From NCBI GenBank assembly GCA_018817425.1, contig JAHITX010000111.1, forward strand, positions 1-64,000: a stretch of DNA of 64,000 bases, given 5' to 3'. The notes below the pieces were generated by a model. That model had not been told where the DNA came from, made no database searches, and was given only the letters and a program-made list of their open reading frames with translations. A program made the translations under genes and the position numbers. Shown here piece by piece: positions 1-64,000 of the stretch (positions are counted from its first letter, which is position 1; the number at the start of each line of letters is the position of its first letter). The stretch is from Pseudomonadota bacterium (GTDB lineage: Bacteria; Desulfobacterota; Desulfobacteria; Desulfobacterales; RPRI01).

Positions 1-151
1 TCAAAGAGCTGATAACACCGGCCTTAAGATCCCCATAGTTAGTAAGAGCCTTACCGATAGTTACTTTTCCGTGCTTATCAATGATAACCGTGTCGGTAAA
101 GGTTCCCCCGGTATCTATACCAATAATATATTTTTCCTTTTCTTCTGCCAT
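1..151 (-). CDS. Hydantoinase-A / acetone-carboxylase-type protein, N-terminus only
   Basis: Only the first 50 residues lie in the window; the gene continues past base 1. The N-terminus MAEEKEKYIIGIDTGGTFTD carries the GIDTGGTFTD phosphate-binding motif of the hydantoinase/oxoprolinase A family (Hydant_A_N). That family includes ATP-dependent hydantoinases, 5-oxoprolinase and the large subunits of acetone and acetophenone carboxylases. Such proteins phosphorylate a carbonyl or amide and then hydrolyse or carboxylate it. The gene starts 14 bp after the stop of the preceding reductase/dehydratase subunit and is on the same strand, so it is probably the next gene of that operon. The fragment is too short to tell a carboxylase from a hydrolase. 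Confidence 0.8.
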   Translation of the reverse strand, partial: MAEEKEKYIIGIDTGGTFTDTVIIDKHGKVTIGKALTNYGDLKAGVISSL

Positions 152-165
152 ATTATTCTCCCCTT

Positions 166-1434
166 TTAATTTGATCTTTGTCCTACTCTATCAGATAATA
201 TCTCAATAAATTCCTTTAATTTTACCTGCATCTCTTCTACAGTAACAAAAGTCGGATCCATTATATCGCAATCTACTACCAGTGTCTGAATCCCCGCTTG
301 TTCGCTTAAAGCGTCTTTTAAAGATCTTATAATTCCTGACTGACGGCAGGCATTCTGAGCCCAGAACACTGCCCCATCAATCTTATAGTCCTTAACCACC
401 TGAATGGAATCATTTATAAAGTCTTTGGAAGAACCCATTATACATCTGGTCATAGGTGCATTAAAATATCTCTTTGCCAATGCTTCCAATGGGTCCGAAG
501 GATCCATCTCATCTTTTCCCCATTGAAAAACAATGCTTTCATTAACAAAAAGAGCTCCATAATCCTTTGCCAGCCAGTCCTGAAGCTTAAACGAAAACTG
601 CGGAGGCATAAAAAGGTCCAGCAGCCTTAGTTTTTCATTGGGAATCGCCCCAATACCTTTTTCGACCCTGGCTTTAACTTCATCTCTTACAATCGTAAAC
701 CATTTCACACCTTCCGGAGTCCCGGCGTTAATCCAATACATCCAATAAGACTGCCATGCCCTTCGGCTCTCCATCGGAGAGGGAACAGCTTTTCGCAACT
801 CAGCTATCTCTATGTAAAGGCGCGTCATTTCAGCAGTCATTGCCATATTTTCTTTCAGACGATCCCAGTCCATCTTCCGACCGGTTACCTTTTCTACAAA
901 TTCAATCAGCCGTCCGAATTCATTTGCCAGGTATTTAACCCCTCTTTCCGAATTTTCCCATGGAACATCAATGAAATAGTCAGGAACATCATACATATCT
1001 GCTGAGACCCCTCCACTTGAGGCAAAAGCATCGCAACCGGCTCCCATATGGACAATAAATTTCGGTTTTGGAAACCACTTTTCAACAAAATGCCCCAGCT
1101 GTATTCTGTGAGCCGAACATGTTTCTAAAGGAACTCCATATCCACGGCTTGTGTCCATGGCCTCTTTGTAATTGCGGGTACATACGGTCATTGCACCACT
1201 TGACGAAACTATAAGGACAGGAACCATGTCCATGGCATGAAATATTTCAGGCGGAACAAAAGTGCTGTGGGCGGCAATTTCTTTCCCCGACCTCATTGCC
1301 TCAGTAACTTTTTGGAAATATGAAGTATATAGCTCGTAATAAGCTTTTTCCCCGCTTGATTTTACTTTAGGCAACACATGGTCTGTTATATCTTCTAAAT
1401 TTTTAACCGCCTTAAACCATAAATCTTGGTTCAT
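166..1434 (-). CDS. BcrB/BzdO-like subunit of a benzoyl-CoA reductase / 2-hydroxyacyl-CoA dehydratase
   Basis: This 422-residue protein belongs to the HgdA/HgdB (2-hydroxyacyl-CoA dehydratase D-component) family. Enzymes of this type take single electrons, activated by ATP hydrolysis on a partner protein, and deliver them to an aromatic or 2-hydroxyacyl thioester. Conserved cysteines that could hold the active-site cluster are visible in ETCSAHR (near residue 106), GAGCDAF (near 135) and NACRQS (near 360). The length fits BcrB/BzdO (about 430-450 residues). I chose the ATG at 1434 because AAAGGG sits about 8 bp upstream and it follows the stop of the previous gene by 4 bp; a longer frame opens 30 bp earlier. 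Together with the next three genes it gives the four-subunit set of an Azoarcus (Bzd)-type class I reductase. A dehydratase cannot be excluded. Confidence 0.8.
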   Translation of the reverse strand: MNQDLWFKAVKNLEDITDHVLPKVKSSGEKAYYELYTSYFQKVTEAMRSGKEIAAHSTFVPPEIFHAMDMVPVLIVSSSGAMTVCTRNYKEAMDTSRGYGVPLETCSAHRIQLGHFVEKWFPKPKFIVHMGAGCDAFASSGGVSADMYDVPDYFIDVPWENSERGVKYLANEFGRLIEFVEKVTGRKMDWDRLKENMAMTAEMTRLYIEIAELRKAVPSPMESRRAWQSYWMYWINAGTPEGVKWFTIVRDEVKARVEKGIGAIPNEKLRLLDLFMPPQFSFKLQDWLAKDYGALFVNESIVFQWGKDEMDPSDPLEALAKRYFNAPMTRCIMGSSKDFINDSIQVVKDYKIDGAVFWAQNACRQSGIIRSLKDALSEQAGIQTLVVDCDIMDPTFVTVEEMQVKLKEFIEILSDRVGQRSN

Positions 1435-1438
1435 AGCA

Positions 1439-2596
1439 TTAACCCTTTCTTTTTTTTTCTTCAATCATCTCAATAAAAGCCTGCACCCGCGTCTTGATCT
1501 GGCCTGTGGCGGCCATGCCATATTCCAGATCCAATCTTAGCGAAGGGATGCCGCGGGTTTCAAATCTTTTGCTGAGACGAACCTCATCATAAATATGCGG
1601 AGCACAATAACGTACTACGCCGGTTATCATGCCATCAATATGGAAATCCTCGGCCATTTGTAGTATTCTGTCAAACCTCGGCTCGGATGGGGCCATACGA
1701 GGCGCAGGAAATTTATTTAAATAATGACGGGTAATAGCCAACAATGGATCAAGATTTTCATCTTCACTAACAAGATCCATAAAACTCATAGATCCGTTAA
1801 GAAGAGAATCCGCCACAACTATACTTCCAAGATCCTCAATCCCTTTTATATATTCCGAATTATGCAAAGCTGTTCCATTAATCATCAAACGCAGGCCGCC
1901 ATTCAATGCCCTGTCAGAAGTACTTGCCTCATCAATCAATTCTTTCAATAAAACATTAAAAGCTTTTCTGGGCATCATGGCAGATGCATTATAGATCTCA
2001 AAAACTTCCGCTCCCGTAATGGGAGGATTATCTTTTTTTCTCAAATCAAATAATTGATTAAAAAGCTTTCTGGTTTGATTATAGGTTTTGATGGCTTCCT
2101 GCAAAGCCTCATTCGTTATCTTTTTCTGAAAGGCACGCTCAATATTTGCTATAAATTCTTTTATATTTTCATAATAGAACTCTTCAGCCTCCGGAATATT
2201 TTTATGAGGAGTATGTAAAAAAAACATTGCCGGAATAGGCTTATATCTTTCCCAGACATCATACAACCGTCTGGTTCCATCACAATAGGGAGTTGTCATC
2301 ACTCCGTCCAGAAAATCGTAGCCTCCTTTAAGAGCTACTTCATATATGCTCCTCATATGAGAACAGGTATAAATATGAAGATATGAATTTGCATCATCAA
2401 GAGGAACTTCGCCGTAGGGTCCTCTTAACCAGACCGGCAATGCTCCGGCGGCAGATAATATCTCTTCAGGAATATCCCCGCCAAAAAAACCGATCACCTT
2501 CCCACCGCTTTTTTTCCACTCTTTTATCGGTGAAGCAAAAGGGAATTCTTTGTTAATCTCCTCAAATGGAGATAATGTTTTTAATAGTTGAGACAT
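1439..2596 (-). CDS. BcrC/BzdN-like subunit of a benzoyl-CoA reductase / 2-hydroxyacyl-CoA dehydratase
   Basis: The 385-residue product is the second HgdB-family subunit and matches BcrC/BzdN in length (about 386). Family cysteine motifs are visible: YTCSHMRSIYE (near 109), TTPYCDGTRR (near 133) and VRYCAPHIYDE (near 330), the last followed by RLDLEYG. In the family such cysteines ligate the catalytic iron-sulfur cluster of the heterodimer. It is translated just upstream of the 422-residue subunit with a 4-bp gap, so the two are surely co-expressed. A 160-bp space with a possible promoter precedes it. Substrate is unknown; the mutase and electron-transfer genes upstream argue for a dedicated acyl-CoA pathway rather than an amino-acid fermentation. 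Confidence 0.8.
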   Translation of the reverse strand: MSQLLKTLSPFEEINKEFPFASPIKEWKKSGGKVIGFFGGDIPEEILSAAGALPVWLRGPYGEVPLDDANSYLHIYTCSHMRSIYEVALKGGYDFLDGVMTTPYCDGTRRLYDVWERYKPIPAMFFLHTPHKNIPEAEEFYYENIKEFIANIERAFQKKITNEALQEAIKTYNQTRKLFNQLFDLRKKDNPPITGAEVFEIYNASAMMPRKAFNVLLKELIDEASTSDRALNGGLRLMINGTALHNSEYIKGIEDLGSIVVADSLLNGSMSFMDLVSEDENLDPLLAITRHYLNKFPAPRMAPSEPRFDRILQMAEDFHIDGMITGVVRYCAPHIYDEVRLSKRFETRGIPSLRLDLEYGMAATGQIKTRVQAFIEMIEEKKRKG

Positions 2597-2641
2597 AAAC
2601 TGTTCCTTTCTCTTATACTAAAGGGATAAACAGATTAAATT

Positions 2642-2669
2642 ATTAATCATTACCCCCGACATATGTCAA
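2642..2669 (-). promoter_or_regulatory. Possible internal sigma-70 promoter with palindrome
   Basis: On the minus strand TTGACA (2669-2664) is followed after 16 bp by ATTAAT (2647-2642). The perfect 10-bp palindrome GACATATGTC (2658-2667) overlaps the -35 box and could be an operator. It lies about 45 bp upstream of the reductase/dehydratase catalytic subunits, in the only sizeable gap within this part of the gene run. This is inferred from sequence only. Confidence 0.35.
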
Positions 2670-2756
2670 GATAAACGATTTTTTCAAAATTAACTAAAAG
2701 AACATCTGCATAAAGGCTTTAGATATATCTTTATGCAAATCTCTCCTATCTATAAA

Positions 2757-3545
2757 TCAGGCGGTTCGCCTACGCCTAAGCCTGTCAAAAGCAAAAAGAG
2801 CCGCCCCTATAGCTCCGATCAACTGCGGATCAGGAGCAATGAGAGGTTCAAGCCCTATCTTTTCCTTAATTTTTGCAACCACACCAGAATTTTTTGCAAC
2901 TCCTCCGGTAAGGCTGAAATCTTTCTCTACAGATACCTGGGCCAGCATGCTTGCGGCTACTTTGGCAATAGAATCATGCAAACCGGCAACAATATCGTTT
3001 TTGGGCACTCCATCCCTAAGCATGTTTAAGGCTTCGGTCTTCGCAAAGATAACACAAATCGTGCTGAATGAAATATTTTGCCGTGAAGAGAACGAAAGCT
3101 CACCTAGCTTGTCTACAGGAACCTCCAAGATATCGGCTATTACCTCAAGAAAACGGCCTGTTCCGCCAGCGCATTTGCTGTTTAATATAAAATTGGTCAG
3201 ACGTCCATCGCCATCACATTTAATGGCCTTTGAATCCTGGCCTCCGATATCCATGATTGTTCTTACCGTAGGGAAATACCAGTGTACCCCACGCGCATGG
3301 CATGATATCTCGGATACATGTTTCTCACCTCCGACAAACTGGAACCGGCCATAACCGGTCGGCATAATACTTTCCAGATCGGAAAGTTTCATACCGGCCA
3401 GTTTCAGTGCTTCATTTAATACTTTTATGCCAACATCAGGACCTTTTAAAATTGTTTCGCCTATGTGTGAGGAGATAATTTTATCTCCTTCCATAATAAC
3501 GGCTTTAGCGGTCCTTGAACCTATATCAATTCCTGCTACCGGCAT
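2757..3545 (-). CDS. BadF/HgdC-type ATPase, reductase/dehydratase activator subunit
   Basis: This 262-residue protein is a BadF/BadG/BcrA/BcrD family ATPase (ASKHA fold). It is expected to use ATP hydrolysis to push low-potential electrons from ferredoxin into the catalytic heterodimer. The family motifs are complete: AGIDIGSRTAK (residues 4-14), TGYGR, DIGGQDSKAI (near 95), SKCAGGTGRF (near 124) and STICVIFAKTE (near 163). The cysteines in the last two are the ones that hold the dimer-bridging [4Fe-4S] cluster in the family. Its start overlaps the end of a second BadF ATPase by 20 bp. Two unlike short ATPases of this size resemble BzdP/BzdQ, whereas dehydratases usually have a single homodimeric activator. 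That is the main argument for a reductase-type complex. Confidence 0.85.
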   Translation of the reverse strand: MPVAGIDIGSRTAKAVIMEGDKIISSHIGETILKGPDVGIKVLNEALKLAGMKLSDLESIMPTGYGRFQFVGGEKHVSEISCHARGVHWYFPTVRTIMDIGGQDSKAIKCDGDGRLTNFILNSKCAGGTGRFLEVIADILEVPVDKLGELSFSSRQNISFSTICVIFAKTEALNMLRDGVPKNDIVAGLHDSIAKVAASMLAQVSVEKDFSLTGGVAKNSGVVAKIKEKIGLEPLIAPDPQLIGAIGAALFAFDRLRRRRTA

Positions 3546-4383
3546 AGGCCTCTTCCTTACGACTAAAAATATGGTTTCGCCCTAAAACGGCAGCACCCAG
3601 CGCAACAACGAATTTGGGTTCTTGTGTTACATATACCTCGGCATTGATATGCTTATTAAAACTTCTTACAAAAGCCTGATTCAAAGAGACTCCACCACAT
3701 AAAAGAACAGGGGGAATCACCCTAACCTTTCCGGTTAAACCGACAACACGTGAGGCAAGTGATTCATGCAGCCCCGCCAGAATCTCAGACCTGGGAGGTG
3801 GCGGATCTTCAAAAGCATATGAAAGAATTTCCTGTTCGGCAAAAATGGTACAGGTACTTGCGATATCGATCCCTTTTTCCGCTTTCATAGCTTCTGCGGC
3901 CATTTCCTCCAAAGATAAACCCATAGCTTTTGCTATTGCCTCTAAAAATACTCCCCCGCCTGCAGCACATTTGTCGTTAACGGTAAAATCTTTTATCTGG
4001 CTTTGTTTATCCAGAGTAACGATTGTTGTATTTTCCGCTCCGACATCAATAATCGTTTTTACATCAGGAAAAAGCTCAAGGCCACCCTTAAACAAACACA
4101 TGTATAGGCCTTTTTTCATATCGGCAAACGGCAAGTCTCCGCCTGACCGGCTGGTGGCTACAACAAGATCTATATCCTCTCTTGATAATGAATTTGCTTC
4201 AAGCGCCTTTTCTATAGCTTTGGCAGCAACAACTTCCGACTTATCAGGCAAACTAAGAGAGTCACGATAAATGACGCCTTCATCGTTCAACAGAACCAAT
4301 TTTGTAGCAATACTTCCTATGTCAATGCCTATGATTTTCAATGTACCCAATTCATTAAAGACCTGCCTGAGGAGGTCCCGCAA
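3526..4383 (-). CDS. Second, divergent BadF-type ATPase subunit
   Basis: The 285-residue product is a second BadF-family ATPase, probably forming a heterodimer with its downstream neighbour. It retains IGIDIGSIATK (near 18-28), NDKCAAGGG and STCTIFAEQE with the two cluster cysteines. The usual DIGGQDxK motif reads DVGAENT, and the GYGR segment reads SRSGGD, so its nucleotide site is probably modified. The frame overlaps the upstream flavoprotein gene by 29 bp; a TTG 14 codons further in, directly before KIIGIDIGS, would remove the overlap and is a possible true start. It could be a structural partner rather than an active ATPase. Confidence 0.8.
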   Translation of the reverse strand: MRDLLRQVFNELGTLKIIGIDIGSIATKLVLLNDEGVIYRDSLSLPDKSEVVAAKAIEKALEANSLSREDIDLVVATSRSGGDLPFADMKKGLYMCLFKGGLELFPDVKTIIDVGAENTTIVTLDKQSQIKDFTVNDKCAAGGGVFLEAIAKAMGLSLEEMAAEAMKAEKGIDIASTCTIFAEQEILSYAFEDPPPPRSEILAGLHESLASRVVGLTGKVRVIPPVLLCGGVSLNQAFVRSFNKHINAEVYVTQEPKFVVALGAAVLGRNHIFSRKEEAYAGSRN

Positions 4384-5437
4384 TAAGAGTTTGCTTGCTT
4401 GCGCAAAGGCCTACATGTTTCCTGATGTCTTCTGACCCATTATAGTAAATATCGAAGGCAGCTCCTTCTCCTTTTATAGACCTTGCTATAGCGCTGCCTG
4501 CCCTGTATCCGGAATCTATGGCAACACTGATTCCTTCGCCATTTAAATATATGAGGCCCGCAGCTTCACCGGCAAGCAAGATCCTGCCTCCACCAAAGCA
4601 GAAATCGCCTCTTAAAAACATATCGTTCATAGCTGTGCCTTCACTTCTGACTTTATCGGCAAGCTTCATTTTGAATCTGGCGGCAAGGAAATCTTCAAAC
4701 TCCTTCATAAGACGTTTATAACCGCCTTTCATTTTAAAAGCCCCGACAACAAGAGTAAGAACATCGTCTTTCTTATGTATGCTTGCCATACAATCACCGA
4801 TATTGCCTAAAAAAACATACCAGGGCCCTTCTTTAAATTCGCCCGGATCTAAACATTTGTAATATACCTGATATACAACAAGCTCAGTCAGTCTTTCTTC
4901 AAAGGAAGGATCGAATGCTCTGCGCACAAGAGAATCACCCCCGTCTGCACCTACAAGATAAGAACATTCTATCCGGGTTTTTGAACCGCCCTGCATTACA
5001 TCCAGCTTAAGCTTATCTTTATCAGCGGTAAATCCGGAGAAACTGCATCTTTCTTTTATAACCGCCCCGGATTGTTTAAGCATCCAGTGGTCAAACTTAC
5101 CTCGCCATATATTTAGGAACTCTGGACTGAATTCCTTCCCGTCCTTGGGAATTTCCCACTCATACACAAAATTTCCGTCTTTTTCAGTCCAGGCAATAAT
5201 ATCATTCCGGTTTATAATTTTTGGATTGCAATATACACTTTCCGGAGGAAGTCCACCAAAATATTTTTCAAGCAAATCCCTTGTCTGTCCCATAAGGATA
5301 CCAGAGCAGCATTTATGCCTAGGGAGCTTTTTTCTTTCCAGAACCAGAGATTTAACACCATTATCGGATAAAGCCTTAGCGCATGCGGCACCAGCAGGCC
5401 CACCGCCTGCAATTACTACCTGATAATATTTTTCCAT
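4355..5437 (-). CDS. FAD-dependent oxidoreductase of the geranylgeranyl reductase family
   Basis: This 360-residue flavoprotein begins with a Rossmann FAD motif, VVIAGGGPAGAACAKAL (residues 7-23), followed by LERKKLPRHKCCSG, a signature of the geranylgeranyl reductase/digeranylgeranylglycerophospholipid reductase group. It has a YLVGADGGDSLVRR motif near 165 and the C-terminal FAD segment GRILLAGEAAG. Family members reduce isolated double bonds or act as aromatic monooxygenase-like flavoproteins. An oxygen-dependent hydroxylase is unlikely here because every neighbour is of anaerobic type. It lies between the ATPase genes and the U32-family pair, so it may supply or take electrons in the same pathway. 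The substrate is unknown. Confidence 0.75.
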   Translation of the reverse strand: MEKYYQVVIAGGGPAGAACAKALSDNGVKSLVLERKKLPRHKCCSGILMGQTRDLLEKYFGGLPPESVYCNPKIINRNDIIAWTEKDGNFVYEWEIPKDGKEFSPEFLNIWRGKFDHWMLKQSGAVIKERCSFSGFTADKDKLKLDVMQGGSKTRIECSYLVGADGGDSLVRRAFDPSFEERLTELVVYQVYYKCLDPGEFKEGPWYVFLGNIGDCMASIHKKDDVLTLVVGAFKMKGGYKRLMKEFEDFLAARFKMKLADKVRSEGTAMNDMFLRGDFCFGGGRILLAGEAAGLIYLNGEGISVAIDSGYRAGSAIARSIKGEGAAFDIYYNGSEDIRKHVGLCASKQTLIAGPPQAGL

Positions 5438-5492
5438 CGGTTGTATCTCCTAAAATAAAAACTATATTTCAAATATGAAATTTGATTTTTTA

Positions 5493-6314
5493 TTATACAG
5501 GCACATCCGGCTCAATAACCATACGGTTTATATGGTTATTTTCCAACACATCAGCAGAAGGTATATTTTCGTTTTTAAAAAACATGGTATTGCCTTTGCT
5601 TATCAATGGAACAGGCATTACCGAATGAACATGCTGAAATGTATATTTCTGGCATTCTTTCTTGCAGGGGAAAATTCCGATCTCATCCTCTTTTCCGGCA
5701 ATATCACAGGAATTTGCCAGACAAAGGCGTGTAGTAGTTATAAAGGCATACGGAACATACAAAGATGTATTAATAATACTATCACCAAGATTTAAATCCA
5801 ATCCCTGCAAAAGATTATCAAGCTCTATTCTCTTTATTTTATGATCAATCAGAAAATTTTGGTAAAGAGGACTGTCTAGTGAACAACCGCGAAAATAATT
5901 GAGAGTACTCTCCGGTAATGAATTCATAACCTCTTTTAACCTCGGGCCGCGTTTCATCTTGTTCAAAAGTCTTCCCATTACCGGTTCAAAGCTTTTATAC
6001 TTTTCATTAAGTATATTTAATACTCCCCAGTCATTAAAAACAACCTCACTATCCGGTTTAGTTTTTTCAATAACTTTCAAAAGGGGTTTTAATTTCTTTA
6101 TCCCTTCGTTTGTTACATAAGGAGTAAGAAAAGTAAAATCTATGTTTTTCTCCGAAACAAAATCAAGAACCTTCTCAAGCTTATTGACCGTGGGAAGCAG
6201 CCGCTGGCAAAACTCACAGCCAAAATAAATTCTCGAAAAACTTCCGTCGTAATGTTTCAGGTTATTTACTTTTGTAATATATAATGCCCGATCAATCGCT
6301 TTGCTGTCATCCAC
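5493..6314 (-). CDS. UbiV-like U32 family protein
   Basis: This 273-residue protein fits the UbiV branch of the U32 family. UbiV with UbiU forms an iron-sulfur complex that hydroxylates ubiquinone precursors without oxygen. The N-terminal segment IYFGCEFCQR (residues 29-38) lines up with the region of UbiV that has its first cluster cysteine. A downstream group, C-x4-C-x13-C-x3-C, ends in PCKKECQKY and corresponds to the remaining cluster ligands, with one extra cysteine. It lies 13 bp downstream of a UbiU-like gene. If the cell uses menaquinone (see the futalosine genes at 17.9-22.2 kb), a ubiquinone role is unlikely; oxygen-independent hydroxylation of a pathway intermediate is my inference. 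No UbiT-like lipid carrier is visible. Confidence 0.65.
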   Translation of the reverse strand: MDDSKAIDRALYITKVNNLKHYDGSFSRIYFGCEFCQRLLPTVNKLEKVLDFVSEKNIDFTFLTPYVTNEGIKKLKPLLKVIEKTKPDSEVVFNDWGVLNILNEKYKSFEPVMGRLLNKMKRGPRLKEVMNSLPESTLNYFRGCSLDSPLYQNFLIDHKIKRIELDNLLQGLDLNLGDSIINTSLYVPYAFITTTRLCLANSCDIAGKEDEIGIFPCKKECQKYTFQHVHSVMPVPLISKGNTMFFKNENIPSADVLENNHINRMVIEPDVPV

Positions 6315-6327
6315 TGAGAATATTCCT

Positions 6328-7329
6328 CTATGCTACTCTGACTTCAGGATAGTAACACATAGCAGTCCTGCACGGAAGTCTATAAACATATTTATAAAAT
6401 GCCCGTGTCTGTTCTATGTACTGCTGTCTTGAAATAGTTTTATCTTTTAAAAGTGTAAGCAACATCCTTATAAACTTAACATCATTAATTTTGCGTTTTA
6501 AATCATTACCCCGTCCGACTATTTTTACGCAATCAACCCCCATTTCAACAAAATCATAAAGGGCGCACGCTCCACAAGGAACATCATCCATATGAAGTCT
6601 GGTCCATACCTGCTGTCTTTTAAAAGCAATCTCAGCCTTATTACTATGCTCAATTGCTGATTTTGATTTTCTATTAGACAACTTGTCCGAATATAAACTT
6701 AAGCTATACGGGAGCATGCAGGAATTTTTGAATGAACTTTCCAATGACTGAACATGATCAAAAGTACAAAGGCCATCCACATTTGGACAACGGGAATTAA
6801 ATATGAAAACACACGTTTCTACGCCGGTTACATTTTTTACTATATCTCTTATTTCGTCGATGGTCAGATGTCTTTCAAAAATTACTTTATCAATCCCCAA
6901 TTTCTGCAAAAACTTAACAGTCTCAGAGTTAAAAATGGAAACTCCGGTGCTCACATTAATAGATGTGTCAAGACCGGCATCTTTTATAGCAAGGATAAGA
7001 TTCAGATCTGCAACTATAAATGAATCAACACCAGCATCAATAGCTTTTTTAATATAATCAAGCAGCATTGGATATTGATCCTGGGTATAAAAATGTTCAT
7101 TTATAGCAAGGTTCACCAATGCATTATATGAATGGGCAATAGAAACGGCTTCTTCTAAAGCATTGAAAGACTGAAGATTGCATATGGTTGCAGGCCGCCT
7201 ATTAATTGCTGCTATAGTATATCTGCTCAGCCATTTATCCCATATAACACCGCAATAAAGCTCGTTAGCCCCTGCTTTTATAACATCTTCTACATCATCC
7301 ACTTTATCTATAGGCGCCAGGATATTCAT
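6328..7329 (-). CDS. UbiU-like U32 family protein
   Basis: This 333-residue protein starts MNILAPIDKVDDVEDVIKAG, a typical opening of the U32 (collagenase-like) barrel. It carries cysteines in the order C-x6-C-x15-C-x47-C (SRCPNVDGLC, KNSC, DDVPC), close to the C-x6-C-x16-C-x38-C ligands of the UbiU [4Fe-4S] cluster as I remember them. The name peptidase U32 is misleading: characterised relatives are RNA or quinone hydroxylases. The gene overlaps the MeaB-type GTPase by 4 bp (ATGA), so translation is coupled to the B12 mutase module. It is expected to pair with the UbiV-like product next to it. Function in hydroxylation is inferred from family and context. Confidence 0.7.
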   Translation of the reverse strand: MNILAPIDKVDDVEDVIKAGANELYCGVIWDKWLSRYTIAAINRRPATICNLQSFNALEEAVSIAHSYNALVNLAINEHFYTQDQYPMLLDYIKKAIDAGVDSFIVADLNLILAIKDAGLDTSINVSTGVSIFNSETVKFLQKLGIDKVIFERHLTIDEIRDIVKNVTGVETCVFIFNSRCPNVDGLCTFDHVQSLESSFKNSCMLPYSLSLYSDKLSNRKSKSAIEHSNKAEIAFKRQQVWTRLHMDDVPCGACALYDFVEMGVDCVKIVGRGNDLKRKINDVKFIRMLLTLLKDKTISRQQYIEQTRAFYKYVYRLPCRTAMCYYPEVRVA

Positions 7330-8321
7330 TTGAGATTTTCCTGTTGTTTCAGATAAGACAAAAAGGTTTCCAATAGCACTTCTGCCTGTTGGCTTGGATT
7401 TTTATTATCTATTGAAACTTCTTTTATTCCTTGATCAAACTCTTTAGAATCGCTGGTAAATTTATCAAGATAACGCATAATTTTGTCTTCCATAATTTTA
7501 CAGATCTCGATCCGTATTCTTTTTTCTCTTCTTTGCTTAAGCTGACCGTTTTCTATCGAATAGTCTCTATACACCTCAAGCTCTTTCCAAAGCTCTTCTA
7601 TCCCTTTTTGTTGTACAGCTATTGTTTTAACCAGGACAGGCTCTCGTTCTCCATTCTTAGTGGCCCAATGCAGAGCGACTTTAAGAGAGGACGCTAACAT
7701 ATCGGCACCTGCCTGATCTGCTTTATTGAGTACAACGATATCTCCGATTTCCATTGTTCCGGCTTTCATTGCCTGGATTTCATCTCCCATTCCAGGACTT
7801 AGAACTACTACAACCGAATCAGCAAGTTTTGTAACTTCTATTTCAGCCTGACCGGCACCGACAGTCTCAACAAATATATAATCTTTCCCAAAGGCATCAA
7901 GGACATTGGCCACCCGATAGGTGGCCTCCGACAGTCCTCCCATTTCGCCTCTGGAGCCAAGGCTTCGTATAAAGACATTTTGCTTTGTGCCTAAATCTTC
8001 CATCATCCTTATACGATCGCCCAAAAGTGCTCCTCCGGTGAATGGGGAAGAAGGATCAATAGCTATAATAGCTACTTTTTTCCCACTTTGGTCTAATAAT
8101 CTTGCCAGTTTTCCCACTACAGTGCTTTTACCTGCTCCGGGTGCACCGGTAAAACCAATAACGTAGGCCTTTCCGCTATGAGGATAAACTTGCTTCATGA
8201 TCTCCGGAACTGAAGAATCATTTGCTTCAACTAATGTTATCAGTCTGGCTGTTGCTCTTACAGAGCCATTCAACATATCTCTTACCAGATCAGCGCTACT
8301 TTGTTTGGTTTTCAACGACAT
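7326..8321 (-). CDS. MeaB/ArgK-type GTPase, acyl-CoA mutase chaperone
   Basis: The 331-residue product is a G3E-family P-loop GTPase of the MeaB/ArgK/MMAA type. It protects and reloads adenosylcobalamin-dependent acyl-CoA mutases. Visible motifs are Walker A GAPGAGKST (near residue 57), DPSSPFTGGALLGDRIRM (near 91), ETVGAGQ (near 152) and NKAD (near 199). The glutamate-valine-glycine switch segment is intact. It sits 37 bp after the small B12-binding subunit and is followed without a gap by the UbiU-like gene. The location ties it to the divergent mutase encoded just upstream. Confidence 0.92.
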   Translation of the reverse strand: MSLKTKQSSADLVRDMLNGSVRATARLITLVEANDSSVPEIMKQVYPHSGKAYVIGFTGAPGAGKSTVVGKLARLLDQSGKKVAIIAIDPSSPFTGGALLGDRIRMMEDLGTKQNVFIRSLGSRGEMGGLSEATYRVANVLDAFGKDYIFVETVGAGQAEIEVTKLADSVVVVLSPGMGDEIQAMKAGTMEIGDIVVLNKADQAGADMLASSLKVALHWATKNGEREPVLVKTIAVQQKGIEELWKELEVYRDYSIENGQLKQRREKRIRIEICKIMEDKIMRYLDKFTSDSKEFDQGIKEVSIDNKNPSQQAEVLLETFLSYLKQQENLK

Positions 8322-8358
8322 CCCCCCTAAAAAGTATAAGCATAAATAATATCAAGAT

Positions 8359-8751
8359 TTAAGCATTTACACATTCAACCACATCCTGCAATGTCCCTAC
8401 TCCAGGCATAAAAACCTCATCAACTCCTATTTTAAGAAGTTCTCTCTTTTCCGGTTCGCTGATTGTACCACCTATAACTACCTTTATATCACCTTTTATG
8501 CCCTGTTCACTCATCAGTTCCATCAAACGAGTAGTGTCATATACAAGACCGGCACTGTAAAAACTCATGGCAATCACATCCACATCTTCTTCAACAGCAG
8601 TTTTAACAACCTCATCTATTATGCTATATCGGGTAAAAATAACTTCCATACCTTTATCTCTCAACAACTGGGTCAGGTATCTAACACTTACCTCATGAGC
8701 ATCCTGATCGCTTTTGGTTACAAGAATCCTTTTTTTCATTTTAGTTTCCAT
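8359..8751 (-). CDS. B12-binding small subunit of an acyl-CoA mutase
   Basis: This 130-residue protein is a stand-alone cobalamin-binding domain equivalent to the C-terminal domain of methylmalonyl-CoA mutase. The signature DxHxxG reads DAHEVS (near residue 17): the cobalt-ligating histidine is kept but the following glycine is serine. The SFYSAGL loop and the VIGGTISEPEKRELLKIGVDEVFMPG region follow the usual order. It is separated from the large subunit by 12 bp and from MeaB by 37 bp, as in two-subunit mutases such as isobutyryl-CoA and 2-hydroxyisobutyryl-CoA mutases. It should bind adenosylcobalamin and join the large subunit. Confidence 0.9.
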   Translation of the reverse strand: METKMKKRILVTKSDQDAHEVSVRYLTQLLRDKGMEVIFTRYSIIDEVVKTAVEEDVDVIAMSFYSAGLVYDTTRLMELMSEQGIKGDIKVVIGGTISEPEKRELLKIGVDEVFMPGVGTLQDVVECVNA

Positions 8752-8763
8752 GACTACCCCTTT

Positions 8764-10482
8764 TTATCCTGAGAAATAACCATATCCCAAATTTTCCTGC
8801 ATTACCTTGGACATCTCTCCGGCTGTGGCCCCAGCTCTTGCAGCCTCAACCAGAGCCGGCATAAGTACGCCACCGGAACTTGGCCATTCTTTATCTACTT
8901 TAATTGCCGCTATCTTCACATTTTCCAAAGCAGCTTTTACTTTTTCCTGATCCCTGTTTGCTTTATATTTCTTGATTCGCTCAATGGCTTTCTCTTCGAT
9001 TTCAATGGGGCGTCTATATATATTCGGTTCAGGATTAGCTTCTTCAACACGGTATTTGTTTACACCAACCTTAACCAGTTCACCTGACTGAATTTTATCA
9101 AAACGTTTGGCAGCCGCTTCCTGTACCTGCCCTCTTATCCAGCCTGACTCCCAGCATTTGAGATATCCGCCCATTTGATCCATCTGATCCATAATTTTAA
9201 GGATTTCCTGCTCCATTTGATTGGTCAGCCATTCAACGTAATATGAGCCTCCCAAAGGATCAGTAACATGGGGAAGATCGGTCTCTTCCTGTAGAATCTG
9301 ATATGTACGGACACAAACCTTAACCGCCTCTTCTGTTGGAATACTTATAGCTTCATCATATGAAACTACCCACATTCCCTCAATATCAGCCATCATACCT
9401 GCCATAGTCATAACAGTAACACGGATAATATTATTATATATTTCCTGGGCTGTAAGCTCGTTCCCGGCAGTCTGAGCTATAATTATTTTATGCCTGAGCG
9501 CATCCGGGTTGGTAACTCCAAATCTTTGAGCAAATATCTTGGCCCACAATCTTCTGGTAGCCCGCAACTTTGCCACTTCTTCAAAAAAGTTTTGACTAAC
9601 GTGAGGATGCCCCAAATACTTGGCAACCACGTCATTAGGATCAAGACCTACTTTTTGGCACTCTTCTACCGCAGCAATAGTGTGAGCCATGGCAAAAGCA
9701 ACTTCCATAGCAGGCGTTGCTCCTGATTCACCTAAATTATAGCCATCAAAGGCACCGGGACATGCAAGTGGCATATTATCTGCGTGCCATTTGATCAGCT
9801 CGGTTGACATCTTTAAGGCTGTCTTTGGTGGGTACCCGGCTGCATCCCAGAACTGCTGATGATGAAACAGATTGCAGGGCAAATTCCACATATCGGCAAG
9901 GTTTTCTTTTCGCCGATCAAGAATATAAGCTGCAAACAGAGCGTTTATCGGAAGAGCGTTATCAATAGCAAGTAACGCTGTAAAAAGTTTTGTAATATCC
10001 AGACCATCAAAATATTCAGCAAAGTCATCAATTGTGCTGAAAGAACATCCACACTCACCGACCTTGCCTTTTGCTGCCGGATGATCGGGATCCAATCCTC
10101 TCTGAGTTGGAAGATCTAATGTCATTACAGCTGTAACAAGTCCGCCCTGGGAAACGCTTCCAAGACTCTGAAGAAACTCACGGCGCTCCCTGGTCTCCTC
10201 TGTGGTAGCAAACCCATATCCCTGATTCATAAGCATGGGTTCTACCTGATAATGAAAGGGATAATTACCGCGGGTAAAGGGGAAGTTCCCTGGTATTCCA
10301 ACATCCTGAAAGTCAAGATCCTTTATATCATCCGGACCATAGCTTGGTTTCAGGGTTATGCCCGATAAGTTGGTAGCAGGAGGCGGAGGGGGTGGAACTG
10401 CTTCAGCAGGCATTGCCTTCATAGCAGCCATCAACTGTTCGTCCAAAAGTTGCTTTTTTTTCAAAGTATCATCAGTAAACAT
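8764..10482 (-). CDS. Divergent B12-dependent acyl-CoA mutase, large subunit
   Basis: This 572-residue protein is the substrate-binding TIM-barrel subunit of a methylmalonyl-CoA-mutase-type enzyme, which moves a thioester-bearing carbon by a radical mechanism. Family blocks include FTRGNYPFHY (69-78), DLPTQRGLDPDHP (123-135), FDGYNLGESGAT (245-256) and FFEEVAKLRATRRLWAK. Compared with the Propionibacterium enzyme from memory, Tyr89 is kept (Y78). The substrate carboxylate-binding Arg207 appears to be tryptophan, Gln197 is replaced, and His244 is Asn249. It should therefore not rearrange methylmalonyl-CoA. A proline-rich linker (residues 30-35) is unusual. The product and substrate are unknown; neighbours suggest an intermediate of an anaerobic aromatic, cyclic or branched-acid pathway. 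Confidence 0.85.
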   Translation of the reverse strand: MFTDDTLKKKQLLDEQLMAAMKAMPAEAVPPPPPPATNLSGITLKPSYGPDDIKDLDFQDVGIPGNFPFTRGNYPFHYQVEPMLMNQGYGFATTEETRERREFLQSLGSVSQGGLVTAVMTLDLPTQRGLDPDHPAAKGKVGECGCSFSTIDDFAEYFDGLDITKLFTALLAIDNALPINALFAAYILDRRKENLADMWNLPCNLFHHQQFWDAAGYPPKTALKMSTELIKWHADNMPLACPGAFDGYNLGESGATPAMEVAFAMAHTIAAVEECQKVGLDPNDVVAKYLGHPHVSQNFFEEVAKLRATRRLWAKIFAQRFGVTNPDALRHKIIIAQTAGNELTAQEIYNNIIRVTVMTMAGMMADIEGMWVVSYDEAISIPTEEAVKVCVRTYQILQEETDLPHVTDPLGGSYYVEWLTNQMEQEILKIMDQMDQMGGYLKCWESGWIRGQVQEAAAKRFDKIQSGELVKVGVNKYRVEEANPEPNIYRRPIEIEEKAIERIKKYKANRDQEKVKAALENVKIAAIKVDKEWPSSGGVLMPALVEAARAGATAGEMSKVMQENLGYGYFSG

Positions 10483-10655
10483 ATCTTAACCTCTCTTTTC
10501 ACAAGGCTTAACTCCATGGGGTAAATCTTTCCAATAAGAATTATCTCACGGGTATTTCAGTAACCATCTAAATTCATTAAGAGATAGAAGCACTTTTATG
10601 TAAAGAAGGAAGAGAACACTTTTATGGTTCCTCCTTATACATATATAAAAGGAAC

Positions 10656-10704
10656 AAGGGTTCCTGCGAAACGGTACAATCGGCTTCTTGTCACAGGAAC
10701 CCTT
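10656..10704 (-). terminator. Hairpin in the 10483-10796 gap, possible terminator or processing site
   Basis: A perfect 11-bp inverted repeat, AAGGGTTCCTG / CAGGAACCCTT, with a 27-nt loop lies between the FAD oxidoreductase stop and the mutase start. On the minus strand a short T-rich stretch follows. Just to its left is a weaker palindrome (GGAAGAGAAC...GTTCCTCC). It could weaken transcription from the oxidoreductase block into the mutase block, or be a REP-like element. Nothing else is seen in this 314-bp gap. Confidence 0.35.
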
Positions 10705-10796
10705 TTAAAATCCGGCACAAAACTTTATCCGGAACTTACGGTTTCAATACTATATTATATGAATTCTATCTCTGAATAATATTTACACTCAAATAA

Positions 10797-12374
10797 TTAT
10801 TCAGGCTCGCAATATCCATGAGGATCTGATGCAGTATTCGGATCAAAAACCCTCTTTATCTTTTTCATGTACTTATGGAAATCATGAGCATGCGGGCTTG
10901 TCATCGAATGCGCCATTTCACCTGCATTTTCAAAGAACCCCAGCCCTACTCCTTCTGTAATAGCTGCGCCAACACTATCAAAGCCTAATTTAATAGCAGC
11001 TTTGGTTGACTCAATGTCAAAAGGATCATACTGATACAGCGGTTCATGATGTGATCCGATAGTAGCTTGTTCATACAGGTTGGAACCCCATACATTGTGA
11101 ACTTCCTGCAGGAACTGACCACCGTCTACATAAGGCTTCATTAATTTATCGCCAAGGTAACTTCCAAAACAGGCGTTGTCGATTGTATCATCACCTGTAG
11201 CTGCACAGAAGAACGAACCTGTTCCGCGGAAAATACCTTTGATAATTTCTCCGCCCCACAGATGCCACCAATAATTGGAGCCCTTAGCATGAGGTACTTT
11301 TTCGAGATCTTCATCTATCCAGCCGCCTGTTTTTTCCAGAATCGCTTTTAAGCATTTTTCCTGGTATGCTATTTCTCCGTCGCTGTATCCACCAAGTATT
11401 ATACCAAATGCAAAGGCATTTTTCTGCAAAATACCTTTCTGCCACAGTTCATAGAATTCCTGGTTGGATTCGGTCATCATAGCACCGTGCCATGCTGCAA
11501 CAGCTCTGTCACCGGAATATGTCATTTCGGCTTCGGTAATCATATACTGGGCTTCATGCATATCATCCCATGATTTCCATGAACAAATATATGAACTCAT
11601 TCTCTCAGGAATGATAGGATCATAGCATGGAGATCTTCCTGTACTCTCGTGTTTGTCAGGACCTGGCCAAGGATAAAGTTTAATCGAAATCTTGGTGAAT
11701 GTTCCAAGAGCACCGAAGGAACCCATATAGCCTCTCATGATGCCTCTGATACCGGGTCCGGGGCCATCTGCGCTAAACCATTCGCCGCTTTGTCCCAATG
11801 ATCCTAATTTTAACAATTCACCGGTAGACAATACCCATTCCACGCCCAGAATGTTACGAGAGCTGTGGCTTGTATTAATCGAACTCGGCCCCATACCGCA
11901 GCATGCAGCATGACTGGCAAGACTTGATGTTGTGGGTCCTGGTCCAATAACATGCGGACGAAGTCCCTTTTTAATACACTCAACATGAAGCTGACCTACT
12001 GCAACATAAGGTTCAATAACTGCAATCATGTTCTTTTCATCGATATCTATGATACGATTCATTCTTCTCATATCAAGAGCTATTGTGTCTGGGCTTCCTG
12101 CCAAAGATCCCGGAAACCAGCCGGTACTAAAAGCATGAGATTTTATCCCATATTTGTTACATACTCTCTGAATAGCCTGGACCTCTTCGGTACATCCTGG
12201 AAGCAACGCCGCTACCGGCCATTCAGGCATAAAGTATTCTTCAGCCGGAGTCTGCATATATGGCTGTACCATAAACACGTATGCATATCCAGCCAAATTA
12301 GCCGGCTCTTCTGATATGTTTTCCGGACCTACTATATCTTCGAGTGCCCTGTAAGCTTCTCTTGTTAAAGCCAT
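10797..12374 (-). CDS. FAD-binding oxidoreductase (vanillyl-alcohol-oxidase / GlcD type)
   Basis: The 525-residue product has an N-terminal FAD_binding_4 domain (about residues 50-235: PEWPVAALLPGCTEEVQAI, FSTGWFPGSLAG, AVIEPYVAVGQL, GYMGSFGALGTFTKISIKL). A C-terminal substrate-binding half ends with the family tail KRVFDPNTASDPHGYC. Relatives oxidise alcohols, 2-hydroxyacids or phenols at a covalent or tight FAD. A clear ribosome site AGGAGG precedes the ATG. It follows an iron-sulfur protein and a second flavoprotein by 17 bp and probably hands electrons through them to Etf. It has many tryptophans and aromatics in the C-terminal half, so an aromatic or hydrophobic substrate is plausible. 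The exact reaction cannot be read from the sequence. Confidence 0.8.
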   Translation of the reverse strand: MALTREAYRALEDIVGPENISEEPANLAGYAYVFMVQPYMQTPAEEYFMPEWPVAALLPGCTEEVQAIQRVCNKYGIKSHAFSTGWFPGSLAGSPDTIALDMRRMNRIIDIDEKNMIAVIEPYVAVGQLHVECIKKGLRPHVIGPGPTTSSLASHAACCGMGPSSINTSHSSRNILGVEWVLSTGELLKLGSLGQSGEWFSADGPGPGIRGIMRGYMGSFGALGTFTKISIKLYPWPGPDKHESTGRSPCYDPIIPERMSSYICSWKSWDDMHEAQYMITEAEMTYSGDRAVAAWHGAMMTESNQEFYELWQKGILQKNAFAFGIILGGYSDGEIAYQEKCLKAILEKTGGWIDEDLEKVPHAKGSNYWWHLWGGEIIKGIFRGTGSFFCAATGDDTIDNACFGSYLGDKLMKPYVDGGQFLQEVHNVWGSNLYEQATIGSHHEPLYQYDPFDIESTKAAIKLGFDSVGAAITEGVGLGFFENAGEMAHSMTSPHAHDFHKYMKKIKRVFDPNTASDPHGYCEPE

Positions 12375-12391
12375 CTCAAACCTCCTTATTA

Positions 12392-13666
12392 TTAAATTGC
12401 CTGCTCGACAAGCTCTATAATATCCAATATCTTGAGTGCATCACCCGAATCGTTGACAGCGTCAGAGAAATTACGTTCGCACCAGCCACATGCAGTTACC
12501 ATTGCTTCTGCACCTGTTGTTTTTGCCTCGGTAACTCTCTCTTTGGCAACCCAGAGTGAATAGTCAGGATCAGAATCCATACATCCTCCACCAGCACCGC
12601 AGCAGAAACTGTATTCTTCAATTCTTTTCATCTCAGTAAGTTTTACACCCGGAATGCTTCTAAGAATATCTCTTGGAGCATCGTAAATACCGTATTTTCC
12701 ACGACGGAATACTTTCGGGGGATCATGCAAACAAAGCTGGCCCATTACCTTCTTTTCTACACCTTTCCAGGGTATCCAATCTTCTCCCAGTCTGCCAAGG
12801 TGGCATGGGTCATGATAGGTAACTCTCAAAGGAACATTCTTGGAAAATTTGAGCTTTCCTTCCTTGATAAGCTGAGCTATATATTCAGTAATATGAAGGA
12901 CTTCAACATCAAGCTTTCTATCGATTTTATGGTAGAGCACTTTAAAAGCATGGTAACAATCGGAACAGGAAACCACTATTTTCTTGATTCCTGCCGCCTT
13001 GAACATAGCCGCATTATTTTCGGAAAAACTTTCGATCTCGCCCTGATATCCCATTTCATAGGAACGGCCTCCGCAACATGCTTCTTCCGTACCGAAGATA
13101 CCTACATCAACACCGGCTTTTTGCAGAACGGAAATAGCGGTTTTTGCAACCTTATGCAGACTTTCATCAAATGAAATCCTGCAACCGGCAAAGTAAAGGA
13201 CCTCTCCTTTTTCCTTGGTAAGATCTTTTATCTTAAGGCCTTTAGCCCAATTGCCTCTGTCGGCCTTTTTGGCCTGCATCATGTTGTCTTCTGCTTTCAA
13301 ACCTTCCATCACGGCCATCAGCTCCGGAACGAGCTGACCATCTTCAACACATTGAGCCCTTAATGCAAGCAACATTTCCTGAGGCTCCATATCACGGTTG
13401 GTTTTGCATGTTATATCACAGGCGCCACACATCTGGCAGTGATATATTATATCCAACCATCCATCTGTATATTCTATTTTGTCGGTTACATATGCAAGTG
13501 CACTATGATATCTTCCGGCACCGGAATAAGCATGAAAGTTATGTTTTGAAATTGAGGGGCACACCTGAGCAAACTCTTGACCTGGACCTTTCTGCCAGGG
13601 AACCCACTTACAATTGGAACACCTTTCACAGCGAACCATATCAGCTTTCCAATCTATTAATGCCAT
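12392..13666 (-). CDS. Iron-sulfur oxidoreductase with CCG domains (HdrD/GlcF-like)
   Basis: This 424-residue protein has an N-terminal ferredoxin part with CERCSNCKWVP...CP (near residues 12-37) and CQMCGACDITC (near 75-85), then two CCG domains (FGTEEACCGGRSYEMG and EYSFCCGAGGGCMDSD). These domains bind noncubane or [4Fe-4S] clusters in heterodisulfide reductase subunits and glycolate oxidase GlcF. I place the start at the ATG before ALIDWKAD because AAGGAGG lies 9 bp upstream; a GTG three codons earlier falls inside that ribosome site. It is flanked by two FAD oxidoreductases and followed upstream by EtfAB. It most likely links substrate oxidation to Etf or the quinone pool. Confidence 0.85.
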   Translation of the reverse strand: MALIDWKADMVRCERCSNCKWVPWQKGPGQEFAQVCPSISKHNFHAYSGAGRYHSALAYVTDKIEYTDGWLDIIYHCQMCGACDITCKTNRDMEPQEMLLALRAQCVEDGQLVPELMAVMEGLKAEDNMMQAKKADRGNWAKGLKIKDLTKEKGEVLYFAGCRISFDESLHKVAKTAISVLQKAGVDVGIFGTEEACCGGRSYEMGYQGEIESFSENNAAMFKAAGIKKIVVSCSDCYHAFKVLYHKIDRKLDVEVLHITEYIAQLIKEGKLKFSKNVPLRVTYHDPCHLGRLGEDWIPWKGVEKKVMGQLCLHDPPKVFRRGKYGIYDAPRDILRSIPGVKLTEMKRIEEYSFCCGAGGGCMDSDPDYSLWVAKERVTEAKTTGAEAMVTACGWCERNFSDAVNDSGDALKILDIIELVEQAI

Positions 13667-13690
13667 TTTTAACACCTCCTTAAAAGCCTT

Positions 13691-15154
13691 CTAGAAACAC
13701 AGTTTACCAGGGTTCATAATTTTATTGGGGTCAAATATTGTTTTTACTTTTCTCAGGAAAGAGGCAGTTTCGCCATCTCTTCTGTAAACCATGTCTGACC
13801 AGGAGCCATATGGTCTGGAAAAGAATGCTCCCATATTAGCCAAAGCCATGCTATTATTAACAAGCCCCTTAACCTTATCCATCTCCGCCTTATTATTGCT
13901 GTCACAATTTAAGTTGAATTCCACATGACAGCTGGTACCATTAACGGTCGGTTGTATATAAACACCTATATCATTCGGAGAAAAACCCTTGCTTTCAGCC
14001 TGTGCGCACATAGCTTTTACAAAGTCAGGTGTATGGTCTAATGTAGTCAGGAAGAATATATCCCGACAGGCTCCTTTGGCTTTATTTTTCCAATAAATCT
14101 CACCGGAAGGTTTAGCCAATGCGGCAGCGACATCATCAGCCGACAATCCACATGGAAGTGCTTCCAATGGGGTAAGGCCATTTGCCTGTGCGGCATTTTT
14201 AATATCTGTAACCTGATAGGCCACTTTATCCTCAGGCATTACGCCACGACCCTCTGCACTGATAAAAAGAACATAGGGCGGTAACGCATCTTTCAGAGTT
14301 GCCACTTCGCTGCTGTCTTTAGCCATTATACAAGCAAGATTGTGGTTGTTTAAAATAAGGATATCATCGCCAAGAAGGACTTTATGCATTTTATAAACAA
14401 GCCCTATAAGGTCTTCTAATTTCTGGGCCGGAACAAAAAATGACTTCTTAAGTACTGGTTTTACTCTGCATTTTATTGATAACCAGGTCACAATACCCAT
14501 AGTTCCCTGTGAGCCTTGTACAACTCTCTGGAAGTCTGTCTGAGCAGGTCCCATAGGTCTTATCTGCGCCCTTTTGTTTTCCCACTGCTGAGCCAGTGTA
14601 CCCGGTCCTGCAGCCGAACCCGTCATAAACAGATGGCCATCGCCAAAAATAACTTCCATACAAAGCAGCGGATCTTGCGGATCCCAGTGATGTCTAGGCA
14701 TTGTAATGGGTTCTCTTTCGAGATAACTGCCGACAACTGATTTCGTGCTGCGTGGAACAAGCGGCATATGAGCAGCCAAGCCTTCCTTATCCAGTGCATC
14801 AACAAGCTCACCAAATGTTACGCCGGGTTCAATCATTGCAACACGGTTTCTTCGGTCAACTCTTATGATCTTTTTCATTCCGCTAAGATCAACAACAACT
14901 GCCCCACCAGTACTGGGAACTGTGTCGCCCCGATAGTGAGGTGCTCCTGAACTCACCGGAACAAGCGGTGTACCTGTTTCGTTAGCCCACTTAATCAATT
15001 CCTGTACCTCAGTATTCTTAGTGGGTTTAACCACACAAGAAGGCCGTACCGGGATAACAAAACTCTCATCCCCGGCATAAGCCTCCAGGGTTTTCTGATC
15101 ATCAAAAACATTGTCTTTACCAATGATCTTCGTTAAATCATCTTTTTGAGCCAT
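13691..15154 (-). CDS. GlcD-type FAD-linked oxidase
   Basis: The 487-residue product is a second FAD_binding_4 flavoprotein. Recognisable parts are VRPSCVVKPTKNTEVQELI (36-54), PVSSGAPHYRGDT, RVAMIEPGVTFGELVDAL (about 102-119), GSQGTMGIVTWLSIKC and the C-terminal FDPNKIMNPGKLCF of FAD-oxidase_C proteins. The family includes glycolate and D-lactate dehydrogenases. It stands 65 bp after EtfB and 24 bp before the iron-sulfur gene. This order, Etf plus GlcD-type plus CCG protein, is known from Etf-linked 2-hydroxyacid dehydrogenases such as LctBCD. Two different FAD subunits in one set suggests either two substrates or one catalytic and one electron-transfer subunit. Confidence 0.82.
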   Translation of the reverse strand: MAQKDDLTKIIGKDNVFDDQKTLEAYAGDESFVIPVRPSCVVKPTKNTEVQELIKWANETGTPLVPVSSGAPHYRGDTVPSTGGAVVVDLSGMKKIIRVDRRNRVAMIEPGVTFGELVDALDKEGLAAHMPLVPRSTKSVVGSYLEREPITMPRHHWDPQDPLLCMEVIFGDGHLFMTGSAAGPGTLAQQWENKRAQIRPMGPAQTDFQRVVQGSQGTMGIVTWLSIKCRVKPVLKKSFFVPAQKLEDLIGLVYKMHKVLLGDDILILNNHNLACIMAKDSSEVATLKDALPPYVLFISAEGRGVMPEDKVAYQVTDIKNAAQANGLTPLEALPCGLSADDVAAALAKPSGEIYWKNKAKGACRDIFFLTTLDHTPDFVKAMCAQAESKGFSPNDIGVYIQPTVNGTSCHVEFNLNCDSNNKAEMDKVKGLVNNSMALANMGAFFSRPYGSWSDMVYRRDGETASFLRKVKTIFDPNKIMNPGKLCF

Positions 15155-15219
15155 AACTTATCTCCTCTTTAATTAATAATGACTTCACAACATTAACCAA
15201 CTCAAAAAACTAAAACCTC

Positions 15220-15999
15220 TCACCCCCCTTTTAAAATTGAAGCTAAATTTTCACCTTTTTCTTCGGGAGAATCGCCTTCTATAAATTGACAATCCCTTCC
15301 CATATCCGGTGGTGGCAACAGAGCCGCCATATCTATTTGTACCAATTTGTCAGAATCAACTCCGACATCATCAGCACTCCACACAGTTATCGGTTGTTTG
15401 TAGGCAGCTATTCTCATTTTGGCAATTGGATACCTCAATTCACCAACTTCACTGCTTACCGTTAACAAAGCAGGTAAGTTAGACTTAACCAATTCGTAGG
15501 CTCCAGGAAGTATTTTCTCTATAACCACCTTACCACCATCAATCTTTACACTGCGAACTAAATTAACAGTAGGAATTCCCAATATTTCGCCAAGTATCAG
15601 CCCGGTTTGTCCTAAATCCCAATCGCCTCCCTGCCTCCCGGTCAGAATAAGATCGTACTCTCCTAATTTTTCAATTGCCTTTGATAGTACATAAGCGATA
15701 GAATTACTATCAAGGTTTTTAAACTGGGGATCATCCACAACTACTAGATTATCGGCACCAACTGCCAATGATCTTCTTAATACCGCCTGGGAAATCTTTG
15801 ACCCAACGCTTACAACAACAACTTCAGCTCCGTTTTCATCCTTAATACGAAGAGCAGCTTCCAAAGCATTCTCATCATAAGGGTTGATTACCGGTGCCAC
15901 ACCTTTCGTACTAATTGCTTTTGCCTCTGAATCTACCTGTACTGCTGTGTAAGGAGCTTCGGGATCAGGAACCTGTTTTGCACATACTATTATTTTCAT
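15220..15999 (-). CDS. etfB: Electron transfer flavoprotein beta subunit
   Basis: This 259-residue protein is EtfB. It starts MKIIVCAKQVPDPEAP, has NPYDENALEAALRIKDE (near 42) and the AMP-binding region DLILTGRQGGDWDLGQTG (near 118), and ends with the usual PPPDMGRDCQFIEG region. With EtfA it passes electrons from flavin dehydrogenases to a quinone reductase or between dehydrogenases. The start is set by GGAGGGAG 6 bp upstream and overlaps the etfA stop by 4 bp (ATGA). Whether it bifurcates electrons cannot be judged from motifs alone. Confidence 0.93.
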   Translation of the reverse strand: MKIIVCAKQVPDPEAPYTAVQVDSEAKAISTKGVAPVINPYDENALEAALRIKDENGAEVVVVSVGSKISQAVLRRSLAVGADNLVVVDDPQFKNLDSNSIAYVLSKAIEKLGEYDLILTGRQGGDWDLGQTGLILGEILGIPTVNLVRSVKIDGGKVVIEKILPGAYELVKSNLPALLTVSSEVGELRYPIAKMRIAAYKQPITVWSADDVGVDSDKLVQIDMAALLPPPDMGRDCQFIEGDSPEEKGENLASILKGG

Positions 16000-16994
16000 G
16001 ATAACTCCCTCCACTTCTTGTTAAATGCCGGAAGAACCTTATTCAAATCGCCGATAATTCCATAGTTGGCTACATTAAAAACGCTTGCTTTTTTATCTTT
16101 ATTTATAGCCACAATTTTCTTGGATCTCATCATGCCGACCAAATGCTGTGTAGCTCCGGAAATACCTATTGCCACATATAACTCCGGTGAAACTTTCTCA
16201 CCGGTTAATCCAACCTGACGGCTTGAAGACACCCACCCCAGATCAACTGCCGGTCTGCTGCCGGCAATTTCAACAACACTACCTGAAGATTGCCTAATCA
16301 GATCTGCCATTTCCTCAAGTATCTTAAAACCTTCAGGCCCGCCTACTCCCCGGCCTCCGGATATAATTATATCCGCCTTATCCAGCGAAACGGAATCTTC
16401 TTTAACAATTTCTACAGATTCAACTTTAGCTGAAGATGCATCTATATCCGGCGCCACATCGATAATCTCACTTTTGGTTGATACTTTCTCCGCAGGAACC
16501 ACAACTTTTTTCCTTACCGTGGCAAAATGCGGCTCTTCTTTATATTTAAAGACTGCAACGGCATTTCCGCCATATACCGGTTTTGTGCAAACCAAAAGCC
16601 CTTCGGCCTTATCGGTTTCCAGTTCGGTACAATCTGTGACAAGTCTGACCTTTAGCCTGAAAGCCAGTCTCGGAGCAACTTCCATACCTATATTGGTATG
16701 ACTCATAAGCAAAACTTTGGGGTTAATCTGCGCACTTAATTTTTCCAGAATACCGACCCACAAGTCAGGCATAAATTTTTCAAGTAAAGGACTTTCTATT
16801 TTGTATACCTTATTTGCCCCAAATGAGGCAGCTTCATCAGCTATTCCGGAAAGGTTGCTTCCAATAATTACCAATGATAGCTCAAGGCCTAAATCATCCG
16901 CAATTTTCCTTCCAGCACCCAATAATTCAAGCGTAGAAGAGCTGATGCCCCCTTCTCCTATTTCTCCGCATACTAACACCGGACGGGTTGACAT
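15996..16994 (-). CDS. etfA: Electron transfer flavoprotein alpha subunit
   Basis: The 332-residue EtfA is shown by its C-terminal FAD domain: SGGRGVGGPEGF (near 210), SRPAVDLGW (near 245), RQVGLTGEKVSPELYVAIGISGATQHL and the tail VFNVANYGIIGD. It is the first gene of the long minus-strand run and is preceded by AGGAGG. A -24/-12 sigma-54 promoter lies about 150 bp upstream. No ferredoxin domain is fused to it, unlike some EtfA forms of anaerobes. It serves the adjacent FAD/FeS oxidoreductases or an acyl-CoA dehydrogenase outside the window. Confidence 0.94.
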   Translation of the reverse strand: MSTRPVLVCGEIGEGGISSSTLELLGAGRKIADDLGLELSLVIIGSNLSGIADEAASFGANKVYKIESPLLEKFMPDLWVGILEKLSAQINPKVLLMSHTNIGMEVAPRLAFRLKVRLVTDCTELETDKAEGLLVCTKPVYGGNAVAVFKYKEEPHFATVRKKVVVPAEKVSTKSEIIDVAPDIDASSAKVESVEIVKEDSVSLDKADIIISGGRGVGGPEGFKILEEMADLIRQSSGSVVEIAGSRPAVDLGWVSSSRQVGLTGEKVSPELYVAIGISGATQHLVGMMRSKKIVAINKDKKASVFNVANYGIIGDLNKVLPAFNKKWRELS

Positions 16995-17142
16995 AAATAC
17001 AAACCTCCTTTTTTCCCTCCGCCGGTTTTACCCGACAGCAACGGTTTATTCTTAACAAACATTTTTTTTGCCATACAGGAACAAAAATTCATATCAACTA
17101 AAACTAAGCAAAATACTAATCTTAATATAATTATAAACAATA

Positions 17143-17158
17143 TGCTTAAATCATGCCA
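17143..17158 (-). promoter_or_regulatory. Sigma-54 (-24/-12) promoter of the etf-mutase-reductase operon
   Basis: On the minus strand the sequence is TGGCATGATTTAAGCA, with GG and GC separated by exactly 10 bp as sigma-54 requires. The -24 box matches 6 of 7 positions of TGGCACG. It lies about 150 bp upstream of etfA. The core ATTTAAGC is identical to the promoter found at 49175-49189. The assignment rests on sequence only. Confidence 0.65.
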
Positions 17159-17211
17159 ATATTTCAACATCAGTTATATCAGTAAGTTAAATGTATTTAT
17201 AAGCAAAAGTC

Positions 17212-17256
17212 TATATGCACGAGCATATATTTACGAAATACAAGAAACGGTTGTAT
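17212..17256. promoter_or_regulatory. Two dyads, possible enhancer sites for the sigma-54 promoter
   Basis: TATATGC-ACGA-GCATATA (17212-17229) and ATACAA-N7-TTGTAT (17238-17256) are perfect inverted repeats 54-98 bp upstream of the -24 box. This is a normal position for sigma-54 activator binding sites. The regulator is not known. Confidence 0.45.
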
Positions 17257-17705
17257 AGCATATGGTATAATTTGCTAAATATCAGAAATATGGCCGATTG
17301 AGTTTCAGAGCAGTGGGCAAAAACAAGAGTTTGAGATTAATAAAATGCAGCCAGAAGCTTTATGAAAAAGTTCAAACACATGGTGTGTAACACCTTTTAA
17401 TATTAAGGTCAAATGCTTTTAAATAAATTAAACAATTTTAAATTGGCGCCTCAAAAACTATCCGCTCAAGTTGCATTTCACCTCTTTATCATTGCAATAC
17501 CTGATAGCTATACCTCACTTATAGCAATTGTAACATCTTTAAAACAGGCTTTATTCTTTTGTCATCGCGTTTGTTGCCACTAACAAACTTAAATTGATAA
17601 TTTCTGTTTTATGCATAAAAATGTTTTTGTAAAATATTTTGATGCCCCGCTGTTGAGCATTTAAAAATGTATTATCCGGGAATCCCTTTCAAATTTGTTC
17701 TTTGC

Positions 17706-17733
17706 TTGACACTAACAGGCCATTTGCTATATT
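17706..17733 (+). promoter_or_regulatory. Sigma-70 promoter of the menaquinone operon
   Basis: TTGACA and TATATT are separated by 16 bp. This is the best -35/-10 pair before the UbiD-type gene and would leave a leader of about 170 nt. No riboswitch was recognised in the leader. Confidence 0.5.
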
Positions 17734-17912
17734 TACACAGTTACAGAAAGCATTCGCCCGGTATATCATTTATAATACTTTGATATAATACAATATTATG
17801 TTATATAAAAATTATATACTAAATACCGTATTTTTTAAGTCCGTTAAATATTTGATTTAAACCATTACCGTAATTTCACGAATACAGAAAATATATAAAA
17901 GGCAAAAAAATT

Positions 17913-19355
17913 ATGCCCTATAAGAATTTAAGAGAATTTATCGAAAAACTGGAAGCTTTGGGAGAATTGCATCGAATAAAAGCTGAAGTAGATCCTATTC
18001 TTGAAATTACAGAAATTACCGATCGGATTTCAAAATCAGACGGCCCTGCTCTTTTATTTGAAAAAGTAAGAGGGTTTTCATATCCTATTATTATTAATGC
18101 ATTCGGAAGTTATAAGCGTATGCAACTTGCTCTTTCATGTAATTCTTTTGATGAAATAGCCGCCCGTCTTGAATCCAGTATAAAGATGCGCCCTCCCGAA
18201 GGACTAATGGGAAAAATAAAGATGCTTTTTGCCTTAAAAGAAATGGCAGGGCTTATGCCCAAAAAGGTAAAAAAAGCTCCTTGTCAGGAAAAGGTTTTTA
18301 CCGAGGGTCCCCTTTTGGATAAGCTTCCCATTATTCAATGCTGGCCGGATGATGGCGGACCTTTTATAACCCTTCCAATAGTAATTACCAAAGATCCTGA
18401 AACCGGAATTCAAAATGCAGGCATGTATCGCATGCAGAAATACGATAACACTTCAACAGGAATGCACTGGCAATATAATAAGGATGGAACACGTCATTTC
18501 GATAAATATAAAAATCTTAATCGGCGTATGGATGTGGCTGTTGCGCTTGGCGGATCACCTTCGGTTACATATGCGGCAACTGCACCTCTTCCGCCCGATA
18601 TTGACGAACTTGTTTTTGCGGGCTTTCTGGATTCAAAGCCTGTTGAAATTGTTAAAGCCAAAACCGTGGATCTGTATGTACCGGCAGAATCGGATTTTGT
18701 GATTGAAGGCTATGTAGATCCAGCCGAAGAACGTATTGAAGGCCCTTTCGGGGATCATACAGGTTTTTACTCGGCAGCCGATATTTATCCGGTATTTCAT
18801 ATAACAGCTGTAACATGCAGAAACGATGCGATTTACCCGGCAACAATTGTTGGAAAGCCACCCATGGAAGACTGCTACATGGCAAAGGCAACCGAAAGAA
18901 TATTTCTTACCCTCTTAAAATTCGTTTTCCCTGAAATTGTTGATATGGAACTTCCTTTAGAAGGTGTATTTCATAACTGCGCTCTTGTTTCTATAGACAA
19001 GAAGCATCCGGGACAGGCAAAAAAAATAATAAGCGCCCTCTGGGGAATTGGGCAGATGTCGTCTACAAAATTTATTGCAGTTTTTGATAAAGACATTAAT
19101 CTTCAGGATTCCAGCACTGTTGTTTGGAAACTTTTAAATAATGTTGATCCAAAAAGAGATTTAATCTTTTCTGAAGGGCCGCTTGATGCTCTTGACCATT
19201 CAGCTCCTTTTGCCAATTTCGGCGGGAAAATGGGTATTGACGCCACAAGAAAAACACGCGAAGAAGGTATGGGAAGAGAGTGGCCTGAAGAAATAGTCAT
19301 GTCTGAGGATATAAAAGAAAAGGTTACAAAACGCTGGAAAGAATATGGGTTTTAA
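17913..19355 (+). CDS. mqnL: UbiD-family decarboxylase of the futalosine menaquinone pathway
   Basis: This 480-residue protein is a full-length UbiD-family (prenylated-FMN) decarboxylase. It has KDPETGIQNAGMYRMQ (near 160-175) and EGPFGDHTGFYS (near 279-290), which contains the conserved catalytic acid region, and ends GREWPEEIVMSEDIKEKV. In organisms that make menaquinone by the futalosine route, a UbiD homologue removes the carboxyl group of the dihydroxynaphthoate intermediate after prenylation. The next three genes are prenyltransferase, aminofutalosine synthase and chorismate dehydratase, which supports that role strongly. The stop overlaps the prenyltransferase start by 11 bp. An aromatic carboxylase role was considered and is less likely. 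Confidence 0.85.
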   Translation: MPYKNLREFIEKLEALGELHRIKAEVDPILEITEITDRISKSDGPALLFEKVRGFSYPIIINAFGSYKRMQLALSCNSFDEIAARLESSIKMRPPEGLMGKIKMLFALKEMAGLMPKKVKKAPCQEKVFTEGPLLDKLPIIQCWPDDGGPFITLPIVITKDPETGIQNAGMYRMQKYDNTSTGMHWQYNKDGTRHFDKYKNLNRRMDVAVALGGSPSVTYAATAPLPPDIDELVFAGFLDSKPVEIVKAKTVDLYVPAESDFVIEGYVDPAEERIEGPFGDHTGFYSAADIYPVFHITAVTCRNDAIYPATIVGKPPMEDCYMAKATERIFLTLLKFVFPEIVDMELPLEGVFHNCALVSIDKKHPGQAKKIISALWGIGQMSSTKFIAVFDKDINLQDSSTVVWKLLNNVDPKRDLIFSEGPLDALDHSAPFANFGGKMGIDATRKTREEGMGREWPEEIVMSEDIKEKVTKRWKEYGF

Positions 19356-20202
19356 AAAGTTTTCCAACCTTATAATGATAGAACAAACCCTTTTTGCTCT
19401 GCCTTTCGCGTATATAGGCATTCTTTTTGCCGATGGGGTTGATAGCGCAAAAGTCAAAACCCTTTCAATATGGATACTTGCAACAATTGCCTTGATTGCT
19501 GCAAGAACAGCAGGAATGTCATTTAACAGGGCAATAGATGCAAATATAGATGCAAAAAATCCGAGGACAAAAGACCGTACCATACCAAAAGGAGAAGCAA
19601 CAAAAGCTGAAGTCTGGCTTATCGGAGCAGTATCTTCTGTTGTTCTTATTGTTTCATCTTATTTTTTAAATCCTCTTTGCTTTTACCTGTCTTTTGTTGC
19701 GGTTTTTCTTTTATTCACATATTCATATTTTAAACGGTTTTCGTCATCATCACATTTTTATTTAGGACTTGTTGAAGCAGCCGCACCAATAGGCGGTTAC
19801 CTTGCGGTAACCGGAAAATTTTCTATTGTTCCTTTCATACTTGGCGGAGCAATTCTTCTATGGATTGCCGGGCTTGATATTGTATATGCTCTTTTGGACA
19901 AGGAATTTGATCGGAAAGAAAAGCTTTATTCACTTCCTTCCGTCTATGGTAGAAAAAGGGCTCTTACGGCCTCAGCCGCTTGCTATATACTGTCATTTAC
20001 TGCAATGATTGCGGCAGGAATGATTACAGACAAAAGCATACCTTACTGGCTTGCAATAACTTGCATAGCTTTTGTTTTTATCTACCAGCAAACTATTGCA
20101 AGAAGCCATGATCTGGAACAGGCTTTGAAAAAATTTTTTAAAATCAACATGTATGTATCCCCATTTCTTTTGATTGGCACTTTCATAGATGGTTTTTTCT
20201 AA
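19345..20202 (+). CDS. mqnP: UbiA-family prenyltransferase
   Basis: The 285-residue integral membrane protein has the two aspartate-rich motifs of the UbiA family: FNRAIDANIDAKNPRTKDR (about 66-84) and GLDIVYALLDKEFDRK (about 174-189). Around eight hydrophobic segments separate them. It should attach a polyprenyl chain to the naphthoate intermediate of menaquinone. It overlaps the UbiD-type gene, which acts on the same intermediate. A 4-hydroxybenzoate prenyltransferase role would be the alternative, but no other ubiquinone genes are present. Confidence 0.87.
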   Translation: MGFKKFSNLIMIEQTLFALPFAYIGILFADGVDSAKVKTLSIWILATIALIAARTAGMSFNRAIDANIDAKNPRTKDRTIPKGEATKAEVWLIGAVSSVVLIVSSYFLNPLCFYLSFVAVFLLFTYSYFKRFSSSSHFYLGLVEAAAPIGGYLAVTGKFSIVPFILGGAILLWIAGLDIVYALLDKEFDRKEKLYSLPSVYGRKRALTASAACYILSFTAMIAAGMITDKSIPYWLAITCIAFVFIYQQTIARSHDLEQALKKFFKINMYVSPFLLIGTFIDGFF

Positions 20203-20262
20203 TCTTTTTTTTAAATTGGGCAACCCAATCAATCTTTAGACATATAACAGGATAAATATGCT

Positions 20263-21366
20263 TTGAAGCTTTTAAATTTCCCGGATACAGTTTTAAACAA
20301 GAGACTGAATAAAATTGCAGTAAAAGTATTTGAAGAAATACCTGTTTCAAAAACAGATGCAAAATATATGCTGTCAACAAACGATATTCTTGACCTTGGC
20401 AAAATAAGCAATTTTTTACGCACAAAAATGCACGGCGATAAAGCATTTTATGGCGTTAATATGAATCTTAATTTTACCAATATATGCGAACTGCGCTGCC
20501 CGCTTTGCGCTTTTTCAAGAGATGAGGGTGATAAGGATGCCTACCTTCTTTCTCTTGATGAAATTGAAAAACGGGTCAAAAATGCCGTGTTATCAGGTAT
20601 TGATGAAGTACATATTGTTGGGGGTCTGAACCCAAAACTTAAGATAGATTATTTTGAACAGATGATTAGAAGAATAAAAAATATCAAACCTGATATTTTT
20701 ATAGTCGCCTTTACTGCTGTTGAAATAGATTACTTTGCAAAAACAAATAAACTTTCAGCAAAAAACGTTTTGAAAAGATTTATTGATGCCGGAATAGGCG
20801 CTATGCCCGGCGGAGGCGCAGAAATTTTTTCACCCCATATAAGAAATATAATAGCACCAAAAAAAATCTCCGGAACAAGATGGCTTCAGATTATGAAAAC
20901 AGCTCACGAGCTGGGTCTTAAAACAAATGCCACCATGCTTTATAACCATAAAGAAGATATAAAAGACATTGTAGATCATCTATCAAGAATAAGAAATCTT
21001 CAGGATGAAACTTCCGGCTTTAAAACATTTGTTCCTCTTTTATTTCATGAAAGCAATACCAAAATAAGTTCAAAACGCAAATCATCAACCGGATACGATG
21101 ATATCAGAATCTATGCAACAAGCCGGATATTTCTGCACAACATTATGCACTTAAAAGCTCTCTGGATGTATGTTGGGGATAAAATGGCCCAGGTACTGCT
21201 AAGCTTCGGCGTAGATGATTTTGCCGCCACCTATTATGATGAAAAAGTTGTTCACGCAGCAGGAGCAAAAACGCCAGCTTACGGATCTGAGCCGTTTTTA
21301 AAGCGGCTTATTGAAAACGCCGGTCTCACGCCTGTGCGCACTACCGCAAATTACTGGACAGAGTAA
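20263..21366 (+). CDS. mqnE: Aminofutalosine synthase (radical SAM)
   Basis: This 367-residue radical SAM enzyme has CELRCPLCAFSRDEGDKDAY, giving the C-x3-C-x2-C cluster motif near residues 75-82. It also has VHIVGGLNPKL, GAMPGGGAEIF and the C-terminal GAKTPAYG, typical of MqnE. It condenses the enolpyruvyl benzoate made by MqnA with SAM to give aminofutalosine. The start shown is TTG, with AGGA about 10 bp upstream; an ATG 5 bp earlier is out of frame. It follows the prenyltransferase by 60 bp and precedes mqnA by 15 bp. Confidence 0.92.
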   Translation: MKLLNFPDTVLNKRLNKIAVKVFEEIPVSKTDAKYMLSTNDILDLGKISNFLRTKMHGDKAFYGVNMNLNFTNICELRCPLCAFSRDEGDKDAYLLSLDEIEKRVKNAVLSGIDEVHIVGGLNPKLKIDYFEQMIRRIKNIKPDIFIVAFTAVEIDYFAKTNKLSAKNVLKRFIDAGIGAMPGGGAEIFSPHIRNIIAPKKISGTRWLQIMKTAHELGLKTNATMLYNHKEDIKDIVDHLSRIRNLQDETSGFKTFVPLLFHESNTKISSKRKSSTGYDDIRIYATSRIFLHNIMHLKALWMYVGDKMAQVLLSFGVDDFAATYYDEKVVHAAGAKTPAYGSEPFLKRLIENAGLTPVRTTANYWTE

Positions 21367-21381
21367 ATTCGGAGACGCCTT

Positions 21382-22191
21382 ATGAGAATTGGCTATATTG
21401 ACTATTTGAACTGCTACCCCTTTTATTACCATATGTTTGAAAAAAAACCTTTAGCAGATATCAGTATTATTTCGGGGTTTCCTTCCGAGTTAAATAAAAT
21501 GATGCAAGACAAAGAGCTTGATTTAAGCCCCATATCTTCTGCAACTTATCCTTATATACAAGATGATGTTCTCCTTTTGCCACAATTTTGCTTAAGTTCG
21601 GTAGGCTATGTAGGATCGGTAATACTATACAGCAGATTAGATATCGATCAATTAAACGGGAAAAAAATCGGACTTTCAAATGCTTCCCATACATCCCGTG
21701 TGCTTCTTAAAATTCTTTTAAAAAGATTTTATAACTGCGAACCGGTGTATCTGCCGGCAGAACCATGCCCTGATTTAAAAGATTATGATGCGCTTCTTTG
21801 TATAGGAAATGATGCAATGACAAACAATATTGATACATCAATTTTCAAATTTGACCTTGGAGAACTTTGGCTTAAAAAAACCGGCTATCCGGTAGTATTT
21901 GCCGTATTTGCGGTGAGGAAACAAGTAATAAAAGAATATATGGAACAATTTAATTCCGTTGTAGAATCATACAAATCATCAATCCGTTGCCTGTTTGAAG
22001 AAAAAGATGAGGTAGTAAATAAAGCCAGGCAAAAATACCCTAGCATATCTTATGATGTTGACAGCTATTATAAAACATTACAGTTTGAGTTTAATGATAA
22101 TCTGAAAAATGCTTTATCATATTATTTAAAAACGGCAAACCAACTGGGTTTGCTTGAAAAAGTTGAATCCTTAAATTTTGCAGATGTGTGA
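21382..22191 (+). CDS. mqnA: Chorismate dehydratase
   Basis: The 269-residue product is MqnA, the first enzyme of the futalosine pathway, which dehydrates chorismate to 3-enolpyruvylbenzoate. The periplasmic-binding-protein-like fold begins MRIGYIDYLNCYPFYY, followed by DLSPISSATYPYIQDDVLLLP (near 53-73) and GKKIGLSNASHTSRVLLKILL (near 94-114). GGAGACGCC provides a modest ribosome site 8 bp upstream. It is the last gene of the menaquinone operon; MqnB, C and D are not in the window. Confidence 0.9.
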   Translation: MRIGYIDYLNCYPFYYHMFEKKPLADISIISGFPSELNKMMQDKELDLSPISSATYPYIQDDVLLLPQFCLSSVGYVGSVILYSRLDIDQLNGKKIGLSNASHTSRVLLKILLKRFYNCEPVYLPAEPCPDLKDYDALLCIGNDAMTNNIDTSIFKFDLGELWLKKTGYPVVFAVFAVRKQVIKEYMEQFNSVVESYKSSIRCLFEEKDEVVNKARQKYPSISYDVDSYYKTLQFEFNDNLKNALSYYLKTANQLGLLEKVESLNFADV

Positions 22192-22239
22192 TCAAATATG
22201 AAGTTGAAATCATCCATTATCACTAAATAAGAACCAATC

Positions 22240-22392
22240 ATGATTAAGAATGATTTATCTGCAATTCATCCGGGAGAATTCCTGACTGAAATCATAGGAG
22301 AGTTGAAAATATCGCAAGCCGGGTTCGCGCGCGCCATCGGGGTATCACCCATGCGGATTTCACATGTTATCAAGGGTGATCGTCCATTTTAA
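22240..22392 (+). pseudogene. Truncated HigA/VapI-type antitoxin
   Basis: The 50-residue reading frame has the start of a HigA-like XRE antitoxin: IHPGEFLTEIIGELKISQAGFARAIG and ISHVIKGDRPF. Whole members are near 95-100 residues; this one stops directly after the recognition helix. No HigB toxin precedes it. It is probably the remnant of a toxin-antitoxin pair left after rearrangement. Confidence 0.6.
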
Positions 22393-23013
22393 AATTAATT
22401 TCCCGATATATTTTCACTTATTCCCTGGCATCTGCATACCGGACTTCTTGTTTTTGATTTTGTTATAGTCATGGAAGGGGTTCCCCATAAGTTAATCGAG
22501 GTAAAACCCTTCCGATAAAACCACTACAAGGTCAATGCATTATTTTGCAAGTCAGTTTGAAAATACCCAAAGCATCCAGCTTGTTCACCATCTTCACAAT
22601 GAAGAGCATCTGGCCGGAATAGATATTTTACGTGCAGGTGACTGGCTGGCAGGACTTGAGGCTTGATAGGCAGAATGCATTCCCCATCAACAATACGTAT
22701 TGATACCTTCGTAGTTACTCCACAAATCGTAATACAGGCGAAAGCCGGAATACGGAAAATATCAAAGTTCTGAATTCCAAATCAAACACTGAATGATATT
22801 AAAAGGTTAACATATAAAAACATATTATTGCAAATAATCTGTCAATAGATTATATACTTTCAAAGCAACTTAAATTATTGATGATTGTTTAGGAGAATTA
22901 GAATAATTTTTTATTCTTCCGGATGTCATTACATTTATAAAGTTATCCGGAGCTGGCGAATAAATAGTCGGCGGGGTCGGCTCGCTGAGCGTAACTAACG
23001 AAATTACAGGAAA
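22393..23013. other. Degenerate intergenic region
   Basis: Apart from the short remnant frame listed separately, this stretch holds no gene I can support. Close to its right end TCCGGA occurs twice about 25 bp apart and GTCGGC is repeated (near 22967-22980). These may belong to the promoter of the following surface protein, but no -24/-12 or good -35/-10 pair was found. Confidence 0.4.
22535..22666 (+). pseudogene. Short unidentified reading frame, probably a gene remnant
   Basis: A 43-codon frame ends in GIDILRAGDWLAGLEA. It looks like the C-terminus of a soluble protein but I do not recognise the family. No ribosome site is clear. It lies in a broken region between the antitoxin fragment and a surface-protein gene. 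Confidence 0.25.
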
Positions 23014-23019
23014 ATGATT

Positions 23020-23679
23020 ATGAAAAAGAAACTTGCAGTAAAATTGGCAACAGGAATGGTTTTATTGTTACTATTTGCGGCCCAATCCCAGGCCGGCACT
23101 ATTTTGTCCAACTTCCCAGGGAATCCTTCATATGATCAATTAACAGGTTTGGGAACGAATGCATTGGGTGATAACACAAAGGGTGTGGGTTTGATCATGG
23201 GGGCGAATTCTATGAATTTCGTATCGATGACCACCTTGATTTCAAACTCCGAGTCACCTTCCGTATTGAGCGGCGGCATTTACAGCGACTCTTTGGGCAA
23301 TCCAGGCGCACTATTGAAGGACTTTACTCCGATAAATGTACCGGAATCACCTTCAGTATATTTTTACGACTATACGCTTACCATTGCTGGTTCGTTCACA
23401 CTTGCCGCAAACACCTCATATTGGTTTGTGCTTGACGGTCCCACGTATACAAATCATTTATCTTGGCATGCCTTAAATCCCAATGTTGCACCGACAGCAT
23501 CGGGTGATATTTCGTACACCGGTTATCGCTACTCTTCCAATGGGGGGACGAGTTGGGGTTCGTCATCATTCTATAATGGTGTTGCCATCGATGCGTCGCC
23601 TGTCCCACTCCCAGGTGCTGTCTGGTTGTTAGGTCCCTGCGTCGTCGGTCTTTTTGGGTTACGAAGAAAAAAATTATAA
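23020..23679 (+). CDS. Exported protein with PEP-CTERM-like sorting tail
   Basis: This 219-residue protein starts with a signal peptide (MKKKLAVKLATG, hydrophobic to AQSQA, residues 1-25). It ends with a sorting-like tail: VPLPGAVWLLG, a hydrophobic stretch and RRKKL. The middle is rich in Ser, Thr, Gly, Asn and aromatic residues with no family I know. Such tails are recognised by exosortases (PEP-CTERM/VPxPA systems) and the proteins end up in the envelope or biofilm matrix. I prefer the second ATG because AGGA is 8 bp upstream of it; the first lies 6 bp earlier. No exosortase gene is in the window. Confidence 0.75.
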   Translation: MKKKLAVKLATGMVLLLLFAAQSQAGTILSNFPGNPSYDQLTGLGTNALGDNTKGVGLIMGANSMNFVSMTTLISNSESPSVLSGGIYSDSLGNPGALLKDFTPINVPESPSVYFYDYTLTIAGSFTLAANTSYWFVLDGPTYTNHLSWHALNPNVAPTASGDISYTGYRYSSNGGTSWGSSSFYNGVAIDASPVPLPGAVWLLGPCVVGLFGLRRKKL

Positions 23680-23689
23680 AATTGCCGGG

Positions 23690-23758
23690 AGCTCGAGTAG
23701 ACGGCTGGACATAGGCGTTTCCGTCTTCGGCAAGGCCATTGGCCGCCGCTACTCAGCT
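23690..23758. repeat. Imperfect palindrome, REP-like
   Basis: AGCTcGAGTAG and CTACTCAGCT form arms with one bulged base, and the interior contains further pairing (ACGG/CCGT, GGC/GCC). It lies between the surface-protein gene and a fragment of a REP-associated transposase, the type of enzyme that acts on such palindromes. It could also be the terminator of the upstream gene, though no T-run follows. Confidence 0.4.
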
Positions 23759-23814
23759 TGGTCGTTTATTCCTTGAAGAAACTATCGGGGTCAAAACCTT
23801 GAAATATGAACTAA

Positions 23815-24102
23815 CTTGACAATCGGTTGTCCTGCTATATCCATCGCAATCCACTTCGAGCAGGAGTTGTGGATAGATTGGCGGATTATAAATGGAACAG
23901 TTATCTATTTTACGGTTATAAAAAGAAAGGTCCGGACTGGTTAAAATCCTCAATCATACTGGACTATCTTTCAGCATCCGACCCACACAAGGCATACCGC
24001 AAGAAAATGCAGGAATATGCTGAAGAAAAGCAAAGGCTGCTGCAACCTTTGCTTTTTAAAAAGGTATTTCCTACAGAGTTAATTACTGCGCCTTCTTATT
24101 AA
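23815..24102 (+). pseudogene. C-terminal fragment of a REP-associated (Y1) transposase
   Basis: The open frame encodes CYIHRNPLRAGVVDRLADYKWNSY, the block after the catalytic tyrosine region in REP-associated tyrosine transposases (TnpA_REP). The N-terminal HUH domain is absent and the frame is closed by a stop just upstream. The 3' end overlaps the end of the convergent surface-protein gene by 24 bp. It is a decayed mobile element. Confidence 0.7.
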
Positions 24103-24903
24103 TGCGATCATCCCCAAAAGACCTGAGCCCATCAACCATATAGCTCCCGGAATGGGAACGGTTGTGGCACCAAGCACTAAATCCGTAGTGTCATCAAAGG
24201 TTAAATTAAGAGTATTGTACGCATCGGCCCAGGAATTGGACCCAACGGCTCTGGCATGCAGAATGGATACTACATAGAAAGACTGGCCTGGATCCAGGGC
24301 CAATAAAATCGAGTCCGAAACAGAACCATCCGTGATGGTATCTGAAAATTCAAGACCCATTGTGGAGTTTTCATAATCTTCATCATAAAATAATTTAGCC
24401 CCAAGCTCCCCTAAAAGGGTTCCAGGATCATAATAGTAACCAAAATTAATCGGTTGATAAACATATATATCGGCACCTAAATAGACTCTACTGCTTGCAT
24501 CCGGGTCGTAAAGGCTTCCGGTTAGAATTGCGTTTAGGCTAAGTGTTGTCGAAGCAGCGCCAGTATAGGTATAGCCTTGAATGGCCTGTGCGGTGGCCCA
24601 GGCACCGTTGTCGAGCCCACTAAGATGGAGTGCTTTTGCCTTGAGGTTAATATTAAGGCCGAGCGTGGATTCAGCTTCTGCTGAACCGCGATCATCTGTA
24701 AAAGAACTGTGGGCATACGTTTCCCCTTGCCAGCCAGCGTAAGTGCCTTCAAAATTTGTATAGTAACTAGGGGCATAGAATGTGGTAGTGGATGTTTCCG
24801 CACCGTAAATGCCACTTCCCAATGCCGCAGATACATATGTCAGTTCCCCAAGAAACAGGGTAAGGACCCCAAAGAATAAAATACCCAAAAACCTTTTTTT
24901 CAT
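24079..24903 (-). CDS. Exported protein with PEP-CTERM-like sorting tail
   Basis: The 274-residue product has a signal peptide (MKKRFLGILFFGVLTLFLG to about residue 27) and the tail VPIPGAIWLMGSGLLGMIALIRRRSN. The body is rich in Tyr, Thr, Ser and Ala and predicted by eye to be beta-strand rich; no enzyme motif is seen. It follows a second such gene by 51 bp on the same strand, and both are probably transcribed from the sigma-54 promoter at about 25.84 kb. It should be exported and processed by an exosortase encoded elsewhere. Confidence 0.75.
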   Translation of the reverse strand: MKKRFLGILFFGVLTLFLGELTYVSAALGSGIYGAETSTTTFYAPSYYTNFEGTYAGWQGETYAHSSFTDDRGSAEAESTLGLNINLKAKALHLSGLDNGAWATAQAIQGYTYTGAASTTLSLNAILTGSLYDPDASSRVYLGADIYVYQPINFGYYYDPGTLLGELGAKLFYDEDYENSTMGLEFSDTITDGSVSDSILLALDPGQSFYVVSILHARAVGSNSWADAYNTLNLTFDDTTDLVLGATTVPIPGAIWLMGSGLLGMIALIRRRSN

Positions 24904-24954
24904 TTTGCCTCCTTTTAATATTAATCGTTTTTAATCATTATTTCCTTTAATCTA

Positions 24955-25764
24955 TTATCTTTTAATCTGTCTTCTGATCCCGGCCAACCCCAAAATACCT
25001 GATCCGAGAAGAAACAAAGAAGCAGGAATTGGAACGGCTGGAGGAGCGCTGGTTTGCCAATTGTCCTGACCATCAAGATTGCCCAATTCGAAATCCTCAA
25101 AACCTTGTGAATCATATATCGGTGAACCTTCGATAATTAAATTGTCTAAATAAATTATATCGAATTCATTGTTGAAACCATACAACCCAAAAAAATAACC
25201 TTTAATCGAATTGCTGTTATTGATTATCAATGGATAATTAATATCGATCTGTGTGCCATCATACCATGAAGAAACATACCCATGAATGTCGCCTGTATAC
25301 TCGGATGACATATAAGGTTGCGGGTTTTCAAATAAATCCCATACCATTTTCAGATTTACCCATCGGTCAAAAATAGTAGCGGATGTATTTGTCGTTACCT
25401 TTCCAATAAAAGGATAAGTACCCCATTGATCTTGACCCCCATAATTTGGATCAATCGACGCGTCTCCATCACTGTCCCATGACCACCAAAGCCATTCCTG
25501 ATTTAAATCATACGGGCGATAAATATCAAAACTGACAGTGAGGCTATGGTGCTGGTCATAACTGGGAACCACGTTCTCATTGAAAGGAATAAAAATCCAG
25601 CTATAATCATCTGGTTTTTCGACTTGGATCTGAACCACCTTGTTTCCTGAATTCAGCGGGTCAATAACCACTTGAGGTTGGGTCAGTGTGGCATGAGCCG
25701 CTCCCGTAATCCCGGAAATACCAAAAAATAAAATAACAATTATAAATAACCTGAATCTTATCAT
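24955..25764 (-). CDS. Exported protein with PEP-CTERM-like sorting tail
   Basis: This protein of 269 residues begins MIRFRLFIIVILFFGISG with a cleavage site near AHA, and ends VPIPASLFLLGSGILGLAGIRRQIKR. The start is set by GGGAG 8 bp upstream; a longer frame exists but lacks a signal peptide at its front. The body contains a lectin- or jelly-roll-like pattern of strands (WIFIPFNENVVP, NQEWLWWSWDSDGDASIDP). It may bind carbohydrate, but this is a guess. It is the first gene of a two-gene unit behind a sigma-54 promoter. Confidence 0.72.
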   Translation of the reverse strand: MIRFRLFIIVILFFGISGITGAAHATLTQPQVVIDPLNSGNKVVQIQVEKPDDYSWIFIPFNENVVPSYDQHHSLTVSFDIYRPYDLNQEWLWWSWDSDGDASIDPNYGGQDQWGTYPFIGKVTTNTSATIFDRWVNLKMVWDLFENPQPYMSSEYTGDIHGYVSSWYDGTQIDINYPLIINNSNSIKGYFFGLYGFNNEFDIIYLDNLIIEGSPIYDSQGFEDFELGNLDGQDNWQTSAPPAVPIPASLFLLGSGILGLAGIRRQIKR

Positions 25765-25837
25765 TTTAGTTCTCCCAATAAACTTATTTTGTTTGCAATT
25801 TGGTTGGAAAATAGATTTTTTATCGATTAAATTATTT

Positions 25838-25853
25838 AGCAATAATTATACCA
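25838..25853 (-). promoter_or_regulatory. Sigma-54 promoter of a PEP-CTERM-type gene pair
   Basis: The minus strand reads TGGTATAATTATTGCT. GG and GC are 10 bp apart and the -12 box TTGCT is exact. It is about 75 bp upstream of the 269-residue protein's start. The near-identical TGGCATAATAATTGCA precedes the other such gene at 27368, which supports both. Confidence 0.6.
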
Positions 25854-25915
25854 ATCAATATATCTATTTGATAATATAGAATTATAAGAATTATGTTTTT
25901 ATGATAAATGATAAA

Positions 25916-26268
25916 TTGTAAAGAAGTCCGACATATATTTATAGCTATTATGTATAATTTATTTAAATAAAATTGAATCCGAAATCAATTTATTTATATT
26001 AATATATAATATACAGATAGTTATAAATATATATCTAATTAACAATTAAAAACATTCTAATTAGCATTAGTTATCAATTAAGATATAATAATTTGGAATT
26101 ATTGAATTGATCATAAATAAGAAGGTCTTTTGTAAATATGTAAAGAAATCCGACATTTTTAGAGCATATTTTTTAGATTTTCAGCAATAAATCATCAAGA
26201 TAATAATATTTTATCAAATAGTTGGATAATAATTAGATGCAGTTTAGAATATGTAAATAATACCGACG
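25916..26268 (-). promoter_or_regulatory. Three 18-bp direct repeats, probable activator sites
   Basis: Copies lie at 25916-25933, 26138-26155 and 26251-26268, all in the same direction. Read towards the gene they are TGTCGG-N6-TTTACA-like (plus-strand consensus WTGTAAA-N5-CCGACR). They start 63 bp upstream of the sigma-54 promoter, where enhancer-binding proteins act. The surrounding DNA is very A+T rich. Confidence 0.55.
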
Positions 26269-26278
26269 GTAATAAAAT

Positions 26279-26467
26279 ATGTATCAGTTTTCAGCATTAG
26301 TTGAGGAGCCTTCGGATCGTTTCGATATGGAGGTTTTCGCCTATGTGTTGATGAGCAATCATTATTATCTTTTACTAAAGACATTGAATGCAATTTATCC
26401 AAGGTCATGCAACGATGAAACCGTAAAAAGTCCGGAAATTGCAATTTATGAAAATCTCACTCAATAA
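26279..26467 (+). pseudogene. Frameshifted fragment of a REP-associated (Y1) transposase
   Basis: The frame encodes RFDMEVFAYVLMSNHYYLLLKT, the metal-binding block of Y1 transposases, usually NHYHLLL. The second histidine of the HUH motif is tyrosine, so the active site is lost. After this block the family sequence LSKVMQR continues in another frame and then meets a stop. The fragment starts 11 bp after the third 18-bp repeat. Confidence 0.65.
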
Positions 26468-26547
26468 TTACGGTATGTTATAAAGACGATTTTTTGATTT
26501 TCCGACTTTTTACAAGACCATCACAATAGAAAAGAGGCTTAAAACGA

Positions 26548-26588
26548 AACTGATGGTTCCGTAAAAAACTTTTACGAAACCATCAGTT
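26548..26588 (-). terminator. Strong hairpin terminator
   Basis: AACTGATGGTT pairs with AACCATCAGTT, and the stem continues through GTAAAA/TTTTAC with one extra base on the right arm. On the minus strand the stem is followed by TCGTTTT. It lies 28 bp after the stop of the surface-protein gene at 26616. Confidence 0.65.
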
Positions 26589-26615
26589 AAAACCAAGTCT
26601 GATATTTGATACAGC

Positions 26616-27368
26616 CTATGACTTCCTGTATTTTCTGCTTATTCCTAAAAATCCAAGAAAACCTGAACCTAAAAACAAGATTGCAGAAGGAATGGGAACA
26701 GGATTAAGAATCGTAAAATATGCAGATTCATTAACAACAGAGTAAAAACCGGGATTCCATGATAAGCCGAACGCTGTATCCTGTGCCATAACGGATACTG
26801 TCTGCCAGGGTTCATATAACCCCGTCATATTATATGAAGTGGTGTATGGATTAATGTAAGGGATGATGTCTGTCGGAGTCAAAACACCGCCGATATTATC
26901 CCATAAAAAAATTAAATAGGTATCCGCACCTTTAACCGGCGCCCATGATAACACTTTTGTTGCTGCATTCCAGGATGTTGCAGGAAGATCTAAACCAGTA
27001 AGTGCTCCATTCGGAATATTATAGGAATATGGTGTGCTGCCTAATTGAAATGTATATTCTGCTTCCCAGTCGTTGATGTCGGTTGGATTTACAGCCAGTA
27101 CCGCCTGATATATATGTTTTCCGGTTTGAGCATATGACCAGTCAAGATAGGCCATATTTCTTGTTCCATTTGGCCCGATTACAGAAATATCATTAAGGCC
27201 GCCTGTGTCAGCATAAACATCTGCAATAATTTGTGATCCTTCATAAGCAAAATATGTCGGGTCCCACTTCACATTTAAAAGATATACATTGCTGGTTATT
27301 AAGTTTGCTGCAAATACTGAAGTTGTAAAAAATAAAAGAATGAACGGCAATAAAATATACTTTTTCAT
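26616..27368 (-). CDS. Exported protein with PEP-CTERM-like sorting tail and Ig-like module
   Basis: The 250-residue product has a signal peptide (MKKYILLPFILLFFTTSVFAA) and the tail VPIPSAILFLGSGFLGFLGISRKYRKS. Residues of about 125-215 (ATSWNAATKVLSWAPVKGADTYLIFLWD) resemble a fibronectin type III-like strand pattern. It has its own sigma-54 promoter, three upstream 18-bp sites and a terminator, so it is a monocistronic, regulated surface protein. The specific role is unknown. Confidence 0.75.
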   Translation of the reverse strand: MKKYILLPFILLFFTTSVFAANLITSNVYLLNVKWDPTYFAYEGSQIIADVYADTGGLNDISVIGPNGTRNMAYLDWSYAQTGKHIYQAVLAVNPTDINDWEAEYTFQLGSTPYSYNIPNGALTGLDLPATSWNAATKVLSWAPVKGADTYLIFLWDNIGGVLTPTDIIPYINPYTTSYNMTGLYEPWQTVSVMAQDTAFGLSWNPGFYSVVNESAYFTILNPVPIPSAILFLGSGFLGFLGISRKYRKS

Positions 27369-27522
27369 TTCATCTTCCTCCGGGTCTTTTTACGTTTATA
27401 GGCAATATTTTTTAACATATTAGATTATTTGGGAATAGCGATCTAATCCGGTTTTTATATTCAATACTGACAGATTCATTCGCATATTTTGAATACATTT
27501 AATAATGAATTTATAATAGAAA

Positions 27523-27538
27523 TGCAATTATTATGCCA
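27523..27538 (-). promoter_or_regulatory. Sigma-54 promoter of a PEP-CTERM-type gene
   Basis: The minus strand reads TGGCATAATAATTGCA, with GG-N10-GC spacing and an exact TTGCA -12 box. It lies about 155 bp upstream of the start at 27368. Confidence 0.65.
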
Positions 27539-27632
27539 TATAAATAGCCTGACTATTATGTATTATAATTACAGATGGTTATATGGATGGGTTACTTTGA
27601 TAAAAATAAATAATATTTCTATCATAAACAAA

Positions 27633-27893
27633 ATGTAAAGTTTTCCGACATTATTTAAGGATAAATACCGGCATGAAGCTTGTTATTATATTTATAAATC
27701 AATGAATACATTATGTTATATAATTATTTTAGCATAAAATAAAGTTGTAAAGTTTTCCGACAGAAAAAAGAAAATATTAATGATAAATGCTCATAGTTTC
27801 TGGCAAATATACTTATAACATATCGTTTTTATTTATTATGTAATATATTAAATTATAAAACAGTTGATTGTAAAATTGTAAACATTCCCGACG
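27633..27893 (-). promoter_or_regulatory. Second triplet of 18-bp direct repeats, probable activator sites
   Basis: Copies at 27633-27650, 27745-27762 and 27876-27893 match the plus-strand consensus WTGTAAA-N5-CCGACR and run in the same direction. The nearest is 95 bp upstream of the sigma-54 promoter. As in the first triplet, the most distant copy ends CCGACGGTRA instead of CCGACA. Confidence 0.55.
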
Positions 27894-28042
27894 GTGAAAT
27901 CAATAAGATTAAGTCTTTTTGATTTTCATTCTTAAACCGCTTGATTCCCTACCGTAGGCTCAGAGATTCAAAAGTCCAGTTGGAAGTTATTTCAATACTT
28001 CAGAGATTGTTTGCCTTTTAATATTCGGTCAAACATCTATTT

Positions 28043-28210
28043 GGGCGTTGATGCCCAAGATCGATTATTTAACCGGCTCGTTCATAGCCGCCCCATAGCG
28101 TAGAGTTTATCCGGTTAATCAAGGTGGTAGGAAGATTCGATTAAAAAAGTATTAATGTCTTCTTATCAATAATTTAGTTTATAAGTTGCATACGTGCCCA
28201 ATACTACCCA
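28043..28210. repeat. Repeat family B, full copy 1
   Basis: About 168 bp, nearly matching 32669-32833 in the same orientation, from GATGCCCAAGATCGATTA to TAATACTACCCA... in its last bases. It contains the stem TTAACCGG / CCGGTTAA (28069-28076 and 28111-28118). It stands just before the AbrB/PIN toxin-antitoxin pair. Confidence 0.75.
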
Positions 28211-28261
28211 TGCTACAATACAGGACAGTTTATGTGTTCCTGACAATGTAAGATAAAAACA

Positions 28262-28290
28262 TTGACAATTTCTTACTTTATTATTAAAAT
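28262..28290 (+). promoter_or_regulatory. Sigma-70 promoter with operator-like dyad, AbrB/PIN pair
   Basis: TTGACA and TAAAAT are separated by 17 bp. The inverted repeat CAATGT...ACATTG (28244-28264) overlaps the -35 box and is a likely binding site for the antitoxin, which normally represses its own operon. Confidence 0.55.
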
Positions 28291-28331
28291 TTATAATCAT
28301 TACCCCAAAAAAGACCGGGAGGAGAAAACAG

Positions 28332-28592
28332 GTGGAAGCAGACAAATCAAGGGTAACATCAAAAGGCCAAATTGTGATCCCAAAAAGATTAAGGGAAAAG
28401 TACGCCATTGCTACGTCAACAACGATACGGTGGATTCCAAAGGAGGAAGGCTTGTTAATGGTTCCGGAAACCGATGATGCCATCAAAGCTGCCAGAGGAA
28501 TGCTAAAGGGTTCGGAGCTGCTGAAGACTTATCTGAAAGAGAAGCAACTGGAAAAAAGAAAGGAGAACAAAAGGCTTGGCAAAATACGCTAA
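28332..28592 (+). CDS. AbrB/MazE-type antitoxin
   Basis: This 86-residue protein has a SpoVT/AbrB swapped-hairpin domain: SRVTSKGQIVIPKRLREKYAI (residues 5-25). A charged C-terminal tail rich in lysine and glutamate (KTYLKEKQLEKRKENKR) should wrap and inhibit the toxin. The start is GTG. Its stop overlaps the start of a PIN toxin gene by 17 bp. Type II toxin-antitoxin pair, VapBC-like. Confidence 0.85.
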   Translation: MEADKSRVTSKGQIVIPKRLREKYAIATSTTIRWIPKEEGLLMVPETDDAIKAARGMLKGSELLKTYLKEKQLEKRKENKRLGKIR

Positions 28593-28995
28593 ATATGTGT
28601 TGGACAGTTTTGCTCTCATAGGATATCTCGAAAACGAACAATTTGCCCAAAAAATAGAAGACCTTCTCTATCAGGCAGAAAAGGGAACTTCCCACCTTTA
28701 TTTACATGCCCTTCATCTGGGAGAAGTTTACTATATTACCCTTCGAGAACAGGGCCAAGATGTGGCTAATCTGGCTTATTCCCGAATCAAGAGATTTCCA
28801 ATAACTTTCGTCGAAACCATAAATGAGGAGCTCCTTTTGACCGCAGCCTCTCTTAAAGCTAACTACCCAATCTCTTATGCCGATTCCTTTGCAGCGGCCC
28901 TGGCCAAGGTTAACAATGCCTTGCTTCTTACCGGAGACCCTGAATTCCAAACCCTTGAAGAAGATGGTATCTTGGAAATTAATTGGCTCACTTAA
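28576..28995 (+). CDS. PIN-domain toxin (VapC type)
   Basis: The 139-residue product is a PIN ribonuclease toxin. The acidic residues are in place: VLDSFALIGYLENE (Asp9), HLGEVYY (Glu near 50), and YADSFAAALAKVNNALLLTGDPEF (Asp near 102 and 120). It starts with TTG inside the antitoxin gene, with AGGAG 10 bp upstream. It should cleave tRNA or mRNA when the AbrB partner is lost. It appears intact. Confidence 0.85.
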   Translation: MAKYAKYVLDSFALIGYLENEQFAQKIEDLLYQAEKGTSHLYLHALHLGEVYYITLREQGQDVANLAYSRIKRFPITFVETINEELLLTAASLKANYPISYADSFAAALAKVNNALLLTGDPEFQTLEEDGILEINWLT

Positions 28996-29091
28996 ATATC
29001 TCACTGTTTCATCTGCTCGTTTGTATATTTTGATTTTCAAAGTGCCCATAATTTACGACTATCTTTTTGCTCCCCATCTACACCTTGAATA

Positions 29092-29138
29092 TCTTTTCTA
29101 TAAATATGTTTATATGTTGCATGTCCCCAATACTACCC
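29092..29138. repeat. Repeat family B, end fragment
   Basis: About 47 bp matching the right end of the family (TCTTTTCTATAAATA...TACTACCC). It lies just downstream of the PIN toxin and of the convergent RluA-like gene. Confidence 0.55.
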
Positions 29139-29156
29139 TAACATCTCCCGGATCAT

Positions 29157-29903
29157 TTATCGCTCGATCCCACATAACATAAAGCCCAAAATAGGCTGAC
29201 ACTTTTCCGGACAGGCAGTATAAAATCTTCCTTGCCGACGGGTACCGGAACGGTTTTCTTTTCCCCAGAAAAATTCTGCAAGACTCGTGGGTGTCAATTT
29301 TTGTTTCGCTGCAGCATTCAACAGCTTTGGCGCACAGCAATCCCCTGCACCGGTGGGTATTCCGTTTGTAAAAAGCTCAAAAATGGATCTCACCTCAGAT
29401 CGGAAGTTATGGACATGGTAAAGCGCGTGAATCTCTTTCATCAGGTTTTGCGACATTGTTTTCCGCCGGTAAGTCAATTCCCGCTTTTCTACCCCTTCAG
29501 ACATTCCATTGATCCGGCTTCCCAAAGCCTTGATCTGTTTGTCTACATCACATACCAAAGACTCGAATTTTCCCGTATCCAAAAGCGGGGGCACCCATCC
29601 TTCCACGTTCCAAACAGCATTATATTGACCGGAAAACGCCTTCAACATTACAGGGTGCCCATCCAAATCCATACACTCCAGCACACCGAACATTTGCCCT
29701 CTGGCCTCACCGAGTAGATAATCCAAATATAAACGAGGGTCTGCTTGCTGCTCCGGAACATGAAAATCAATACGCCCTTTCTCCTCCAGCGTTTTCATTA
29801 ATTCAAAACAATACTCTTTAGCCTTACCCTGTTTTATGGAATGAGTTTTGCCACAACTACGGCAATATCCTGAACTTGCTGATTCAATAGTCTTGGTAAT
29901 CAT
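29157..29903 (-). CDS. Stand-alone domain like the N-terminus of RluA-type pseudouridine synthases
   Basis: This 248-residue protein matches the N-terminal extension of some RluA-family pseudouridine synthases, notably GAGDCCAPKLLNAAAKQKLTPTS, AEFFWGKENRSGTRRQGRFYTACPEKCQPILGFML near the C-terminus. The catalytic pseudouridine synthase domain that normally follows is missing; the frame ends there with a normal stop. An N-terminal CRSCGKTH (14-21) could bind zinc. It contains a coiled-coil-like stretch at about 120-165. Whether it works alone or is a broken gene is not clear. Confidence 0.6.
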   Translation of the reverse strand: MITKTIESASSGYCRSCGKTHSIKQGKAKEYCFELMKTLEEKGRIDFHVPEQQADPRLYLDYLLGEARGQMFGVLECMDLDGHPVMLKAFSGQYNAVWNVEGWVPPLLDTGKFESLVCDVDKQIKALGSRINGMSEGVEKRELTYRRKTMSQNLMKEIHALYHVHNFRSEVRSIFELFTNGIPTGAGDCCAPKLLNAAAKQKLTPTSLAEFFWGKENRSGTRRQGRFYTACPEKCQPILGFMLCGIER

Positions 29904-30028
29904 GATTTCTTTCTAAACATAATACATGTAACTATATCAAAATACCGGAAATTACCAAAGGAAAAACTATATGAAGGAAATTGGCACGAAATTGGGGTGA
30001 CCCCCTATTCCGATTTTATTCGTTCGCG

Positions 30029-30286
30029 TCAGTTGTAAACATCTTTGCGATGTCCAACTTTAACAATCCATACAGTAAGTTCGTCATCTTGGATAGAATA
30101 GATTATGCGGTACCGGCCATATCTCAAACGATATCTTTCTTGGCCGCTTAATTTTTTACATGTTGGTTGGCACGGGTTATCGCCAAGTGATTCAATACAG
30201 CTAAGTATCTTTGCTAAATCTTTATCCGGAATTGATTTAAAATCTTTCCAAACCGACTTTTTGAAAAATATTTTATATTCGGCCAT
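30029..30286 (-). CDS. RelE/ParE-family toxin
   Basis: The 85-residue toxin has the RelE fold signature KSVWKDFKSIPDKDLAKIL, KLSGQERYRLRYGRYRIIYSIQDDELTVWIVKVGHRKDVYN, with the typical basic and tyrosine residues at the C-terminus. It is expected to cleave ribosome-bound mRNA or inhibit gyrase. It overlaps the antitoxin gene by 14 bp. The length is normal for the family and it seems intact. Confidence 0.87.
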   Translation of the reverse strand: MAEYKIFFKKSVWKDFKSIPDKDLAKILSCIESLGDNPCQPTCKKLSGQERYRLRYGRYRIIYSIQDDELTVWIVKVGHRKDVYN

Positions 30287-30506
30287 CTTTTTTAAGCCTC
30301 TTGATCATTTGCTCATAGCTGATTAAAGGCTCATCAGCTCTTTGATCGAATGCAGCAATATCTTCAGCATCTTCAGCAAGAGCTTCTTTCAATGCCTCAT
30401 TAATTATTTCTGACATTGAGCGCGATGTCTCAAGAGCTTTGAGCCTTAATGCCTGATGAAGATTCGGATCTAAATAGATAGTTGAGCGTTTTGATAATGT
30501 TGCCAT
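30273..30506 (-). CDS. Ribbon-helix-helix antitoxin
   Basis: This 77-residue protein has an N-terminal ribbon-helix-helix DNA-binding part (STIYLDPNLHQALRLKALETSRSMSEIINEAL) and a C-terminal segment that would bind the RelE-like toxin. It is the first gene of the pair and should repress the operon at the dyad located just upstream. A ribosome site GGAGGT lies before the start. Confidence 0.85.
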   Translation of the reverse strand: MATLSKRSTIYLDPNLHQALRLKALETSRSMSEIINEALKEALAEDAEDIAAFDQRADEPLISYEQMIKRLKKDGRI

Positions 30507-30531
30507 AATTTCACCTCCAAATTTAAGATGG

Positions 30532-30564
30532 TGACATCATAACATCACAACGTTTTGATGTCAA
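30532..30564 (-). promoter_or_regulatory. Promoter and operator of the RHH/RelE pair
   Basis: On the minus strand TTGACA and TATGAT are 17 bp apart, a near-consensus sigma-70 promoter. The perfect 8-bp inverted repeat TGACATCA/TGATGTCA (30532-30539, 30556-30563) covers both boxes and is the likely binding site of the antitoxin. Confidence 0.7.
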
Positions 30565-30611
30565 TGAGTTTGAAGCGAACGGACGGTGTCAGTAGATGCC
30601 TGATTCACAAA

Positions 30612-30678
30612 GATTGAAAAAGTATTAGTCTTCTTTTCTATAAATAAGTTTATAAGTTGCCTACGTACCCAATACTAC
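30612..30678. repeat. Repeat family B, right-half fragment
   Basis: About 67 bp matching the right half of the family (GATTGAAAAAGTATTA to AATACTAC). It separates the RelE operon from the ATPase gene. Confidence 0.6.
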
Positions 30679-30711
30679 ATCCTGTATTATTTTATGCTGA
30701 GCCAGATCTTT

Positions 30712-31845
30712 TCAGCTCAATTTTAACTCGGAAAGCCATTTATGGGCAAAACGAATTTCAGCCCCATTTGGAAATGTTTTTTCTCTTTTCAGTTCCTTTA
30801 CTACCTGTATCATTTTTATCTGTGGAAAATATTTTTTAAATATCTCGAAATTTGAACTCAGATTTTCATCATTCCATTTTACTTCCAGCATTAATGAAGG
30901 TGTATTATCAGTTGTAATACAAAAATCAATATCTCTGCCATCTTTGTTCATTAAATAATAAAGTTGTTTTGTTTCTCCAATACAATCCTCCAAAAAATAA
31001 ATTTGTTTTTGTAAGGCACAAGCAACAATATTTTCCAGTTTAACACCCGAATCGCCTACGACCTGCCCTGTATCGTAGAAATAGAATTTGGGCATTTTTT
31101 GAATCGCCCGGGCAATGTTTTTATGGAATGGTGGCACTTTAAAAATGACGTACATGTTTTCAAGAATTGTAAGCCACCTTTTGACTGTTTTATCCGAGCA
31201 TTGCAGATCCCGGGCCAGAGAATTGTAAGACACCGGACTGCCTACTCTGTTTTTTAACAACTGGATAAGAGTTTCTATCTGTACGATCTGCTGAACATTT
31301 TCAAGATCAATCAGATCCTGCCTCAAAATAATATCGAGATGTGATTTTTTCCAGCGGTTATAAAATCGTGTTGTACCATTAAGAAACGGTTCGGGAAAAC
31401 CACCAATAACCAATAGCTTATCAAGCTCATCTTCAAGATTTTCCGGGTTTAAATAGTTATAAATTTCCTTTAAATCCAAAGGATGCATTCTGAATTGGAA
31501 AAATCTGCCTGCCATGGAATCGCCGACTTTCTTATATGTATCAAGTTTAGCGCTTCCTGTAACAACTATAGATGGGGGAATGCCTTCCGTATCATAAACG
31601 CCTTTAAGCCAAGACTTCCAGTTTTTAAGCTTATGAAGTTCATCAAAAATGACAAGTTCTTTTGATCGATCCCAGGATTTTTCTTGTAAACTCAAACGGT
31701 CGTCCATATTATCAAAGTTGAAATAATCAAAATCTCCTTTCAACATTTTGGACAATGTAGTCTTTCCTGTTTGCCTTGGTCCGGTCAGCAGTATAATCTT
31801 TTTATCTAAATCTTCTTTAATATATTTTGTAAGGTATCTTTCCAT
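30712..31845 (-). CDS. AAA ATPase with DUF4143 domain
   Basis: This 377-residue protein has Walker A LLTGPRQTGKTT (about 20-31), Walker B ELVIFDELHKL, VVTGSAKLD and a C-terminal DUF4143 part ending with a nuclease-like LMLEVKWN. Such ATPases are common in accessory DNA of bacteria and archaea; their function is not settled. I place the start at MERYLTKYI because the earlier in-frame ATG at 31866 lies inside a 20-bp inverted repeat that is probably regulatory. A winged-helix-like segment at about 200-235 (SYNSLARDLQCSDKTVKRWL) may bind DNA. Confidence 0.8.
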   Translation of the reverse strand: MERYLTKYIKEDLDKKIILLTGPRQTGKTTLSKMLKGDFDYFNFDNMDDRLSLQEKSWDRSKELVIFDELHKLKNWKSWLKGVYDTEGIPPSIVVTGSAKLDTYKKVGDSMAGRFFQFRMHPLDLKEIYNYLNPENLEDELDKLLVIGGFPEPFLNGTTRFYNRWKKSHLDIILRQDLIDLENVQQIVQIETLIQLLKNRVGSPVSYNSLARDLQCSDKTVKRWLTILENMYVIFKVPPFHKNIARAIQKMPKFYFYDTGQVVGDSGVKLENIVACALQKQIYFLEDCIGETKQLYYLMNKDGRDIDFCITTDNTPSLMLEVKWNDENLSSNFEIFKKYFPQIKMIQVVKELKREKTFPNGAEIRFAHKWLSELKLS

Positions 31846-31852
31846 AGCGACT

Positions 31853-31906
31853 ATTCCGGCATGCATTCCGAAATAGTCAAGACTTTTTCGGAATGCATAC
31901 CGGAAT
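31853..31906. repeat. 20-bp near-perfect inverted repeat at the ATPase start
   Basis: Arms 31853-31872 and 31887-31906 pair at 19 of 20 positions around a 14-nt loop; both contain ATGCATTCCGAA or its complement. It lies directly upstream of the chosen ATPase start. It may be an operator bound by the ATPase's own helix-turn-helix, an mRNA hairpin hiding the start, or the end of a lost element. Confidence 0.7.
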
Positions 31907-31984
31907 AACCGTTCAACTTATCGGTCATTTCAAAAATTGTTGATACAGCTTATAATTGTTGATGCGCGCTTTACATTAAAGTGT

Positions 31985-32302
31985 TTAGACAAACCAGCAG
32001 CCATTAGTCAATTGGCAATCTAATGAATCAAGGGCCATATGAATTACCAACCCAATGCCGACATAACGTAGTTTCGGGATAAAACAAAGTGCAACATAAA
32101 GTACTATGGGTAAAAAACCATGTAAAGGATGGAAGCCGATACTACAGCGCCCGCCATCATATATCGGATTTGCAATAAGATGGTCGATGTCTACAAGTAT
32201 TGTGGAAATCATTATAAAATAAGCTGATTTCCAATCCCGCCGAAAGAACAGGAAAGCAACAATTGCCGGAATAAGAAAATGCAAACAGATATGTATAATC
32301 AA
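31985..32302 (-). CDS. Small membrane protein, DUF6122 type
   Basis: The 105-residue product has about three hydrophobic helices (residues 4-20, 29-42, 63-80) and the histidine/aspartate motifs VDIDHLIANP and GFHPLHGF, followed by HMALDSLDC. This pattern recalls the DUF6122 family and metal-dependent membrane hydrolases of the YdjM/LexA-binding type. It stands alone on the minus strand. Function is unknown. Confidence 0.6.
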   Translation of the reverse strand: MIIHICLHFLIPAIVAFLFFRRDWKSAYFIMISTILVDIDHLIANPIYDGGRCSIGFHPLHGFLPIVLYVALCFIPKLRYVGIGLVIHMALDSLDCQLTNGCWFV

Positions 32303-32528
32303 CTCCTTTTATTATCCATCAGGATAATATTTTTGTGCTCCATCCAACAAGTAATTTAACAGATCTTAATATTTTCCCTTCAGGGATGAGAGTAAGAAAA
32401 GTGAATCTAAGATTTTTCACTGATAGCATAATAAACGCGAATATTAAATATGTTATATCAAATTAAGCGCTCAATGCATCCAAAAACCATAGAAGGTGCT
32501 AAAAATAATATAAATTTAACAGAGATAA

Positions 32529-32592
32529 TTTCAAAACGTTTCAGTTTGGTCAAGGTCAAGGTGGGCGAAAGTTTCAACCACAGGAATACATT
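32529..32592 (+). mobile_element. Partial copy of inverted-repeat element A
   Basis: About 64 bp matching the left half of the element at 44246-44387 (TTTCAAAACGTTTCAGTTTGG... to GGAATACATT). The right half and right terminal repeat are missing. Confidence 0.6.
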
Positions 32593-32668
32593 GTTTTTAA
32601 ATCCCAGAATTCCGGGATTGTATGCATGGAACAACACACAGGCGATATTACAGGCTGGAATATCAAAT

Positions 32669-32833
32669 GGGCTGATGCCCAAGATCGATTAATTCACCGG
32701 CTCGTTCCTCGCCGCCCTTAGCTTAGAGTTCATCCGGTGAATCAAGGTGGTCGGAAGATTCGATTGAAAAAGTATTAATGTCTTCTTTTCTATAAATAAG
32801 TTTATAAGTTGCTTACGTTCCTAATACTACCCA
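32669..32833. repeat. Repeat family B, full copy 2
   Basis: About 165 bp matching 28043-28210. The stem here is TTCACCGG / CCGGTGAA (32693-32700, 32734-32741), paired differently from copy 1 but still perfectly, so a base pair has changed on both sides. Confidence 0.75.
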
Positions 32834-33080
32834 TTGAATTTATGTCCGTTACGAGGCTCAATACTCAGCCTGCACTTTCCTCTGTCAACGCTTCACTAAA
32901 GATGTTACCATCATTAATGCATGACTCGGGGCTGGTGTGGGTGGTTAATCCTTCACCATAGGGCACTTTCAGCCACTACTTCCTGCCGGTTTTAATCGGC
33001 GCTCCCAAAAGCGGATTTGACCCCAAGCACACAAATTTTGTCCTAAATTCTTTAAGATTGTAAAATTTAAATATTATTTT

Positions 33081-34139
33081 TTAAATTTTTCTTCTAAATC
33101 CCACAATCCCAATCAACCCAGAACATAGTAGCCAGATAGCCCCAGGAAGAGGAACCGGGCTGGTTGAGTAATTAATAATGCTTTGAGGCGGTGCGTTCTC
33201 TCCTTCCAACGTGAAACCCTCAGGTAATTCAATCCCTATGGTTGCGCTGTGTTGGAAATCCACGTACCCACTGGCAGCAGCCACCTCTCCAGTATCGCCA
33301 ATTTCAATCTCACTAAAGTCCTCTAAATATGCATGGGTTGCTCCTCCACCTACTAAACCGTCAATCATCCATTGGTCACCGTTCTGAATAGGCACTGATA
33401 AACTCACTCTCAAGCTAAGAGCGTCTGGATCCTGACTTATAAATTGAACATCTGTGTGGATCTCTGGTAATGTTGGATTATAAAGAACCTCTCCAGAAGG
33501 TAGTGAGACCTGTAAAGCTTCTATCGTATATATGCTACTATCGTTTGGTATCATGCTTGTATCTTCGGAGTTTGCATATTCACCACTGAGGCTGTAGGAC
33601 GTACTATTGAGGTAATTTCCTCCTGCTGGAATCACAGTGATGCCGACAGCGCCCACTATCGCCAATGATGGAGCACCAAACTCGTAATTGAAAGAACCTT
33701 CAACATCAATAAAGACAGTCCCATAGGCTGGGTTGCCAATCTCCTCCGGTCCTCTTGCAATGGAATCATAAAAGATAGCGCCCGCTATGTTAGCATAATA
33801 TGCAGGTTCATTGGTGCCTGCTATCGCGTTTATCAGGTTTTCGGTGCGTGTAACAGTTCTGGCGGTGTCTAAACTGTAACCTGAATATCCCTTGATGCTT
33901 CCAGTGTTATGGTTGATGTCAATACTATTAGTGTGTATGTATTGTTCATTACTGACAACAGGACCGGTATTATAACTATATTGGGTAGACACGCCATCAC
34001 CAAATGTTAGGATTGAGTCGCTCGAATCACTGGGGTAAATGCTGGAAAATACCCAGCCAAAAGACGGGATTGGCAAAGAAAGTACAAATAAAAGAGATAC
34101 CGAAATACTAAATAATGCAATGCGTGAATGAATTTTCAT
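33081..34139 (-). CDS. Exported protein with PEP-CTERM-like sorting tail
   Basis: This 352-residue protein has a signal peptide (hydrophobic residues 7-26, ending SFGW) and the tail VPLPGAIWLLCSGLIGIVGFRRKI. The body is rich in serine, isoleucine and glycine with no known domain. A ribosome site GGAGAGG lies before the ATG. Unlike two of its relatives it has no visible sigma-54 promoter or 18-bp sites in the 300 bp upstream. Confidence 0.72.
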   Translation of the reverse strand: MKIHSRIALFSISVSLLFVLSLPIPSFGWVFSSIYPSDSSDSILTFGDGVSTQYSYNTGPVVSNEQYIHTNSIDINHNTGSIKGYSGYSLDTARTVTRTENLINAIAGTNEPAYYANIAGAIFYDSIARGPEEIGNPAYGTVFIDVEGSFNYEFGAPSLAIVGAVGITVIPAGGNYLNSTSYSLSGEYANSEDTSMIPNDSSIYTIEALQVSLPSGEVLYNPTLPEIHTDVQFISQDPDALSLRVSLSVPIQNGDQWMIDGLVGGGATHAYLEDFSEIEIGDTGEVAAASGYVDFQHSATIGIELPEGFTLEGENAPPQSIINYSTSPVPLPGAIWLLCSGLIGIVGFRRKI

Positions 34140-34866
34140 TTTCCTCTCCTATAATTGGTTAAGTTCAACAGGTTGATCTATCTGAACAATGATTACAAAT
34201 GGTACTGATATTTTAATGCACGCTTATGCATGTTTGCTGCTTATTTTTCCTCCTTTACCTTTAGGAGGATACCCAAAAAATTAATAATAAATAGACAATG
34301 CCCCCCAACATGTCCAGGCAGTAGAATGCAAACCTCCCCATTGAAAAATGTCACATCTATGTTAAAATTGACACATGCTGAATAGTGCATTTTTCAGTTG
34401 TTTATCTTAATTCCATGTCCGTTTAATTGTTCACAATTTCTAAAAAAAACAAAAGCCCCATGCTTCAATTATATGAAGATTGGGGCTTAAGTATATTCAG
34501 TCATATTAAATCCTAAAGAGCTATGAAAATGGATTATTTATTCCGGAAAACGTTAAAATAACATAACTTGTATTATGAACAATAATACGCCAGGGGTCAA
34601 GTTCGCTTTTGGCTCTTATTTTCCATATTAATAAGTTCGTCTATACATTTTTGATATTTATGGACTGGCGTTATTCAAAATGGAACTAAATTTATTAGCA
34701 AACCTTTTGAAATTTATATTTTGTTATCATGATTTACATTAGAAATCTACTATTTCCATGAAAATGTTAGATTTACTTTTTACAGGAATACACTGAATTA
34801 AAAAACATAACTATGATATGCCATAATTAAGGTAAAGGTTTAAATTATAGCTGAAGGTGTTTTATC
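34140..34866. other. Intergenic region between surface protein and efflux operon
   Basis: It carries the terminator listed separately. On the minus strand at about 34600-34670 a short frame (KYQKCIDELINMENKSQKRT then stop) may be the tail of a lost gene. Nothing else is supported. Confidence 0.45.
34441..34488 (-). terminator. Rho-independent terminator
   Basis: On the minus strand AAGCCCCA ... TGGGGCTT forms a stem with extra pairing CTTCA/TGAAG, followed by TTTTGTTTTTTTTA. It is about 380 bp beyond the RND pump gene and probably ends the efflux operon. Confidence 0.8.
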
Positions 34867-37800
34867 TTACGGTTTCGCCTTGTACCATGCGGCATATATG
34901 GCCGGCAGAGACACAAGTGTCATTATTGTCGCACCAAACAGGCCTCCGCCGATAGCTACTGCCATAGGCCCCCAGAATACACTGAATGAAATGGGGATCA
35001 TGGCTAAAATGGCCGCCGCTGCGGTTAGCATGATAGGACGAAAACGAAGTACTGTTGCATTTATTATCGAGTTCCATACCGATTCTCCGGCTTTAAGCTG
35101 CTGATCGATCTGGTCGATCAGGATAACGGTATTGCGCATGATAATACCTGCCAGAGCCAATATCCCAAACTGGACGACAAATCCCATGGGCCGACCCGTA
35201 AGAAATAGCCCCAGGCTGACACCGATTATGCCCATGGGAGCCGTAAGCAGTACCAGTACTACCTTGGAAATACTATGCAACTGCAATATTAAAAGTGTTG
35301 TGATAATCAGAATCATCAATGGCACAGGTTCAAGAAGCCAGCGGGTACTCTTGATGCTAAGCTCCATGGCTCCCCCGATTTCGATGCTGTAGCCTTGTGG
35401 AAGAGATTTGCGAAGGTCTGACAGATTTTTGAAAACTTTTGCGGTTGCATCATTTCCCAAGACACCGGGGATTGTTCCGGCCTGTACCGTGATGGTCGGC
35501 TTCAGATTTCGCCGCCAGATCAAGCCTTCTTCTGCATCGTAGCTTATTGTCGCGATCTGACCGAGAGGGATAAAGCGGCCCCTGCCGATGTGTATATTGA
35601 GATCCTTGATTCCGGATAAATCGGACCTGTTTTTTGCATCTGCACGAATCACAATGTTTACGGTCTTGTCTTTTTCCCGAAACTCGGCAACCGGTACGCC
35701 CGACAGAAGACTCTGAAGATTAAGAGACAAAGTCCGGCTGTCAATTCCAAGTATTCTTGCTTTGTCCTGATCAACGGTTAGATGCATGACTTTGTTTTTT
35801 TCATTCCAGTCCTGATTTACATTCCTAAGATTACTATCGGCCGCCATGACATCACGTACCTGTTTTGCAATGTCACGAACCTTTTGATGGTTAATCCCTG
35901 AAACACGAATCATTACCGGATAGGCATCGGATGGCCCGGTATTAATTACTTTGGCAATACCGCGTACATTTGGAAAGCTGGTAGTAAATATTTTTTTTGT
36001 TTTTTTCACAAGCCTGTTGCGTGCTTCAAAGTCCCTGGCTAAAATGATAAATTGTGCAAAATTGGTGTTGGGAAGCGTAGGCTCGGCGGTAAGGACGAAA
36101 CGAGGCGCTCCTTTTCCTATATAATAGGAATATTGTATAATGCCCGGATCGTTGCTGATATGTTTTGCAAACTCATGTGCTTCCTGTTCGGTGGCTTGCA
36201 ACGATGCTCCTTCGGGCAGGCGTAATTCGACTACTACTTCCGGTCTTGTAGAGGCCGGAAAAAACTCCTTCTTCACCTTTCCCATTAAAAAAACGGAAGC
36301 TATTAAGCTGGCCACGGTGGCCGCAATTACCAGCCAACGGTAGGTCAGGCACCATACCAGGATTCTTTTGAACAACCGGTAAAAGAATGTATCATAGATA
36401 TTATGCTCATGACCGGCAGGAGTATGTTTTACTTTCACGAGGCTAAATCCGATCAGCGGCGTGACAGTAACTGCAACCACCCAGGAAATAAGCAAAGCAA
36501 TCGTTACCACCGAAAAGATGCTTCCGGTAAATTCGGAAGCACTGCCCTTGGAAATAAACACGGGAATGAAACCTGCGCTCGTAACCAGGGTTCCCGTCAG
36601 AAGAGGAAAAGCAGTTGCTTTATAGGCAAAGGAAGCCGCAGAAAAGCGGTCCCATCCCTGTTCGAGTTTAACGGTCATCATTTCTATGGCGATAATGGCA
36701 TCATCCACCAAAAGCCCCAAAGCAATGATAAGCGCCCCTAAAGAAATCTTATGGAGGTCGATTCCCAGAATTTGCATTGCAATAAAAACGCCTGCAATTA
36801 CCAGTGGGATGCAAAGAGCGACAACAAGGCCGGATCGCAGCCCCAGGCTTAAGAAACAGACAATGATTACAATAATTACTGCTTCCGCCAAAACCTTAAT
36901 GAATTCATTGATCGCAGCTTTCACAACTTGCGGCTGATCGGACACCGTGTTTAGTTCCAAACCCAGGGGGAGTTCTTTTTTGATGCGCTTTATAGCCTCA
37001 TCGAGGTTTTGCCCCAGGTCCAGAATATTGCCACCTTTTTCCATGGATGCTGCCAGACCTATGGCCGGCAGACCATTATAAAACATCTTGGGTTCCGGTG
37101 GATCTGCATAACCACGTTTGATACCCGCAATATCACCCAGGCGAAAGGTACGTCCTCCGGCCCGAATTGGCAAACTCTTAAGCTCCTTAACCTTTTCAAA
37201 CATACCTGTTGTACGGAGAAATATCTTATCTGTGGATGTTTCCATCATGCCGGAAGGAGCCATGGCATTCTGAGCCGCAACAAAGCGGGCGATAACAGCC
37301 GGATCAATACCCAATAAGGCAAGCTTGCCGTTTTCTATCTCGATAGTGATTATCTCGGGCTGAACCCCCAACAACTCAACTTTTTTGATATCTTTTATAC
37401 GCAAAAGGTTTCGACGGATTTTTTCAGCTCTTTCCCGCATTTCCTCATATGTAAAACCGTCACCCGTAAGTGCATAGACACAACCAAAAACGTCATCAAA
37501 GCGATCATTAAAGAAAGGCCCAACAACACCTTGAGGAAGCGTTACCTTTATATCGTTGACCATATTACGCACTTCAAGCCAGGTTGGACGAACCTCGTCT
37601 TCGTGGACATCATCTTCTTTTAAAGCAACATATATAATGGATTTTCCCGGGGTGGAGTAACTCTTGAGATAATCCAGACCCGGTGTTTCCTGGAGCTTTT
37701 TTTCAATCTTGTCTGTTACCTGCTCTTCTATCTCTCTGGCGCTGGCACCTGGCCAGGCAACGCTTACGATCATCTGGCGGATAGTATAGTCAGGATCTTC

Positions 37801-37914
37801 CATGCGTCCCAGGTTTTGATAAGAAATGACTCCGCCAATAAAGGTAATAAAGATAAAATAGTAAATTATCTGCTTATGATTCAGCGCCCATTCTGTCAGA
37901 TTAAAGGATTTCAC
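34867..37914 (-). CDS. RND efflux pump, HAE1 family inner-membrane subunit
   Basis: The 1015-residue protein is a full-length AcrB/MexF-type proton-driven exporter. Its N-terminal helix is followed by a periplasmic segment with EDPDYTIRQMIVSVAWPGAS (about 40-59) and a second porter half. In the transmembrane region the proton-relay helix GLLVDDAIIAIEMM (about 400-413) is conserved. It overlaps the membrane-fusion gene by 4 bp and completes a three-part pump with the TolC-like protein. The operon has a sigma-54 promoter and is divergent from a sigma-54 activator. The exported compound is unknown; nearby clusters suggest a hydrophobic one. Confidence 0.93.
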   Translation of the reverse strand: MKSFNLTEWALNHKQIIYYFIFITFIGGVISYQNLGRMEDPDYTIRQMIVSVAWPGASAREIEEQVTDKIEKKLQETPGLDYLKSYSTPGKSIIYVALKEDDVHEDEVRPTWLEVRNMVNDIKVTLPQGVVGPFFNDRFDDVFGCVYALTGDGFTYEEMRERAEKIRRNLLRIKDIKKVELLGVQPEIITIEIENGKLALLGIDPAVIARFVAAQNAMAPSGMMETSTDKIFLRTTGMFEKVKELKSLPIRAGGRTFRLGDIAGIKRGYADPPEPKMFYNGLPAIGLAASMEKGGNILDLGQNLDEAIKRIKKELPLGLELNTVSDQPQVVKAAINEFIKVLAEAVIIVIIVCFLSLGLRSGLVVALCIPLVIAGVFIAMQILGIDLHKISLGALIIALGLLVDDAIIAIEMMTVKLEQGWDRFSAASFAYKATAFPLLTGTLVTSAGFIPVFISKGSASEFTGSIFSVVTIALLISWVVAVTVTPLIGFSLVKVKHTPAGHEHNIYDTFFYRLFKRILVWCLTYRWLVIAATVASLIASVFLMGKVKKEFFPASTRPEVVVELRLPEGASLQATEQEAHEFAKHISNDPGIIQYSYYIGKGAPRFVLTAEPTLPNTNFAQFIILARDFEARNRLVKKTKKIFTTSFPNVRGIAKVINTGPSDAYPVMIRVSGINHQKVRDIAKQVRDVMAADSNLRNVNQDWNEKNKVMHLTVDQDKARILGIDSRTLSLNLQSLLSGVPVAEFREKDKTVNIVIRADAKNRSDLSGIKDLNIHIGRGRFIPLGQIATISYDAEEGLIWRRNLKPTITVQAGTIPGVLGNDATAKVFKNLSDLRKSLPQGYSIEIGGAMELSIKSTRWLLEPVPLMILIITTLLILQLHSISKVVLVLLTAPMGIIGVSLGLFLTGRPMGFVVQFGILALAGIIMRNTVILIDQIDQQLKAGESVWNSIINATVLRFRPIMLTAAAAILAMIPISFSVFWGPMAVAIGGGLFGATIMTLVSLPAIYAAWYKAKP

Positions 37915-39032
37915 TTTTTGTCACCTTCCATAACTTTCACCTTCTGACCTTCACGCAATTTATGAACACCGGCTGTAACAATAACTTCTCCTGTTTTCAA
38001 ACCATCCGAGATCTGAACCCGGCCATTTCCGAAAATGCCCGTCCTGACCGGTCTGAGCCAGACTTTTTCTTCCCGGACTATCCAGACACAGGGGGTTTCT
38101 TTAGTTTGGTACAGAGCTGACAGGGGAATAGATGCAATAATGGTTTGATCATCCGGAGCTGCGATTTCTACTTTAGCTGTCATGCCCAGTTTGATTTCCG
38201 GCAATTGTTGTAACAGACTTACGCGAACCTTGTAAGTACGGGAAACGGGGTTCGCCATAGGCGATATTTCACGAATTTTGCCTGCAACAATCAAATCAGG
38301 CAGAGCCCAGAAAGTAATCCTGATCAAAGTAACATTTTTAAGATCACCAATACGGTTTTCAGGAACATAGATTTCAATCTCTAATTCTTTCTCATCTACC
38401 ATAGTTATTACAATCTGTCCGGGGCCCACGACTTGTCCTGCCTCGGCACTGATTCCGGAAACCACACCCGAACGATCCGTACGCAGTGAACTGTATTTTA
38501 ACTGGTTGGATACCTGTACATATTGAGCCTCTGCCTGCTGATACGTTGCTTGTGCTACTTCATAAGTACTTTCATAACGGTCAAGTTGTGCACGGCTGAC
38601 CACATCCTGCTCGTACAATTGCCGATAGCGATTCAGGTTTTTCTCAGCCAAGTCCAATTGGGATTTAATAGCAGCAACCCGGGCAATTTGGCTGTTTACA
38701 GTTTCTGCAATATCCTGAGGATCAATCTGCATCAGTATCTGTCCCTGCTTGACCATGGAACCAAGCTCCACATATCGCTTGATTATTTTACCACCTACCT
38801 GAAAGGCTAATTGACTTTCCCTGCGGCCGCGAACCTCTCCTGAATACGAATAGTTTTTTATATTATCAGTAGTACTATCAACAATCATGGTACGAACCAG
38901 AGGGGTATCATCCTCTATCAAAGGAGCTGCCTGAAAACGGTCTTTGTAAAAAATCCCGGCAAAGATAAGACAAAATAAAAACATCAACAACAGAATCATG
39001 TATATTTTATTTCTGAGATTAGACACAAACAA
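37911..39032 (-). CDS. RND membrane fusion protein (HlyD type)
   Basis: This 373-residue periplasmic adaptor has an N-terminal membrane anchor (residues 10-28). It has a lipoyl/barrel-sandwich part with YSGEVRGRRESQLAFQVGGKIIKRYVELGSMVKQGQILMQID (about 58-100 in pieces), a coiled-coil hairpin (about 110-170) and a beta-barrel. It joins the pump to the outer-membrane channel. It lies between the two other pump genes, 15 bp after the TolC gene. Confidence 0.92.
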   Translation of the reverse strand: MFVSNLRNKIYMILLLMFLFCLIFAGIFYKDRFQAAPLIEDDTPLVRTMIVDSTTDNIKNYSYSGEVRGRRESQLAFQVGGKIIKRYVELGSMVKQGQILMQIDPQDIAETVNSQIARVAAIKSQLDLAEKNLNRYRQLYEQDVVSRAQLDRYESTYEVAQATYQQAEAQYVQVSNQLKYSSLRTDRSGVVSGISAEAGQVVGPGQIVITMVDEKELEIEIYVPENRIGDLKNVTLIRITFWALPDLIVAGKIREISPMANPVSRTYKVRVSLLQQLPEIKLGMTAKVEIAAPDDQTIIASIPLSALYQTKETPCVWIVREEKVWLRPVRTGIFGNGRVQISDGLKTGEVIVTAGVHKLREGQKVKVMEGDKK

Positions 39033-39047
39033 TTAAATACTCCTTTT

Positions 39048-40394
39048 TTATTTATAAATTTCCCGCAAATCGATTCCGGTAGCATAATGAGTCGCAGCCT
39101 CCGCTCTACGGTAATCATAAATAGAGCGGATGCGATTCGTCTCGGCATTTGTCATAAGGGTCACGGCATCAAGTACTTGTGTAGCCGTACCTTCACCTTC
39201 CTCATATCGTCTTTTGTTAATACGCAAATTTTCCTGCGCCTGATCCACGGCATCCTGGTTTGCCAGAATACGTGCATAAGCATTATGCAGATCAAGGGTG
39301 TAGCGCTGCAGTTCCAGTTTGATTTCATCAACAAGCCTGGCCCGTTGCTCCAGAAGCTGATTCTTTTGATACCCGGTTTTTTGTAAGTTTGCCATGGAAC
39401 GTCCACCCTCGAAAAGATTTATGTTGACCCCGAACATCAACGACCAGTTATTCTCATGGAGCTGGTAGGAATTTTCCATATAATCATTTGATGCTCTCAC
39501 GAAAAATTTCGGCAAAAATTCCGACTTTTTTGCAACCGTTTCAAGATTGATAGCATTTAATGTCCGGTCTACAATCTTTATTTCCGCACGCTTTTTTAAA
39601 GCTTCCATCCATAACTGTTCCAGATCAGGATTGGAAGGCGGCAAAATAGGATTATTTATCTCTTCAGCCCTGACCGGACTGTTTAGGGGTCTCAAAAGTA
39701 GATTGTTAAGATTCGCCGAACGCAAGGCTTCCAGATTTTTTAGTGTCAGTTGCTTCTGTCTGGCGTCTGACAGACGTACCTGGACCTGCAAAAGATCATT
39801 TCTGGTAGTAACACCTGCCTTGTAAAGCTTGTCCGCATCCCTGTAATGTGCCTCCAGCCGCTCAATATCCTTGTCTGCCGCAACAACCAGATGTTCTGAC
39901 TCCAGCAATTCATAGAACACTACAGTAAATTCTAAAGCGGCGGAGTTTCGTATTCTGGCAGAATCAAATTTTTTTGCTTCAAGAAGCATACTGCTTGCCT
40001 GATAACGTGAAAGGCTGCCATAAAAATCAAACAGAATCTGCTGTATGCTGATACTGTATGAATAGTGATGGGAGTCGGAAGTATTGATTGCCATACCGTT
40101 TACGGTCATAGCCGGTTGACGGTCCAGACTTGTATGCCCTGCAGAAGCATCGATTCTGGGCAGAAGACCTGAACGTGCAACATTAACATCCGACTCGGCA
40201 ATTCTTTCGCTAAACCCTGCGATTTTAACAGCCCGGCCTTGTTTTGTAACGATTTTCAGACCTTCTGAAAGAGTTATCATTTGCGGTACATCATCAGCAG
40301 CAATACCGGCATTTGAGTAGCAGATTAATATCACCGTAAGTAAAATTGTCCGCCACTTCTTGATCATTGATAAATTTATCTTACAATATCTCAT
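39048..40394 (-). CDS. TolC-type outer-membrane efflux protein
   Basis: The 448-residue channel protein has a signal peptide (KKWRTILLTVILICYSNAGIAAD), and two OEP repeats rich in alpha-helix with NARKQ/QVRLSDARQKQLTLKNLEALRSANLNNLL and NLFEGGRSMANL. The frame is open further upstream, but AAAGAGA 7 bp before the ATG at 40394 decides the start and gives a normal leader. It is the second gene of the efflux operon. Confidence 0.9.
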   Translation of the reverse strand: MRYCKINLSMIKKWRTILLTVILICYSNAGIAADDVPQMITLSEGLKIVTKQGRAVKIAGFSERIAESDVNVARSGLLPRIDASAGHTSLDRQPAMTVNGMAINTSDSHHYSYSISIQQILFDFYGSLSRYQASSMLLEAKKFDSARIRNSAALEFTVVFYELLESEHLVVAADKDIERLEAHYRDADKLYKAGVTTRNDLLQVQVRLSDARQKQLTLKNLEALRSANLNNLLLRPLNSPVRAEEINNPILPPSNPDLEQLWMEALKKRAEIKIVDRTLNAINLETVAKKSEFLPKFFVRASNDYMENSYQLHENNWSLMFGVNINLFEGGRSMANLQKTGYQKNQLLEQRARLVDEIKLELQRYTLDLHNAYARILANQDAVDQAQENLRINKRRYEEGEGTATQVLDAVTLMTNAETNRIRSIYDYRRAEAATHYATGIDLREIYK

Positions 40395-40423
40395 GCAATA
40401 TCTCTTTATTGATTTATAATTTA

Positions 40424-40705
40424 TTAATCTTCCATCATAACCCAGCAGGTATGATCTACCAGACCAAACCGCTTCAGACCACAGGCCAAACAAAAGCCTA
40501 CATCTGTTTTTGTATTTGTTTGTTTCCGCTCCTGCCACTGGAGAATTACGCTGATATCACTGTTGGTGGCAGAATTTATATAAAAGTTCATTTCCGGAAT
40601 CGCCGGTCCCTTGAAAGTTTTACAAAATTCCTTCAAATATTGGCGGGCCTGCTCCGCAAAATGGCCGGATGTTCGAACAGCTACTATCTCCAGAAGTTTC
40701 ATCAT
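40424..40705 (-). CDS. Small protein upstream of efflux genes, ferredoxin-like/ABM-type
   Basis: This 93-residue protein, MMKLLEIVAVRTSGHFAEQ..., has a pattern of strands and helices like the antibiotic-biosynthesis-monooxygenase (dimeric alpha-beta barrel) fold. It is the first gene behind the sigma-54 promoter at 40737-40751. No catalytic motif can be named. It may sense or modify the pump substrate. Confidence 0.6.
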   Translation of the reverse strand: MMKLLEIVAVRTSGHFAEQARQYLKEFCKTFKGPAIPEMNFYINSATNSDISVILQWQERKQTNTKTDVGFCLACGLKRFGLVDHTCWVMMED

Positions 40706-40736
40706 AATTTACCTCACTTTCCCTTTTTATGTATTA

Positions 40737-40751
40737 GCCAAAAACGTGCCA
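40737..40751 (-). promoter_or_regulatory. Sigma-54 promoter of the efflux operon
   Basis: The minus strand reads TGGCACGTTTTTGGC; the -24 box TGGCACG is exact and GC is at the correct 10-bp spacing. It starts 32 bp upstream of the small first gene. Confidence 0.75.
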
Positions 40752-40808
40752 AAATATTTATCTTGCAAATACAGACATATAAACGAATTCAACAAACAAA
40801 GTTATTGT

Positions 40809-40831
40809 ATGCAACGCCTTACGCGTTGCAT
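40809..40831. promoter_or_regulatory. Enhancer-type dyad between efflux operon and activator gene
   Basis: ATGCAACGC-CTTAC-GCGTTGCAT is a perfect 9-bp inverted repeat, 58 bp upstream of the -24 box. A related dyad (AACAG-N6-CTGTT followed by GCATTT) has the same position before the second activator gene, so both are likely binding sites for the paralogous regulators. Confidence 0.6.
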
Positions 40832-40940
40832 TTCGCGCTTATTGCTTTACAGATTGTAATAAGCTATATTTTGACTATCTATTTTGACTGCTTATCAAAA
40901 TTCGGACTTTTTTGGAGTTCATAAATAATGGGAGACACTA

Positions 40941-42494
40941 ATGCCGATAGATGAAAATTATTTTTTCCGGGAAGCTACGCTGCGCATCTGCAGTAGTCTG
41001 GAGATCGAAAAAGCGCTATGGAACTGCTTTATCTATATCCGTGACTATATCCCGGCAGATATAATACTTATAGATATTTATGATCCGGAAACCGGGATTG
41101 GGGAAACCATTGCAAAAGCAGATTTAAGCGGAGGAAAACTTATATCCGCCAAAACTGTTGCTCCGGCGGATACTAAAAAGCTTATCGAGGAATTGCGAAT
41201 AAACCCTGAAATGACACCAAAGATATTGGTGGCCAACCGAATTGGCGATCATCCGATTTTGGGCCCAATGTCCGATATTGTTGGCCACCCTGATGCCGCG
41301 TTTATGGCAATCGGGCCAAACCCGGAATGGGATTTTATTGCCGGTATTCTTATCGGTAATAACAAAGGTAAAAAATACTCGGAAAAACATGTACAATTAT
41401 TTACGCTTTTAAGTGAACCTTTTACCATTGCACTCAGCAATTATTTACGTTACCGGGAAGTACTGCGGCTTAAAGAAGTTCTTGCGGATGACAACCGGTA
41501 CTTACAGGAAGAGTTACTGCAGCAGGCAGGAGAAGAGATCGTTGGCGCCCATTTCGGTCTGAAGCAGGTCATGGAAAAGGTCGGCCAGGTTGCGCCCCTT
41601 TCCAGTCCTGTTCTCTTGTTGGGAGAAACTGGAACAGGAAAAGAGGTCATAGCCACAGCCATTCATAATCTGTCGCTTAGAAGAAACGGCCCATTTATTA
41701 AAGTTAATTGCGGTGCCATCCCTGAATCCCTTATGGACAGCGAACTATTTGGCCATGAGAAAGGTTCATTTACCGGAGCCCTTTCTCAGAAACGCGGCCG
41801 CTTTGAGCGGGCCCATGGCGGCACAATCTTTCTTGATGAGATCGGCGAGTTAACTCCAGGAGCACAGATCAGACTCTTGCGGGTAATCCAGGAAAAGGAG
41901 ATAGAACGGGTTGGCGGATCGGAAACCATCAAGATTGACATCCGGGTTATTGCTGCTACGCACCGCAATCTGGAAACCATGCTGGCAGAAGGCAAGTTCC
42001 GTACAGACCTATATTTCCGCCTACGGGTTTTTCCGATTGTAATTTCGCCTCTGCGTGACCGACGCGCCGATATTCCTGCTTTGATCCAATATTTTATGGT
42101 GAAAAAGACTCAAGAGCTGGGCTTTTTAAAGGTCCCAACCCTCGCACCCGGTGCAATTGAAAAACTTATGAACTACAACTGGCCCGGCAATGTCCGGGAA
42201 TTGCAAAATGCAGTTGAGCACGCCCTTATCCTCAGCAGGGAACAACCACTGGCCTTCGATAGTCTGGGTGATATTATTCCCCGCACAGAAGCAATAATAC
42301 CAGAGAGTAACGGGAAAAACCCTTTCAGTCTTGAACAAACAATGTCAGAAGCGATTGTAAAAGCCCTGCAAATGTCCAATGGCCGTGTAGGTGGTGAAAA
42401 CGGCGCAGCAAAGATTCTGGAAATTAATCCTTCAACACTTCGAACCAAAATGCGTAAGCTCGGTATCCATGCCAACACCAAAGGAACTAAATGA
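40941..42494 (+). CDS. Sigma-54-dependent transcriptional activator, Fis family (paralogue 1)
   Basis: The 517-residue activator has a GAF-like sensory domain (about 10-170), a central AAA+ domain and a C-terminal Fis-type helix-turn-helix (about 470-510). The AAA+ part has Walker A GETGTGKEVIA (near 228), the sigma-54 contact loop as GSFTGA (usually GAFTGA), DEIGEL and NWPGNVRELQNAVEHAL. It is divergent from the small-protein/TolC/MFP/RND operon, whose promoter is of sigma-54 type, and probably activates it on binding a ligand. GGGAG precedes the ATG. The paralogue at 49337 is about three quarters identical by eye. Confidence 0.92.
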   Translation: MPIDENYFFREATLRICSSLEIEKALWNCFIYIRDYIPADIILIDIYDPETGIGETIAKADLSGGKLISAKTVAPADTKKLIEELRINPEMTPKILVANRIGDHPILGPMSDIVGHPDAAFMAIGPNPEWDFIAGILIGNNKGKKYSEKHVQLFTLLSEPFTIALSNYLRYREVLRLKEVLADDNRYLQEELLQQAGEEIVGAHFGLKQVMEKVGQVAPLSSPVLLLGETGTGKEVIATAIHNLSLRRNGPFIKVNCGAIPESLMDSELFGHEKGSFTGALSQKRGRFERAHGGTIFLDEIGELTPGAQIRLLRVIQEKEIERVGGSETIKIDIRVIAATHRNLETMLAEGKFRTDLYFRLRVFPIVISPLRDRRADIPALIQYFMVKKTQELGFLKVPTLAPGAIEKLMNYNWPGNVRELQNAVEHALILSREQPLAFDSLGDIIPRTEAIIPESNGKNPFSLEQTMSEAIVKALQMSNGRVGGENGAAKILEINPSTLRTKMRKLGIHANTKGTK

Positions 42495-42576
42495 AAAATC
42501 CATTAATTTAATCAGTTTTACATATTGCAATGGCTTATTAAAATGACGAGTCCAAAAATCGTTACTGGTATAACAC

Positions 42577-44184
42577 TTACCATTCATATCCCATCCTTAT
42601 GGTTACCTCACTAGTCTCTATACCATCACCAAAACCGTAGCAGGCATCCTTGTCTCCAAAAAAGGCCTGAAGCTTCAGATCAGTATAAAACTGGGGGGTA
42701 AGATACCACTTGATTGAAGGTTTAAGCATATACGTACTGCCTTCACCATGTTTTCCGGGATTAACTGCTACTATAATTATTGGATTAAGCCTGGAAGCCC
42801 ACCAATAGGTCATGATTTGAAACATGAACACATCTTGTTCTCTCATATTTCTGCGGTCGTATCTGAGTGTTTTGTGGTTGGCTGTTTCAAATGTGGTGCC
42901 TTCATAATGCGGAACGTAATGCGAATCGCTCAAATAGTTATTCCATTCATTGATAGTTTTATGAATCCATTCTACTGAAACTTTCGTCAGATCTTTAGAA
43001 AGCCACCTTAAGCGCAGATCCTTGTCAATCGCAAGCATTGTTTTTGTAACAGGATGATATTCAAATGTATATTGTTCAGTTCCTGCTGCATTATAATAAT
43101 AACTTGATCTTGGAAGACCTATAGGATACGCCGTATATCGGGAAACCTCTCCTCTTACGATAGCTTCCAAGCCAAACGCCAACAATTGGTAACTGAAATA
43201 AGCTCCGTAAACATGTTGCTTGTTATAATTCATCTCGGCTGTTGATGGGAACGGAAGATTAAAAAATGTTGGGTTGAGTACAAAATCCTTCATTATCACG
43301 CTTGGTTCATTAACTACATCTCTGAAATATACAAAAGATAAGTTGAGTCTGTCTCCGATTAATGCAGATACCTTGGCTCCGTATTCATTATTGTTGGTGG
43401 GAACGTTATACCGGAATTTTGCAATCCCCTTATTATCGGCAAACGGCAATATGCTTGCATATGGAGCTTGCAATTGACCCTCAGATGTATAATTGGTTAC
43501 TGTGTCAAGAGGCCCGAATTGAGTAGGCCTGATATCAGGAATCCACAATAAATCAAAATTGAGTCTGATTTTTGTCATTTTTGGAAGACTGTAATTGAGC
43601 CGGCCCATCCAAAGAGGAGTCTTAACATCATCGGGATTCTGAAAAAATAAATTGAAAGAAGTATCCGGCGGGTTGATAACATCATTAAGTGTTTCCAGCA
43701 GACCCTCGCCCCAGGAAACGATTTGTCTTCCCGGCCTGAAAAAGCCGTTTCCAAAATCACCTCTATAAGAAAAATCTATAAAGGCTTCCCTTAAATCACT
43801 TTCAAATCTTACGTCTTCTAAGCCGTAATCAAACCTTGAAGCACCAAGATTATTTTTGATATCGTATCTCTGTGCAGCAAGATCAAAAATCGAATCATAA
43901 GCGCCACGAAACGTTAGATGTAATTTTTCTACTGAAAACGACCCCCATTGCATTTTAGGATCAATATCAATATCGAATTTTAAAGTATTTCTTTGTTGTA
44001 CTCCATATGCTTCATCGAAAAAGCCGTACTGAAGACCATTTGCATCACGTAAAACAAAACCGGATTCAAAAAACCCATGAAAACTGGTAGACATTGCAGC
44101 AGATGCATTTAAAGAGAAAATAATCAATATTACCAAAATGGCAAAAACAAAGACAACTGCTTCACCCAATCTTCTTTTACTCAT
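42577..44184 (-). CDS. DUF1302 outer-membrane protein (copy 1)
   Basis: This 535-residue protein has a signal peptide (residues about 10-30, ending SAA) and is rich in alternating strands and aromatic residues. It ends in GYEW; a C-terminal aromatic residue is usual for outer-membrane barrels. The sequence FHGFFESGFVLRDANGLQYGFFDEAYGVQQRNTLKFDIDIDP marks the DUF1302 family in pieces. DUF1302 genes regularly stand with DUF1329 genes in clusters for hydrophobic or aromatic substrates, and a transport role at the outer membrane is the usual proposal. Here it follows DUF1329 by 220 bp that contain a mobile element. Confidence 0.8.
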   Translation of the reverse strand: MSKRRLGEAVVFVFAILVILIIFSLNASAAMSTSFHGFFESGFVLRDANGLQYGFFDEAYGVQQRNTLKFDIDIDPKMQWGSFSVEKLHLTFRGAYDSIFDLAAQRYDIKNNLGASRFDYGLEDVRFESDLREAFIDFSYRGDFGNGFFRPGRQIVSWGEGLLETLNDVINPPDTSFNLFFQNPDDVKTPLWMGRLNYSLPKMTKIRLNFDLLWIPDIRPTQFGPLDTVTNYTSEGQLQAPYASILPFADNKGIAKFRYNVPTNNNEYGAKVSALIGDRLNLSFVYFRDVVNEPSVIMKDFVLNPTFFNLPFPSTAEMNYNKQHVYGAYFSYQLLAFGLEAIVRGEVSRYTAYPIGLPRSSYYYNAAGTEQYTFEYHPVTKTMLAIDKDLRLRWLSKDLTKVSVEWIHKTINEWNNYLSDSHYVPHYEGTTFETANHKTLRYDRRNMREQDVFMFQIMTYWWASRLNPIIIVAVNPGKHGEGSTYMLKPSIKWYLTPQFYTDLKLQAFFGDKDACYGFGDGIETSEVTIRMGYEW

Positions 44185-44245
44185 ATCTTTTCTCCTAAAA
44201 TTTATGTTTTTAAAAAGACACAGCCTCTACCTTTTGATGATATTA

Positions 44246-44387
44246 GAGCCACTTTCAAAATGTTTCAGTTTGGTCAAGCTCAAGGCGGGAGAAAATTTCA
44301 ACCACAGGAATACATAGAGTATTTCGAGGATTGAAATTTGAACCCAACGCAGAGATCGGCCAAAATGGGGCGTTTTGAAACTGGCTC
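44246..44387 (+). mobile_element. Inverted-repeat element A (MITE-like), copy 1
   Basis: A 142-bp non-coding element with terminal inverted repeats (GAGCCACTTTCAAAATG / CGTTTTGAAACTGGCTC). It is flanked by the 4-bp direct repeat ATTA. An inverted copy is at 54552-54694 and a partial one at 32529-32592. It cannot code for its own transposase. Confidence 0.8.
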
Positions 44388-44404
44388 ATTAGAATATCCA
44401 TATT

Positions 44405-45727
44405 TTACTTAGACAATAGCAAAAGATTATCCAGGGTAAAATAATTTGACTTCATTTTTGATTCAGGCATATAAATAAAGGCCTCGGGACTATTAGCGCA
44501 ATTAGTTATCGTAGCATGCCGAGCTTTTTCATCTACATAGAGCTGATTATCTACATCTCCTGTAGTATTTTTACCAGTCGGTGACTCACTATAATGTACA
44601 AATTTAGCCATCCATGTCCGGAATTCGCCGGATTTTTCATACACCTCTTTATACCAGATAGTATAAGTCTCCTGATCAATATAATTTACGTGTAACCCCC
44701 AACTATAATATGGATCTTTTGGCATCTGTTCAACAATCCAAACTTTTCTGGGAATATAGGTTATAACTCCTGTTGCAGGTGCCCAGGCAGCACCCTTAAA
44801 TCCCGGAATTTCATAATTCAATTTGAAGCACCTGCCTGTGTAGGGATATTTTAGAGCAATCCTTCCATCCGGAAATTCCTCAACAGGAATCATATTCGGA
44901 CTAGTAAAAGGAACAAGTACTGTCTTTTCTCCAATATACTTCCAATTCATTGAACGGTCTTTGCCACTCCAGCCCTGGTTCATATCCATCCATGCATCAG
45001 AACCCATATATGGGTCTGACCTCGAGGTTGAGCCGGTTTGTCGAACCCTGCGAATTGCAGGAACAAAGGCATAAGAGCTGTCCTGCCTTGAGTCCATATA
45101 AATGTAGGACATCATATTAGTACCCTTGAGACACATCGGCTCCAAAGCTCTTATAAATGCATATCTCAGAACATGATCGGGATTCTTTTTTATTTCCTGC
45201 CCCGGCGGTCTGCCTGTCATATATAGACGATGATCTAAACCATCTGAATAACGTTCTAACCCTGATTCATTTATCCATAACATAGGCCTGCGCAACCTTG
45301 TGGCCATGAAACGGTATATCTGAAAATCAAAGTTCAATATAATTTTACTTCCTGCCTTGGGATCTTTAAGATCAATGCTTGGAAAAGGAAAACCATAAAT
45401 ATTATATAATGGAATTTCCCCAGTGCTTTTTTCGACTAAATCACCGTCAGGACTTATGTCAAATTTTCCGGCATTTTTCGCACTTGCATCAATAAAGCTG
45501 TTTGAGAGTTTATATTTAAAATTTATAGCTCCCGGCGTAACAACCATATCACCCCTTTCAACTGCGCGGTACATGGCCGGAATGAGGAGGTCTTTAAATT
45601 GACTACAGTTAGTCTTATCAATCACTTTCGGCAAATCCAGCGCCAAAGCAGCACCACAAAATAAAAACAGAACTAATAACGAACATAATGACATTTTAAA
45701 ATACTTGAATATCTTTTTATGCTTCAT
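44405..45727 (-). CDS. DUF1329 exported protein (copy 1)
   Basis: The 440-residue protein has a signal peptide (hydrophobic 13-30, ALA before LDLPK) and family blocks: SDPYMGSDAWMDMNQGWSGKD, WKYIGEKTVLVPFTSPN, YIPRKVWIVEQMPKDPYYSWGLHVNYIDQETYTIWYKEVYE. DUF1329 proteins are predicted periplasmic or outer-membrane-associated proteins related in fold to LolA/LolB-type lipid carriers. With DUF1302 they probably carry a lipid-like substrate across the envelope. The cysteine in FLFCGAALA could be a lipobox, but copy 2 lacks it. The paralogue at 54748 is clearly related along its whole length. Confidence 0.82.
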   Translation of the reverse strand: MKHKKIFKYFKMSLCSLLVLFLFCGAALALDLPKVIDKTNCSQFKDLLIPAMYRAVERGDMVVTPGAINFKYKLSNSFIDASAKNAGKFDISPDGDLVEKSTGEIPLYNIYGFPFPSIDLKDPKAGSKIILNFDFQIYRFMATRLRRPMLWINESGLERYSDGLDHRLYMTGRPPGQEIKKNPDHVLRYAFIRALEPMCLKGTNMMSYIYMDSRQDSSYAFVPAIRRVRQTGSTSRSDPYMGSDAWMDMNQGWSGKDRSMNWKYIGEKTVLVPFTSPNMIPVEEFPDGRIALKYPYTGRCFKLNYEIPGFKGAAWAPATGVITYIPRKVWIVEQMPKDPYYSWGLHVNYIDQETYTIWYKEVYEKSGEFRTWMAKFVHYSESPTGKNTTGDVDNQLYVDEKARHATITNCANSPEAFIYMPESKMKSNYFTLDNLLLLSK

Positions 45728-45906
45728 CTTTCTTTTCCTCCTTATTTTCCTATAGCTGCTGTGATTACTTTTCTCTATGTTAAGATCATATCAATCTTAA
45801 AACAGGGCATGCTCATGTCTTACAGTATTACTTCACAGCAACCGTAAGAACTTTTGATTGATTTAAGATCCGCTTGCTGTTGCGGTTCATGATCATATCC
45901 GGCCTC

Positions 45907-46959
45907 TTACAGGGACAATAGCCGCGTTAGTTTTTCAAAATGAGATCGGGTAATATCGATTTTTGCAAAGTTGGATATAAATCTTTGATGTTTTGCCAAA
46001 CGGGTGTAAACCACTGCCATGCGCCAGGTTGCAAATACTTCATGATAGAAAAAATTCTCTACTTTTCTATTTGTTATCCGCTCATAGTGGGCAAGAGTTT
46101 CTTTTACTCCCGGAAGCCCCTCAAGACGAGGAGATGGTTTGGTCTGTAGTCCTTCGCTTGTAGCCCAGTCCATATGGATGAACCAGCCCAGATCGGATTC
46201 CGGATCTCCAAGAAATGCCATTTCCCAGTCCAGTACTGCTACAACCTCATCACTTTGGTACATCAAGTTAGCCAGCCTGGCATCACCCCAACACAATGAA
46301 ACGTACCTGGGTTCATAAATGTTTTCTTTTAGCCAGTCCCTGGTACGCTCCAGTATAGGTGGAGGTGGCTCCTCATTCATCTCAAGCATTTTATCGTAAT
46401 ATGCTATTTCCTGATCAATGGGGTCTGCGCCACCTCCGGGAACCCCCAGAAAACCAAGATCCACCTCTTCCAAGTCGAGTGTATGGATCTTGGCCATTGT
46501 ATCTACGGCCTTCCACCATATTCTGGCCCTTTCCTCCAGTTTCGCCTCATAAAGGGGCCCTGCCACATGGTAGGGCGGATGGTCACCGGGAATCCATCCC
46601 TGAACCTGTGCCACGATGTAGAAAGGAATGCCGATTACAGATTCATCCTCCTCCAGCCATCGCGTCTTTGGAACAGGTACAGCCGTCTTCTCCAAATGCT
46701 TCATTAATATAAATTGTTCTTTCATATCGTACTTGGGAAACATCAAAAAACCCGTAGGGGCGCAGCGAAGAACTAAATTTTCCACCCGCATAACCTCGGC
46801 TTCCCACCAACTGAGTTCGAAAAAAAAAGTCTGATTGGAAAGTCCGGAAACCGGTTTTTTCAGAGGTGAAAGCGAAATTTGGCTCGCCTGGGGTATTTTG
46901 CTCTTAAACCAGTCCATTAGTCTTACCCGGATATCCTCTATGTCCATATCTTTTGACAT
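45907..46959 (-). CDS. ACAD10/APH-type phosphotransferase (copy 1)
   Basis: This 350-residue protein is in the aminoglycoside phosphotransferase superfamily, subgroup of the ACAD10/11 N-terminal kinase. It has SLCWGDARLANLMY (catalytic loop, about 215-228) and AVLDWEMAFLGDPESDLGWF (metal-binding DxD region). Such proteins phosphorylate hydroxyl groups of hydrophobic compounds or hydroxyacyl-CoAs; here the context suggests a hydroxylated lipid. It follows the CrtC-like gene by 11 bp and has a good AGGAG site. The paralogue at 59895 has a different base composition. Confidence 0.8.
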   Translation of the reverse strand: MSKDMDIEDIRVRLMDWFKSKIPQASQISLSPLKKPVSGLSNQTFFFELSWWEAEVMRVENLVLRCAPTGFLMFPKYDMKEQFILMKHLEKTAVPVPKTRWLEEDESVIGIPFYIVAQVQGWIPGDHPPYHVAGPLYEAKLEERARIWWKAVDTMAKIHTLDLEEVDLGFLGVPGGGADPIDQEIAYYDKMLEMNEEPPPPILERTRDWLKENIYEPRYVSLCWGDARLANLMYQSDEVVAVLDWEMAFLGDPESDLGWFIHMDWATSEGLQTKPSPRLEGLPGVKETLAHYERITNRKVENFFYHEVFATWRMAVVYTRLAKHQRFISNFAKIDITRSHFEKLTRLLSL

Positions 46960-46970
46960 GATATTCTCCT

Positions 46971-48062
46971 TTATGGCGCATAACGATGATGTTTTCCGTG
47001 AATACCAAACTGGATCATCCCGGTGCCGGTCTCATTGCCACAGCGGCATTCCACCATATAGGTGGGCCCCTCGGAAATGTTCTTCAATACTTCCGTATCC
47101 GTGATATCCAACTTTTCCCCTTCGATCCAGTCAGGTCCCATCCACCTTCCAAGGCGATATCCTTTGTAAGGCCAATAGCCGCCTGCATGTATGAAAATGA
47201 CCGTTACGACACGAAAGGAAATATCAATCTTTGAGCCGTCGCCTGCCGTATATACAACCCGCCCGGCTCTCATTCGTTTAGTACCCGGCACCAACTCGAT
47301 TTCTATTGTTTCTCCGATCAGTTTCAGCTCCGGCTTGGCGTCATTGTATGCATAGCAGAGACCGCCACTGAAATCCAATTGCTTACCGTGGTAGTCTTCC
47401 CGGTGTGTTGAAAGGATAGACCACTTGTCGAATTGAAGAATATTCCAATCGAATGTGATGCCCGGTAACGGTTCGGGAGGCTGTAAACCCTGCTCTTCTG
47501 CATGGAGGTTAGCGTGCCATCGCAGACCCCAGGAATGGTCCCTGTGTGCAACCCAGGTATCAGGTTTGATGTCATAGGTTTTACCCTCTACTTTTACCCA
47601 GCCTTTGGCACGTCCCGTCTGCCCGTAACGGTACATGTTTTCCTGCATCCGGCCACGGCTGCGGGCAAATTGGGGCTTTTCCTCGTGAGGAGGCATACAG
47701 GCCTCGAATTCCACTTCCCAACTTATGCCGTACTCATTTTCCGCCAATAGCCACTTAACTGTTTTCATTCCCTCAATTACTTCGTAGGTAAGGGGGCCAA
47801 CCTTTACTTCATCATTACGGGGCCGCATTTCACGCGATGCCCTGATGTTATATTGTGTCTTACCGTCTATAGTCAGCAAGCCGGAACTATCCATTACATT
47901 GCGATTGGTCGAAACTCCGAATACGGTACTCAAATAAATCCTGCCGGAAATATCATATGCGCAACACCAGATATTTTCCCGCCAGTTATCGCCACTGTCC
48001 ACCACATGGTCGAAGGTGGAGGGGATCTGATGACAAAGAAATTCATCGTATTTGGTAAGCAT
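46971..48062 (-). CDS. CrtC/AttH-like protein, DUF7065-type
   Basis: The 363-residue protein has the motif WVAHRDHSWGLRWHANLH (about 171-188) and YRLGRWMGPDWIEG. It resembles a group of two-domain lipocalin-like proteins related to hydroxyneurosporene synthase (CrtC), some now called DUF7064/DUF7065. No signal peptide is seen. In other bacteria they occur beside phosphotransferases of the ACAD10 type, as here. A role in hydration or binding of an isoprenoid-like compound is possible but not proven. There is no paralogue of it in the second cluster within the window. Confidence 0.6.
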   Translation of the reverse strand: MLTKYDEFLCHQIPSTFDHVVDSGDNWRENIWCCAYDISGRIYLSTVFGVSTNRNVMDSSGLLTIDGKTQYNIRASREMRPRNDEVKVGPLTYEVIEGMKTVKWLLAENEYGISWEVEFEACMPPHEEKPQFARSRGRMQENMYRYGQTGRAKGWVKVEGKTYDIKPDTWVAHRDHSWGLRWHANLHAEEQGLQPPEPLPGITFDWNILQFDKWSILSTHREDYHGKQLDFSGGLCYAYNDAKPELKLIGETIEIELVPGTKRMRAGRVVYTAGDGSKIDISFRVVTVIFIHAGGYWPYKGYRLGRWMGPDWIEGEKLDITDTEVLKNISEGPTYMVECRCGNETGTGMIQFGIHGKHHRYAP

Positions 48063-48086
48063 GAATAACCTCCTTTTTAACCAGTA

Positions 48087-49079
48087 TTATAACCCCACTT
48101 CATGGGATTCCATTGAGTCCGCTACAATCCTTTTGCCATCTATTTCAAAATCGGAGTGACATTCGGATATAAACCGGGCATAATGTCTTAGCCCTCTCCA
48201 TTTCTCCGGATCAATTTTAAAGCTGCCAAAAGCGTCAATAGGCACGTTTTTTACTATGTGCTTCACGCTATAGGTTGCCGTCCCCTGAATCCTGGGTTCA
48301 TCAATACTGAGAACAATCTTTTTAGGCAGGCTGGCGCCTGACTCCGTCAATTCAAGGTCGATTAATTCCACATACATGCCGGCACGATTTGAATATTCAA
48401 ACAGCTTATCCCCGCTTAAAGACCAAAGCCACTTGCATCTTTGAAAACCAAAGGTAGGGTTGAGTACCGCATCCCACCAAACAAATGTGTGCTGGGGAAG
48501 ATATACCTTTCCCCAGGACCAGCAATGGTGCTGAAACTCACCGGGAGGAGCGTATTTCCATTCATGATCTCCATAGCCCTCTCCCTCTACCGGGATTTCT
48601 TTACCATCTATGATCAGTTTGCCGGTAACACGGCATCGGGGGCGAACGGCATATCCAAAATATAATGGTGTTGGCGGGCCTTGCTCTCTTCCCTGATAAA
48701 CCCCGTCGGGTGGTTCAAAAATAGGTTGCGTCAGGCATTCATAGACAAAATCTGCGCCCATGTTTTCATGACGAAAATGCATCTCGTATTTAGGGAATTT
48801 ACCGAATACATAATTGTCCCCCATCTTGACATCACAGTATTCCGTTTTTGCGGTAATAGTATCCGTGTCAAAAAAAGTTACTACATTTGTCAATTTTCCA
48901 TCCGGTTCACAGACATCAAGCCAAATACTGGACTTGGCGGGAGCAGTATGAAACATAAGCTGCATGGAATATCCGTTAGTAAAAATACCATCATGAAACC
49001 ACAACTGCATTACCCCCGGCTGAGGGCGAAAACCATGGTGTTTTTCATCAGGCCAATATAATTTTGGGTTTTTCTCCAT
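48087..49079 (-). CDS. CrtC/AttH-like protein (copy 1)
   Basis: This 330-residue protein belongs to the carotenoid 1,2-hydratase/AttH lipocalin-like superfamily. It shows GVMQLWFHDGIFTNGYSMQL, RPRCRVTGKLIIDGKEIPVEGEGYGDHEW and WGKVYLP..FVWWDAV. CrtC adds water to a terminal double bond of carotenoids; AttH-type relatives are less known. It is the first gene behind a sigma-54 promoter and is followed by the DUF7065-type, phosphotransferase, DUF1329 and DUF1302 genes on the same strand. The copy at 58852 differs at about 27 of 330 residues by eye. Confidence 0.7.
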   Translation of the reverse strand: MEKNPKLYWPDEKHHGFRPQPGVMQLWFHDGIFTNGYSMQLMFHTAPAKSSIWLDVCEPDGKLTNVVTFFDTDTITAKTEYCDVKMGDNYVFGKFPKYEMHFRHENMGADFVYECLTQPIFEPPDGVYQGREQGPPTPLYFGYAVRPRCRVTGKLIIDGKEIPVEGEGYGDHEWKYAPPGEFQHHCWSWGKVYLPQHTFVWWDAVLNPTFGFQRCKWLWSLSGDKLFEYSNRAGMYVELIDLELTESGASLPKKIVLSIDEPRIQGTATYSVKHIVKNVPIDAFGSFKIDPEKWRGLRHYARFISECHSDFEIDGKRIVADSMESHEVGL

Positions 49080-49174
49080 AGTCTGATTCTCCTTTTTGCG
49101 TTAATTCCACTTTCCCCCTGATTGGAAAAGAAGCATCAATGTTTAATTTCAATTTATCTTAGTTTTTTACTTTA

Positions 49175-49189
49175 GCTTAAATCGTGCCA
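49175..49189 (-). promoter_or_regulatory. Sigma-54 promoter of lipid-type cluster 1
   Basis: The minus strand reads TGGCACGATTTAAGC. The -24 box is exact and the -12 GC is correctly spaced. It lies about 96 bp upstream of the first gene of the cluster. Confidence 0.72.
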
Positions 49190-49251
49190 CAATTTTTATC
49201 TTTATAATTACAGAGAGTTAAACGAAGCCGCCAGCATTACCTATGGAATAT

Positions 49252-49267
49252 AACAGTTATATCTGTT
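49252..49267. promoter_or_regulatory. Enhancer-type dyad between cluster 1 and activator 2
   Basis: AACAG-N6-CTGTT followed by GCATTT lies 63 bp upstream of the -24 box. It resembles the dyad at 40809-40831 in sequence (right half GTTGCATTT) and position. Confidence 0.5.
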
Positions 49268-49336
49268 GCATTTTATGGGTACTATACTAAACTGTGTAAT
49301 ATAATAGTTTTTATCCATCAATAATGGGAGACCCCC

Positions 49337-50890
49337 ATGAAAATAAATGAAAACCATTTTTTCCGGGAAGCCACGCTACGGATTTGCAGCAGTCTGGAAA
49401 TCGAAAAATCACTGTGGGATTGTTTTATGTTTATACGCGACTATATCCCTGCGGATATCATGCTTATCGCTGTTTATGATCCTGTGCACGAGATTGCAGA
49501 AATCATTGCAAAAGCGGATTCAAGTGGAGGAGAACTTACCTCCATCAAAAGTGTCACAACGGCAGAAACAAAAAAACTAATCGAAGAAATGAAAATAAAT
49601 CCAATGATGAGGCCTAAGGTATTGGTGGTCGATCGAATAGTTGAACATCCACTAATGGGATATATATCAGATATTATAGGCTATCATGATGCATCATTTA
49701 TGGCGATCGGACCAAAGCTTGAATGGGATTTTATCGCCGGCATTTTTATCGGTAATAATGACGGTAAAAAGTATTCCGAGAAACATATACGACTTTTTTC
49801 GCTTTTGAATGAACCCTTTGCTATGGCCCTTTCCAATTATCTGCGTTACCGGGAGGTTTTGCGACTCAAGGAAATCCTGACGGATGACAACCGGTATTTG
49901 CAGGAAGAGCTGCGGCAGCAAACGGGAGAAGAGATCGTTGGCGCACATTTTGGCCTCAAGCAGGTCATGGAAATGGTCAATCAGGTTGCTCCTCTGGCAA
50001 GCCCTGTTCTTTTGCTGGGGGAAACGGGAACCGGGAAAGAAGTAATAGCTACAGCCATCCATAATCTGTCGCTACGCAGAAATGGTCCCTTTATTAAGAT
50101 AAATTGTGGCGCTATCCCGGAATCCCTTATGGACAGTGAGCTTTTCGGACATGAGAAGGGAGCCTTTACAGGAGCTTTTATTCAGAAACGTGGCCGCTTC
50201 GAGCGGGCCCAGGGCGGAACTATCTTTCTTGATGAGATCGGTGAGTTAACGGCAGGGGCACAGATCAAGCTCTTGCGGGTGATCCAGGAGAAGGAAATTG
50301 AACGGGTTGGGGGAACAGAGACCATAAAGGTTGACATTCGCGTTATCGCAGCCACACACCGCAATCTGGAGACCATGCTGGCGGAAGGTAAGTTCCGCGA
50401 GGATCTTTATTTCCGCCTCAAGGTTTTTCCCATTGTGATTCCTCCGCTTCGTGACCGGCGAGCCGATATTCCGGCACTGGTTCAATATTTCATGATGAAG
50501 AAGAACCGGGAAATGGGTTTTGTAGAAGTTCCTACCCTCGCTCCGGGAGCTATTGACAAACTGATGAATTATAACTGGCCCGGCAATGTCAGGGAAGTAC
50601 AAAATGCTGTAGAGCGCTCTCTTATCCTCAACAGAAAGCAACCGCTTACCTTTGACAATATAGGACACAGTACACAGCGAACAAATACCATGATACCAGT
50701 ACCTGAGATGGAAAGTACTTTCAGTCTTGAAATAGTAAACTCACAAGCAATTATAAAGACATTAAAGATAACTGGTGGCCGTATAGAGGGCGAAAAAGGC
50801 GCTGCAAAGCTTCTGCAAATAAATCCTTCAACACTTCGTGCAAAAATGCGCAAACTTGGCATCCCCTTCGGCAGGAAAGTGACTGAGTGA
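49337..50890 (+). CDS. Sigma-54-dependent transcriptional activator, Fis family (paralogue 2)
   Basis: The 517-residue protein has the same domain order as paralogue 1: GAF-like input (about 10-170), AAA+ domain with GETGTGKEVIA, the loop GAFTGA in its standard form, DEIGEL, and a Fis-type C-terminus. The two differ mainly in the input domain and the last 60 residues. It faces away from a sigma-54 promoter that begins the CrtC/DUF1329/DUF1302 cluster, so it is the likely activator of that cluster. The ATG is preceded by the same AATAATGGGAGAC context as its paralogue. Confidence 0.92.
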   Translation: MKINENHFFREATLRICSSLEIEKSLWDCFMFIRDYIPADIMLIAVYDPVHEIAEIIAKADSSGGELTSIKSVTTAETKKLIEEMKINPMMRPKVLVVDRIVEHPLMGYISDIIGYHDASFMAIGPKLEWDFIAGIFIGNNDGKKYSEKHIRLFSLLNEPFAMALSNYLRYREVLRLKEILTDDNRYLQEELRQQTGEEIVGAHFGLKQVMEMVNQVAPLASPVLLLGETGTGKEVIATAIHNLSLRRNGPFIKINCGAIPESLMDSELFGHEKGAFTGAFIQKRGRFERAQGGTIFLDEIGELTAGAQIKLLRVIQEKEIERVGGTETIKVDIRVIAATHRNLETMLAEGKFREDLYFRLKVFPIVIPPLRDRRADIPALVQYFMMKKNREMGFVEVPTLAPGAIDKLMNYNWPGNVREVQNAVERSLILNRKQPLTFDNIGHSTQRTNTMIPVPEMESTFSLEIVNSQAIIKTLKITGGRIEGEKGAAKLLQINPSTLRAKMRKLGIPFGRKVTE

Positions 50891-51087
50891 AGAGAAACAA
50901 ACGAAAAATTACCTGCTTTGTATTATTTAATAAATGGTTAGACATATTCTACCCAACATAATTTTCAATCAAACTGTGATATATAAAAATATCTTAAATT
51001 GAGAAACAGCAAAGAAGTTGTCGATGTAACAATTTTTTCCCGGAAAAAACTGCAATTCACCTACCACTGTTCAGTAGGATGCTGTTG

Positions 51088-51297
51088 TTAGAATTGAGGA
51101 ATACGGATGGAAAGAAAGTAATGACCCGCATAAGCCGCGCCAACAAAGTTGCAGGAAAATCGCCGGGCTTTCACCACATCTGCAATAGCGAGAATTTGCA
51201 CCTCAAGGAGAACGTCATCACCCGTCAATTTCCTTGGGTAACCGGATCCATCCATCCGTTCATGGTGCTGGCAGACAATCTCTCCCCTTATTTCGCA
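51088..51297 (-). pseudogene. Remnant of an HD-GYP domain
   Basis: On the minus strand, just after the histidine kinase stop and in another frame, the sequence reads EIVCQHHERMDGSGYP and then LLEVQILAIADVVKA. This is the HHExxDGxGYP block of HD-GYP cyclic-di-GMP phosphodiesterases. The frame then degenerates, with a shifted SFHPY block that matches the next conserved part (SHRPYR), and ends in a stop. The rest of the domain is lost. Confidence 0.7.
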
Positions 51298-53585
51298 TCA
51301 AGCACCTGCCGCACCGCATTCGCTAATTCTCTTTTAAGAATGGGCTTTGTGAGATATTTTCGGATTCCCAACTCGTAAGCTTTTTTTTCTGAAATCAATT
51401 CATTAAAACCAGTACACAGAATTATTGACATATTAGGCCTAATATTCAGCACCTCTTTTGCAAAGTGATCTCCGGTCATTTTCGGCATTGTCATATCGGT
51501 GATAATCAAATCAAAGTCATCCGGTCGCGAGCGAAATACCTTAAGGGCGACTTCACAGTCGGTGAAGGTAAAAACCTTGTAGCCCAAACTTCGTAGCATT
51601 TCCTCCTCCATTCGAACTATTATTTCTTCGTCATCTAATATAAGAATCAGCTCTGATCCTCCAATTAACGGTTTGGAAGGAGTTTCTGGTTTTATTGGAA
51701 ATGGCTCAACTTCAATAACAGGAAAATATACCCGAAAAACAGAGCCTTTTCCTAGTTCACTATAAACCGTGATAGCGCCTTTGTAGTTATTGACAATACT
51801 ATGAACAACAGCCAAACCCAGGCCTGTTCCTCCGCTCTTATCTTTAGTCGTGAAATAAGGCTCAAATATTTTATCAATTACTTCCCTGGGGATGCCTGGC
51901 CCGGAGTCACTAACCTCAAGCATTACATATGGTCCTGGCATCAGTTCAAACTTATTTACCAAATCTTGAGGTCCAAGTTCCACTCCGGCAAGCGAAAACC
52001 CCAATATTCCTCCGGTCTTTAACATGGTTTGGTAGGCATTCGTGCACAGGTTCATCAATATCTGATGGATATGGATCGGATCAGCCATAATGGCATCACA
52101 ATTCTGATCAATGTTTTCTCTTATTTCAATATTAGATGGGATTGAGGAGCGCAAGAGTTTAAGCGTCTCCTTAAGTGCAAATTGGATTTTCAGCGGTTTG
52201 GGTTCTCCCTCAGGTCGACGGCTGAATGTTAAAATTTGTTTAACCAGTTCCTTGGCCCGTTCTGCAGCAATAAGAACCTGTTGCAGATCAGCAATGATTG
52301 GGCTGTCTGGAGATTCACTCCCAATCGCCATCTCCGCATAACCCAGAATAGGAGTAAGGATGTTGTTGAAGTCGTGAGCTATTCCACCGGCCAGGGTACC
52401 GATGGCCTCCATTTTCTGGGTCTGTTGGAGCTGATGTTCCAGTTTTTTAAGGTCGGTGATATCTCTGGCAACATGAATCAACGAAACCAGCACGCCATTT
52501 TCGCCTAGAATAGGTGCGATCGAGACAAGAAATGTTTTCCCAAGGAATTTATGGATAATAATATTGGAATGGACTTTGAGTCCCTGAAGGGTGTCATGAA
52601 CCGGACAATCGGGGCAAGGTGCATCTAACTCATTAAAGATTTCATAGCAATGACGGCCTATAAGCCCTCCCGGCTCTGCGGAAAAAAAATGGGTGCAGGC
52701 ATCATTAGCCCTGGTGATGCGCATATCCTTGTCCATGATCATGATTAGGTCTGGAACAGCGTTAAAGGTTATTTGCCATTCTTTTAAACTTTTTTGCAAT
52801 AACTCCTTATCATGTATACGTGCGGATATGTCACGCACATTAGCTTGAATGGCTGATGATTTGTCAGTGAAGGTTATTTCAGCGGGAAAAGGTTTTGATG
52901 TTTTTAGGTTTATCAACACATTATCAAAAGTATAAAAACCTTTGACGCTAAGGTTTTTCAGCAATTTTTGTAAATCACAGTTCTTCTCGACGATACCCAC
53001 ATTCTGTATCTTTTTCTGAAGAAGCTCGTCTTTATTTATACCCAACAACTCAGTAAGCGCCCGATTAACATCGATTATGGTTCCGGTTTCTTTATTGACG
53101 AGCAATAATCCGTCGTTAGAGGTTTCAAACATTCGCCGAAAGCGTTCCTCAGACTCGCGGAGTTTTTGCTCTTGTAGCTTCCGTCTCGTATAGTCTTCAA
53201 TGGAAAGTAAAATGACCTGTTTGTCTAAAGTTGAAAGAGTTGTGCATCGTGAGTTTACTCGCAACATTTTATGTCCCAAGCGGGGGAATGTATGGTCAAT
53301 TTCATAGTCATCCACTCCCTTATCTTTTTTCGAGAAGCAATTGTCAATCAAATGCCTAAGAGCGGGAATATCCCATTCATTATCCAAAGCCGAGTAGAGA
53401 TGATGCTGCAAAATTTGGTCTGGGGTAATATTGAAGGTGTCGTAGAATCTCTGGTTCGCAGAAATTACCTTGAGGTCGGAGTCCATAATAAGAAATGGCT
53501 TGCGAACTGTTTCAAGAATGTCCGCAATTTCGTCCAGGTAGCTTTCAAATGTCTTATTAGAGTTAGCATCGTTACCAATTTCCAT
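51288..53585 (-). CDS. Hybrid sensor histidine kinase with PAS domains
   Basis: This 765-residue cytoplasmic protein has three PAS-type domains (about 25-135, 150-265, 275-385), a HisKA domain with GGIAHDFNNILTPILGYAEM (His near 400), an HATPase domain (DSGPGIPREVIDKIFEPYFTTKDKSGGTGLGLAVV) and a C-terminal receiver (LILDDEE, DLIITDMTMPKMTGD, LTKP). The third PAS domain contains CPDCPVHD. No membrane segment is visible, so the signal is intracellular. GAGGA 6 bp upstream supports the ATG at 53585. Its DNA-binding partner is not adjacent; it may belong with the lipid-type clusters on both sides. Confidence 0.88.
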   Translation of the reverse strand: MEIGNDANSNKTFESYLDEIADILETVRKPFLIMDSDLKVISANQRFYDTFNITPDQILQHHLYSALDNEWDIPALRHLIDNCFSKKDKGVDDYEIDHTFPRLGHKMLRVNSRCTTLSTLDKQVILLSIEDYTRRKLQEQKLRESEERFRRMFETSNDGLLLVNKETGTIIDVNRALTELLGINKDELLQKKIQNVGIVEKNCDLQKLLKNLSVKGFYTFDNVLINLKTSKPFPAEITFTDKSSAIQANVRDISARIHDKELLQKSLKEWQITFNAVPDLIMIMDKDMRITRANDACTHFFSAEPGGLIGRHCYEIFNELDAPCPDCPVHDTLQGLKVHSNIIIHKFLGKTFLVSIAPILGENGVLVSLIHVARDITDLKKLEHQLQQTQKMEAIGTLAGGIAHDFNNILTPILGYAEMAIGSESPDSPIIADLQQVLIAAERAKELVKQILTFSRRPEGEPKPLKIQFALKETLKLLRSSIPSNIEIRENIDQNCDAIMADPIHIHQILMNLCTNAYQTMLKTGGILGFSLAGVELGPQDLVNKFELMPGPYVMLEVSDSGPGIPREVIDKIFEPYFTTKDKSGGTGLGLAVVHSIVNNYKGAITVYSELGKGSVFRVYFPVIEVEPFPIKPETPSKPLIGGSELILILDDEEIIVRMEEEMLRSLGYKVFTFTDCEVALKVFRSRPDDFDLIITDMTMPKMTGDHFAKEVLNIRPNMSIILCTGFNELISEKKAYELGIRKYLTKPILKRELANAVRQVLDAK

Positions 53586-53944
53586 GATAATCCTCATGAT
53601 ATTTGGCTGAAGTTTTGATTCGTTATCGGTTGAACAACTATTCTATAGAAAAAAACTACCTTTTATGCAAACCTTAGGGTTATGTGGAAAAAGCATGGTC
53701 TATGCCAGTTCTGCTTTTTACTTTACCCTTTGCTGACAATAATGTTTTAAATGACCCGATTATAGTATTAAGATAATAATATATTGAATAGTATCCTGTC
53801 AATATCGGGAAATTCTGGTGCTGTGAATAGCTCTAACTGTATTACAGAAAATACAAAGCCATCTGCTATTTCTCCCATAAACTTTAAAACTAAGTTGTCT
53901 ATTATCTTGAAATTAATAAAAAATCAATTTGTTATAGTATATAT

Positions 53945-54205
53945 CAGCAATTCTCGGTGAATGTAATTTTTGGTCATCAGATTTAGGAATATAGAAAAGT
54001 TTGCTGAAAGATTGTGATAGAGACAGAAAAATTATTAGCAAAAGTCATGAAATTTAACAATACAAATAAGGGGCGGATAAATTTGGGCTGTTTTTGGCAA
54101 TATGCAATTATTCCAAATAAACTGATTGCTTTTACGAAAAATAATCTCAGGTTTTGTTTTGAACGATAAATTTTAGGCAGTTTATTATTTCACCGAGAAT
54201 TGCTG
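53945..54205. mobile_element. Inverted-repeat element B
   Basis: Perfect 17-bp inverted repeats CAGCAATTCTCGGTGAA (53945-53961) and its complement (54189-54205) bound 261 bp of A+T-rich, non-coding DNA. This looks like a non-autonomous element or the emptied shell of an insertion sequence. No clear target duplication was seen. Confidence 0.6.
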
Positions 54206-54551
54206 GTGTGATATTCTGTAATTGCTATTTATTATCTGTTAACACGTATCATGTATAATGCAGGATTTTGTAAGGTTGATTTCGTTTGTGTTGATTACAG
54301 GAAGTAAAGCAGAAATTGTAGTGACTAATTTTCTCTAATACTTAGCTATCACGGTGAAGCGCAAAGCTCCTTCGGTTGGTACGCTCGATGTGCCCATATT
54401 CACCTCTCGTTATGTTTTAAGAGTTTCCATCACCCAACCCTACGGCCGCATTAGTCGATTAAGCAGTATCTTTACTATTAATATGGCGAGGCCTGCCCGG
54501 AGAAGAGAAGGAGGAACGGAGAATTAACTTAATCATCCGGACAAATCACCT

Positions 54552-54694
54552 GAGCCAGTTTCAAAACGCCCCATTTTGGCCGATCTTAAGCGTTGGGCTC
54601 AAATTTTAATCCTCGAAATACTCAATGCATTCCTGTGGTTGAAATTTTCTCCCGCCTTGAGCTTGACCAAACTGAAACGTTTTGAAAGTGGCTC
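54552..54694 (-). mobile_element. Inverted-repeat element A (MITE-like), copy 2
   Basis: A 143-bp element that is the reverse complement of 44246-44387 with few differences. Its terminal repeats are intact and it is flanked by the 4-bp direct repeat ACCT. It lies 53 bp beyond the stop of DUF1329 copy 2. Confidence 0.8.
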
Positions 54695-54747
54695 ACCTCG
54701 CCATATATTTTATGTTAAAAACATTATAAATGATTTCAAAATCAGAC

Positions 54748-56076
54748 TTATTTAGACAACATTAAGAAATTATTTACTGTAAAATAGTCAGGATTCATCT
54801 TGGACGCAGGTAAGAACATGCGTGCTTCAGGATTACCCCTACGGCCTGACCATGTTGCGTGTTTATATATCTCATCAACATAGAGCGAAGTATCATAATC
54901 TGCTGTGCTGGTCTTGCCGCTGGGCGATTCACTGTAGTGCAACAACATGCTAACCCAGGTATGGAATGCGCCTGCCTTGTCATATACCTCCTTATACCAT
55001 ATTGTATAAGTTTCCTGATCAACATAGTTTATATGCAATCCCCAGTTATAATACGAATCTTTAGGCATCTGTTCTATAACCCAAACTTTTCTTGGAATAT
55101 AGGTAAGCGTGCCCGGAGCCGGAGCCCATGCATCACCCGTCCATCCCGGAACTTCAAAACCTAATTTCAAGCGTGTACCGCTGTAAGGGTATACAGGTTG
55201 AACGCTTCCATCCGGCAAATCCTTCATTGGAAGCATGTTTGGGCTGGTAAAACTGACAAGGATAGTCTTTTCTCCCACCAGCGTCCATTTCATGGTACTG
55301 TTTTTACCGCTCCACATGTAACTCATATCAACCCATGCATCAGAGCCCATATATGGGTCGGACCTGGCTGTTGATCCTGTTTGACGTATTCTTCTGATAG
55401 CAGGCACATAAGCATAGTTGGTATTATCCCTTTCGTCTATAAAGACGTAGGACATGGTATTTGTGCCCTTAAGACTCATCGGCTCCAGAGCATTCTGTAA
55501 TTCATATGTAAGAACATTTTTAGGATTTTTTATTTCTGTGCCCAGAGGCCTTCCCATCATATAAAGGCGTACATCAAATCCTTCTAAATAACGTTCCTGT
55601 TCGGTTTTGTTAATCCACGCAACATAAGAATTTAGACGTGTCCCTATTAAACGATATTTCTGATAATTGAAATTCCATATAATCTTATCTGCCACCCTGG
55701 GATCATTACGGTCAATCTTCGGAAAAGGCATGCCGTAAAAATTAGTTGTTGCAATTTTCCCTGTGCTCTTTTCGATTAAATTACCAGCAGAGTCAATGTC
55801 ATATTTTCCTGCATTTTTAGCGCTTGCAGCAAGAAAGTCATCCGGATGCTTGTAAATAAAGTTTATCTTACCAGGCGTAACAACCCAGCCTCCCCTTTCA
55901 ACCGCCCTGTATAAAGGTGGAATAAGTAAATCTTTGTATTGAGCGCAGTTAGACTTGTCTATCAACTTGGGTAAATCCGCAGCCTGCAAAGTACCACCAA
56001 TACCCAAGAGAAAAACAAGCAGTGTAATGAACGGTAATCCTGTCCGGTTAAAAAATCGCATAATTCTTATTTTCAC
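54748..56076 (-). CDS. DUF1329 exported protein (copy 2)
   Basis: The 442-residue paralogue of the protein at 44405 has a signal peptide (residues 12-33, QAADLPK) and the same blocks: SDPYMGSDAWVDMSYMWSGKN, WTLVGEKTILVSFTSPN, RKVWVIEQMPKDSYYNWGLHINYVDQETYTIWYKEVY. Here DUF1329 follows DUF1302, the opposite order to cluster 1. It is the last gene of cluster 2. Confidence 0.82.
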   Translation of the reverse strand: MKIRIMRFFNRTGLPFITLLVFLLGIGGTLQAADLPKLIDKSNCAQYKDLLIPPLYRAVERGGWVVTPGKINFIYKHPDDFLAASAKNAGKYDIDSAGNLIEKSTGKIATTNFYGMPFPKIDRNDPRVADKIIWNFNYQKYRLIGTRLNSYVAWINKTEQERYLEGFDVRLYMMGRPLGTEIKNPKNVLTYELQNALEPMSLKGTNTMSYVFIDERDNTNYAYVPAIRRIRQTGSTARSDPYMGSDAWVDMSYMWSGKNSTMKWTLVGEKTILVSFTSPNMLPMKDLPDGSVQPVYPYSGTRLKLGFEVPGWTGDAWAPAPGTLTYIPRKVWVIEQMPKDSYYNWGLHINYVDQETYTIWYKEVYDKAGAFHTWVSMLLHYSESPSGKTSTADYDTSLYVDEIYKHATWSGRRGNPEARMFLPASKMNPDYFTVNNFLMLSK

Positions 56077-56187
56077 TTTTTCCTCCTTTGCTTTTTCGCA
56101 AATTCAAAAAACTGTTGTTATTTCAAGTATTGCCTGACAATGTTTATAACATCTGTTTAAACAACTTTACGGCAATCAAATAACGGC

Positions 56188-57855
56188 TTACCATTCATAT
56201 CCCAGTTTTAAAGTTACCTCACTGGTTTCTATACCATCAGCAAAACCATAGCAGGCATCCTTGTCTCCGAGAAAGGCCTGCATTTTAAGATCGGTATAAA
56301 GAGTGGAGGTAATATACCACTTGATTGAAGGTTTAATCATATATGTAGTGCCTTCACCATGTTTTCCGGGATTAACTGCTACTATTAGCATTGGGTTAAG
56401 CTTGGATGCCCACCAATAGGTCATGATCTGAAGCATAAACACATCCTGTTCTCTCATATTTCTGCGGTCGTATCTTAACATTTTATTTCTATGTGATGCA
56501 TTGGTTCCCATTACATTATTATTGTCCCAATACAGTGTGGTACCTTCATAATAAGGACTATAATGTGATTCGCCTAAATAGTTATCCCATTCATTAATAG
56601 TTTTATGTATCCATTCTACTGAAACTTTCGTCAGATCTTTAGAAAGCCACCTCAAGCGCAGATCCTTGTCAATCGCAAGCATTGTCTTTGTGACTGGTCT
56701 GTATTCAAATGTGTATTGTGCAACAGGGAACCCGGCTGCATTCTTTTCCGTTATATATTCTGATCTTGGAAGACTTATAGGATAGGCAGTATAATGTGAA
56801 ACTTCACCTCTTACAATTGCTTCCATGCCAAACATCAACAACTGGTAGCTGAAAAAACCACCGTAAACATGTTGTTTATTATATGTCAGCGATGCTGTTG
56901 TTGGTGTTGGTTGCAAACTAAGTGGGAATACCGGGATTGCTCCGACTTTATAATCCTTCATTACCACGCCTGGTTCATTAACTACATCTCTGAAATATAC
57001 AAAAGAAAGGTTGAGTCTGTCTCCGATTTGTGCAGATACCTTGGCTCCGTATTCATTATTGTCGGTGGGAACGTCATACCGAAATTTTGTAACCCCCCTA
57101 TTATCGGCAAACGGCAATATTTTTGCATATGGAGCTTCCAATTGACCCTCAGATGTAGAATTTGCTAATGTGTCAAGAGGCCCGAACTGAGTAGGTCTGA
57201 TGTCCGGAATCAACAAGAAATCAAAATTAAGGGCAAGATTAGTCATGGTGGAGGGCAGGCTGTAATTAAGCCGGCCCATCCAAAGAGGGGTCTTAACATC
57301 ATCAGGATTCTGAAAAAACAAATTGAAGGAATTATCCGGCGGGTTGATAACATCATTAAGTGTTTCGAGCATGCCCTCGCCCCAGGAAACGATTTGTCTT
57401 CCCGGTCTGAAGAAGCCTCTTCCAAGAGGACCTTTATATGAAATATCTATAAAGGCTTCCCTTAAATCAGCTTCGAATCTGATGTCTTCCAAGCCATAAT
57501 CAAATCTGGAAGCACCCATATTATCCTTGATGTCATATTCATTTGCACGAAGATCAAAAATGGAATCATATGCGCCACGAAAGGTCAGATGGATTTTTTG
57601 TACCGCAATAGGACCCCAACTCATGTTTGGGTCAACATCAATATCAAACTTTAATGTATTTCGCTGTTGAACTCCTTCTGCTTGATCGAAAAAACCGTTC
57701 TGAATACCGGTTGTATCACGTAAAACAAAACTGGATTCAAAAAAACCATGAAAACCGGTAGACATTTGTGCAGCTGCATTTGATGAGAAACTTCCCACCA
57801 TGATTAGCACCACAAACATACACAAGACTGCTTCGCCCCATCTTCTCTTACTCAT
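56188..57855 (-). CDS. DUF1302 outer-membrane protein (copy 2)
   Basis: The 555-residue paralogue of the protein at 42577 starts with the same MSKRRWGEAV leader and a signal peptide ending AAA. It has FHGFFESSFVLRD and RPGRQIVSWGEGMLETLND, and ends in LKLGYEW. It has a 20-residue longer loop region near 355-375 and 430-450. The role is expected to be the same: an outer-membrane component for a hydrophobic compound. The two copies are highly alike in the central barrel part. Confidence 0.8.
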   Translation of the reverse strand: MSKRRWGEAVLCMFVVLIMVGSFSSNAAAQMSTGFHGFFESSFVLRDTTGIQNGFFDQAEGVQQRNTLKFDIDVDPNMSWGPIAVQKIHLTFRGAYDSIFDLRANEYDIKDNMGASRFDYGLEDIRFEADLREAFIDISYKGPLGRGFFRPGRQIVSWGEGMLETLNDVINPPDNSFNLFFQNPDDVKTPLWMGRLNYSLPSTMTNLALNFDFLLIPDIRPTQFGPLDTLANSTSEGQLEAPYAKILPFADNRGVTKFRYDVPTDNNEYGAKVSAQIGDRLNLSFVYFRDVVNEPGVVMKDYKVGAIPVFPLSLQPTPTTASLTYNKQHVYGGFFSYQLLMFGMEAIVRGEVSHYTAYPISLPRSEYITEKNAAGFPVAQYTFEYRPVTKTMLAIDKDLRLRWLSKDLTKVSVEWIHKTINEWDNYLGESHYSPYYEGTTLYWDNNNVMGTNASHRNKMLRYDRRNMREQDVFMLQIMTYWWASKLNPMLIVAVNPGKHGEGTTYMIKPSIKWYITSTLYTDLKMQAFLGDKDACYGFADGIETSEVTLKLGYEW

Positions 57856-58527
57856 GTCTTTCCTCCTAAAAGTTAAGTTTTTTAAAAGATATGACCTCCC
57901 GTTAATTTAATTTCTTATCTTCACCTCCTTTTTTTTATTTGACTTCATTAAAAGATATCGAACTATAAATAGCACCCGAGCAAATACAAAAAGTTGATAC
58001 GCCTTTACAAAGTATATAAATTATTGGACCAGTGATAACGGATTCCCGGAATATATTAATGGTATTCGATTTAGTTAACCGTTTTTTCGAGCCGGTCTTA
58101 TCCTAAACAATAAAACCAATATAAATTTTTCGAGTTTAGATAATCGCAAAAGGACATGAGCCCTTGGGGCTACATTCAATCAATAGCAACTGTAGTAGAA
58201 TCAGAGGTGTAAAAAGTATAAGCATAATTACATAAGACCGGTAATCTTCTATGGCTTACCTTTTATTGAATAAAGATGATTAAAGATGCATTTTAGGGTT
58301 GAGTAGTCTACAATGTCGGTGAACTTTAAGTAAGGAAACGTTGAATTGGAGTTGGCAATGTAAATAGAAAGAGACTACGTTAGATTAATATAATTATTTC
58401 TATCTCCGGCATGAAACAACCCTTAGAAGGGTAGCAACAACTTTTTATTATGTCAGGCAGGACACGAAACGACAAGAAGGCTGCTCCATGCCGGAGTAAA
58501 AGTATTATCGTTTAGTTCTTAAACTCT
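57856..58527. other. Gene-free region upstream of DUF1302 copy 2
   Basis: This 672-bp region holds the inverted-repeat element at its right end. No -24/-12 site with good boxes and no convincing gene was found. It may contain the promoter of the DUF1302-DUF1329 pair. Confidence 0.45.
58404..58496. repeat. Structured intergenic element with 10-bp inverted repeat
   Basis: CTCCGGCATG and CATGCCGGAG are perfect arms 73 bp apart, with an inner hairpin ACCCTTAGAAGGGT. On the minus strand it lies directly after the 96-residue protein gene and may be a 3' structure or a terminator region; on either strand it might be a structured RNA. I do not recognise a riboswitch class. Confidence 0.4.
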
Positions 58528-58818
58528 TTAAAATTCCTCGTTCAACCTGGGATTTTTAAGTCTTATAAAACCGGAAAACAGGAATTTGACTACGGAGAAA
58601 TTTTTAAAGATACACCACAACAGCTTTAGTATCCCCCTATATGTAATCCCGGTTCTTATATGCCACTGTACCGGTGAAACCGTTTTGACATGAAGAATGA
58701 GAATATCTCCTACTATATTACAACTTACCGGTTCGGCATACAGCATAGTCTCTCCCAGACCAGTTGATTTCATCAGCATGCTTGCACTAACTTTTTTTTC
58801 TTCTTTTTCTTCAGCCAT
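58528..58818 (-). CDS. Small hypothetical protein
   Basis: This 96-residue protein starts MAEEKEEKKVSASMLMKSTGLGE and has a moderately hydrophobic part near 68-84 (LKLLWCIFKNFSVVKFLF). It follows the CrtC-like gene by 33 bp on the same strand and is preceded by GGGGG. I do not recognise it. Cluster 1 has no counterpart. Confidence 0.55.
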   Translation of the reverse strand: MAEEKEEKKVSASMLMKSTGLGETMLYAEPVSCNIVGDILILHVKTVSPVQWHIRTGITYRGILKLLWCIFKNFSVVKFLFSGFIRLKNPRLNEEF

Positions 58819-58851
58819 GGTTCCCCCATTTTATGTAATTATATTAAATTA

Positions 58852-59844
58852 TCATTTCCCCACTTCATGGGATTCCATTGAGTCTGCTACAATCCTTTTA
58901 CCATCTATTTCAAAATCGGAATGACATTCGGATACAAACCGGGCATAATGCCTTAGGCCTATCCATGTTTCAGGATCAATTTTAAAGCTGCCAAAAGCGT
59001 CAATAGGTACGTTTTTTGCTATGTGTTTAATGTTATAGGTTGCCGTTCCCTTGATCCTTGGTTCATCAATAGTAAGAACAATCTTTTTAGGCAGGGTGGC
59101 GCCAGACTCCGTCATTTCAAGGTCGACTAATTCCACATACATGGCGGCATGATTTGAATATTCGAACAGCTTATCCCCGCTTAAAGACCAAAGCCACTTG
59201 CATCTTTGGAAACCAAAGGTAGGGTTAAGTACCGCATCCCACCAAACAAGCGTATGTTCGGGAAGATATACCTTTCCCCATGTCCAGCAATGGTGCTGGA
59301 AGTGACCTGGAGGAGCGTATTTCCATTCATGATCTCCATAGCCCTCTCCCTCTACCGGGATTTCTTTACCATCTATTATCAATTTGCCGGTAACCCGGCA
59401 TCGGGGGCGAACGGCATATCCAAAATATAATGGTGTTGGCGGTCCTTGCTCTCTTCCCTGATAAACCCCGTCGGGGGGTTCAAAAATCGGTTGTGTCAGG
59501 CATTCGTAGACAAAATCCGCGCCCATGTTTTCATGACGAAAATGCATCTCGTATTTAGGAAATTTACCAAACACATAATTATCGCCCATCTTGACATCAC
59601 AGTATTCCGTTGATGCGGTAATAGTATCCGTATCAAAAAAAGTTACTACATTGGTATTTTTTCCATCCGGTCCACAGACGTCGAGCCAAATACTGGACTT
59701 GGCGGGAGCAGTATGAAACATAAGTTGCATGGAATATCCGTTAGTAAAAATACCATCATGAAACCACAACTGCATTACCCCCGGCTGAGGCCGAAGGCCC
59801 TGGTATTTTTCATCGGGCCAATATAATTTTGGATCTCTCTCCAT
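58852..59844 (-). CDS. CrtC/AttH-like protein (copy 2)
   Basis: The 330-residue protein is nearly the same as copy 1 at 48087: about 27 differences by eye, most of them conservative and scattered. Blocks such as GYGDHEWKYAPPGHFQHHCW and NPTFGFQRCKWLWSLSGDKLFEYSN are kept. The much lower divergence than in the DUF1302, DUF1329 and phosphotransferase pairs suggests recent copying or gene conversion. It stands between the phosphotransferase and the 96-residue gene. Confidence 0.7.
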   Translation of the reverse strand: MERDPKLYWPDEKYQGLRPQPGVMQLWFHDGIFTNGYSMQLMFHTAPAKSSIWLDVCGPDGKNTNVVTFFDTDTITASTEYCDVKMGDNYVFGKFPKYEMHFRHENMGADFVYECLTQPIFEPPDGVYQGREQGPPTPLYFGYAVRPRCRVTGKLIIDGKEIPVEGEGYGDHEWKYAPPGHFQHHCWTWGKVYLPEHTLVWWDAVLNPTFGFQRCKWLWSLSGDKLFEYSNHAAMYVELVDLEMTESGATLPKKIVLTIDEPRIKGTATYNIKHIAKNVPIDAFGSFKIDPETWIGLRHYARFVSECHSDFEIDGKRIVADSMESHEVGK

Positions 59845-59894
59845 AGTATCTTCCTCCCTTATTTCTTTTTGTTCTGTTAATAGTTATTAAGCAA

Positions 59895-60956
59895 CTACAG
59901 ACCCAAAAGGTTCCGCAGCTTTTCAAAATGGGACCAGGTGATAAAGCCCTTCTTGTTTTTGGAGCGCTCCAGATAACTTTCGTTGTTCTCCATGCGGGTG
60001 AAAAGAATGGCCAGGCGCCAAGTGGCAAGCACCTCGTAGTAATGCAGGTTTTCCACCTTCCGTTTTGTCGCCTGTTCGTAGTGTGCGATAGTCTCCTGCA
60101 TGCTTGGAAGACCCGTCATGCGCGGGAAAGGCGAGGCCGGGCGACCGACGCTGGTGGCCCAATCGATGTGGGCAAACCAACCAAGATCGGATTCCGGGTC
60201 GCCTATACACGCCATTTCCCAATCCAGTACCGCCGCGACCTGATGGTCGCAAATGATCATGTTGCCCAACCGGGCATCGCCCCAACATAAGGAAAAGTGC
60301 CTTGGTTCGAAGCTGTTTTTCAGGAGCCAGTCCCGGCTGGTTTTCAGGATGCCCGGCATGGGCTCGCTGTTTTGCTGGAACACCTCTTCGTAATAGGCAA
60401 CCTGCCGCTCTATGTAGTTCTTGCCGGCGCCAGGCACGCCGAGGAAATCCAGGCCGGCCTTTCGCCAGTCCAGGGTATGGATGGCAGCCATGGTATCGAC
60501 GGCGCTCCACCAGGTCTTGGCCTTCTCTGCGGCCTTCGCCTCGAACAGCGGGCCGGCTATTTGGTAGGGCGGAAAGTCGCCCGGAACCCACCCATCGACC
60601 TGGTCAACAATATAAAAGGGGGCGCCAATCACCGCAGCGTCCTCCTCCAGCCAACGCGCCGGGGGGACCGGTACGCTGGTATCGCCAAGACGATACAGCA
60701 GTGTGTATTGCTGCGTCATGTCGTAGGCATAGTCAGGAAACACCTTGTACCCCCCAGGCGGCCAGCGCACCACGAGTTTTTCCACGCGGATGTCACTGCC
60801 ACAACGCCACTGAAGCTCGACAAAAAATGTTTCGTTGGAGGCACCGGAGTCGGGCCTCCTTAATGATGAAATCACCACATCGCCGGCCTGCGGCAGCTTG
60901 ATAGCGAACCAATCCCTAAGCCTGCTCCGGGCAGTATCTAAATCCACTACAGCCAT
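59895..60956 (-). CDS. ACAD10/APH-type phosphotransferase (copy 2)
   Basis: This 353-residue paralogue of the protein at 45907 has SLCWGDARLGNMIICDHQVAAVLDWEMACIGDPESDLGWFAH in consecutive pieces. It is visibly richer in G+C than all its neighbours, which also creates long spurious frames on the other strand; this suggests later arrival from another genome. The ATG at 60956 has GGGAGA 5 bp upstream. Function is expected as for copy 1: phosphorylation of a hydroxylated hydrophobic compound. Confidence 0.8.
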   Translation of the reverse strand: MAVVDLDTARSRLRDWFAIKLPQAGDVVISSLRRPDSGASNETFFVELQWRCGSDIRVEKLVVRWPPGGYKVFPDYAYDMTQQYTLLYRLGDTSVPVPPARWLEEDAAVIGAPFYIVDQVDGWVPGDFPPYQIAGPLFEAKAAEKAKTWWSAVDTMAAIHTLDWRKAGLDFLGVPGAGKNYIERQVAYYEEVFQQNSEPMPGILKTSRDWLLKNSFEPRHFSLCWGDARLGNMIICDHQVAAVLDWEMACIGDPESDLGWFAHIDWATSVGRPASPFPRMTGLPSMQETIAHYEQATKRKVENLHYYEVLATWRLAILFTRMENNESYLERSKNKKGFITWSHFEKLRNLLGL

Positions 60957-61037
60957 CAAAGTCTCCCGCAGTTACGGTGCATATTTGGGTTGTTCGCCAT
61001 AGTATGGTGGGGTTTTACACCCCACCGGAACCTTTCT

Positions 61038-62777
61038 TTATTTGCTCAGATACACCCGTTCATACCGGCGCATATTCTTGGTCGGTTTCCACCATTTTTT
61101 GATTTCTAAATTTTCAGCTACAGCATTGGCTGCAAGATACCCTGGCCCTCCCAGTACCAGACCGCCGGGATAGTTCGAAGCACCACAGGTGTAGAGACCC
61201 TCAATCGGTGTCCGGCCGGACGAACACTGTTCATTGGGCCGGAACATGCCCATCTGAAACGGAATATAATCTCCATGCTTGAACGAGCCACGGCGCATGC
61301 TTGCAAGGCGCGTTTCGATATCCACAGGTGTCTCGCTATGCACCATGTACATATTCTCTTTTGTCATGTTCGGAGCATACCTGCGCCATCTCTCAAGAAC
61401 CTTTTCGGTAATTTCATCAGTTCTCTTCTCCCACCCGCCCTTAAGATCGTAAGGGGCATGCATCTGGAAGAATGCTATATGCTGTGCTCTCGGCTTGAGC
61501 TTGGAGGTATCCAGCATTACCGGTGTTATAGAAACGGGAGGAACTCTGGCCAGATGCGGATCAATTAAAGTCTCACAGGTAGAGTGCCCGACCAGTTGAT
61601 CTGAAATATCCCCGTCTTTAACACCCTTCCAGTATTGCAGGAGTTCGTCCACATTCTCAAATCCCATAACAGTCATAAAAGCTTTATCTACCCAGGCATC
61701 ATCGGCCTTATATTTTGGCGGCTCATACAGCACTGCATGTGTAGTAAAAAAACTCTTTTTTTCATACTGCCAGGCTTTTGATGTCTGATTCAGGTAACCA
61801 TCCAGATGCTCCGGCCCCACCATCTCCTGGAAAGTCTGTTGCGGATCAAGGCTGGATAGAATAGCTTTCGCCTTTATCTGACGGCCGTCATACATTTCCA
61901 CGCCCGTTGCTTTACCATTTGCTACAAGTATTTTGGTAACAGGCGCAGGACTCATGATCATACCGCCGGCTCCCATAATCTCCCGCGCCAGGGCAGCAGC
62001 CATTCGGTGTGAGCCGCCGTTACAATAGGCTTTGTTCCACCCCGCCCTTTGCAGCAACAGGGGGATTAAGAATCCCATTCCTGCGCCATTGGGGTCTAGT
62101 CCAAACATGCAGACGCAATAAAGCATTGCGGCCTGTATCTTTTTATTCTCAAATAACTCAGTAATCACCTCAAGGGGGGTTTTTTCCGTCAGGTCAATTA
62201 ATGCTTTACCTATAGCAGTTCTCTGCATACTGACGACCTGTTCCAGTGCGGGCATGGGCGGATAGTAGGTTGCAGGCCCCAGAATCTCATCGAACATCGG
62301 CTCCCATGTCCGCATTAACTTCAAAAAAGTTTCGGCATCTTTATGGGACAGCCGGCGCAGGGAATCGGCGGTATCGTCGATGCTTCTGCACAGGACAAAG
62401 GATGATCCGTCTTCGTAGACCATCCCGGTCTGGTAATTGGGAGTATAAAAACTCACCCCATGTTTTGAAAGATCAAAATCCTGCAAAAGGGGCATGTAAT
62501 CCGTCATCATATGATAAATGGCATGGGTGTGGGTATAATAGCACGGGAAAAGAACTTCTTCTGTAGCCAGCCCGCCGCCGACTTCCGTGCGCTTTTCAAG
62601 CACAATCACACTTAAGCCCGCACGAGCCAGATACGCACCGGCAATAAGCCCATTGGGGCCCCCGCCAATAATCACCACATCGAATTCGGATTCCCTCGGA
62701 AACTCGGGGATCGCCCCCACAGCATCGCGTTTATAGGGAACCAGTTTATCAATTGCATTATTCGTAGCGCTTGACAT
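61038..62777 (-). CDS. Phytoene-desaturase-like FAD oxidoreductase
   Basis: The 579-residue protein is a COG1233-type flavoprotein. Near the N-terminus it has FDVVIIGGGPNGLIAGAYLARAGLSVIVLEKR (about 33-64, in pieces) for FAD binding, and at the C-terminus GLYTCGASNYPGGLVLGGPGYLAANAVAENL. Relatives include phytoene desaturases, carotenoid isomerases and retinol saturases, which add or remove hydrogen at conjugated chains. It lies 31 bp after a second protein of this type. In an anaerobe it should work with an electron carrier rather than oxygen. The link with CrtC-like proteins suggests an isoprenoid-type compound. Confidence 0.8.
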   Translation of the reverse strand: MSSATNNAIDKLVPYKRDAVGAIPEFPRESEFDVVIIGGGPNGLIAGAYLARAGLSVIVLEKRTEVGGGLATEEVLFPCYYTHTHAIYHMMTDYMPLLQDFDLSKHGVSFYTPNYQTGMVYEDGSSFVLCRSIDDTADSLRRLSHKDAETFLKLMRTWEPMFDEILGPATYYPPMPALEQVVSMQRTAIGKALIDLTEKTPLEVITELFENKKIQAAMLYCVCMFGLDPNGAGMGFLIPLLLQRAGWNKAYCNGGSHRMAAALAREIMGAGGMIMSPAPVTKILVANGKATGVEMYDGRQIKAKAILSSLDPQQTFQEMVGPEHLDGYLNQTSKAWQYEKKSFFTTHAVLYEPPKYKADDAWVDKAFMTVMGFENVDELLQYWKGVKDGDISDQLVGHSTCETLIDPHLARVPPVSITPVMLDTSKLKPRAQHIAFFQMHAPYDLKGGWEKRTDEITEKVLERWRRYAPNMTKENMYMVHSETPVDIETRLASMRRGSFKHGDYIPFQMGMFRPNEQCSSGRTPIEGLYTCGASNYPGGLVLGGPGYLAANAVAENLEIKKWWKPTKNMRRYERVYLSK

Positions 62778-62808
62778 ATTGTACCTCCTTTAATTTATCT
62801 TTGTAGTA

Positions 62809-64000
62809 TCAACCGATTCGCGGTATTGTCTTGTCTCCGTCCTTGACATGCCATGGCGAGGGATACCACCAGGCTTTAGGCTCCACCACCCCATCATCTA
62901 TCAGGATATGCATCAGGTTGTATGCAACCGCCATCAGGCAAAGGCCACCGGGATATTGTGACTGATGAGCAAGGTAAAGGTTCTCTATCGGCGCACGGTA
63001 TCGCGATAGTTCCGGCAAGGGCCGGTTGCTCCACCACTGGTCTGCGGTCTCGGCAGGCCCGCACCATGCACCACCACCAAGTCCGGCATTGCGGAACTCA
63101 TCTTCAAGCGGAGTATTACTATTGAAATACACTATGTCTTCTCTCATGTTCGGCGCCATCTGACATACCATTTCCTTGATCATATTGTTAAACTCCTCCT
63201 TTTTCTCAAAGGAAATGGCATCAGGTCCGTCACAATGATATTCAGGAGGCGGAACATTAGTCTGAAAGCCACCCAGGACAGTATAGCCCTTAGGAGCTAT
63301 TGTGGGATCTAAGGCCGTCACATTGGCATAGCCGCCCCCAGCCAGATGGGGACCGAATTTTCCACTATTTTTAAACCCTTCCACGTCCCGAATATAATTC
63401 ATATAACCCTGGGTATCATCCATGGGATAAATGTATGCGGCAGGCGGCAAGTCAAACTCGGCCATCAATTTGCCCGCTTCCCCCTTGCATCTGGGGTAAT
63501 CCTTGGCGATGATATGCGTGTAGACACAGGAACCGGATCTCATATCCAGGTCCGCTACCCTTTGTTTAAATGATTTGTCCAGATGATCGGAACCGACCAG
63601 CCTTAAGAAAGTCTGCTGAGTATCCACAGAACTTATCACAGCCTTGTTAGCCATGATGAGCTTCTCTTTGTATTGAGCGCTATCGGAAAGACGTATCCCC
63701 ACTGCTTTGTTATCTTTCACTATAATCTCTTCCACAGGCGAGTTGGTGAGAATTTTGGCACCGTGGTGCATAGCGCTACGGATGATTGCATGAGCATACA
63801 TATGCATCCCGCCAACAAACATGCCGTCAGAATAATTCATCAAGAGATAGGTTCCAAAGGCTGGGATCGCCAGCTTCCGCCAATGCGGCGCTACTCCCTG
63901 GTAGTAGATTTGGTACATCATCGCAGCCTTCATGGGTCCGCATTCCATGATTTCTTCCATGATTTCAACCAGACTCAACTCAAGCCAGTCGGGACGGAAC
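62809..64000 (-). CDS. Phytoene-desaturase-like FAD oxidoreductase, N-terminus outside window
   Basis: The frame is open to the right edge, so the N-terminal FAD-binding part lies beyond base 64000; about 390 residues are visible. The C-terminal part has NLYLAHQSQYPGGLCLMAVAYNLMHILID, equivalent to the end of the neighbouring COG1233 protein, and VISSVDTQQTFLRLVGSDHLD, which parallels SSLDPQQTFQEMVGPEHLD in it. The two are distant paralogues and may form a heteromer. It is the most upstream gene of cluster 2 that can be seen. Confidence 0.78.
   Translation of the reverse strand, partial: FRPDWLELSLVEIMEEIMECGPMKAAMMYQIYYQGVAPHWRKLAIPAFGTYLLMNYSDGMFVGGMHMYAHAIIRSAMHHGAKILTNSPVEEIIVKDNKAVGIRLSDSAQYKEKLIMANKAVISSVDTQQTFLRLVGSDHLDKSFKQRVADLDMRSGSCVYTHIIAKDYPRCKGEAGKLMAEFDLPPAAYIYPMDDTQGYMNYIRDVEGFKNSGKFGPHLAGGGYANVTALDPTIAPKGYTVLGGFQTNVPPPEYHCDGPDAISFEKKEEFNNMIKEMVCQMAPNMREDIVYFNSNTPLEDEFRNAGLGGGAWCGPAETADQWWSNRPLPELSRYRAPIENLYLAHQSQYPGGLCLMAVAYNLMHILIDDGVVEPKAWWYPSPWHVKDGDKTIPRIG

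Follow-up and report, generated by a model that had tools for sequence, protein, structure and literature searches.

Analysis of the window, a 64,000-nucleotide stretch from a Desulfobacterota genome, revealed a block of 15 open reading frames on the minus strand, running from 16994 down to 166. The gene combination is real and undescribed, and the block most likely encodes an anaerobic catabolic route with oxygen-independent ring hydroxylation. We gave an even chance to the fuller reading, in which a strictly anaerobic species of Desulfobacterota uses these accessory catabolic genes on a compound that can be activated with CoA and is probably cyclic or aromatic, via U32 ring hydroxylation without O2, GlcD/CCG/EtfAB oxidation, B12 rearrangement, an ATP-driven step and ketone carboxylation. 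The features were as follows.

17143..17158, minus strand: promoter-like element TGGCATGATTTAAGCA, sigma-54-like (GG-N10-GC), kept as TTGGCATGATTTRAGCATATTG in genome G006
15996..16994, minus strand: EtfA-like protein (PF01012, PF00766; ortholog in L010)
15220..16014, minus strand: EtfB-like protein (PF01012)
13691..15154, minus strand: FAD4a, GlcD-like flavoprotein (PF01565, PF02913)
12392..13675, minus strand: CCG / 4Fe-4S dicluster protein, TfrB-like (PF02754, PF13183; NF004898)
10797..12374, minus strand: FAD4b, second FAD_binding_4 dehydrogenase (PF01565; module partners in other families)
10632..10706, minus strand: terminator-like hairpin, conserved, in the 314-bp gap, stem AAGGGUUCCUG/CAGGAACCCUU
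8764..10482, minus strand: B12 mutase-like large subunit with altered active site (PF01642, 440 bits)
8359..8751, minus strand: B12-binding small subunit (PF02310)
7326..8321, minus strand: MeaB GTPase chaperone (TIGR00750, 316.8 bits, above cut-off)
6328..7329, minus strand: UbiU-like U32 protein (PF01136; NF047963 70.5 bits, below the 440 cut-off)
5493..6314, minus strand: UbiV-like protein P6 (conserved cysteines and profile comparison)
4355..5437, minus strand: FAD_binding_3 flavoprotein (FAD3), geranylgeranyl-reductase-like (PF01494; PRK11445/GG-red-SF under cut-off)
3526..4383, minus strand: BadF-type ATPase 2 (PF01869; TIGR00241 193 bits)
2757..3545, minus strand: BadF-type ATPase 1 (PF01869; TIGR00241 243 bits; BzdQ 206.6, below 380)
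2630..2669, minus strand: promoter-like element (TTGACA ... TTAATA) in the 160-bp gap, kept in all three genomes
1439..2596, minus strand: HgdC/BzdN-like subunit (PF06050; double_cubane 211.6, below 350)
166..1464, minus strand: HgdB/BzdO-like subunit (PF06050; HadB 85.6 and BzdO 84.6, below cut-offs)
1..150, minus strand: start of HyuA (hydantoinase/ketone carboxylase alpha), first 50 residues from the translation

Most of the genes overlapped or were spaced by 12-65 bp, with two larger gaps of 314 bp (FAD4b to the mutase) and 160 bp (BadF1 to HgdC). The fifteen minus-strand genes counted in the first-pass annotation were present, with the correction that positions 150..1 hold the start of a sixteenth gene, HyuA; HyuA is cut and the block truncated by the contig end. 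Gene order was the same in two congeners, L010 (15/15 genes) and L009 (13 genes, the first two being lost at a contig end), with protein identities of 77-95% to the orthologs. The dN/dS values were 0.07-0.18 for each of the 15 genes, and purifying selection acts on the block in three species. Because the order was kept in both congeners and every gene had such a low dN/dS, the block was not a chance arrangement. The first-pass annotation had named a non-conserved order in relatives as what would refute its reading; the order was kept in three species. Seven other congeners yielded no counterpart, and the full gene set was found in only 3/10 genomes of one genus. The proposed co-occurrence of the mutase, the U32 genes and the BadF ATPases was seen within this genus, but the U32 pair, the mutase and the Etf-GlcD-CCG-GlcD module each occurred elsewhere without the other two. 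No transporter or regulator gene was present within the block, a point against the catabolic reading. We found no paper describing the combination, in agreement with the earlier statement that no described pathway has such a set.

The transcription signals gave a mixed picture. In the case of the sigma-54 link claimed earlier, GG-N10-GC was kept in two genomes, but the -12 part was off consensus (TAAGC/TGAGC vs TTGC), and, in the window only, the same place fitted a sigma-70 site with a score of 11/12. A one-mismatch sigma-54 scan did not pick up the element at 17158-17143, and a strict scan gave no excess of sites. The hairpin, located between the Etf/GlcD/CCG block and the mutase block, had z-scores of -4.65, -5.42 and -3.61 in three genomes, and the internal promoter-like element precedes HgdC/HgdB. 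Both are conserved and lie in the two gaps; they argued against a single simple transcript and weakened the single operon proposed before. They may separate the expression of sub-blocks. An Rfam search of 1-18000 gave no match.

The U32 pair was assigned from its cysteines and from profiles. UbiU ligates its Fe-S cluster through CX6CX16CX38C and UbiV through CXnCX12CX3C, four cysteines each (PMC6747719). Each protein of the block has four cysteines that would serve as such ligands. The UbiU-like protein carries Cys181, 188, 204 and 252/255 (CX6CX15C plus C252/C255); being under the cut-off of the curated UbiU model, it was not filed as UbiU proper. In P6, Cys36, 198, 217 and 221 (CXnCX18CX3C) were invariant among 16 homologs. 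Its profile matched the UbiV profile with E = 2.7e-5, and a single UbiV sequence compared with the P6 profile fell short of significance (P 0.06). P6 had no meaningful match in Pfam and NCBIfam, even at E = 10. An AlphaFold2 model of P6, built together with three orthologs, had a mean pLDDT of 42.8, and no fold search was based on it. The retained ligands and the profile match upheld the UbiU/UbiV-like call.

Related UbiU/UbiV-like pairs were also observed in operons for quinohemoprotein amine dehydrogenase (QHNDH) of relatives in which QhpG was absent. QHNDH maturation needs a ring hydroxylase for Trp, and known tryptophylquinone cofactor synthesis needs O2. These pairs apparently replace the O2-dependent QhpG, and they make it testable how strict anaerobes build a tryptophylquinone cofactor. 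A wider reading is possible but somewhat doubtful, namely that these proteins form a branch of the UbiU/UbiV-like family not recognised before, a general O2-independent aromatic-ring hydroxylase of anaerobes, recruited both to catabolism (the block, where it would work beside a two-ATPase reductase and a B12 mutase whose specificity is new) and to cofactor biogenesis (Trp dihydroxylation for CTQ in QHNDH operons without QhpG). So far, the only known targets of U32 hydroxylation without O2 are ubiquinone precursors and RNA; a role in catabolism would bring anaerobic degradation of organic matter into its range and provide another option beside molybdenum hydroxylases.

The mutase has a full-length MM_CoA_mutase domain, a B12-binding partner and MeaB, and the nearest PDB relative of its large subunit was 4r3u. 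However, the positions of Tyr89, Arg207 and His244, which we take to be the active-site residues of methylmalonyl-CoA mutase (MCM), were Gly, Trp and Asn in all three orthologs. As a control, the genome's own MCM retained all three. The mutase also carries a local insertion, and the DxHxxG motif of the small subunit reads DAHEVS. Because of the lost residues and the altered motif, mutase activity is not assured. The fold is retained, but the residues defining known acyl-CoA mutases were lost, so the earlier statement that B12 mutases rearrange acyl-CoA skeletons is conjectural for this enzyme. The enzyme belongs to no characterised subfamily. Distantly related mutases that are altered in the same way had CoA ligases, acyl-CoA dehydrogenases, MaoC hydratases, HgdBC and thiolases as neighbours, which is catabolic company. 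A clade that lacks the conserved histidine of the active site points to B12 reactions with substrates so far undescribed.

Two BadF ATPases and two HGD-D subunits, the composition of class I benzoyl-CoA reductase, bore out the two-ATPase BadF/Hgd reductase annotated before. The BzdNOPQ/BcrABCD cut-offs were not reached, with best scores of 206.6 vs 380 (BzdQ) and 133.4 vs 453.8 (BzdN), and the reductase belongs to no characterised subfamily. The positive control, a Bzd benzoyl-CoA reductase set at C138 of the same genome, scored above the cut-offs, which indicated that the host is equipped for aromatic acids.

We infer, by best-match pairing of copies, that the block continues on contig G000:C120 with HyuA, HyuB with an acetone-carboxylase gamma domain, an amidohydrolase-2 and a PaaK-like CoA ligase. 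The same HyuB-amidohydrolase-PaaK order was found in G006:C68. Contig C60 was rejected as the continuation; its HyuA was nearer the AccC-linked G006 copy (93.5% vs 89.0%), and the two genes found after HyuB in G006, for the amidohydrolase and the ligase, are on C120. The amidohydrolase was present in 3/3 block-bearing and 0/7 block-free congeners. Given this join, HyuB contains a gamma domain (PF08882, residues 651-727) with two CxxC pairs. A gamma subunit with four conserved cysteines occurs in ketone carboxylases (Acx/Apc) and is absent from hydantoinases (PMC5214803). The first-pass inventory was incomplete, as it missed the ATP-dependent carboxylase, the amidohydrolase and the CoA ligase, which appear to complete the set.

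The proposed route is read from the genes, and its steps imply no sequence. The PaaK-like ligase would form a CoA thioester. The UbiU/UbiV-like pair would hydroxylate the ring without O2, taking the oxygen from an organic donor, for instance prephenate, as happens in ubiquinone synthesis. EtfAB would work with the two GlcD-like flavoproteins and the CCG Fe-S protein to oxidise a hydroxyl group and send the electrons on to menaquinone. The mutase-like enzyme with MeaB would rearrange a carbon skeleton, its substrate being larger than those of known acyl-CoA mutases. The two-ATPase, two-HGD-D reductase would either use ATP to drive a low-potential reduction, like class I benzoyl-CoA reductase, or dehydrate a 2-hydroxyacyl-CoA, like HadBC, and the HyuAB-gamma enzyme would carboxylate a ketone intermediate. 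A new anaerobic route combining O2-free hydroxylation with skeleton rearrangement had been proposed earlier; the conserved set, the retained U32 ligands and the undescribed combination favoured it, but the mutase chemistry was deduced, and whether the acid is aromatic, alicyclic or branched was a guess.

It is unlikely, though the strongest rival, that the U32 pair has a housekeeping function, hydroxylating RNA, a quinone or another cell component, and lies by chance in a catabolic block, whose pathway would then have no O2-independent hydroxylation. The substrates of the U32 oxidases characterised to date are ubiquinone precursors and RNA (PMC11574389), and menaquinone genes flank the block. 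In other Desulfobacterota families, pairs of 41-49% identity adjoin lipB-lipA and dnaJ, a setting that hints at different functions, and solitary UbiV-like paralogs lie near DAHP synthase and rdgB. However, among the 10 genomes of the genus, a close pair occurred only in the three bearing the block, where it is tightly packed (-4 and 13 bp) and under the same constraint as its neighbours. We considered it very improbable that the block serves to synthesise or modify isoprenoid quinones or other isoprenoids. UbiD/MqnL, MqnP, MqnE/C-like and MqnA/D-like genes lie divergently at 17913-22191, and FAD3 resembles geranylgeranyl reductase. But these menaquinone genes were present without the block in 7/7 congeners having the region, which demoted this reading, and the ATP-driven reductase, MeaB/mutase, Etf module, carboxylase and CoA ligase are foreign to quinone synthesis.

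It is distinctly unlikely that the block encodes a variant pathway for breaking down indoleacetate (auxin) or a related lactam anaerobically. Such a pathway would use a CoA ligase, an ATP-dependent HyuAB lactamase and a B12 mutase on arylsuccinyl-CoA, with the U32 pair replacing the ring-oxidising enzyme. The Aromatoleum iaa pathway has the CoA ligase IaaB, the phenylsuccinyl-CoA/benzylmalonyl-CoA mutase IaaGH and predicted HyuAB-family 2-oxoindoleacetyl-CoA lactamases (PMC8360864; PMC5214803). HyuA scored best against caprolactamase alpha (538.8 bits), the pocket enlarged by Gly at the Tyr89 position would suit an aryl group, and the pairs in QHNDH operons point to indole as a possible target. 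The four-Cys gamma domain of HyuB, however, marks ketone carboxylases and not hydantoinases (PMC5214803), and it demoted the lactamase reading. Moreover, no IaaL-type CoA-transferase or IaaF-type dehydrogenase was seen in the block, and Trp and Asn stand where a carboxyl-bearing substrate would call for Arg207 and His244; the likeness to IaaGH is by description. It is improbable, too, that the Etf/GlcD module, mutase-U32-BadF and HgdBC-HyuAB are independent units without a common pathway. The hairpin between units 1 and 2, the promoter-like element before unit 3 and the solitary Etf/GlcD modules and mutase-like genes elsewhere are consistent with it. But BadF1/BadF2 lie in unit 2 and their partners HgdC/HgdB in unit 3, and all units were gained or absent together in the genus.

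The catabolic route was compared with known systems. Like Etf-linked GlcD/CCG dehydrogenases, the block has two GlcD-like flavoproteins, a CCG protein and EtfAB, but related modules in other families (49-57%) sit with TRAP transporters or PEP-synthase-like genes and not with a mutase. As in the acyl-CoA mutases (MCM, HCM 4r3u, IaaGH), there are separate large and B12-binding subunits plus MeaB, with HCM as the closest PDB match; the block differs by Tyr89>Gly, Arg207>Trp, His244>Asn, the insertion and DAHEVS. Two BadF-type ATPases and two HGD-D subunits are encoded together as in class I benzoyl-CoA reductase (BzdNOPQ/BcrCBAD) and HadBC, whereas all subunits of the block were below equivalog cut-offs and no ferredoxin gene lies alongside. 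HyuA, HyuB, the gamma domain with two Cys pairs and the downstream CoA ligase resemble the apc operon of acetophenone/acetone carboxylase and the hydantoinase family (PMC5214803), but gamma is fused to beta, alpha-prime and epsilon subunits are absent, and HyuA is nearest caprolactamase alpha. In the case of E. coli UbiU, ligands C169, C176 and C193 align with C181, C188 and C204, but identity was ~27% over 199 residues and a CGAC motif replaces the fourth ligand. UbiV C39, C193 and C197 align with P6 C36, C217 and C221, while P6 C198 stands for C180. As in the E. coli ubiquinone system, two U32-type genes are adjacent, but the block has no UbiT, no ubiquinone genes are in view and the surroundings are catabolic.

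The block of fifteen minus-strand genes ran from 16994 down to 166 in the window, which opens a contig of 137,685 bases within a genome of 5.1 Mb. As the first-pass annotation had described, the genes were tightly packed, mostly overlapping or 12-65 bp apart, except at two larger gaps, one of 314 bp and one of 160 bp. Products were assigned using Pfam and NCBIfam, and they appeared to be best read as a pathway that breaks down a cyclic or aromatic compound.

Products of the block (166-16994, minus strand)
EtfA and EtfB
two GlcD-like flavoproteins flanking a CCG Fe-S protein; the second is FAD4b, 10797-12374, minus strand
mutase large subunit, B12-binding subunit and MeaB
6328-7329, minus strand: UbiU-like U32 protein
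5493-6314, minus strand: P6, unrecognised by these families
FAD_binding_3 flavoprotein
two BadF ATPases
two HGD-D proteins, including HgdC, 1439-2596, minus strand

In addition, 150 bases at the contig end, absent from the earlier list, encoded the first 50 residues of HyuA, a hydantoinase/ketone carboxylase subunit.

The earlier proposal would have been refuted by loss of gene order in relatives, but the order was retained. All fifteen genes were found in the same order in the congener G006, and the order was kept for the thirteen genes held by the contig of G009, with protein identities of 77-95% over both loci. Each block gene showed dN/dS of 0.07-0.18 at dS of 0.3-1.3. The block was carried by three of the ten genomes of the genus, and in block-free congeners the DNA upstream of the flanking menaquinone genes differed, where these genes were read. 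These observations therefore indicated that the block is an accessory unit maintained by selection.

A single sigma-54-linked operon of 17 kb had been proposed. The promoter-like element TTGGCATGATTTRAGCATATTG at 17159-17138 was conserved in G006 and fitted the sigma-54 pattern GG-N10-GC. However, its -12 part was non-canonical, and a sigma-70 reading was possible in the window. Both gaps held conserved signals. The FAD4b-mutase gap contained a hairpin in all three genomes; a U-rich stretch came after its stem, AAGGGUUCCUG/CAGGAACCCUU. The hairpin folded 3.6-5.4 standard deviations better than shuffles in the three genomes, and this strong, conserved structure (window 10632-10706) had no Rfam match. 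TTGACA...GGGGTAATGATTAA preceded HgdC in all three genomes. Because of the hairpin and this element, the block would be as likely to form three transcription units, or a single one that is internally controlled, as one simple operon.

The suggested UbiU/UbiV-like pair was supported by cysteine positions and a profile match. The UbiU-like protein was 27% identical to E. coli UbiU across 199 residues; its C181, C188 and C204 corresponded to C169, C176 and C193 of UbiU, and the fourth Fe-S ligand may be C252 or C255. The UbiV ligands are C39, C180, C193 and C197, in the motif CXnCX12CX3C (PMC6747719). In P6, C36, C198, C217 and C221 were invariant. A profile of 16 P6 sequences matched one of eight UbiV sequences (E 2.7e-5, probability 74%), which supports homology to UbiV but falls short of proof.

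P6 relatives were found in 37 of 395 genomes sampled across the phylum. In several families, an adjacent UbiU/UbiV-like pair lay beside lipB-lipA and dnaJ, with no mutase or BadF genes alongside, and a second, solitary P6 lay near DAHP synthase and rdgB (neighbours named by eye). The full block was found in three of the ten genomes of the genus, whereas the U32 pair also occurred apart from it elsewhere. Solitary paralogs without a UbiU partner occurred at loci L095, L097, L099 and L104, and DAHP synthase and an rdgB-like gene were near those in L095, L097 and L104. In the same taxonomic order (389 genomes sampled), only distant P6 homologs were found beyond the three block-bearing genomes. 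All seven with surroundings read sat with genes of quinohemoprotein amine dehydrogenase (QHNDH), and a UbiU-like partner was within the same stretch in five.

QHNDH-linked UbiU/UbiV-like pairs (Desulfobacterota, same order; L147-L153)
for example, L149, 5424-15963
for example, L150, 2700-13180

The alpha and gamma subunits scored over their cut-offs, and QhpD and QhpE slightly under theirs. In Paracoccus, the flavin monooxygenase QhpG dihydroxylates the precursor Trp of the cofactor CTQ using O2 (PMC7876137). No QhpG-like flavoprotein ORF was found in the QHNDH stretches read, which held one CrtI-like protein (L151). Since the pair occurs in these operons without QhpG, we infer that it substitutes for QhpG, possibly as an O2-independent Trp dihydroxylase. 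This context, independent of the block, gives the best hint of aromatic-ring hydroxylation by the family.

For the B12 mutase, a large subunit, a B12-binding subunit and MeaB were present, but residues of the large subunit had changed. The closest solved structure to the large subunit was 2-hydroxyisobutyryl-CoA mutase. Where methylmalonyl-CoA mutase has the active-site residues Tyr89, Arg207 and His244, the three block-bearing species share Gly, Trp and Asn, as does a 59% identical protein of genome G061; more distant relatives had other substitutions there. The genome's own methylmalonyl-CoA mutase, as a positive control, retained all three. The small subunit had DAHEVS in place of DxHxxG. 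Distant relatives neighboured acyl-CoA dehydrogenases, MaoC proteins, HgdBC, CoA ligases and thiolase-like genes. The substrate is therefore likely bulkier, and altered or lost mutase activity is possible. A wider mutase-like clade without the His244 equivalent (L056-L063, L125, L126) neighboured HgdBC, MaoC, acyl-CoA dehydrogenase, amidohydrolase-2, HMG-CoA-synthase-like and thiolase-like genes. In G061 the mutase gene adjoined a DUF1329 gene (L041 35-3005), and DUF1329 genes also occur in the window. Besides RND transporter genes and two sigma-54 activators, window 34867-63978 held DUF1302, DUF1329, APH-like and other proteins in two similar sets, and flavin/GMC oxidoreductases at the end; it looks like a region for uptake and catabolism of hydrophobic compounds.

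HyuAB was present in two near-identical copies in the window's genome, and the assemblies of all three block-bearing species break there because of this duplication. The second copy lay at another site, behind a biotin-carboxylase (AccC-like) gene, with HyuB about 95% identical (L035 1482-3114, L036 16839-19914). The AccC-linked copy of G006 matched the copy on contig C60 at 93.5% and that on C120 at 89.0%. Contig C109 would therefore join C60, and the block would continue from the window's contig onto C120. There, an amidohydrolase-2 protein and then a PaaK-like CoA ligase came after HyuB, in an order identical to that of G006 contig C68; in G009, HMG-CoA-synthase-like and thiolase-like genes (named by eye from sequence) were inserted between them. 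The amidohydrolase was 96% identical in the three block-bearing genomes and was not found in the seven block-free congeners. HyuB had two CxxC pairs within a gamma domain of the acetone carboxylase type, and the gamma subunit distinguishes ketone carboxylases from hydantoinases (Weidenweber et al., PMC5214803).

Indoleacetate-type degradation was considered as the function of the block, since a ligase, a HyuAB-family enzyme and a mutase are common to both (PMC8360864). However, the HyuB gamma domain and the mutase residues argued against it, as did the lack of IaaL and IaaF types. The anaerobic route with oxygen-free hydroxylation and rearrangement was kept as the better reading. It would involve CoA activation of the cyclic or aromatic compound, hydroxylation of a ring without oxygen, oxidation coupled to Etf, a B12-dependent rearrangement, a reduction driven by ATP and the ATP-dependent carboxylation of a ketone.

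The module of EtfAB, CCG and the two GlcD-like proteins also occurred in other families, without the mutase. In line with the earlier view, the literature search found no published account of this gene set, nor of any catabolic operon or QHNDH operon that contains a U32 pair (subscription papers and preprints were outside the search). The block shares two ATPases and two HGD-D proteins with class I benzoyl-CoA reductase, but these scored under every benzoyl-CoA reductase cut-off. Because the genome has a Bzd set over NCBIfam cut-offs (contig C138, L038 5426-9972) and a second related two-ATPase set (contig C104, L039 9885-14050), the block's reductase probably acts on another substrate. The block combines known kinds of parts in a new way; among them are at least one family that is unrecognised (P6) and a mutase clade that is uncharacterised.
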